Virus record (IMG/VR): IMGVR_UViG_3300017598_000257
Location: 1 to 28,321 of that record
Reading direction: 5' to 3' (one strand)
Length of the DNA stretch: 28,321 bases
DNA from: a virus
Made by a program: the position numbers and the translations under genes. The notes beneath the pieces were generated by a model. It ran no database searches. It was given only the letters and a program-made list of their open reading frames with translations, and was not told the DNA's origin. Below, in pieces: positions 1 to 28,321 of this stretch. Numbering within the stretch: position 1 is the stretch's first letter; the number at the start of each line of letters is the position of its first letter.

Positions 1-453
1 CGGAGTTGGCTTGAACCCTGCCAAGACAGCCACCCACGCAAGGACGTTCCTTAACGCTTTAGCACAGGCTCTCGTCTGCGCCATGCTACGCAACTGAAAC
101 AAAGGTCTGTTGTTCCACAACTTTTCATCATTCAAGCACATTGATTCTGCGGACGATAATACCATCCCATCGTTTCCGCGGATAACATGAGCAACTGCCT
201 CATATCCTTGAACGCCACCAACATCAACAAGACTTGTAGAAACGACCTTGACTGTCAGTCCGTAAAACCGTGCCAATGTCTGCCAATCTTCAAATTCAAG
301 ATACTGCTCGTTGTTAATGATAACAGGTTTCTTCTTCTGAGCCACAACTTGCATAAGCGCGTCGGCTGCTTTCTTTGCTTCTGTCAGAACCTTTCCTGGC
401 TCTCGCATAACTGTTACTTCGCTGTTAGGTACTTCAATAATTTCGTTTTCCAT
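1..453 (-). CDS. Conserved phage protein, probable DNA recombination/replication role (partial, C-terminus off the window)
   Basis: An open reading frame of 151 codons starts at the ATG at 453 and runs without a stop through base 1, so the C-terminus is missing. GGAGGTG lies about 6 bases upstream of the ATG. The protein begins MENEIIEVPNSEVTVM and contains EQYLEFEDWQTLARFYG (residues about 50-65), an aromatic-rich stretch found in many phage proteins. Near the cut end it has LRSMAQTRACAKALRNVLAW and then VAVLAGFKPTP. The MAQTRA-x-x-KALR pattern resembles motifs in phage single-strand annealing and replication-associated proteins, but I cannot assign a family firmly. It is the fourth gene of the leftward unit that starts at the promoter near 1077-1104. 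The only ORF on the opposite strand here (187-480) looks like a shadow of it. The reading frame is secure; the function is a guess. Confidence 0.8.
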   Translation of the reverse strand, partial: MENEIIEVPNSEVTVMREPGKVLTEAKKAADALMQVVAQKKKPVIINNEQYLEFEDWQTLARFYGLTVKVVSTSLVDVGGVQGYEAVAHVIRGNDGMVLSSAESMCLNDEKLWNNRPLFQLRSMAQTRACAKALRNVLAWVAVLAGFKPTP

Positions 454-455
454 AA

Positions 456-665
456 TCACACCTCCAATGTGGTTTGGTAATGATCCATCAACAACATTCT
501 TATTTTTTCATCGCTGAATCCCCAAAGTTCGTTACATTCGTCTCCAATTACATCCCAATAAAGCTGTACTAAGGATTCTCTATCCTTAATATTTCTTAGT
601 TTTTTTCCATATTCTGAGCATTTAGCGTCGTTTAGCCTTTCTTGCCATGTCCAATCTCGGTTCAT
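456..665 (-). CDS. Small hypothetical phage protein (69 aa)
   Basis: The protein begins MNRDWTWQERLND and is rich in charged and aromatic residues, with no membrane segment or signal peptide. I chose the ATG at 665 because GGAGGG lies 5-6 bases upstream. An in-frame ATG at 698 would add 11 residues but has only a distant AAGGA. The stop is 2 bases before the ATG of the next gene, and the SD of that gene overlaps the last codons here, which suggests translational coupling. I do not recognise the family. Its place between a ribbon-helix-helix-like gene and a probable recombination gene suggests an early accessory function, but that is inference. Confidence 0.62.
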   Translation of the reverse strand: MNRDWTWQERLNDAKCSEYGKKLRNIKDRESLVQLYWDVIGDECNELWGFSDEKIRMLLMDHYQTTLEV

Positions 666-703
666 AATACCCTCCCTTTTAATTAAGCCATTGCTCATAA
701 TTG

Positions 704-910
704 TTAAGTCCTTACCCTTTCTCTTGTTTTCACGAAAAGAGCGATCTTTCCATCCTCATTCTTTTCGATGAAATAATCCAAATGCGGGTTTCCTTTCTTC
801 ATCCGGCTGATCTCCTTCATACACCAATCTTCGTAAGGGATCATCCCATACTCTGAACTCATTTTTTGTTCCGGACTTCTCCAAACTGTTTTTTGTTGTG
901 GCTTAATCAT
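704..910 (-). CDS. Small hypothetical phage protein (68 aa)
   Basis: A soluble, basic 68-residue protein beginning MIKPQQKTVWRSPEQKM, with no recognisable domain. Its ATG (910-908) overlaps the TGA of the upstream 48-residue gene in an ATGA junction, and AAGGAAA lies about 7 bases upstream, so the two are probably translated together. The C-terminal half (YFIEKNEDGKIALFVKTRER) alternates hydrophobic and charged residues like a small beta hairpin. The function is unknown. The coupling to a putative DNA-binding protein is the only functional clue. Confidence 0.65.
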   Translation of the reverse strand: MIKPQQKTVWRSPEQKMSSEYGMIPYEDWCMKEISRMKKGNPHLDYFIEKNEDGKIALFVKTRERVRT

Positions 911-1053
911 GGCTGTTTCCTTTCGCTTCTAAATTTATCAAACAAATAAATTATAAAAGCTGTTAGTGTGTCAAACCGTAGTTCTTTCTGTGCCTTAACC
1001 ATTTGTTTCTTTGTCTCGTCGGGAATCCTGATCCCTAAATGCGTCGTTTTCAT
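907..1053 (-). CDS. Ribbon-helix-helix-like small protein (48 aa)
   Basis: This short gene reads MKTTHLGIRIPDETKKQM and ends FDKFRSERKQP, 48 residues in all. The start THLGIRIP followed by DETKKQMVKAQKEL and then LTAFIIYLFDKF fits the beta-strand, helix, helix plan of CopG/Arc-type ribbon-helix-helix DNA-binding proteins. The start is well supported: AAAGGAGG lies about 6 bases upstream, and a near-consensus sigma70 promoter sits about 24 bases before the ATG. It is the first gene of the unit that follows the late-operon terminator, and its stop overlaps the next start (ATGA). It may be a phage regulator or autorepressor. The family call rests on length and pattern only, so it could also be a non-regulatory phage protein of similar fold. 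Confidence 0.68.
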   Translation of the reverse strand: MKTTHLGIRIPDETKKQMVKAQKELRFDTLTAFIIYLFDKFRSERKQP

Positions 1054-1076
1054 ATTAACCTCCTTTCCTACTTAAA

Positions 1077-1104
1077 AGTATATCATCTATTTTACATTTG
1101 TCAA
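1077..1104 (-). promoter_or_regulatory. Sigma70-type promoter for the leftward 48-aa/early unit
   Basis: Reading the minus strand, TTGACA (1104-1099, a perfect -35) is followed by a 16-base spacer and TATACT (1082-1077, five of six -10 matches). The predicted transcription start is near 1070, giving a leader of about 17 bases that ends with AGGAGG and the ATG at 1053. It lies directly downstream of the late-operon terminator, as expected for a promoter opening a new unit. An operator for the 48-residue protein could overlap it, but I see no clear inverted repeat. Confidence 0.75.
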
Positions 1105-1116
1105 ACAATAATAAAA

Positions 1117-1145
1117 CAAAAAACCCCCACCGATTAAGGTGAGGG
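1117..1145 (-). terminator. Rho-independent terminator of the late operon
   Basis: On the minus strand CCCTCACC (1145-1138) pairs with GGTGGGGG (1131-1124) across the six-base loop TTAATC, giving an 8-bp GC-rich stem with one G-T pair. Six T residues follow (1123-1118). It begins 21 bases after the stop of the 2582-residue gene, and only the promoter of the next unit lies between it and the next gene. It is the only convincing intrinsic terminator I see in the window. Confidence 0.85.
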
Positions 1146-1166
1146 CTGTCGAAACCATAAGGGTAG

Positions 1167-4100
1167 TTATTTCATTAACTCAAAGTATAATTCTTTTTCC
1201 TCTGTCGTGAATTTCTTTGCGCGGCTAAACTTTCCTCTTAATATATTCTTGGATTGACTCCTTTCTTCAGGTGTTGCTATTGTATAAACGCTCAGAGCAT
1301 CTCTAAAAGAAAGCCTATTAAAAGAATCCGAAAAGGGATCCATTCTCGCTTCTCTTAATAATGAGCTGTATGAGCGGAAACCTAATATCTCTATTGCTTC
1401 TTTTTCATCAATCTCCATCCCCTTTCGAAGCATTGTTTTTAATACCTTTCTGTACTGAGATCGTTCAAACTGCTCCTTTGTCCTCGCTCCACGCGGTATC
1501 TTATCAACAATTAACCTTGTCATTAGCTTCTGCGCTGGCGACTTCGTTATATAAGAAGGTGCAGATGTTATACCAGTTATAGATACCATAGCGTTCCTGA
1601 GCCTTTGTTCGGGAGCAGTCTTTTGCATCTTTTCGTAGTTCTTTCGAGAAATTGACTTAAAGTTCTCTCCTATGTGAGAAATAAAATCAATTCCTTGTTG
1701 CAAGAAAGGATCGCCACCATGCCGAATCTCTGTGTCAAAAAAGTCTTTGTTTGTGGCCAGATCGCCAAGCGTTCCCCACAATGGATGTAGTTTATGCGTA
1801 GCAGTCTGTATAGGCCTGTGTGACCACGCCCACCAATCCTTAGCATATGTTGGTAAAGATAACCTCTCATCCGATCCATCAGGATTCTTGTTCCCTGTTT
1901 TTGGAAAAAGATAGTCTTTCGGCTCTTCTGGCGGTTCTCCTGTAAGCAAATATTGGATTGTTGCTCCTAGAATAGAGTAAATAGTCACAGCACTTATAGT
2001 GTATGCCATCTTATGACTTAACCATAGATCGCCTTCTTCTATCCTTTGCCTTGTTCTTGCTGTATCCACAAATGATCCACCAAACTCTCTCCAGGATCCT
2101 AGATTCCACCCAACAGACCTTACCGACAACATGGCGGCATCTTTCAAAGTCTTGTTCCAGAATAAATTGTCATAAACTAATTGCCCCATACGGTTGTCAA
2201 CGCTATCCCACACGCTTGTTAGCCTCTCCCATAATTGATCTTGATTTATTTGGCCAGACTCAGCCCTCTCCATTTCATGTTGTGCTAATTTAGCAAACAA
2301 TCCCATTTTGCCAGTAGGAACATACCATTCCATCAACGGTTTCGCCGCAACTTCAAACAATGATCCGAATAGATTGAATGGAAGTTTTGCAACTCCTTTG
2401 GCTTTTGTAAGCACATCACCTTTGACAATATCAACAAAGGTTTTCTCTAGTGCTTTAAGTTGTTGATTATAATAAAATACATCCATACGATCGCGGCCAC
2501 CTGCCGCAATAATCGCCTTTATCATGGTTTGTAGTTTAGGATCCGTTATCTGATCTATCTGTTGAGTATATGCTTTCTTAATCCGAATACCATTCCACAC
2601 CGTTGTTATTGGAGATAATGGCACACCTATTATGTCAGATAAACCTTTCCATCGTTGTCCTTTAGTGTTTAGCCGCCTCAGGCCAAGACCAAAAGTAGAA
2701 ATAGCCATATCGCTTGTTACGTTAAGTCCATGAAATAAACTAAATGCTAATTGAGCCTGGTTTAAAATGTTTCCTGCTCCTCTTAGCATATTATATCCGC
2801 CAGAAATCAATTTATTATCGTTGTTCCTGATTCCAGGAGATAAATAATTGTTTAGAAGTAACGCTACTGGTTCAGGAGCCATGAAGCTACCTAATGTTGT
2901 AAACCCTGGAACTGCTATTTTTGCCGCGTTTGCTCCTTTAACAAGAGATGGCTTAATGTCTAAAAGAGGCCTTAATTCGCTTTGATTATTCAAGAACTTT
3001 GTAAACTCTCTAAACAAATCCGGAGCTACTTCTTCAAACACATTTGGTGCGTGTATCATAGCCTCTAACAATACAGCCTCTTTTTCTCTGGCTTTTCTTG
3101 CATATTCAGGTTTATGGCCTCTTGCATCAGCTAACGCTCGCCATTGAGCATCAATATCTCGTCGGTATTCAACGGCTTCTTTTGTAGGTTTAAAGTATGA
3201 CTGCCCAGCCTTCTTGCCTTTCTTATGCACCTTACGTTCACCTTCCATTCTACGACCAAGAAGATTGTATAGATCATATCTATATCCTAAAATGTGTCCA
3301 ATCTCATGTGCTAAAGTGCTTTCTGGACTTGCCATTTTTGTTCTTACTTTTTCGCCACCCTTCTGTCCGGGATACCATTGTGCGTAACCTAACCTTCCAC
3401 CACCAATATTAACAAACCTTTTTGTGTCAACTCCTAAAGATAATGCTACATCCATCATCTGATCCACTAACATTTTATCGTAATAATCGTTCTTAGTTAT
3501 CTCTGGCGGCATAAACACCGTAAAAGCATTATCGTTTATCTTCTTATACCCTTCTGGTGTCTTAGATCTTGAATATACAAACTTTATCAATCTTCGATCT
3601 TTAAGATCTCGGATAATATCTTGTGCCATTATATATCTGTCCATTTCGTGTATCTTTAACAATACAAGATCAACTGGATTGTAGCTTACAGGCTCAAGGC
3701 CACGTTCTACACCATCTTTTGTCGAAACGATTACTCGTTGTTTAAGGAAAGACTTAGATCCTTCAAGCCGCTTCTTTCCCATAATTGACATAATAATGTT
3801 CTTAGCTTTTTTAGGGTCCTTCCATATGTGAGGAAAATAGTTTTCGATAAAATTCTCAAGATGCCCTTTTCCTATTTGCCTAACCTCTTCCCTTCTGCTA
3901 TCCAGCAAATCTCTAAACATCTCAGAAAATTTCTGCAATTCTGGAGTTTTCTGTTCCGCACCTCGTTCCATACGGTCAATAAAGTCAAGACTGTCTGCAT
4001 CGCTCATCCATGTAAATGCCCTATGCGCTTTCTTTAGTGCCTCAACCGCAACAACATCCTTATGCGCTAACTGCGAAACATTGCTCCTCAATATCTTCTT

Positions 4101-7100
4101 TGCGATTCCTGTTCCTTCACGACTAGCAGGAGATATTATCTTTAACGCTTCGTCAATTACACCGCTATTTTCAGGCAGTTCTTCGGATACCTTGCTGTAA
4201 TCTGTCTTAGCAACTTTCTGCTTCTCTCTGTTCTGTACAGCTTTTTCACTAGACTCTATCGTTCCGTAACCACCCTTATAAGGTTCTTTCTTCGTTTCTT
4301 CTCTCTGAGTTTTTACAGATCCAGTAGTTCCACCACTATCTTTCACCTTTCCAGTATATCCACCGCTAGATGCTATGTAGGATTCGCCAGATCCAAAGTT
4401 TTCTCTAACAAACTGCTTTGCATTATTGATAGCATTTGATGTGTTCTGCCGTTGCCACGCACCGTTCCGAGGACTCCATCGCCATCCCGACGACTTTAAT
4501 TTACTTCTTAATTCATCACTTGGCTTCTCGTCGAACAACATTTGTACTCTCTGTTCATCAAAATTATTAACAACCTTTATTCCATTACGTTCAACGATAA
4601 CTTCCTCACCGCTTAATGTATCTGCCTTTTCCATAGATCCTATTTTTTCCTTCAATCTCTTTATTCTCGCATTTTTATTTGTCAATTCAAAACTTGGAAA
4701 TCCTTGCCTTCCTGAATAATCAGGTTCAAATAACTTCTCAACAGTACTCTCTTTCCATCCAGACATCTTAATAATTTCTTGAATTTTCCGTTCTTTACTT
4801 ATCCCTTTCTTCCGTAATAATTTATTAACATCTTTCATTAGTTGTAAATTTTTCTCTTCTTTGGCAAGTTCTTGCTTGGCAACTTCATACTCACCGCCAC
4901 GATCTTCAATCTCTTGCTTGTTAATCCGCTTCCTTGCTCGCGTTTTTGCTTTCTTTATAAACTCTAAAAGTTCCTCTGTCCTAGCTTGCTCTGCATTAAG
5001 CCTCTTTTTGTTTCTAGCTACTGGAAAGTTTGCAGGGCCAACAACCATGGAACTCATTGTCCTGCTCTTAGCAGATAATACAGCTAATTCTCTTTTGATG
5101 TATCCTTCCTTGAAAGATTCCATCTCAGACTTTAGAATTGCTTTCTGAGCATCCGTCTTAGCAATATCCTTTAATCCGTCATAAAAGTCTTGCATTGTAT
5201 ATAGATAGTCTTGCTGGGTTGTTTCTGCTCGCTTCTCAGGACTCATGCTCGTACCTTGATGAGCTTGATATGCAATATTATAAGGAATATCGTCTTTAGA
5301 TATTTCTATTGGCAGAGATTCCTTGTTTTCCTCAAATTTCTCTGATGTTTCTTTTTTTATTTCTTTTTGTGCCGCCGCTTTCTTTAGCAACTCTTTAGCA
5401 GATGGCTCAACACGCATTTCTTCATCTTCTTGTTTAAGAAGCCGTGTCCTTTCTTTTCCTACCTCCCCCTCTCCTTGAGCCTTGTTCCAGATGTCGGTGA
5501 GTTGTTGCTTGGTGAAAGCATTTTTAGGATCAAAGATAACATATTCAGTGGTTTCCATTGTCTGATCGCTAAACTCTAGAGAGTCAAACCCTTGCTTCTT
5601 GAGGTATGGGATCAATATCTTATCAGCTTCATCATACGGATTAATTGCTCCCTTTGTATCCTTTTTTAAATAAGAAAGAAATGCCTCCTCTGGCATACCC
5701 ATATAATTATTCGCGTATTCAATCCAATTTTCCATCTTTTCTGGCATAGTCTTTTGAATATAATCATCTATCAACTCACTTCTATCTCCAAAATAAGCCA
5801 TATTCTTTGACTTCAAATGAGCCTTAACTGTTTCTCCATAATCTCCAGCAACGCTTTCATCTACACTAAAATATGACGCTCCCGTAGCTTCGTTCGGCGT
5901 TAAAGGCTCTCCAAATTCTTTCCCCCTACCCCTAAACCCAGATTTAAAACTCTCCACAAACTCCTCAGCCGTCTTATACTTCTTCGCTTCTGCTATTAGT
6001 GGCTCTCCCTCTGGCTGGGTGGGGTGGAAAGTAACCACTGATGGATGTTTTTTGCCACCAGTCTTATCAATAAATCTTATTGCTTGAAACCCTTGCTCTC
6101 TTAATTTCTCAATAGCATCTGTACCTCGCATCATTTGTTCTAACACATTCCATTGTGAACCCAAATGCTTTATAGTTGTATCTCTTTGGACTGAACTATA
6201 CGGGTTTATATCCAAATATCCACCAACCCTATCTAGCAACTCACCAACAGTTTCTATTTCTGTAACATCTAATATTTTTGACTTATCTATTGTTGTTTTT
6301 TCTATCTTATCACCAAACTCTTTTGCTATATCTTCGCTTTCTGCATAATATTTGCCAATAGGATAATCAGTCGTAGTTTCTTCACCTATTCCGTGATATA
6401 GTTTTACATCTCCCTCTGGCTGGGTGGGTTCTTGAACTTTCTTTGTTCCTTTTGCGGCTATTATCTCACCATGCGATACAATCTTATCGTCTTTATATAT
6501 TGGTGGTCGTATTGTTTCATAAACCCTCATCATTCCTTCTTCAAGATTCGGATCATCCTCAATGTGTAGAACTTTCCATGAATGACCATCAAAAACTTTT
6601 TCAGAAGAAGGTTTCTCCGAAGGCATATTGATTTCGTATCCTTCAGGCAAAATAGGTTCTCTCTTCTCTTTTCTCGCATTGCTCCATTCAGATACTATCT
6701 CTTTTAATACTTGCTTTTCTGGGAGAATTGCCTCTTTCGCCTTCTCAAGAGTTTCTTCCGATGGTTGTCCTATCTCAATAGGTATATCTTTCCCTTCCGC
6801 ATCTGTCATCTTAGGGCCAAGACCTAACTCTTCTGCCGTCTGCCTTCCTTCTTTAGCTGGATGTAGTGGCACATCGAACTCTGGCATTGGTCGATTAAAA
6901 ACATCCTTCTCTTCAAGCCAATTCTCTAAATCCTCGGAATCATCAAAATTCTCTTCCTTTATTTCTTCCATTGTTTCTTCGGTAAGGATCATCGGTAACG
7001 CTCGTTTATAGAACTCCAACTTCTTGCGATCCGCCCTTGCTTGTGCCGCTCCTGTCGTAGCAACTTGCATAGCACCCGGCACAACGAACACTCCAAACTC

Positions 7101-8915
7101 AACCAACATCTGTTCACCATCTGGAACCGACTGAACTACTCTTTCAAAAACATTGCCCTCACCAGTAACGCCAGTTACACCACGCATAAAATCACCCAAC
7201 CGCTCTTCACCAATCTCTTCAAGAATACCGTGGTATCCAGCTTTAGTCCATAATTCTGACATCTTGTTCTTAGGTATATACTTAGACGCAAACTTTTGAA
7301 ACGCTCTTCCCATACCTTTAGGCACAAACTTCTTTCCGACCTTAGATATTCCCTGACCTGCAACCTCGCTCATGTTCTCAATCAACACATCGCCATACGC
7401 TTTCATAAAGGAAGTAAACGGTTTCTCCTCAGCCTCTTGTAAAGTCTTAACACCTTTATCTGTTACCTTAAACTGGTCGCCTAACTCTTTCTGTACTCTA
7501 CGCTCAAGATATTGCTTTGCTACCCTATGAGGCATAGCAACTGTCCTTGCTCCTGCCCCTGCTACCCAACCTGCTCCTCGCATAGCCGTCTTTGCAACTG
7601 CACCTTTTACACCTTTACGAATTGCCGCTTTTGCACCTTTTGCTACTGCTTGTTTTCCTAATGCAGCCGCACCACCAGTCATAAGAAACTCACCTAAGAA
7701 TGAAGGCAACTCTGCAACTCCTCCATATATTTGTCCTCCAATTGTTGTTCCTCTCGCTTCTTTCTCTGCTGTTTTAAATAAATATTCTTGTAATTTAATC
7801 ATATCTCTTGATTTCTGACCAGTATCTCCACCGTAATTATCAACTTTTAAACGGTCAACTGTCCTCTTCAGCTTTACTAATCCAACCACATCAACGCCTG
7901 TACCAACAAAAGGAATACCTTTAGTCAACGGCGTTTCTCTCGCCATTTGTGGATACCCTATCTTCCCCATCTCTCGCCAATTTGCTACCATGTCAGGATC
8001 TACCAATCCACCATATTGAACATAATTAAACTCATCTCGTTCACTCGTCTGTATCATTGTCTTTAAATTCTCGTCATCTTGCTTCTTATCCAAGATCCCC
8101 ATATCTCCAGTAATCGGTCGTTTCTGGATCTTCTTCTGCGAATAATATCTTCCTTCACGATTAACAATCTCATTCCCTAAAACTGTTTCCTCTTGCTCCA
8201 TTTTATCCCATGTTTCATGTCCACGGCCTTTAAGCACCATTCCTGTTCTCGGATCTAAACTTCCCCAATGCCCTGTTTCGTCTGGCTTTCCGCCTGACTC
8301 TCTTGCAGTAGCATAATCATACCCAGAACTTTCTGGATCAAATTGCTGTAATATCCCCATATCGCTTACAATCTGGCGTTTTGGTATCTCAGATGCTTCG
8401 GCATCCGTTCCAAATAAAGTCAATGGGTTCAGCAAAGACATATCTCCAGTTATTTCTTTTTTCTTTTCCTTTGGTTTATAAATACCAAATTTATTCAGAC
8501 TTTCTACCCAAGATTCTTTATCACCCTTTGCGTTCTCTGCATCAGTATTATAATGTTCTTTCCATACATCATACCTATCATCAGAATTGTCTGGGAACTT
8601 GTCGTCAACAGTAGTCAAATACTTCATCGCACCAAGTATTATCTTCGTCTTATCATCTTTCATATCAAAAGATCCGTCTGGTTTTCTTCTTGCTCCTAGA
8701 TAACCAAGCTGAGATTGATACTTTCTTTTCTTCATCTCTTCTTGTTGAACATCGTCAACCTGCATAAAATTATCTGCTATTTCGCCGAAATGTGATTCAT
8801 GGGCCGCAGTTTCTTTAAGAAACTCTTTCATATTCTGATCTTTATTAAAATTATTATCTACAAGATCGTCTATAATATATTCAATCTTCTTACGCCTATT
8901 AAGAACATTTCCCAT
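1167..8915 (-). CDS. Giant polyvalent virion/ejection protein (2582 aa)
   Basis: Probably a DNA-ejection protein packaged in the head, comparable in position and size to the large internal virion proteins of podoviruses. Visible parts: residues 35-54 carry AAHESHFG and FMQVD, like a lysozyme/transglycosylase catalytic Glu (E40) and substrate motif; three repeats ITGDMSLL (155), IVSDMGIL (182) and ITGDMGIL (268) flank a phage motif KPDETGHWGSLDPRTG; a Gly/Ala-rich hydrophobic stretch lies at about 393-462. Two ADP-ribosyltransferase-like domains follow (about 836-966 with LYHG, H841; about 972-1143 with SYFSVDES and EYVIFDP). A conserved polyvalent-protein module spans about 1210-1510 (MSSMVVGPANFPVARN, GWRWSPRNGAWQRQ). 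A metallopeptidase motif HEIGH is at 1870-1874. From about 2010 onward it resembles large polyvalent-protein C-terminal (LPD38-type) regions, with one membrane-like segment at about 2302-2325. There is no signal peptide. AAGGCGG precedes the ATG, and the previous stop abuts it directly. Confidence 0.88.
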   Translation of the reverse strand: MGNVLNRRKKIEYIIDDLVDNNFNKDQNMKEFLKETAAHESHFGEIADNFMQVDDVQQEEMKKRKYQSQLGYLGARRKPDGSFDMKDDKTKIILGAMKYLTTVDDKFPDNSDDRYDVWKEHYNTDAENAKGDKESWVESLNKFGIYKPKEKKKEITGDMSLLNPLTLFGTDAEASEIPKRQIVSDMGILQQFDPESSGYDYATARESGGKPDETGHWGSLDPRTGMVLKGRGHETWDKMEQEETVLGNEIVNREGRYYSQKKIQKRPITGDMGILDKKQDDENLKTMIQTSERDEFNYVQYGGLVDPDMVANWREMGKIGYPQMARETPLTKGIPFVGTGVDVVGLVKLKRTVDRLKVDNYGGDTGQKSRDMIKLQEYLFKTAEKEARGTTIGGQIYGGVAELPSFLGEFLMTGGAAALGKQAVAKGAKAAIRKGVKGAVAKTAMRGAGWVAGAGARTVAMPHRVAKQYLERRVQKELGDQFKVTDKGVKTLQEAEEKPFTSFMKAYGDVLIENMSEVAGQGISKVGKKFVPKGMGRAFQKFASKYIPKNKMSELWTKAGYHGILEEIGEERLGDFMRGVTGVTGEGNVFERVVQSVPDGEQMLVEFGVFVVPGAMQVATTGAAQARADRKKLEFYKRALPMILTEETMEEIKEENFDDSEDLENWLEEKDVFNRPMPEFDVPLHPAKEGRQTAEELGLGPKMTDAEGKDIPIEIGQPSEETLEKAKEAILPEKQVLKEIVSEWSNARKEKREPILPEGYEINMPSEKPSSEKVFDGHSWKVLHIEDDPNLEEGMMRVYETIRPPIYKDDKIVSHGEIIAAKGTKKVQEPTQPEGDVKLYHGIGEETTTDYPIGKYYAESEDIAKEFGDKIEKTTIDKSKILDVTEIETVGELLDRVGGYLDINPYSSVQRDTTIKHLGSQWNVLEQMMRGTDAIEKLREQGFQAIRFIDKTGGKKHPSVVTFHPTQPEGEPLIAEAKKYKTAEEFVESFKSGFRGRGKEFGEPLTPNEATGASYFSVDESVAGDYGETVKAHLKSKNMAYFGDRSELIDDYIQKTMPEKMENWIEYANNYMGMPEEAFLSYLKKDTKGAINPYDEADKILIPYLKKQGFDSLEFSDQTMETTEYVIFDPKNAFTKQQLTDIWNKAQGEGEVGKERTRLLKQEDEEMRVEPSAKELLKKAAAQKEIKKETSEKFEENKESLPIEISKDDIPYNIAYQAHQGTSMSPEKRAETTQQDYLYTMQDFYDGLKDIAKTDAQKAILKSEMESFKEGYIKRELAVLSAKSRTMSSMVVGPANFPVARNKKRLNAEQARTEELLEFIKKAKTRARKRINKQEIEDRGGEYEVAKQELAKEEKNLQLMKDVNKLLRKKGISKERKIQEIIKMSGWKESTVEKLFEPDYSGRQGFPSFELTNKNARIKRLKEKIGSMEKADTLSGEEVIVERNGIKVVNNFDEQRVQMLFDEKPSDELRSKLKSSGWRWSPRNGAWQRQNTSNAINNAKQFVRENFGSGESYIASSGGYTGKVKDSGGTTGSVKTQREETKKEPYKGGYGTIESSEKAVQNREKQKVAKTDYSKVSEELPENSGVIDEALKIISPASREGTGIAKKILRSNVSQLAHKDVVAVEALKKAHRAFTWMSDADSLDFIDRMERGAEQKTPELQKFSEMFRDLLDSRREEVRQIGKGHLENFIENYFPHIWKDPKKAKNIIMSIMGKKRLEGSKSFLKQRVIVSTKDGVERGLEPVSYNPVDLVLLKIHEMDRYIMAQDIIRDLKDRRLIKFVYSRSKTPEGYKKINDNAFTVFMPPEITKNDYYDKMLVDQMMDVALSLGVDTKRFVNIGGGRLGYAQWYPGQKGGEKVRTKMASPESTLAHEIGHILGYRYDLYNLLGRRMEGERKVHKKGKKAGQSYFKPTKEAVEYRRDIDAQWRALADARGHKPEYARKAREKEAVLLEAMIHAPNVFEEVAPDLFREFTKFLNNQSELRPLLDIKPSLVKGANAAKIAVPGFTTLGSFMAPEPVALLLNNYLSPGIRNNDNKLISGGYNMLRGAGNILNQAQLAFSLFHGLNVTSDMAISTFGLGLRRLNTKGQRWKGLSDIIGVPLSPITTVWNGIRIKKAYTQQIDQITDPKLQTMIKAIIAAGGRDRMDVFYYNQQLKALEKTFVDIVKGDVLTKAKGVAKLPFNLFGSLFEVAAKPLMEWYVPTGKMGLFAKLAQHEMERAESGQINQDQLWERLTSVWDSVDNRMGQLVYDNLFWNKTLKDAAMLSVRSVGWNLGSWREFGGSFVDTARTRQRIEEGDLWLSHKMAYTISAVTIYSILGATIQYLLTGEPPEEPKDYLFPKTGNKNPDGSDERLSLPTYAKDWWAWSHRPIQTATHKLHPLWGTLGDLATNKDFFDTEIRHGGDPFLQQGIDFISHIGENFKSISRKNYEKMQKTAPEQRLRNAMVSITGITSAPSYITKSPAQKLMTRLIVDKIPRGARTKEQFERSQYRKVLKTMLRKGMEIDEKEAIEILGFRSYSSLLREARMDPFSDSFNRLSFRDALSVYTIATPEERSQSKNILRGKFSRAKKFTTEEKELYFELMK
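6004..6023. repeat. 20-bp direct repeat, copy 1 (TQPEG linker between the two ART-like domains)
   Basis: This 20-base segment is identical to 6409-6428. On the minus strand it encodes the linker PTQPEG that separates the first ADP-ribosyltransferase-like domain from the second in the 2582-residue protein. A perfect nucleotide match suggests recent duplication or shuffling of a domain cassette. Confidence 0.8.
6409..6428. repeat. 20-bp direct repeat, copy 2 (TQPEG linker before the first ART-like domain)
   Basis: This is the second identical copy of the 20-base segment at 6004-6023, again encoding PTQPEG, just before the LYHG motif of the first ADP-ribosyltransferase-like domain. The two copies therefore bracket that domain exactly. 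Confidence 0.8.
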
Positions 8916-9764
8916 TTATTCCGCCTTTATTTCGTATCGTTCTCCAATAAATTGTCGCGCTTGTTCATCGTCAAACCCAGATTTAAGTAGAAATTCATAT
9001 ATCTGTGACTCTGAATTTAACCCTTCCGGCACTTCTATATTATACATTGACTTAACTGGTGCTGTTAATTCTGCCTTGCCGACAACTTCCTGCACTTCTT
9101 TTTCATCCATTCCTTGAAAAGCAAAACCCATAGCATTACCCCTTTGTGCTTCTCTTTCTTCAGTCGTTGGCTTATAAGTGCTATATCCTTTCCTGATAGA
9201 CAATAATTCATCTTCGCCAGCACCTCCCTTTCGTGCTTCTGAAACAGCCATGTCCATTGCAGCTCTTTGAGCAAATTCACCCATCCACTTATCTAGGGTT
9301 TCTTTGTCTTTTAACTTATTAGGATCATATTTGCCCTCACTTATTCCTAACACCCTCATGGCAAACTTATCGCTCTTAGAAGTTACTGGTTCTCCGCTTG
9401 CGTACTGGTCATATATTTTCCAGAATATCTGCTCTTTTAGAGAACCTGATTTTATAGGTTCCACACCCTTCCTACCAAGCTGAACCGTCGGATTAGACGA
9501 TGATTTCTGAGACTCCTCATACTTCTTATCATCTTTCTTCGTCAGAGGGCCAAACGGAAATCGAGATCTTTGCTTCTCATCATACGCTTTATCCATTCCT
9601 TCAAACATACTTCCCTGAAAATCTTCGCCTTGATATTGTTCAACGTATTTTTGATTAAGCATATTTTGATAGTCAGTTACAGCATTTGCTTTTTCTCTTC
9701 GTAAAGACTCTCTTTTATATGAAGGACTCAACCAATCTCTCCACTTACTTCTTTCTTCTGTCAT
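8916..9764 (-). CDS. Hypothetical protein, candidate internal virion protein (282 aa)
   Basis: A hydrophilic, mostly helical protein without signal peptide or membrane segment. It starts MTEERSKWRDWLSPSYKRES and has a disordered, charged region (about 60-105). The C-terminal part, SQIYEFLLKSGFDDEQARQF, looks like a small helical (UBA-like) motif. It lies between a probable ejection protein and the giant 2582-residue protein, and its stop codon abuts the start of that gene. The set of three genes (198, 282 and 2582 residues) parallels the three internal core or ejection proteins of many podoviruses, so I infer a head-internal role. No sequence motif proves it. TAGGAGGAAAT precedes the start. 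Confidence 0.72.
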   Translation of the reverse strand: MTEERSKWRDWLSPSYKRESLRREKANAVTDYQNMLNQKYVEQYQGEDFQGSMFEGMDKAYDEKQRSRFPFGPLTKKDDKKYEESQKSSSNPTVQLGRKGVEPIKSGSLKEQIFWKIYDQYASGEPVTSKSDKFAMRVLGISEGKYDPNKLKDKETLDKWMGEFAQRAAMDMAVSEARKGGAGEDELLSIRKGYSTYKPTTEEREAQRGNAMGFAFQGMDEKEVQEVVGKAELTAPVKSMYNIEVPEGLNSESQIYEFLLKSGFDDEQARQFIGERYEIKAE

Positions 9765-9785
9765 ATTTCCTCCTAATTTTAATTA

Positions 9786-10382
9786 TTACCACTTCATTTC
9801 ACCCTCTACATTCCATCCTTTTTCATTAGTTTTTTCCCAAGGAGTATAAAAAGTTCCCTGCTGGTTATATCCAGCCAACTGTCCTAATTGCTGTGCATAA
9901 TTCAATCTTCCGGCCTCGCTAAGTTCGGCCTCTTTCGTTGCCTGTTGTACCGCCATATCTGACATGACATTTGATTCAGTCGCACTCATCCGGCCGATCA
10001 TATTCTCTAATGCTGGACTCTCAGAAACGCCTCTCCTAGCCGCAGACGCTTTTACCTTACCGACAACACCAGGGTCAGTAGGGCTTCCCCAAAAATATTG
10101 TTGAACTTTTTTTTGAGCATTTTGCCATATTCCTGCCCAATCAGGTTGAATAGCACCATACCCAGGCTGTCCACCCCATGCTTGTAACTGTTCCCACCAT
10201 TTAGCTCTTGCAGCTTTAGTCTCAGCATATTCATCTGCTCCAACCCATTCAGATCTAGCTCTTTCTGTTTCAGATGATTGTCCCCACAATCCACCACCAA
10301 TACTAGCTCCTACTGAACCAAATAATCCTCTCTTATCCAAAACAACCCTATTGATAAAATGATCAATCAATTTTTTAAACAT
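9786..10382 (-). CDS. Putative internal virion / DNA ejection protein (198 aa)
   Basis: The start (MFKKLIDHFINRVVLDKRG) is followed by a glycine-rich segment (GSVGASIGGGLWG), alanine- and tryptophan-rich helices, VKASAARRGVSESPALENM and an Ala/Gln-rich helical tail. This composition, with a short Gly-rich N-terminal segment and helices rich in Ala and Gln, is usual for small podovirus internal core proteins that are ejected with the DNA. There is no signal peptide, unlike the neighbouring tail genes. AAGGAGATATT precedes the ATG. It is first of the 198/282/2582 set at the distal end of the late operon. The family is inferred from composition and order. Confidence 0.72.
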   Translation of the reverse strand: MFKKLIDHFINRVVLDKRGLFGSVGASIGGGLWGQSSETERARSEWVGADEYAETKAARAKWWEQLQAWGGQPGYGAIQPDWAGIWQNAQKKVQQYFWGSPTDPGVVGKVKASAARRGVSESPALENMIGRMSATESNVMSDMAVQQATKEAELSEAGRLNYAQQLGQLAGYNQQGTFYTPWEKTNEKGWNVEGEMKW

Positions 10383-10395
10383 AATATCTCCTTTT

Positions 10396-11241
10396 TTAAG
10401 TTCCTATTGCTATCCAACTAACAATCTTTGCTCCACCTGAAGCATGATATAAAGTAAATTGCGAACCACTATTAATAACAACACCTGTTGCTGCTGACGA
10501 TCCTGCATAAACATTACTTGTTGTTACTTTATATGTTGTTGCTCCTGTAAAAGGTAAGTTTGTAACCGTCTCGCCATCAAGTCCATCTGAGATAGATAAT
10601 TGTCCATAAGCAATATACACATCGGATGTCTTTGTTGTCGAACTACTTCCTGACGTTCCATAATCATAGACAGTTGCTATTGCAGGAGTTGTTACTTCAA
10701 TCGAGGCCGAGTAATAATCATTATCGTTCAATAAAGTATCTGTATCATCTTCGATGTCTCCGTCAGAATCGTTATAAAACTGTCCTAGACGAGTATAACT
10801 CGTTAAACCTGTCGGAGTCGATGAGTTCGTTGATATTTTTCCGGTGAATGTTGTTGCGTCAGCGTCGCATACAGCATAAACATAATAGGTCGTGCTGTTT
10901 GCTTCTGCTCCTTGATCTATATCAGCCCACGTTAAGATAGTATCAGAATCATTCTTGCGAAATTTTACTACTGTACCGCCAGAGTTCTGGCAAGAAACCT
11001 CTCCCTCTTGTATTGTTATAGTCGAGGCTGAAGTGTATGTAACTTCAGCGTTCTCGCGATAGTTATTCAGAAGCCTATCGAGAGGATCAACAATGTCCTG
11101 ATATACCTTTGTGTCAATATCAGAAACATTCTCAGTTCCGAGAATTGTCTCCTCTCCGGATCCTCCCCTCCACTCGTTTGCTGCAAATACTGGGCTACTG
11201 ATTAATGAGAGAATCATTATTAGGGTAATTAATTTTTTCAT
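10396..11241 (-). CDS. Exported fibre-like protein with signal peptide (281 aa)
   Basis: It begins MKKLITLIMILSLISSPVFA, a classical Sec signal peptide with likely cleavage before ANEWRGG. The mature part opens with NEWRGGSGEETILG and a helix (IVDPLDRLLNNYRENAEV), then Thr/Ser/Asp-rich beta structure that includes TYYVYAVCDADATTFTGKIS and RLGQFYNDSDGD. This layout is seen in small phage tail or fibre proteins: a conserved N-terminal attachment segment and a beta-rich body. The C-terminus (YHASGGAKIVSWIAIGT) is beta-rich. A strong SD (AAAAGGAGGAAGT) sets the start. The attachment role is inferred; the export signal is read directly. Confidence 0.78.
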   Translation of the reverse strand: MKKLITLIMILSLISSPVFAANEWRGGSGEETILGTENVSDIDTKVYQDIVDPLDRLLNNYRENAEVTYTSASTITIQEGEVSCQNSGGTVVKFRKNDSDTILTWADIDQGAEANSTTYYVYAVCDADATTFTGKISTNSSTPTGLTSYTRLGQFYNDSDGDIEDDTDTLLNDNDYYSASIEVTTPAIATVYDYGTSGSSSTTKTSDVYIAYGQLSISDGLDGETVTNLPFTGATTYKVTTSNVYAGSSAATGVVINSGSQFTLYHASGGAKIVSWIAIGT

Positions 11242-11252
11242 ACTTCCTCCTT

Positions 11253-11837
11253 TTAAGTTTTCATTATAAATGCCAAAGCATAATATTTAGGCAAATAATC
11301 ATTGCCACCACCAACATTATTATCAGCAGTTAATTCGTTTGGCCCTTTATCTCCCGCACTCCAAGTCGATTCTCCTGCGCCGCCTGATCCAACATAATTG
11401 TGGACAGTATACGATAAAGGATGTGTGTGTGCAGGTATTTGCGAACTACTTATCGTTCTTGATCCACCAGAAGTCCCTTGCTCTATTGTTCCAGATCCAC
11501 CACTATCATAATCTGCGTGAAGAATGAATCTATCTTCAAGATCCGGCGTTCCATTATTCCCGTCACAGAGAACCCATCCAGAAGGTATGGTAGCAATTGT
11601 TCCGCTCCACATAATAATTCCACCAGAAGGAAAAGAGTTTATTGCAGCTATATCAGTATCTATATCATCTTCTAACTCTTCAATATCGGAAAAAAGATTT
11701 CTTAATTCTTCATTAATGACAGGCAAAGAACCTTCTTTGAAGTCAGCGACTACTTCTTGAGAAACCGAGTTCTTTCCCAATGCTATAACTATACAGCATA
11801 GCAATAGTATAGTTGTAATATAGTTATGTTTCCTCAT
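11253..11837 (-). CDS. Tail-collar domain protein with signal peptide (194 aa)
   Basis: Residues about 75-194 match the Phage Tail Collar domain: GGIIMWSGTIATIPSGWVLC, then DGNNGTPDLEDRFILHAD, SSQIPAHTHPL and a closing YLPKYYALAFIMKT. Such domains usually form the base of receptor-binding fibres. Residues 1-27 form a hydrophobic signal-like segment (ITTILLLCCIVIALG) preceded by MRKHNY. The cleavage site is less clear than in the neighbours, perhaps near SVSQ. A short acidic helix (IEELEDDIDTDIAAI) could trimerise it. The ATG overlaps the preceding stop (ATGA), and AGGAGA lies 7 bases upstream. A collar protein with an export signal is unusual. Confidence 0.85.
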   Translation of the reverse strand: MRKHNYITTILLLCCIVIALGKNSVSQEVVADFKEGSLPVINEELRNLFSDIEELEDDIDTDIAAINSFPSGGIIMWSGTIATIPSGWVLCDGNNGTPDLEDRFILHADYDSGGSGTIEQGTSGGSRTISSSQIPAHTHPLSYTVHNYVGSGGAGESTWSAGDKGPNELTADNNVGGGNDYLPKYYALAFIMKT

Positions 11838-14206
11838 GTTAAATTCTCCTGCACGTCAAAAACTATCATAATTTTTCTAATCTTTATTGGATTCTCACTA
11901 TCTTCCGTAATATCCAATCGGATCAACTCTCCGATCATATTTCCGTCTGGAAAATAGTCTATATAATAATCGGGGTATTCAAGTAAATCAATATTGAAAG
12001 TATCTGTCTCGCCCTGTATGCTCTCGAAATCTAAATTCAGTATTCCCGAAACACTTTCGTCCCAATCATAATAAACATATATTTTCCTCAACTCTTTAAC
12101 GTACCCAGGATAGCCTAAGTCAAGCCATCCTGACCGCCACCTGATAGGAATATTATCTTCAGAGATAGAACCGGCAGTATTATAAGTGATTCTGACAACA
12201 TACCCGCTGGTCTTTGTCAGCGTAGGCGTTTGAGTAATCGTGTTCGAACTCATATTAATACGATATTGAAGTATCGTGTCTGCCGTTGCAGATGAAATAT
12301 CGCCACCATCAGGATCCGTGAACCCTGTTGTCCATCCGGCTGTTGAGCAATCTGTTGTCGTAGATCCACTTCTTAAATCAAATGTCACATTCCCGCCACC
12401 AGACGGGATAGTTTCATTCCAATAAATCTTATCAAGAGACGAGGCATTGACCGTCAAATAATCAGATGTATAAATTCCGTCAGTATCAGGACGATCAATT
12501 ACAACTGTATCAAAAGTTACATCATCAATAATTCCAGTCCAATCCGGATCGTTCGTTCCGTCTATCGTAGTTGTCCACGCCAACTCAAGAATCGGGTTAT
12601 CAGCCTCACCTCCAACACTCTCTGGAATATAACGAATGTCGTCAAATGTTCCATCAAAATCTGCGTGTCGGTTATGATTAACACCCTTCTCCGTGTCCGT
12701 GTGGGCATAAATAATTCCAGAACTAGATGATCCTGTAAACAAAGCCTCAATATCCGTTCCGGAATTAAACACATGGAGAACATTCAACGCCATCGTATCA
12801 ACATTGAACGTCTTGCCTATCAAGTCAACAACCAAAACCCTGTCATTGTCAACGGCTCCTGTTTCCGTCGAAGTATATGTTAAATAATAACTGTTTTTGT
12901 AATAAGCCGCCCACGCTTCCGGAAAACTGGAAGGTTGAATATCTTTGATTGTCGGCGCAATCGGATCAGACAGCAATTCTGAGTACTGTCCATTAAAATT
13001 GTAAAGACCATTGTTCCCTAAATACATGATCCCAATATCGGTCGGAACGCAACTATATGGAGCCTGAACTCCTATAAAACTGTACGGATCCGTGACCTCC
13101 CAATCTGCGTCGGGATCATCTTTTCTAGTGTCAATTTTCTGCCATGTGTTATTCTTTGAGACTGTAAGCAATCCGAGCCAATTCTGTAAACAAGTTATCT
13201 CATCGCCATCATTAGGCCGGATATTAAAATAAGCCGAACTATCAAAATAATCGTGACTCGCATCTTCACTATAAAATAGTCTTGACGGATTATCTGAGTT
13301 ATTTCCAAGCCAAAGCCTATTCTTATGAACTAAACCAAACCTTCCTTTTGGAACCGTGTATGTTGCATCCTCAGAGATAGCCGCGCCAAGTTCTGCGTCA
13401 GTATCAGAATCCGTAATCGAGACTGTCGTGTTGTTATTTATATCTCCATTTGACAATAAATACCAAGTTGATTCTCCGTTCTTGTTTCGATAGACTTCTC
13501 GTCCATTAACACTTTCCCCTAATATTGAATCAGGGCAAATAGGGATCATCGATAAGGTTATATCGTTTCCGGCCATCACGACAGAGTTTGACTCAACACC
13601 TAATAAAATATCATAAGAGGATGTCGTGCAAGCAACCTTATATGTGTATGTTCCAGTTGGCCCAGTTCCGGATCCGGCATCAATCGCTAAAGCCGTTCCT
13701 AAATATGTCGCTGAAGCTGAAGTTCCATCATATTTTACTGGTTGGTTAGACCCGTCCGTTCCGATTGCAATATCATGCCACGTTGTCCAATCCCAACGCT
13801 TTGACGATGTTGGAACCGTTAAGATTGTTGTTGGCAAACCAGTTCCTTCATCGCAAGTTGCAATAGTGCTTCCATGATTAACGATCGTTACCTGAGTACC
13901 GCCTTTCATATAAAACCGATGAATACCAAGAATCGGATCTGTCGCATGAGCGGTACATGACGTTATTTTCGGATCCCGTTTTGTCAGAGATTTGTATTCT
14001 GCATCTAACCTTAAATTCTCAACGACGTCCCCTTGAGACTTCGGGAGAGAAAACTGGTTCATTTTCGTATTCAGGCCACCACTAAAATCATCAAACTGAT
14101 AGATCAGATCTGTACTTTGTGCAAAGGCCGAACTAACGAGTACCGTGCCGAGAAGTACCCCTATAACCAACTTTAGACCGCATTTGTATAGTCGAGTGTG
14201 TTCCAC
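11834..14206 (-). CDS. Conserved phage tail protein with signal peptide (about 790 aa)
   Basis: The mature protein opens with DLIYQFDDFSGGLNTKMNQF, the start typical of a large podovirus-type tail protein (nozzle or stabilisation type), which is followed by blocks of beta-propeller/beta-sandwich sequence. Such a protein usually follows a head-tail adaptor, as here. I chose the GTG at 14206 because GAGG lies 6 bases upstream; a GTG at 14218 gives four more residues. No ATG, GTG or TTG lies in frame between the hydrophobic segment and M52, so KLVIGVLLGTVLVSSAFA must be translated. It has a positive N-region, hydrophobic core and AFA end, a Sec signal peptide. Bases 14133-14206 also encode the end of the preceding gene. 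The ATGA overlap at 11834 couples it to the collar gene. Confidence 0.8.
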   Translation of the reverse strand: MEHTRLYKCGLKLVIGVLLGTVLVSSAFAQSTDLIYQFDDFSGGLNTKMNQFSLPKSQGDVVENLRLDAEYKSLTKRDPKITSCTAHATDPILGIHRFYMKGGTQVTIVNHGSTIATCDEGTGLPTTILTVPTSSKRWDWTTWHDIAIGTDGSNQPVKYDGTSASATYLGTALAIDAGSGTGPTGTYTYKVACTTSSYDILLGVESNSVVMAGNDITLSMIPICPDSILGESVNGREVYRNKNGESTWYLLSNGDINNNTTVSITDSDTDAELGAAISEDATYTVPKGRFGLVHKNRLWLGNNSDNPSRLFYSEDASHDYFDSSAYFNIRPNDGDEITCLQNWLGLLTVSKNNTWQKIDTRKDDPDADWEVTDPYSFIGVQAPYSCVPTDIGIMYLGNNGLYNFNGQYSELLSDPIAPTIKDIQPSSFPEAWAAYYKNSYYLTYTSTETGAVDNDRVLVVDLIGKTFNVDTMALNVLHVFNSGTDIEALFTGSSSSGIIYAHTDTEKGVNHNRHADFDGTFDDIRYIPESVGGEADNPILELAWTTTIDGTNDPDWTGIIDDVTFDTVVIDRPDTDGIYTSDYLTVNASSLDKIYWNETIPSGGGNVTFDLRSGSTTTDCSTAGWTTGFTDPDGGDISSATADTILQYRINMSSNTITQTPTLTKTSGYVVRITYNTAGSISEDNIPIRWRSGWLDLGYPGYVKELRKIYVYYDWDESVSGILNLDFESIQGETDTFNIDLLEYPDYYIDYFPDGNMIGELIRLDITEDSENPIKIRKIMIVFDVQENLT

Positions 14207-14813
14207 GATTAACCTCACCTTTCATCCAGGTTACAAAATCATTGTATTCTTTTTCTGATGATTCAGCCTTTCCAGGCTTTTTAACCTTACCTGAGAAAAC
14301 TCTTTTCGCTAAATAAAGCACTATTGAATAATGAAATGGCTCTAAATATGTCAATTCATTAAATGGCAGTTTATTGTCATCATCGAAATCGTCTGAAACC
14401 AGAATCGCGTCAACTATGATCGTATTCGCAGCGTCCGGAGGAGTCCCTAATATCATATATTGATTTCTTCTGTAATAATCCACAGGTGTTCCATTTGAAG
14501 CTGATCTCCAACTTGGCCTCTTCTGATCAAGACTTGCCTTCGTTTCCATATCGAGACGCTTGTTGTTATAATTAACTCCACCGCCAGGATATTCATTTAT
14601 GTCATAAAATTTGCTTATGACGTTAACCAAATCATATTGGCTTATTCCAATGGACGCCGTAATCTCCGTTTCTTCTTTAATAACACGAGTTTTCGCGCAG
14701 ACCTCTTTATCGCCAACCTGACACCACGATTCGAGAACAGAATCACTCGCAACATTTGAAGTGATCTCCGGATTCTCTTGCCGGAACCTTGTAATTATTT
14801 CTGATCTTGTCAT
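14133..14813 (-). CDS. Head-tail adaptor-type protein (226 aa)
   Basis: The N-terminus, MTRSEIITRFRQENPEITSN followed by DSVLESWCQVGDKEVCAKTR, matches the start of a family of phage head-tail connector (adaptor) proteins that sit under the portal. The middle carries KLPFNELTYLEPFHYSIVLY, expected in such small helical adaptor proteins. It has no signal peptide. AAGGAGA precedes the ATG. The last 25 residues are basic and overlap the first codons of the next gene by 74 bases, so this tail could be longer than the family norm. Position before the large tail protein agrees with the call. I am less sure of the exact structural class than of its being a virion connector. Confidence 0.75.
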   Translation of the reverse strand: MTRSEIITRFRQENPEITSNVASDSVLESWCQVGDKEVCAKTRVIKEETEITASIGISQYDLVNVISKFYDINEYPGGGVNYNNKRLDMETKASLDQKRPSWRSASNGTPVDYYRRNQYMILGTPPDAANTIIVDAILVSDDFDDDNKLPFNELTYLEPFHYSIVLYLAKRVFSGKVKKPGKAESSEKEYNDFVTWMKGEVNRGTHSTIQMRSKVGYRGTSRHGTR

Positions 14814-14822
14814 AATTTCTCC

Positions 14823-15290
14823 TTACTTTATTAGGAGAATGAACATGGTTATCGGCAAAGAAAAACCACGGCCACATTCCTCCACATAATCATTCTTTGA
14901 TAAAGCTGATATTCCTCCCATCAATACAGATACGGCAATGCACCGTATTACTATCAGATACCATTCGACGCCACCGATACCTAAAGGAAAAGCCGCCAAC
15001 CCACACATGAATCCATGAACCCAGAAATTATCGTATCCAAACAGAAAATCCCAATATGTGGTCAATGCTCCGAAAAGAAATAAAAATGATAATAATATCC
15101 AATACCATTGAACCGACAAGAAAATCATTCCAACAGCACAGCACAAAGCACAACCAACATCTCTAGCTTTTGTATTAAACAACCATTTTGGCATCTTAGG
15201 AAACTGCTGTCTCCCACTATCACCCATCCCGCCAAGCCGATATAAAATTGCACTCAAGAACGATAAAAAAATAATAATAGCTATCTGCAT
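14823..15290 (-). CDS. Conserved phage membrane protein (155 aa)
   Basis: An integral membrane protein with about four to five hydrophobic segments: IAIIIFLSFLSAILY, GCALCCAVGMIFLS, ILLSFLFLFGALTTY, WYLIVIRCIAVSVLMG and a C-terminal segment. Between them are conserved-looking polar motifs RLGGMGDSG, WLFNTKARDVG and GYDNFWVHGF, which I have seen in phage membrane proteins of unknown function. It could be a holin-class or host-interaction protein. The start overlaps the stop of the lipoprotein gene (15281-15290), which implies translational coupling and a shared lysis or envelope role. The biochemical role is unknown. Confidence 0.75.
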   Translation of the reverse strand: MQIAIIIFLSFLSAILYRLGGMGDSGRQQFPKMPKWLFNTKARDVGCALCCAVGMIFLSVQWYWILLSFLFLFGALTTYWDFLFGYDNFWVHGFMCGLAAFPLGIGGVEWYLIVIRCIAVSVLMGGISALSKNDYVEECGRGFSLPITMFILLIK

Positions 15291-15514
15291 CTGTCTGCCT
15301 CCTGCAAGACCGCAGAGAACTGCCGTTTCTCAAGACACCAAAATTCCACGTTGCCATCCATTACGATCCTAGGAGGCGTCTCTGCGATCTCGTCTTTTTT
15401 TGAGAATGTTTCGCACCCGCTTATGAATACGAGAAATACGCTTATTGTCAACGTCAGAACGAATAGACCTTGACCGGTAAGCACGGTATTTCTCAACGAT
15501 AAATTTCTTAACAT
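15281..15514 (-). CDS. Lipoprotein, candidate outer-membrane spanin (77 aa)
   Basis: The N-terminus contains the hydrophobic core LTLTISVFLVFISGC; ISGC is a lipobox, so C34 would be lipid-modified after signal peptidase II. The mature part is about 44 residues and contains PPR, FWCLEK and a final cysteine (C76), which fits short Rz1-like o-spanins. The start at 15514 has no strong SD, so translation may depend on the overlapping upstream gene. Bases 15369-15514 also code, in another frame, for the 66-residue basic protein. In position and frame (+1 relative to that gene) the arrangement echoes Rz/Rz1 nesting. A phage lipoprotein of another role is the alternative. Confidence 0.68.
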   Translation of the reverse strand: MLRNLSLRNTVLTGQGLFVLTLTISVFLVFISGCETFSKKDEIAETPPRIVMDGNVEFWCLEKRQFSAVLQEADRCR

Positions 15515-15569
15515 TTTCGTATTTTTCGATAGCCCAACTTGCTATCCCGATTATTCTCTTAATTGACAT
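15369..15569 (-). CDS. Small basic protein overlapping the lipoprotein gene (66 aa)
   Basis: Starting at the ATG at 15569 (or 15572; the two ATGs are adjacent), the frame reads MSIKRIIGIASWAIEKYENV and ends in a strongly basic tail (RVRNILKKRRDRRDAS). The start lies inside the last codons of the preceding gene, and this gene fills a gap that would otherwise break an otherwise fully coupled gene series. It overlaps the lipoprotein gene by 146 bases. There is no real membrane segment, so it is not a standard i-spanin. It may be a cytoplasmic, nucleic-acid- or membrane-binding peptide. It has no SD of note, and its reality is less certain than that of its neighbours. Confidence 0.5.
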   Translation of the reverse strand: MSIKRIIGIASWAIEKYENVKKFIVEKYRAYRSRSIRSDVDNKRISRIHKRVRNILKKRRDRRDAS

Positions 15570-15762
15570 CATCGTTGTCAGGAACGTCAAGCAATTCCCG
15601 AACCTTTGCACATAACGGAAGAACGATTGCATCATCAATTTTGTTTTCACTATTAGCAACCATATCCTCAATCTTGTCTAACAATGCGTCAACCAACTCC
15701 TTGAACTTATCTTTCGGTAATAGGGTTAAAATTATGTTGATTATTTGTGATATTAGGTTCAT
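15559..15762 (-). CDS. Small helical protein (67 aa)
   Basis: The sequence MNLISQIINIILTLLPKDKF followed by KELVDALLDKIEDMV and an acidic end (VPDNDDVN) predicts an N-terminal amphipathic or weakly hydrophobic helix and a second helix. It could bind the membrane surface. Its ATG overlaps the stop of the 72-residue gene (ATGA). I do not recognise a family. Position in the lysis-like cassette suggests an accessory membrane function, which is inference. Confidence 0.6.
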   Translation of the reverse strand: MNLISQIINIILTLLPKDKFKELVDALLDKIEDMVANSENKIDDAIVLPLCAKVRELLDVPDNDDVN

Positions 15763-15977
15763 TCTGTTTTCTCCGTTTCTTTGACTTCTATGAGTTTTGC
15801 TTTATTTATAATATCGTCAACCCTGTCAATAACACTTACGATCGCCCGATCTGTTTCATCAAGCCTATTTGCAGTATCAACTAATCTGTGCCTAGCTGCG
15901 CAAATTATCGTTCTGTCATCAATCAAAGCATGACGTAATTTGTTTAATTCTTCTGCATCTATTTTAAAATCTGTCAT
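15759..15977 (-). CDS. Small coiled-coil protein (72 aa)
   Basis: The sequence MTDFKIDAEELNKLRHALID continues as a heptad-like pattern through LVDTANRLDETDRAIVSVID to a charged tail, so it probably forms a helical hairpin or coiled coil. No hydrophobic membrane segment is visible. The start and stop are both ATGA-coupled to the neighbours (97- and 67-residue genes). The function is unknown; a partner of the adjacent membrane/coiled-coil proteins is possible. Confidence 0.62.
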   Translation of the reverse strand: MTDFKIDAEELNKLRHALIDDRTIICAARHRLVDTANRLDETDRAIVSVIDRVDDIINKAKLIEVKETEKTE

Positions 15978-16267
15978 TTATGCCCGTTAATTCTTGCTAG
16001 GGTTGCTATCATTTCTCCATGCTCTTTAGCACTTGCAGTATGGTCTAGTCTAACTTGTGCTTGAAATTCTTTTGCACTAACAGTATTTTCTTTGACATTT
16101 TCCGCAAATCCTTTAAGTATTTTTTGATGTTCTATATTAGATGCTTCATAGGCTTCTAACCTTTTTTCATTAGACTGTACAACCCACTTTAGCCCAAGCA
16201 TCATACCGCCAAAAATAACTCCAGCCATGCCAAACTGTGCTAAAGAGGCAATTAAGTGTTCATTCAT
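15974..16267 (-). CDS. Holin-like single-TM protein with coiled-coil tail (97 aa)
   Basis: Residues about 6-29 (IASLAQFGMAGVIFGGMMLG) form a membrane segment starting close to the N-terminus, followed by a long polar helix rich in Glu, Lys and Gln. One N-terminal membrane helix with an extended charged helix is seen in BhlA/UviB-type holins and related small phage membrane proteins, and also in i-spanins. The ATGA overlaps on both sides show that it is translated with the 64- and 72-residue genes. Holin is the best guess; an i-spanin is the alternative. Confidence 0.65.
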   Translation of the reverse strand: MNEHLIASLAQFGMAGVIFGGMMLGLKWVVQSNEKRLEAYEASNIEHQKILKGFAENVKENTVSAKEFQAQVRLDHTASAKEHGEMIATLARINGHK

Positions 16268-16458
16268 AGTTTCTGCTCCAGTTTTTCAAGGATTACTGTC
16301 TGCCTAAGGTTGATGAACTCGCTCTCTCTTATTCTTACATCATGCTCTTCAACAACCTCTTCTGTTTTATTAGCTTTCTCATGTAATTGTCCATACCCAA
16401 AAACAACTCCTACAACAGCAAGGACAACAGTAACTATTATTGCAATGTATTTTCCCAT
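16264..16458 (-). CDS. Single-TM coiled-coil protein, candidate i-spanin or holin partner (64 aa)
   Basis: MGKYIAIIVTVVLAVVGVVF is an N-terminal membrane anchor, followed by a charged helix (EKANKTEEVVEEHDVRIRES) with heptad spacing. This is the layout of a small inner-membrane spanin: one membrane segment and a periplasmic coiled coil. It is shorter than most. The gene shares a TAATG junction with the exported 116-residue protein upstream and an ATGA junction with the next gene. Pairing with the lipoprotein encoded at 15281-15514 would complete a two-component spanin, but the two genes are not adjacent. Confidence 0.62.
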   Translation of the reverse strand: MGKYIAIIVTVVLAVVGVVFGYGQLHEKANKTEEVVEEHDVRIRESEFINLRQTVILEKLEQKL

Positions 16459-16808
16459 TAGTCTGTATAAAAGTCTATTTTAACCTCTTCTCTAATTATT
16501 CCGTTATCATCACAAAGAGTTTTCCACCCTGAGTTTACTGTCGCTAAAGTTCCTTCCCCTGCACCACGCTTTACATAACCTAAATGAATAACAATGTTAG
16601 GCGGGTCAAGCAACGATGTCTGGACTTTAAATCTAACCTTATCAAGACCTGCTCCTGACGCAAAATTGTTATAATTCGTCCACCAAGTACCTAACTCACT
16701 ATATGTAGTTTCAACTCTCCCATACATAAAGAAGTTCATTAAACTAGCCGCACTTGCTGTTGATGTTAGAAAAACTGTTAGTAATAAAATAAGTAATGTT
16801 TTTTTCAT
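16458..16808 (-). CDS. Exported hypothetical protein with signal peptide (116 aa)
   Basis: A textbook signal peptide (MKKTLLILLLTVFLTSTASA, cleavage at ASA) precedes a mature part of about 96 residues that starts ASLMNFFMYGRVETTYSELG and continues with beta-rich sequence. No conserved domain is recognised. AAGGAG overlaps the stop codon of the fibre gene upstream (TAAGGAG), which links the translation of the two. Position directly after a large exported fibre suggests a small accessory or chaperone of the fibre, or a tail-decoration protein; nothing in the sequence decides between these. Confidence 0.72.
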   Translation of the reverse strand: MKKTLLILLLTVFLTSTASAASLMNFFMYGRVETTYSELGTWWTNYNNFASGAGLDKVRFKVQTSLLDPPNIVIHLGYVKRGAGEGTLATVNSGWKTLCDDNGIIREEVKIDFYTD

Positions 16809-16817
16809 TTTTTCTCC

Positions 16818-19800
16818 TTATGAATCGTCCCTTATATATTCCATTCGCATATTAGCTGGGTTTGTAAATGTACCACCAATGTCTACTTCTACGTTTTGAA
16901 CCCACGCTTCTAAAGCAACAACCTGTGCGGCATTAAGTGATACAATAATTTCGTTAGAACAAGATGTTCCTGGATTAGTTGAGATTCTTGTGTAAGAAGC
17001 ACACTTTGAATATTCTAAAACAGTTCCCCCAACAGACACACCAGCATATGCCCAATAACGAGTTGCAAGGTCTTGGTCAAAATTAACAGTAAATCCTATC
17101 TTATAAAGACCATCTTTTTGGATAGTAACACTTCCACCACTCTCTGAATAGTAGTCACTATCCTCAATAACGACTGTATCTAAATCTAAAATCGTTTCAG
17201 CTACTACACCAGCAATCTCCGCACTTGCATAAGCAAAATAGTATCCATATTTTGAAACCATGCCAGTCGTTCTTAGTCCGTCAGTATCAATAGACAACGC
17301 TTCCGTTCCATCTACATCAATATCTAAATCAGTCCCTGCTGAACTATATTCAATCTTTGTATCAGCCAAAGCAGAACCAGCAGTTCCTTCAAGATATATG
17401 CCAACATCTTGAGGAACAACAATAGCTTCATTAGAAAAAACACCATAATTATTTGTTGTGATTGAGCCATCATACTGCTTAAATTCTGCTACGTGCAATC
17501 CGTAATTATTAACAGTTGCTGCATCAGAACCTGCATTAGCAATACCTTGTGAATGTATAACGCTAACACCATACATATTTTGCACTGTTCCTGCTGATAA
17601 GGAAATATCCGTATCTACCCCAATAGCCGCCGATAAGTTATAAAAACTGTTTGTTCCGGCACTATCATTGTTTAACTTTATTCTTGATAAAATACTATAG
17701 TTGCTTGCAATGTCTGTTTCTAACGTAGCAAAAGATAGTATGTTTGAAGCTGAAGAACCGCTTGTATAAGTATAATCAAAATAAAGCGAACCTCTTAACG
17801 ATCCTGATGCTTGAGCATAAAGAGCAAAATTTGAACTTGCTTCATTTCCAAGTATTCCGATATGACCATCTTCATCAACAACAAAAACAGGATTTGCGGC
17901 AGAATCTTCTACTCTAAAGATATCATTGTTCTGTGTTGAATGTGCTTGAACTGTCATCTGCGTTGCGTCTGTATCGCCATCAACAATCAAAGAACCTGTA
18001 ATATCGGAATCAGCGTCTATTCTTAATCCTGTATCTGCAACAAAATCCAAATACCCATCATCATCGGATTCAATATATACAGCGGCATCGCCAAACGAAA
18101 TATAATCATCTAACGCCATAAGAATCCCTGTATCTGCCACATGGGTAATAATAACGTCCTGACTTTCGCCAAGTTGAATTGTTGCACCATCACTATCAAG
18201 GAACAAATCATCTTGAAGGGTAGCATCGTCAGTTGATGATAGTTGCTCACCTGTGATTGTTGCTGTCGTTGTAATATTATCATCTGCAAAATCAGCGTCA
18301 CCGCCTGCTGCAATAAACTTTAAATCTCCAGTATTAGAATCAATGTAAGAATCTGTGCCATCGGAATAAAGGTCAAAGTCTTGGTCTGCACCTAGCTGAA
18401 GTTTATTTGAATCTGAATCTAATTGGATGTCACCTGCAAAGAAGTTACTCGCATCACCGTCTTCTTGATAAATTCCCCAATAATTTGTAATGGCTACTGT
18501 TGCAGTTGAAGGATCAGCTAAAAATAATTGATAAACATTATCTATTGTAGGACTTCCAGTTGAAGCACCATCAACTTCTGCAAATATCAAATAGGTATCT
18601 GTAACTTCAGAGTTTGATGTTCCAGCAACCCCCGCAGAAACATTAAGTCCATATTGTGTTGAAACAACCCCTGTCCCTTCGTGCGTGTTAGAAACAAGCA
18701 ATCCAGCCAAAGCACCCGTATAATCTGCTGAACTTTCTGTTGCTACCGAAACACCTGTATTAGTACCGATTGAAAACTTTGAAGTATTTGTATCTCCTAT
18801 AAAAGTATTTCTTGCGTTTATTGCATAAGCCCCTGTTGTGACATCTGCGTCTAAATCTGCAAGCGTCCATCCAACAGTTAATTTTGCATCGTCGCTTGTA
18901 GCCATTCCAATACTTGTTGCCCCACTATCTGCAACTTCAAAATAAGTCAACCCCGAATCATCATCATCAACCCTAAACAAATAATCCCCTACATCTTGCG
19001 TTGTTCCAACATATAAAGGTTTCTCTACCCAAAGATAATCAGCATCCAGAATCATTACATCGCCACCACCAACTCCCATAGTTAGCTTGTTGGGGTTGCT
19101 AGTTGTATCAAGATACGTCTGAAGGTCTGCTGAATATGCTTTGATTGCATACGCACATTTCCAATAATCATTTGTTTCGTTCCAAAACAATCCTTGTCCA
19201 CCGTTACATCCTTGAAGAAGCGAGAGTTTATCCGTATCAACATACTCTAGTCCGCCTGCCTCTTCTGTTGTTGCACTTAAAGCATCTGTTTCTGCTGTCA
19301 AAAGAGAAAGAGCAGAATGAACATTCGTACAGTCCGTACAATCAATCGCAGGTGTAGCATCGCAACTCTCTACTGCACCCTTAGTATCAACTCCTGCTGG
19401 TACTTCACCAGCACCACAGTTTGCACCATTAGCTGCGAGGTCTGTTGCTGTTGTAGCATTACCTGCTAATGCTCCCGTAAAAGTTGTTGCAGCTAGATTA
19501 GCTGTGCCTGCATTATAAGTAAGTCCACCATCTGTTTTTACTGGCAAACTCCCAGTTGCGCTATCAAATATAGCAGGAAAAGAAGTCGTGTCTGTTCCGT
19601 CTATGACAACAACAGTTGATGCAAGAGTTGCTGTACCTGCATTGCCAGACACATCTCCAGTTACGTTTCCTGTTAAAGCACCTGCAAAACCTGTAGCTGT
19701 TACTAACCCTTTATCTGGACTATAATGAAAGTCACCATCTGACTCTAAGTTAGTGTTATCTGTAGTGAATACAAGTTCGTGGGCATCGTTGGTAGCTTCG

Positions 19801-21818
19801 TCATCAGAAACAGTTACTGTAGTAGCTAAAGTAGCTAAATCAATAGTAATGTCATTATCAACTTCTGCATCTGCAACAACACTTCCGCCAGCTACTAAGT
19901 CACTAGCTGTGAGAGTGTTTGATACATCATCATCATTAAGAACAGTTGCTGTTATTTGTTGGGTAGATAAAGTAAGATAATCTTGTCCTGCCAATGTTAC
20001 TGATGCGTGATGTGCTGAACCACTATGAGTTGCATCTACCGTTGGACTCGCCCATGTTCCTCCTAGTTCACCACCTGGTGTTTCTGTTGCATTATATACA
20101 GCATTACCACCTTCAGTTATCGTAGTACCATTTATCGTTCCTGTTGCTGTTAAGTCACCATAAGCTGAAGAAGAAACTACTGCTTTCGTACCTGCCCCAG
20201 TAAATCCATCGGCAGCATCTAGACTAACAAATGCACCATTTAAAGTATCACCAGCAGCTACATTACCTGCATAGTTATTGGCAAATCCTTCAACTACCCC
20301 TCTATTAGTTAAAGCATTTATCAATCCACCACCTGCTGAAGTGTCCATGTAAAATATATATCCTGTACCATTACCTGCTGACTGTAGGTCAATATGACAA
20401 TTCTCAATTTGTTTATCTGTTCCTGTTCCATGAAGATAAAATGCACCTGCTGCACCTGAAAAAGAAGCATGATTAAGACTTATATGCATAATCATATTCT
20501 TAACTATACCTGCTGTAATAGTTGCACCTGATGCTTCATTAATACCTACGACTATATCGTCAACATCATCTACATTTATGACAAATTCACTATCATAAAT
20601 ATGATAAACATCTGTCCCTGATATTAAAATTACACTATGTGTTTCAGAACCAGCTGATGTGCCGTCTAGGTCATACTTAAATAACGTATGATTAAACTCT
20701 ATGTCCCCACCTGTTTGTGAAAGAAGATTACCTCTAACACCATTTGTAGAAGAAGTCATTTTCAGATAAGTATTATAAATATCTAATTCACCATCCGTCA
20801 TAGCTAGAACTATTGCACCATCTGCTGTAGGAGTAGAACTTAACTTAATATTCATAATCAAGGCATCACTTGTTCCTGGTGGTGCTGTTACTGTCGTTCC
20901 ACTTGCTGAAGTTATATGTGTTGTTTCGTGGTCAAAACCTACCAAAGAAACATATTCTTCCATAACAACATTTTCGGTATAAGTACCTGGGTGTATAAGG
21001 ATTGTATATCTTTTATCTGTTGCATTGTCTGTAATAGAATCTACAGCATCTTGAATTACATCATAATCTCCACCTGCTTTAGCTACTGTTACAACTTGCT
21101 GATAGATATTCGTTAATCCTTGATTGTCCATATCAAGAATACCTGTCATTGTGTCACCAGATTCAAGGACATATTCATCATCATGTATTCCTGAATCTAC
21201 TGTCGGACTTGCCCAAGTACCACCTAGTTCACCTTGAGGAGTAGCTAGAAAAGCATCATATATATCATCTTTTTCAGGACTGTCTGTATCACCATCCCAT
21301 CCTGCACCATATGCTCCATCAACACCATCGTCATCGTCAGTTACTTTTGCTGTATTAGCTGTTACTGCTGTTGTTGTAGATATACCAACTGTTTTAGTAG
21401 CTTCACCATCATCTTCTAAACTTAATTGAACATTATCTCCAGCTACGCTAAACACATCTATTGTTTGGTCGTCTGTTTCGCTAGAGATATACCCTGCTGC
21501 TGTATTCTCTGCCTCTGTCCATACATCTCCTAGAGCCAACTCTTGATTGTTAAGCGTTAAGATCGTGTCTGAAGTTGCTGCTAGAGTAACAGGATTGTGA
21601 ACAGAACCAGATTGATCAATCGTAATCTCTGTTTTACTTCCTGAATTTTCAATCGTAGTAATCGCCGTTCCCTTAAAATTAAGAATCGGCTGTTGGCGCA
21701 TAGTAGTACCATCATTCTGAATGATATGGCCTTCGTTGCATTGTCCATCAACCCAAACGGTACAGGCATTTGCATTGACAGTAATTAATATTAAACAAAT
21801 AAATATAAGTTTTTTCAT
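16818..21818 (-). CDS. Large exported tail fibre/adhesin with beta-helix and C1q-like tip (1666 aa)
   Basis: The ATG at 21818 is preferred over one at 21857 because AAAGGA lies 5-6 bases upstream and it gives a proper signal peptide (MKKLIFICLILITVNANA). A conserved attachment module follows (VDGQCNEGHIIQNDGT and QQPILNFKG), shared with the 417-residue protein. The motif GELGGTWASPTVD occurs at 196-208 and 583-595. Residues about 240-515 form a pectate-lyase-like parallel beta-helix (IQDAVDSI, ILIHPGTYTENVVM). Fibre-type beta repeats follow (GALTGNVTGDVSGNAGTAT at about 710-733; LQLGADQDFDLYSDGTDSYI further on). Residues about 1529-1666 look like a C1q/TNF-like jelly roll (DGLYKIGFTVNFD), expected to trimerise the tip. 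It probably binds host surface polysaccharide or protein. The stop overlaps the SD of the next gene. Confidence 0.85.
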   Translation of the reverse strand: MKKLIFICLILITVNANACTVWVDGQCNEGHIIQNDGTTMRQQPILNFKGTAITTIENSGSKTEITIDQSGSVHNPVTLAATSDTILTLNNQELALGDVWTEAENTAAGYISSETDDQTIDVFSVAGDNVQLSLEDDGEATKTVGISTTTAVTANTAKVTDDDDGVDGAYGAGWDGDTDSPEKDDIYDAFLATPQGELGGTWASPTVDSGIHDDEYVLESGDTMTGILDMDNQGLTNIYQQVVTVAKAGGDYDVIQDAVDSITDNATDKRYTILIHPGTYTENVVMEEYVSLVGFDHETTHITSASGTTVTAPPGTSDALIMNIKLSSTPTADGAIVLAMTDGELDIYNTYLKMTSSTNGVRGNLLSQTGGDIEFNHTLFKYDLDGTSAGSETHSVILISGTDVYHIYDSEFVINVDDVDDIVVGINEASGATITAGIVKNMIMHISLNHASFSGAAGAFYLHGTGTDKQIENCHIDLQSAGNGTGYIFYMDTSAGGGLINALTNRGVVEGFANNYAGNVAAGDTLNGAFVSLDAADGFTGAGTKAVVSSSAYGDLTATGTINGTTITEGGNAVYNATETPGGELGGTWASPTVDATHSGSAHHASVTLAGQDYLTLSTQQITATVLNDDDVSNTLTASDLVAGGSVVADAEVDNDITIDLATLATTVTVSDDEATNDAHELVFTTDNTNLESDGDFHYSPDKGLVTATGFAGALTGNVTGDVSGNAGTATLASTVVVIDGTDTTSFPAIFDSATGSLPVKTDGGLTYNAGTANLAATTFTGALAGNATTATDLAANGANCGAGEVPAGVDTKGAVESCDATPAIDCTDCTNVHSALSLLTAETDALSATTEEAGGLEYVDTDKLSLLQGCNGGQGLFWNETNDYWKCAYAIKAYSADLQTYLDTTSNPNKLTMGVGGGDVMILDADYLWVEKPLYVGTTQDVGDYLFRVDDDDSGLTYFEVADSGATSIGMATSDDAKLTVGWTLADLDADVTTGAYAINARNTFIGDTNTSKFSIGTNTGVSVATESSADYTGALAGLLVSNTHEGTGVVSTQYGLNVSAGVAGTSNSEVTDTYLIFAEVDGASTGSPTIDNVYQLFLADPSTATVAITNYWGIYQEDGDASNFFAGDIQLDSDSNKLQLGADQDFDLYSDGTDSYIDSNTGDLKFIAAGGDADFADDNITTTATITGEQLSSTDDATLQDDLFLDSDGATIQLGESQDVIITHVADTGILMALDDYISFGDAAVYIESDDDGYLDFVADTGLRIDADSDITGSLIVDGDTDATQMTVQAHSTQNNDIFRVEDSAANPVFVVDEDGHIGILGNEASSNFALYAQASGSLRGSLYFDYTYTSGSSASNILSFATLETDIASNYSILSRIKLNNDSAGTNSFYNLSAAIGVDTDISLSAGTVQNMYGVSVIHSQGIANAGSDAATVNNYGLHVAEFKQYDGSITTNNYGVFSNEAIVVPQDVGIYLEGTAGSALADTKIEYSSAGTDLDIDVDGTEALSIDTDGLRTTGMVSKYGYYFAYASAEIAGVVAETILDLDTVVIEDSDYYSESGGSVTIQKDGLYKIGFTVNFDQDLATRYWAYAGVSVGGTVLEYSKCASYTRISTNPGTSCSNEIIVSLNAAQVVALEAWVQNVEVDIGGTFTNPANMRMEYIRDDS
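20034..20072 (-). repeat. Coding repeat GELGGTWASPTVD, copy 2
   Basis: This segment encodes residues 583-595 of the fibre, identical in protein to copy 1 at 21195-21233, although several third-codon positions differ. It marks the junction between the beta-helix region and the following fibre repeats. Different codons argue for an old duplication. Confidence 0.75.
21195..21233 (-). repeat. Coding repeat GELGGTWASPTVD, copy 1
   Basis: This segment encodes residues 196-208 of the fibre, just before the beta-helix region. Together with copy 2 it brackets the beta-helix, which suggests that the helix domain is a swappable module between two conserved linkers. Confidence 0.75.
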
Positions 21819-21826
21819 AGTTCCTT

Positions 21827-24800
21827 TCATTCTATTGAGAATCCCGCCATAGTACATCCTCTCATTAATCCGACACTAGCCGGTGGATCTACTGGAGGTT
21901 CTTCATCATCACCGTCAATCCATTGTTGAATTTCTAATTCACTCAACGCCCTTCCGAATATGAACATAACATCAACCGTTCCATCAATCCAACTCTCGGA
22001 TCCAGAAGCTGTCACCGGATAGTTTGAACTGTTCCCCCATCCGCTAATCAATAAGTCTTTGCTATTCTGGCCGGAGATCGATGCACAATCATCTACACCA
22101 GTATCAACAAAGACTCCATCAAGGCTGAGCTTCATCAAACTGTTTGACGTATCACGAACACCGCAAATATAATGATCTTCTCCTGCCGTTACAGTATGAG
22201 GAGAAAGAGTTGCATTACAAGTTGATGAACCATCACCTATCTGAAAAATCAAAAGTCCTTCGTTTACATCTCCTGTAATATACATCTCGTACCAATCCCC
22301 ACCGCTCTGTCCGTGTCCTTTATGAAATAAACTCTGGCTTGGCTTACCGGAATGATCTTCGAAATTCACTTTCGTGCAAATTGTGAAATCCTCGTCGGCA
22401 AAGTCAATTTCCCCCTCATGTGCAACAGATATATAATCGTCAGAACTAAACTCAAAATCGTACGCATCTCCAGTTCTTGTTGTAATACTAGATATTGTAC
22501 CGTCATTTGACGTTGAATCCGCTGAACATATATCCAGAAGATCTCCTGCCGATTCATTAAAATTATAATATGCCAGACAATCGGCATCGCTTATCCCACC
22601 AAATTCTGAAGGAACAGGACACGAATCTAACTGACATTTTGGAGATTCATCTGGACACCAAGTACAGCTTGCTGTATTACAATCAACTTCATAAGTACAT
22701 AAATCACAATGTTGATTATCACAAACCGCGTCACAAGCATCTGATTGACAAGTATCGCCATTACACCAATTACAACTTGGCCCAACTCCAGTACAATCGC
22801 CTTCAGTAGAACATTCTGAACATTGACTTGAACAAGTAGGAGGCGGAGATCCGTCAGATATAACGGCAAGAACTTTACTTCCCACTCCATCACTCAACGT
22901 AAACCTCGCCAATCCAGAAGCATCAACAGATAATCCTGTGCTTGCCCCTCCATCAATAGTGTAATTCCATGTCAAAGCAGGATCTAAATCGCCTATAAAA
23001 ACGTCGACATCGCCACCTGCCGGTATTGTTACTGAAAAACTTGTCTGAAAATATCGAAGATCTTTAAGTTCATTAAGTCTATTGTAATTATGATTACTCT
23101 GACTTGGCGTTCCCGTAAGACCAATAGATGATGTTCCATTAAATATAACAACCGTTTCTTCGTCGCCAGTATCAATATGCAATCCCTCGGCATCTTCGCC
23201 AGAACTAGATAACTCTGTCACGGTAGGATTGACACCTACTACAAAAGAATTAAGAAATGTCTGCCATTCTGCATTTGACGTTGAAATAAGCCTTGTTTGA
23301 TAAGTACATTGAGATTCATTAAATGTTCCTCCTACTAAACCGCAATCGTGGCCATCATAAACAAGGTCAAGAGTATCATAGTCATAACTTGGAATCTGAG
23401 TATCCCAATAAACCGTCTCTCCATTCTCGGCTGTCCATGTAAACCTATCACCAGATCGTGACATAGCAGAAGGCGAGTGCATAATATAATAATGCTTGCC
23501 ACTATTAGCTACTATTAAGTTGTAAAAGTATCCTCCACCAGAAGCAGCATACCTTTGAAAATTATCTGTACTAAGACAACTCTCAAGAGTAGGATTACAA
23601 CCATTAACTCTATCGAAATTAACAATAATATCATGGCCACCTGACGTATGTTTATAGAATATTGAGGGAGTATATTCCCTAAGATGTTCATGAGGCGGAT
23701 TATAATATCCTGAATATGTTTGAAGTCCTCCAGCAGTACCTACATGATAAGAATAATCTGTTCCAATTTTCGAAGCAGTTTGCTCTCTTGCTTCAGAAAC
23801 GCTAGAAGGAAATGCTCCACTTGCTAATAATCCATTCATATAAGAACCTTCTACATGAGCAGATTCAAAATATCCTTTTGGATTATGAATTGCCCATCCG
23901 CCTTGTCTATATAAATTAAAATTATCAAACCCATTCTTTTCGTGATCCACCCAAGTTCTCCCCTTAATATGGCTCCAAAACAAACTATCGTTAGAAGAAA
24001 AGCCATCCTTAAAATACGTCGTTCCAATTCCTGGATTATTTCTAGTCAATAATCCAGTAGGCTCTGTTCCTGCCCCTGTCTTTGCATATATAAGCCAATG
24101 ATCTACTAGCTGATTTGAATTTTGCCATAACTGATCAAATAAATATCTAAGACCATCATCGTTATCAAGAGTAGCAAGCGTAGCATAATTCGGTACTCTC
24201 CTTGCTATCATAAGATTTTCAGCATAAGAAGTATCTCCCCATTGGACTACATTACTCCTATCCGGAGTAATCTGAGCCTTCATAGTGTCAGCAAACTCTT
24301 CGTAAAAACCTGTAATTTCTGGAAAATAATCTACTCCAAAATAATCATTTAGTGTCTTAGCAGCAATCAAAGCATACGTTAAAGTATTCAAATTGTATTG
24401 TGAACTTTCAATCCACTCTCCTTGAGCAATAAGTTCAAACATCCATTCTATTGCGTTTCTAAGAGAATTACTTTCAGCTTGATCTGCATCAATTCCTCCA
24501 ACACTATAAGTATTACCTGGACTCGTTGGCCTCATATTTCCTTCATAATTAAGAATATAATCTGATCTAGTTAAATCATCTGATCTTATTGCATAAGCAA
24601 ATAAAATCATTCCAAAATAATGTCCTATCGTTTCATCAGAATCGCTTGCTCTTGTTCCATGATTATCATGCCACGGTCCACCGTTATCATCGTTAAGACA
24701 AAGATCTGTCCAAAAATTCAAAACATCCTTGAAATTTGCACAATTCGTTGCTCCAGCCGCAGGAGTTCCTGCATCATCTTCACAAATATAGCTATAAAGC

Positions 24801-25150
24801 AGAGACATTCTCACAAACCTATGCCTTGTATCGTTTTTACTAGGTATCCATCCTTCTGTATTATAAGTTCTTCCAGCATACCAGTTGACTCTTTGCCATG
24901 CCTCAACAGCATCAGAATTAGAGCCAGTAATTAAATAATATATCGCGCTATTAATCCCTAAATTCTCATCGTATTGTGTTCCTTTGCGATTCACTACATA
25001 CTGCCAGAACTTATGCCCAATTTCCCCGTCATCTTTAAGGGCTGTCCAATCGGTATCTTGTTGCGCTGACCAAAAGGAATTGACCGCGCCAAAAACATTT
25101 GTCGCATAAATTAAGAAAATAAAGATTATAAGAGTTGATAATTTTTTCAT
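21827..25150 (-). CDS. Exported heparinase II/III-like polysaccharide lyase with 2x8-Cys repeats and LamG domain (1107 aa)
   Basis: Signal peptide: MKKLSTLIIFIFLIYATNVF, cleaved near VFG. Residues about 25-360 are helical and Trp/Tyr-rich, as in the alpha/alpha toroid of heparinase II/III-like lyases. Residues about 376-740 are beta-rich and contain KGRTWVDHEKNGFDNFNLYR (H403) and ESAHVEGSY (H432), close to the family pattern of His-rich motifs at the toroid/beta-sandwich junction. Residues about 766-850 hold sixteen cysteines in two tandem eight-Cys repeats, each with a C-x2-C pair of the form CNWC or CTWC. Residues about 855-1075 look like a LamG/concanavalin-type carbohydrate-binding domain (LAYYNFNES, SWIDGTVDVMFIFGRALSEL), and the C-terminus is short and polar (VGLMRGCTMAGFSIE). 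The likely role is depolymerisation of acidic capsule or EPS. Its start shares a TAATG junction with the stop of the 417-residue fibre gene. The specificity is unknown. Confidence 0.8.
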   Translation of the reverse strand: MKKLSTLIIFIFLIYATNVFGAVNSFWSAQQDTDWTALKDDGEIGHKFWQYVVNRKGTQYDENLGINSAIYYLITGSNSDAVEAWQRVNWYAGRTYNTEGWIPSKNDTRHRFVRMSLLYSYICEDDAGTPAAGATNCANFKDVLNFWTDLCLNDDNGGPWHDNHGTRASDSDETIGHYFGMILFAYAIRSDDLTRSDYILNYEGNMRPTSPGNTYSVGGIDADQAESNSLRNAIEWMFELIAQGEWIESSQYNLNTLTYALIAAKTLNDYFGVDYFPEITGFYEEFADTMKAQITPDRSNVVQWGDTSYAENLMIARRVPNYATLATLDNDDGLRYLFDQLWQNSNQLVDHWLIYAKTGAGTEPTGLLTRNNPGIGTTYFKDGFSSNDSLFWSHIKGRTWVDHEKNGFDNFNLYRQGGWAIHNPKGYFESAHVEGSYMNGLLASGAFPSSVSEAREQTASKIGTDYSYHVGTAGGLQTYSGYYNPPHEHLREYTPSIFYKHTSGGHDIIVNFDRVNGCNPTLESCLSTDNFQRYAASGGGYFYNLIVANSGKHYYIMHSPSAMSRSGDRFTWTAENGETVYWDTQIPSYDYDTLDLVYDGHDCGLVGGTFNESQCTYQTRLISTSNAEWQTFLNSFVVGVNPTVTELSSSGEDAEGLHIDTGDEETVVIFNGTSSIGLTGTPSQSNHNYNRLNELKDLRYFQTSFSVTIPAGGDVDVFIGDLDPALTWNYTIDGGASTGLSVDASGLARFTLSDGVGSKVLAVISDGSPPPTCSSQCSECSTEGDCTGVGPSCNWCNGDTCQSDACDAVCDNQHCDLCTYEVDCNTASCTWCPDESPKCQLDSCPVPSEFGGISDADCLAYYNFNESAGDLLDICSADSTSNDGTISSITTRTGDAYDFEFSSDDYISVAHEGEIDFADEDFTICTKVNFEDHSGKPSQSLFHKGHGQSGGDWYEMYITGDVNEGLLIFQIGDGSSTCNATLSPHTVTAGEDHYICGVRDTSNSLMKLSLDGVFVDTGVDDCASISGQNSKDLLISGWGNSSNYPVTASGSESWIDGTVDVMFIFGRALSELEIQQWIDGDDEEPPVDPPASVGLMRGCTMAGFSIE

Positions 25151-26403
25151 TAACTACCTAATCTTATCATTGAAAATTCAGGAGAAAGGTTACCAGTAGA
25201 GCGAATATTTAATGGCCCTCCAGAATTTTGATAAACATAAACTTCAACATAATCTGTTGCACTTAAAGAATAAATAGTAGATATAGACATATAAGTTGTA
25301 TCGCCATCAGAATGTCTAGAGATATGACCAGCCAACTTTGTTGTTCCATTTAATTCAACAACAAGCCATCTATTTCCAGAGGCACTACCATCAAATTCAA
25401 CCGAAGCGGTAATTAGATAAATTCCAGCCGTTGTCGCTGTCAACCTTGAATTGTTTGTACTGTTATCGTGGATGGTATCTGTGTCGTACCTCTCGGCATT
25501 AAACGCAAGAGTTACATCAGTAGTGTCTGCAATCGACTGTGTCGTGTTGTGATACGCCCTCGCCCATATTGTGGGAAGATCAACAGTTGCTCCAGACATA
25601 TCTATTGCTCCTAAAAAAGTAGTCGTTTCATCGCCAGCATCTGTCTCAATTAACGTAACAGTATCGCCACTCACTCTAAAATCATGAGTCTCTGTTGCTC
25701 CTGCTTCATTATTTACATAAAGACCTTCATTTATAATATATCTTCCGGATGCTCCCGAAGAAATCGCTCCTGTTACTGTCAGATCACCATTGACTGTCAC
25801 GTTTCCGCTATCATCTTCAACGGTGTCGCCTGTTTGGATAATGAGTCCGGTTGTACCGTCATACCTGGCGAATGAATGATCGGTGACGTTTCCAGTTCCG
25901 GTGACATTACCACCAGACGGATTCTGGCAAGGATCAGCTGATGCAACAAAACGACCAAAGGCATCAAGTTCAACACATTTACCACTCGTCAACGCTCCTG
26001 CTGTAACGGCAAAATAACCATCCTTGTCATCCGGTATAGTTATCGTCGTATCGCTATCCGGATCCTCAACCTTAATTGTGATCTCTTCTGTGTTATCACT
26101 ATCACCTTCCAGAACCATAATCGTTTCATTGTCATCGCCATCTACCAAACAAGATCCTGTTGTACAAGAAGGCCCAACAGAGGATATATCACCACTTCCT
26201 GATGTAATAGCTACATAAGTCTTTACGCTATCGCTCGTCGCTGTTACGCCCGCACCTGTAAAGTTCAGGTATGGAGATTGACTTATAGATGTTCCTTCGT
26301 CTTGGACAATAAACCCTGCTGTAGTTCTGCCATCAGTAAAGATTTCCTGAGCGTTGGCAGAAGTCGCCAATAACAAACATAGTACAAAGATTAGTTTTTT
26401 CAT
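25150..26403 (-). CDS. Exported fibre with C1q-like C-terminal domain (417 aa)
   Basis: MKKLIFVLCLLLATSANA is a Sec signal peptide, cleaved before QEIFTDG. An attachment module (about 20-62; TAGFIVQDEGTSISQSPYLN, then FTGAGVTA) matches the one in the 1666-residue fibre. Low-complexity Asp/Thr/Ser-rich beta sequence fills the middle. Residues about 280-417 form a C1q-like jelly roll: WARAYHNTTQSIADTTDVTL, AGIYLITASVEFDGSASGNR, YVEVYVYQNSGGPLNI and a final MIRLGS. The last parts match C1q-like domains of phage fibres very well. It is expected to form a trimeric receptor-binding tip. The ATGA junction with the coiled-coil gene implies coupled expression. Confidence 0.85.
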   Translation of the reverse strand: MKKLIFVLCLLLATSANAQEIFTDGRTTAGFIVQDEGTSISQSPYLNFTGAGVTATSDSVKTYVAITSGSGDISSVGPSCTTGSCLVDGDDNETIMVLEGDSDNTEEITIKVEDPDSDTTITIPDDKDGYFAVTAGALTSGKCVELDAFGRFVASADPCQNPSGGNVTGTGNVTDHSFARYDGTTGLIIQTGDTVEDDSGNVTVNGDLTVTGAISSGASGRYIINEGLYVNNEAGATETHDFRVSGDTVTLIETDAGDETTTFLGAIDMSGATVDLPTIWARAYHNTTQSIADTTDVTLAFNAERYDTDTIHDNSTNNSRLTATTAGIYLITASVEFDGSASGNRWLVVELNGTTKLAGHISRHSDGDTTYMSISTIYSLSATDYVEVYVYQNSGGPLNIRSTGNLSPEFSMIRLGS

Positions 26404-27290
26404 TTTGACAGTTCTTTCCTGAGTGATTCCAGTTCTTTGATTTCTTTCTTGTCTCTTATTATCTTGTCTACTCTTAACCGAAGAATCTCAATTCGTGTCT
26501 TTTCATTTTCAAGATCCGCGATATTAACATCAATAGACTTTTGCATCTCAACATAAACCATTTTTTCTTTCTCGTATTCTATAATCTTCACCTCTAGTTC
26601 AGCCTGCTTATTAATAAACAAATCTCGCTCACGATCAACCTCTTGTTTCTTGGCATTAAGAACTTTCTGATCAACAACAACCTGTTCTAATTCGGAGGCA
26701 AGACGTTTCTTAGTTTCTTCCAACTCGTTCTTCTTAGAAATATGCTCTTCTCGTAAAACTGTGTTAAAGCGTATCTTCTGGTCAAGATCAATCATGTTTG
26801 AATTATAACTATTAATGCTTGATGATAACTCCGACCTTAACTTCTCAACATTTTTTTTCTCTACAACCGTATTTTCAAGTATTCTCAGATATTCATTCTT
26901 CTTGCTATCTGCCAAAGAAATAGCGTCGGAATATTTCTTTCTCTCCGCTTTTGTTTTTTCTATTTCAGAATCTAGTTTCTCACTTTTGGATAGAACTCCA
27001 TTCTTCGCCATCTCAATATCACGCCTCTCCGACTCGTTCTTCCTAGTGATTATATCGATCTCTTTATGCAGCTTAGTATTAATTTCTTTTAAAACATTAT
27101 TTTCCTTCCCAACCTTAATGTTTTCCTTAGTAAGATCAATAATTTCACGCTCAATATGAATCTTCCTCACATTATTCTTACGAATCTCATCTTTAATAAC
27201 TTGGTTTTTAAGACGATTATGCCTTAATTCAACCTCAAGCCGTTGTTTTTCAATATCCAATAGCTTTTGGCTAGATGTTTGTTTTGCCAT
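26400..27290 (-). CDS. All-coiled-coil protein (296 aa)
   Basis: Nearly the whole length is Lys/Glu/Ile/Leu-rich with heptad spacing (for example IEREIIDLTKENIKVGKENN and LEETKKRLASELEQVVV), so it should form a long rod or dimeric coiled coil. There is no signal peptide and no membrane segment. The start has GGGGTG five bases upstream. It lies between small beta-rich proteins and the first exported fibre and is ATGA-coupled to that fibre. It could be a scaffold, a rod that joins fibres, or an assembly chaperone. No family is identifiable from a sequence this repetitive. Confidence 0.75.
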   Translation of the reverse strand: MAKQTSSQKLLDIEKQRLEVELRHNRLKNQVIKDEIRKNNVRKIHIEREIIDLTKENIKVGKENNVLKEINTKLHKEIDIITRKNESERRDIEMAKNGVLSKSEKLDSEIEKTKAERKKYSDAISLADSKKNEYLRILENTVVEKKNVEKLRSELSSSINSYNSNMIDLDQKIRFNTVLREEHISKKNELEETKKRLASELEQVVVDQKVLNAKKQEVDRERDLFINKQAELEVKIIEYEKEKMVYVEMQKSIDVNIADLENEKTRIEILRLRVDKIIRDKKEIKELESLRKELSK

Positions 27291-27299
27291 AATTCACCC

Positions 27300-27644
27300 C
27301 TAAAGTTCTGATGTTTTGATCTCTAAATATACCGTTCCAACTCCATTGGCATTGGTACAAGTGACCTTCAACTCATCACCTGCCAAGAAATTACACTCTC
27401 CCTGTGGACGAAATACGAAATCAGTTTCAGCAACCATCGTTCTTCTTGCCAAAACAGCATCGTAATTCACACCATTAGCTGAATCTCTTGTGATTATGAC
27501 AGTTTCAGAAATAGCTTGTGAAGCATGGAGAGTTACCTCTTCCAACTTAAACTGTCTGGCGATTGCCGTCGTCTTTGATAAGGCGGCCGTCCCCAATGCC
27601 TGTGAAGCCGTAATTGGCTTTCTTTGGAAATGTGCTGTTTTCAT
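27300..27644 (-). CDS. Small beta-rich virion-type protein (114 aa)
   Basis: The sequence (MKTAHFQRKPITASQALGTA at the start; TVIITRDSANGVNYDAVLAR and LAGDELKVTCTNANGVGTVY later) alternates hydrophobic and polar residues as in a single beta sandwich. Small proteins like this, with a 'RDSANG'-type turn and 'LAGDELKVTC'-type edge strand, are common near tail and fibre genes of phages. There is no signal peptide. AAAGGA precedes the ATG. I would call it a decoration or tail-accessory protein with low certainty about role. Confidence 0.68.
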   Translation of the reverse strand: MKTAHFQRKPITASQALGTAALSKTTAIARQFKLEEVTLHASQAISETVIITRDSANGVNYDAVLARRTMVAETDFVFRPQGECNFLAGDELKVTCTNANGVGTVYLEIKTSEL

Positions 27645-27647
27645 ATA

Positions 27648-28085
27648 TTATTCCTTTCCAACTTTGATCTGTAGCATTGTATCGACATCATTGCTTCCTT
27701 CTCCTGTGACCTTAAACCTCCCGACAGGCATCGCAACACTATCAACCGTAGCCAGATGCCAAAGCTGATCGACAAGTTCCGTATCCACATGATTAGTGAC
27801 CTTGAAATAATCACTTGCTGATCCTTCTGTCGCAGGATAAGTGTACCCCTGCTCAAAGTCGATATTAATATCAATCGTTCCGGCGTTTGTGACCTTATAC
27901 ATCACGCCCATATCAACGTCACCCTGACGCTTGATCCAAAACGCCTTTGTATAAAGAGTATTCGTAGATGGAACATTAAATACAGTCTCGTTCGTAGCTG
28001 ATTCAACCGAGTAAATCCTTCGGTCTGCTGATGCGCTACCGGCACAAATTAGGATTGCCACCATGATTAATATGATTCTTCTCAT
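27648..28085 (-). CDS. Exported small beta-rich protein with signal peptide (145 aa)
   Basis: MRRIILIMVAILICAGSASA is a Sec signal peptide with cleavage after ASA. The mature 125 residues are beta-rich (VFNVPSTNTLYTKAFWIKRQ, AGTIDINIDFEQGYTYPATE) and contain DTELVDQLWHLATVDSV. It resembles the downstream 114-residue protein in style but not in recognisable sequence. GGAGGAG precedes the ATG, which shares a TAATG junction with the gene before it. It is the first in transcription order of the eight signal-peptide-bearing late proteins. The function is unknown; a tail or surface accessory is likely from context. Confidence 0.72.
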   Translation of the reverse strand: MRRIILIMVAILICAGSASADRRIYSVESATNETVFNVPSTNTLYTKAFWIKRQGDVDMGVMYKVTNAGTIDINIDFEQGYTYPATEGSASDYFKVTNHVDTELVDQLWHLATVDSVAMPVGRFKVTGEGSNDVDTMLQIKVGKE

Positions 28086-28318
28086 TACAACTCCTCCTTT
28101 AGTAGTTTCTCGTTATTTAATAATGCAAAGATCGTTACCGCATAATAATTGTGAGGGCTTAATTGGAGAATAAACGTGCCGAAGATAACAAGCATTAAGC
28201 ATATATATCCGGAAAATAATGCCAACAGTTCCGGACGGTTAATATTTTGCCAGTACGCAAACGCTACCTCTCGAATCGTAAATCCATTTACCATAAAAAA
28301 AAGGCAGAGTCCTATCAT
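28085..28318 (-). CDS. Small membrane protein (77 aa, possibly truncated at the window edge)
   Basis: Two hydrophobic segments are visible (MIGLCLFFMVNGFTIREVAF is partly hydrophobic; LLALFSGYICLMLVIFGTFI is a clear membrane helix), with a charged end LLNNEKLLKEEL. The ATG at 28318 is three bases from the window edge, so no SD can be checked and the gene may begin further right. The TAATG junction at its end couples it to the exported 145-residue gene. No family is recognised. Confidence 0.6.
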   Translation of the reverse strand: MIGLCLFFMVNGFTIREVAFAYWQNINRPELLALFSGYICLMLVIFGTFILQLSPHNYYAVTIFALLNNEKLLKEEL

Positions 28319-28321
28319 GCC

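Follow-up and report, generated by a model that had tools for sequence, protein, structure and literature searches.

Podovirus tail nozzles, known from T7 (gp12), P22 (gp10), Pa223, SU10 and crAss001 (the muzzle), and the Sec-routed virion proteins of filamentous phages are the described systems with which the locus examined here is best compared. The virion proteins of M13/f1 carry Sec signal peptides and cross the inner membrane before they join the particle; tailed phages, to our knowledge, are taken to assemble entirely in the cytoplasm. The window, i.e., the whole stretch of DNA analyzed here, is an IMG/VR virus fragment of 28,321 bases whose late genes lie on the minus strand, as do the window features given below; these genes encode a predicted podovirus nozzle as one of eight late proteins with predicted Sec signal peptides.

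Signal peptides on the late proteins of the window

Signal peptides were called with a rule that combines charge, hydrophobic core and the residues at positions -3 and -1, and all calls reported here are predictions of this rule from sequence; it recovered 26 of 26 known E. coli signal peptides, with a median score of 8.22. When T7 and P22 were scored with the same rule, no known virion protein was flagged, only small hydrophobic, holin, spanin or membrane proteins and one P22 ORF of 69 aa (function unknown). The first-pass annotation had credited eight late proteins with Sec-type N-termini; all eight ORFs are present at the positions given below and pass the rule with scores of 7.55-9.63, and the proteins show the n-, h- and c-regions with the -3,-1 residues that are characteristic for Sec and signal peptidase I substrates. 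As an exported set the eight are nonetheless incomplete, since the product of 15281-15514 also has a lipoprotein-type signal.

The 145-aa protein at 27648-28085 (phrog_28213, unknown function) has a signal peptide of 20 aa ending ASA/D (28026-28085; score 9.63; the slash marks the predicted cleavage site). The 417-aa fiber-like protein at 25150-26403 (18 aa, ANA/Q, 26350-26403; score 8.91) matches the virion structural protein phrog_13989 with its C-terminal part. The 1107-aa protein at 21827-25150, with a 21-aa signal peptide ending VFG/A (25088-25150; score 7.55; the rule favors IYA/T), contains a Laminin_G_3 lectin domain (PF13385) and, ahead of it, a Cys-rich segment with 16 Cys in the 72 residues 773-844, for which a Pfam search gave no match. 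A 1666-aa fiber-like protein at 16818-21818 (18 aa, ANA/C, 21765-21818; score 9.22) and a 116-aa protein at 16458-16808 (20 aa, ASA/A, 16749-16808; score 8.76) follow; the product of 16264-16458 scores 7.27, but resembles an N-terminal membrane anchor. Beyond the large tail protein, which is treated below, the tail collar-domain protein at 11253-11837 (score 8.82; phrog_1800, E 4e-18) has a cleavage site that was rightly described as less clear; alignment with a relative (L002, AWA/GEVIVDYE) points to SVS/QEVVADF, and thus to a signal peptide of 26 aa. The 281-aa Mtd-like receptor-binding protein at 10396-11241 (20 aa, VFA/A, 11182-11241; score 8.46) has the second domain of Mtd (PF21916 mtd_2nd, 27.0 bits at a cut-off of 24.6). 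Searches of the phage collection by tblastn with the 281- and 145-aa proteins found no homologs.

The rule gave no score for the head-tail adaptor (14133-14813; phrog_399), the coiled-coil protein, the 114-aa protein and the three ejection-type proteins (9786-10382, 8916-9764 and 1167-8915), so that the earlier view of adaptor and ejection-type proteins as lacking signals is borne out; the last of these, a protein of 2582 aa, had no match in a Pfam search. The small lipoprotein at 15281-15514, whose signal ends FISG/C, is o-spanin-like by position and size, and small lipoproteins are found at comparable positions in relatives (L005, L007, L106, L102); this predicted lipoprotein signal suggests a diderm host.

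The large tail protein and the podovirus nozzle

The reading frame of the large tail protein, previously given as 794 residues, has its first possible start at 14218; since a GTGAGG motif precedes the GTG at 14206, the protein most likely starts there, and its length is corrected to 790 aa. From this start, a signal peptide of 29 aa (14120-14206; score 8.9) ends AFA/Q, and the mature protein occupies 11834-14119. An AlphaFold2 model based on 7 sequences was discarded (pLDDT 42.5); the model of the mature protein based on 32 sequences, which was used instead (pLDDT 86.1, pTM 0.78), matched the solved nozzles of Pa223 (Z 31.5 over 451 residues), VP1 (29.2), SU10 (29.0) and crAss001 (29.0), as well as P22 gp10 (27.9), GP4 (27.1) and T7 gp12 (22.1). 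A profile of 24 nozzle relatives matched the tail tubular protein B in PDB entry 9k09, chain U (E 8e-10); a profile from the close clade alone found no match among PDB sequences. In the window and in the clade loci that span both genes, the nozzle gene comes immediately after the adaptor gene, as it does in the known podoviruses; the fold, too, is shared with their nozzles over almost the entire length. Judging from the modeled fold, the 790-aa protein is a podovirus tail nozzle of the tail tubular protein B/gp12/gp10 type.

In the alignments with Pa223, P22 gp10 and T7 gp12, residue 2 of the solved chain pairs with residues 3-5 of the mature protein, so that the signal peptide directly precedes a nozzle that is otherwise ordinary and begins where nozzles normally do. 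The nozzle relatives share a conserved start, DFSGGLNTK, about 10 residues after the predicted cleavage site, and many relatives have an FSGGLNT-type N-terminal start; the known podovirus nozzles begin unsigned at the mature end, whereas those of the window clade have approximately 17-31 signal residues ahead of it. The position of the signal matters for the reading that export is only partial, through inefficiency or a late collapse of Sec, with a cytoplasmic share of the proteins building the virion and an exported share, for example, blocking superinfection or binding to neighboring cells. Fibers, lectin and Mtd-like proteins would plausibly be useful on the cell surface, and ordinary assembly could continue; yet an uncleaved signal would sit where nozzles normally have their N-terminus, and the conservation of the nozzle signal would be left unexplained, and we regard partial export as distinctly unlikely. 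Decoration of the host envelope, the second reading offered by the first-pass annotation, is possible for the fibers but can hardly account for the large tail protein, since the nozzle is a core part of the tail tube.

Conservation of the signals and their split by protein family

Close relatives of the nozzle (42-65% identity) turned up at 22 loci in scans of virus contigs, and 20 of these loci are distinct. The signal-peptide stretch is present in the window and in 19 of 19 distinct close relatives with a readable 5' end, a count that leaves out L100, where the gene is cut off; in L097 the stretch is present, but an insertion leaves no clear start codon. Over the first 20-30 residues the sequence is not conserved, but all 19 retain the n/h/c architecture; homologs have thus kept their hydrophobic N-termini. 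Several relatives derive from sample 3300035698, a co-assembly from Ace Lake, Antarctica (PMC8542988). Scans of genome contigs with nozzle and portal as queries found no prophage relatives.

More distant nozzle relatives (mostly 22-35% identity, approximately 70 loci) start with MPKQMLTLNDFSGG or a similar sequence at the mature position, without a signal. On the nozzle tree the signed nozzles require two changes, but in view of the long branches (L004, L033, L047) the trait may have arisen either once or twice. One distant relative (L033, 6202-9017) has an unsigned nozzle and an unsigned protein in the collar position, with three signed proteins (127, 306 and 368 aa) upstream; it is perhaps a partial form of the trait.

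The split between protein families extends beyond the nozzle. Signals are found in the nozzle, collar and Mtd-like families and in the families p123-130 (6 of 6), p145 (3 of 3, the family of the 145-aa window protein) and p254 (3 of 3), and are absent from the adaptor (0 of 22), portal, scaffold and MCP (0 of 4 each) and p114 (0 of 7); among the first ejection-type proteins, one of 12 was flagged, for what resembles a membrane stretch in a truncated ORF. Apparent unsigned members of signed families are truncated, have a miscalled start, or have a 5' end broken by an antisense HNH endonuclease gene. Such antisense HNH-type homing endonuclease genes, named by eye from sequence, occur in the late operons of L096 (4264-4900), L097 (4192-4750), L098 (3823-4650) and L094 (7367-7879); in the first three they lie directly at the 5' ends of signed genes (collar, nozzle and Mtd-like), and in L096 and L097 no clear start codon is left beside them.

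As a bait independent of the tail genes, the MCP brought in 24 additional contigs, which repeat the split: portal (0 of 22), scaffold (0 of 24), MCP (0 of 24), p114 (0 of 17) and adaptor (0 of 3) are unsigned, and p254 (5 of 5), nozzle (2 of 2), Mtd-like protein (1 of 1) and collar (1 of 1) are signed. The major head protein is of the phrog_371 type. In most contigs of the series L110-L136, a small signed protein (mostly 139-257 aa) is encoded right after the MCP, at the position of a head decoration gene. Two further features of relatives concern the packaging region: the L003 contig (L087/L088) encodes a putative GroEL (553 aa) and GroES (110 aa) between terminase and portal (3202-5192 of the reverse complement), and ORFs near the packaging genes of L018 (132-2378) and L106 (25-459) resemble intein (Hint) sequences.

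Among ORFs of at least 90 aa, called with our own script, 70 of 187 pass the rule in loci with a signed nozzle, compared to 3 of 264 in relatives with an unsigned nozzle (Fisher 3e-27, the relatives being only partly independent of each other); these proportions, together with 8 of 17 in the window, argue that the window signals are not due to chance. Wrong start codons or fortuitously hydrophobic N-termini could be suspected, as some nozzle starts are weak (GTG or TTG, or within the overlap with the adaptor gene); but the signals recur in 20 nozzle loci and in the 24 loci found by the MCP, they are rare in the control loci, and no alternative start exists at the mature end in the genes examined for one. 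The artefact explanation is largely refuted, and the probability that we would still assign to it is close to nil. As predicted from sequence, the export signals are a conserved trait that is coordinated across the outer tail and surface families and absent from the head families.

The cleavage sites themselves are informative. Twenty-two nozzle sites (the window, the 19 close relatives, and L015 and L018, two distant relatives of a second lineage), aligned by eye and lying at near-constant spacing from the conserved mature start, have Ala at -1 in all 22 and Q or E at +1 in 21; position -3 is L, V, A, I, T or C, and position -2 is variable. Hydrophobic N-termini might instead escape cleavage and serve a function within the virion, for example as membrane-active peptides at DNA ejection; tail tips of some podoviruses, such as phi29, insert into membranes. 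The invariant Ala at -1 next to a variable -2, the polar +1 residue and the basic n-regions speak for signal peptidase substrates and against retention, as does the occurrence of these N-termini on many unrelated proteins, including the collar and small proteins; uncleaved N-termini appear highly improbable, and they fit worst when set beside partial export and the docking of tails at the membrane that is discussed below.

Proposed assembly route and comparison with known systems

We favor, with a probability of roughly 60%, a two-compartment assembly in which the outer tail crosses into the periplasm and is joined with filled heads when the cell lyses. The cytoplasm would be the site where heads, portal, adaptor and ejection proteins come together, while the nozzle, the collar, the receptor-binding protein, the fibers and some proteins encoded beside the capsid gene would be translocated by means of functional Sec signals, cleaved by signal peptidase I and folded in the periplasm, with disulfides forming in at least one of them; lysis proteins would then open the inner membrane, and filled heads and finished tails would meet and join. 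The signals, their conservation, the family split, the nozzle fold and the coincidence of the predicted cleavage point with the usual start of nozzles are consistent with this route. Export with later entry into the particle, as the first-pass annotation had put it, is also the best reading since the signals are real, conserved and limited to outer tail and surface proteins; Sec export, cleavage, periplasmic folding and the timing of the joining at lysis are steps that we infer. As a caveat, proteins that fold before they are engaged by Sec could remain in the cytoplasm despite their signals.

The Cys-rich segment of the 1107-aa protein is as expected for folding in an oxidizing compartment. 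As a general cause of export, oxidative folding was considered and rejected: no difference in Cys count was seen between nozzles with and without a signal, and signed proteins overall are only slightly richer in Cys than unsigned ones (7.9 vs. 6.4 per 1000), so that the 1107-aa protein alone argues for it.

The second lineage, L015 and L018, places the boundary differently. Its nozzle, the protein in the collar position and two small proteins after the MCP have a signal-like hydrophobic N-terminus, some of these stretches scoring slightly below the cut-off; in addition, the adaptor begins with a signal-like stretch that ends exactly where the window adaptor begins, with two hydrophobic segments in L015, which is unusual. 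This adaptor cannot start in place, since the codon at the mature start is TTA or CTT. A scan for additional members of the lineage returned the same two contigs only. It is, in our estimate, slightly favored that the whole outer tail, including the nozzle and in this second lineage the adaptor, is exported by Sec as a periplasmic module and joins up with filled heads only at the inner membrane or across it.

Heads of P22 without the stabilizing tail proteins leak DNA, and filled heads that wait in the cytoplasm would therefore need another plug. The plugging of heads before lysis would be explained if tails were assembled at the inner membrane on its periplasmic side and filled heads docked from the cytoplasmic side, so that the particle is joined at or across the membrane before lysis in a docking- or extrusion-like manner; the signed adaptor of L015 and L018, which shifts the joint to the portal, also fits such docking. 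Against it, the late operons contain no visible candidate for a trans-envelope machine, and ordinary lysis genes (spanin-like) are present; membrane docking is unlikely.

If periplasmic tail assembly with joining at lysis is correct, a conserved export code that marks the tail module of a dsDNA tailed phage family by family would amount to a new assembly route, and the question would arise how filled heads stay plugged until the tails arrive. Compartment-specific assembly would become directly testable, and signal-peptide predictors could separate virion surface from internal proteins in such genomes. The titles and abstracts that were searched, in a coverage that leaves out preprints and most subscription journals, gave no precedent for signal peptides on virion or tail proteins of tailed phages.

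Parts of the pattern have counterparts elsewhere. In Podoviridae sp. ctLwi270 (MW202554), a distant nozzle relative, a lectin-like protein and a 164-aa late protein are signed, and the N-terminus of the collar protein is hydrophobic and ends ADA; in contrast to the window, its nozzle is unsigned, and only part of the pattern is seen. The Mtd protein of the Bordetella phage shares its second domain with the 281-aa window protein, to which the latter adds a signal peptide. With the filamentous phages (Inoviridae, M13/f1), the window shares the Sec route of virion proteins, as inferred here from the signals; in contrast to them, the major head protein, the portal and the proteins on the DNA side lack signals and are of tailed-phage type, and signals are confined to the outer tail and surface proteins. 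The membrane-inserted, signed major coat protein of filamentous phages is absent, the MCP being unsigned in each of the new loci found with it. Nozzle, adaptor, collar and MCP are of known kinds; what has no counterpart in the literature searched, as far as the predictions go, is a tailed phage whose tail module carries signal peptides.
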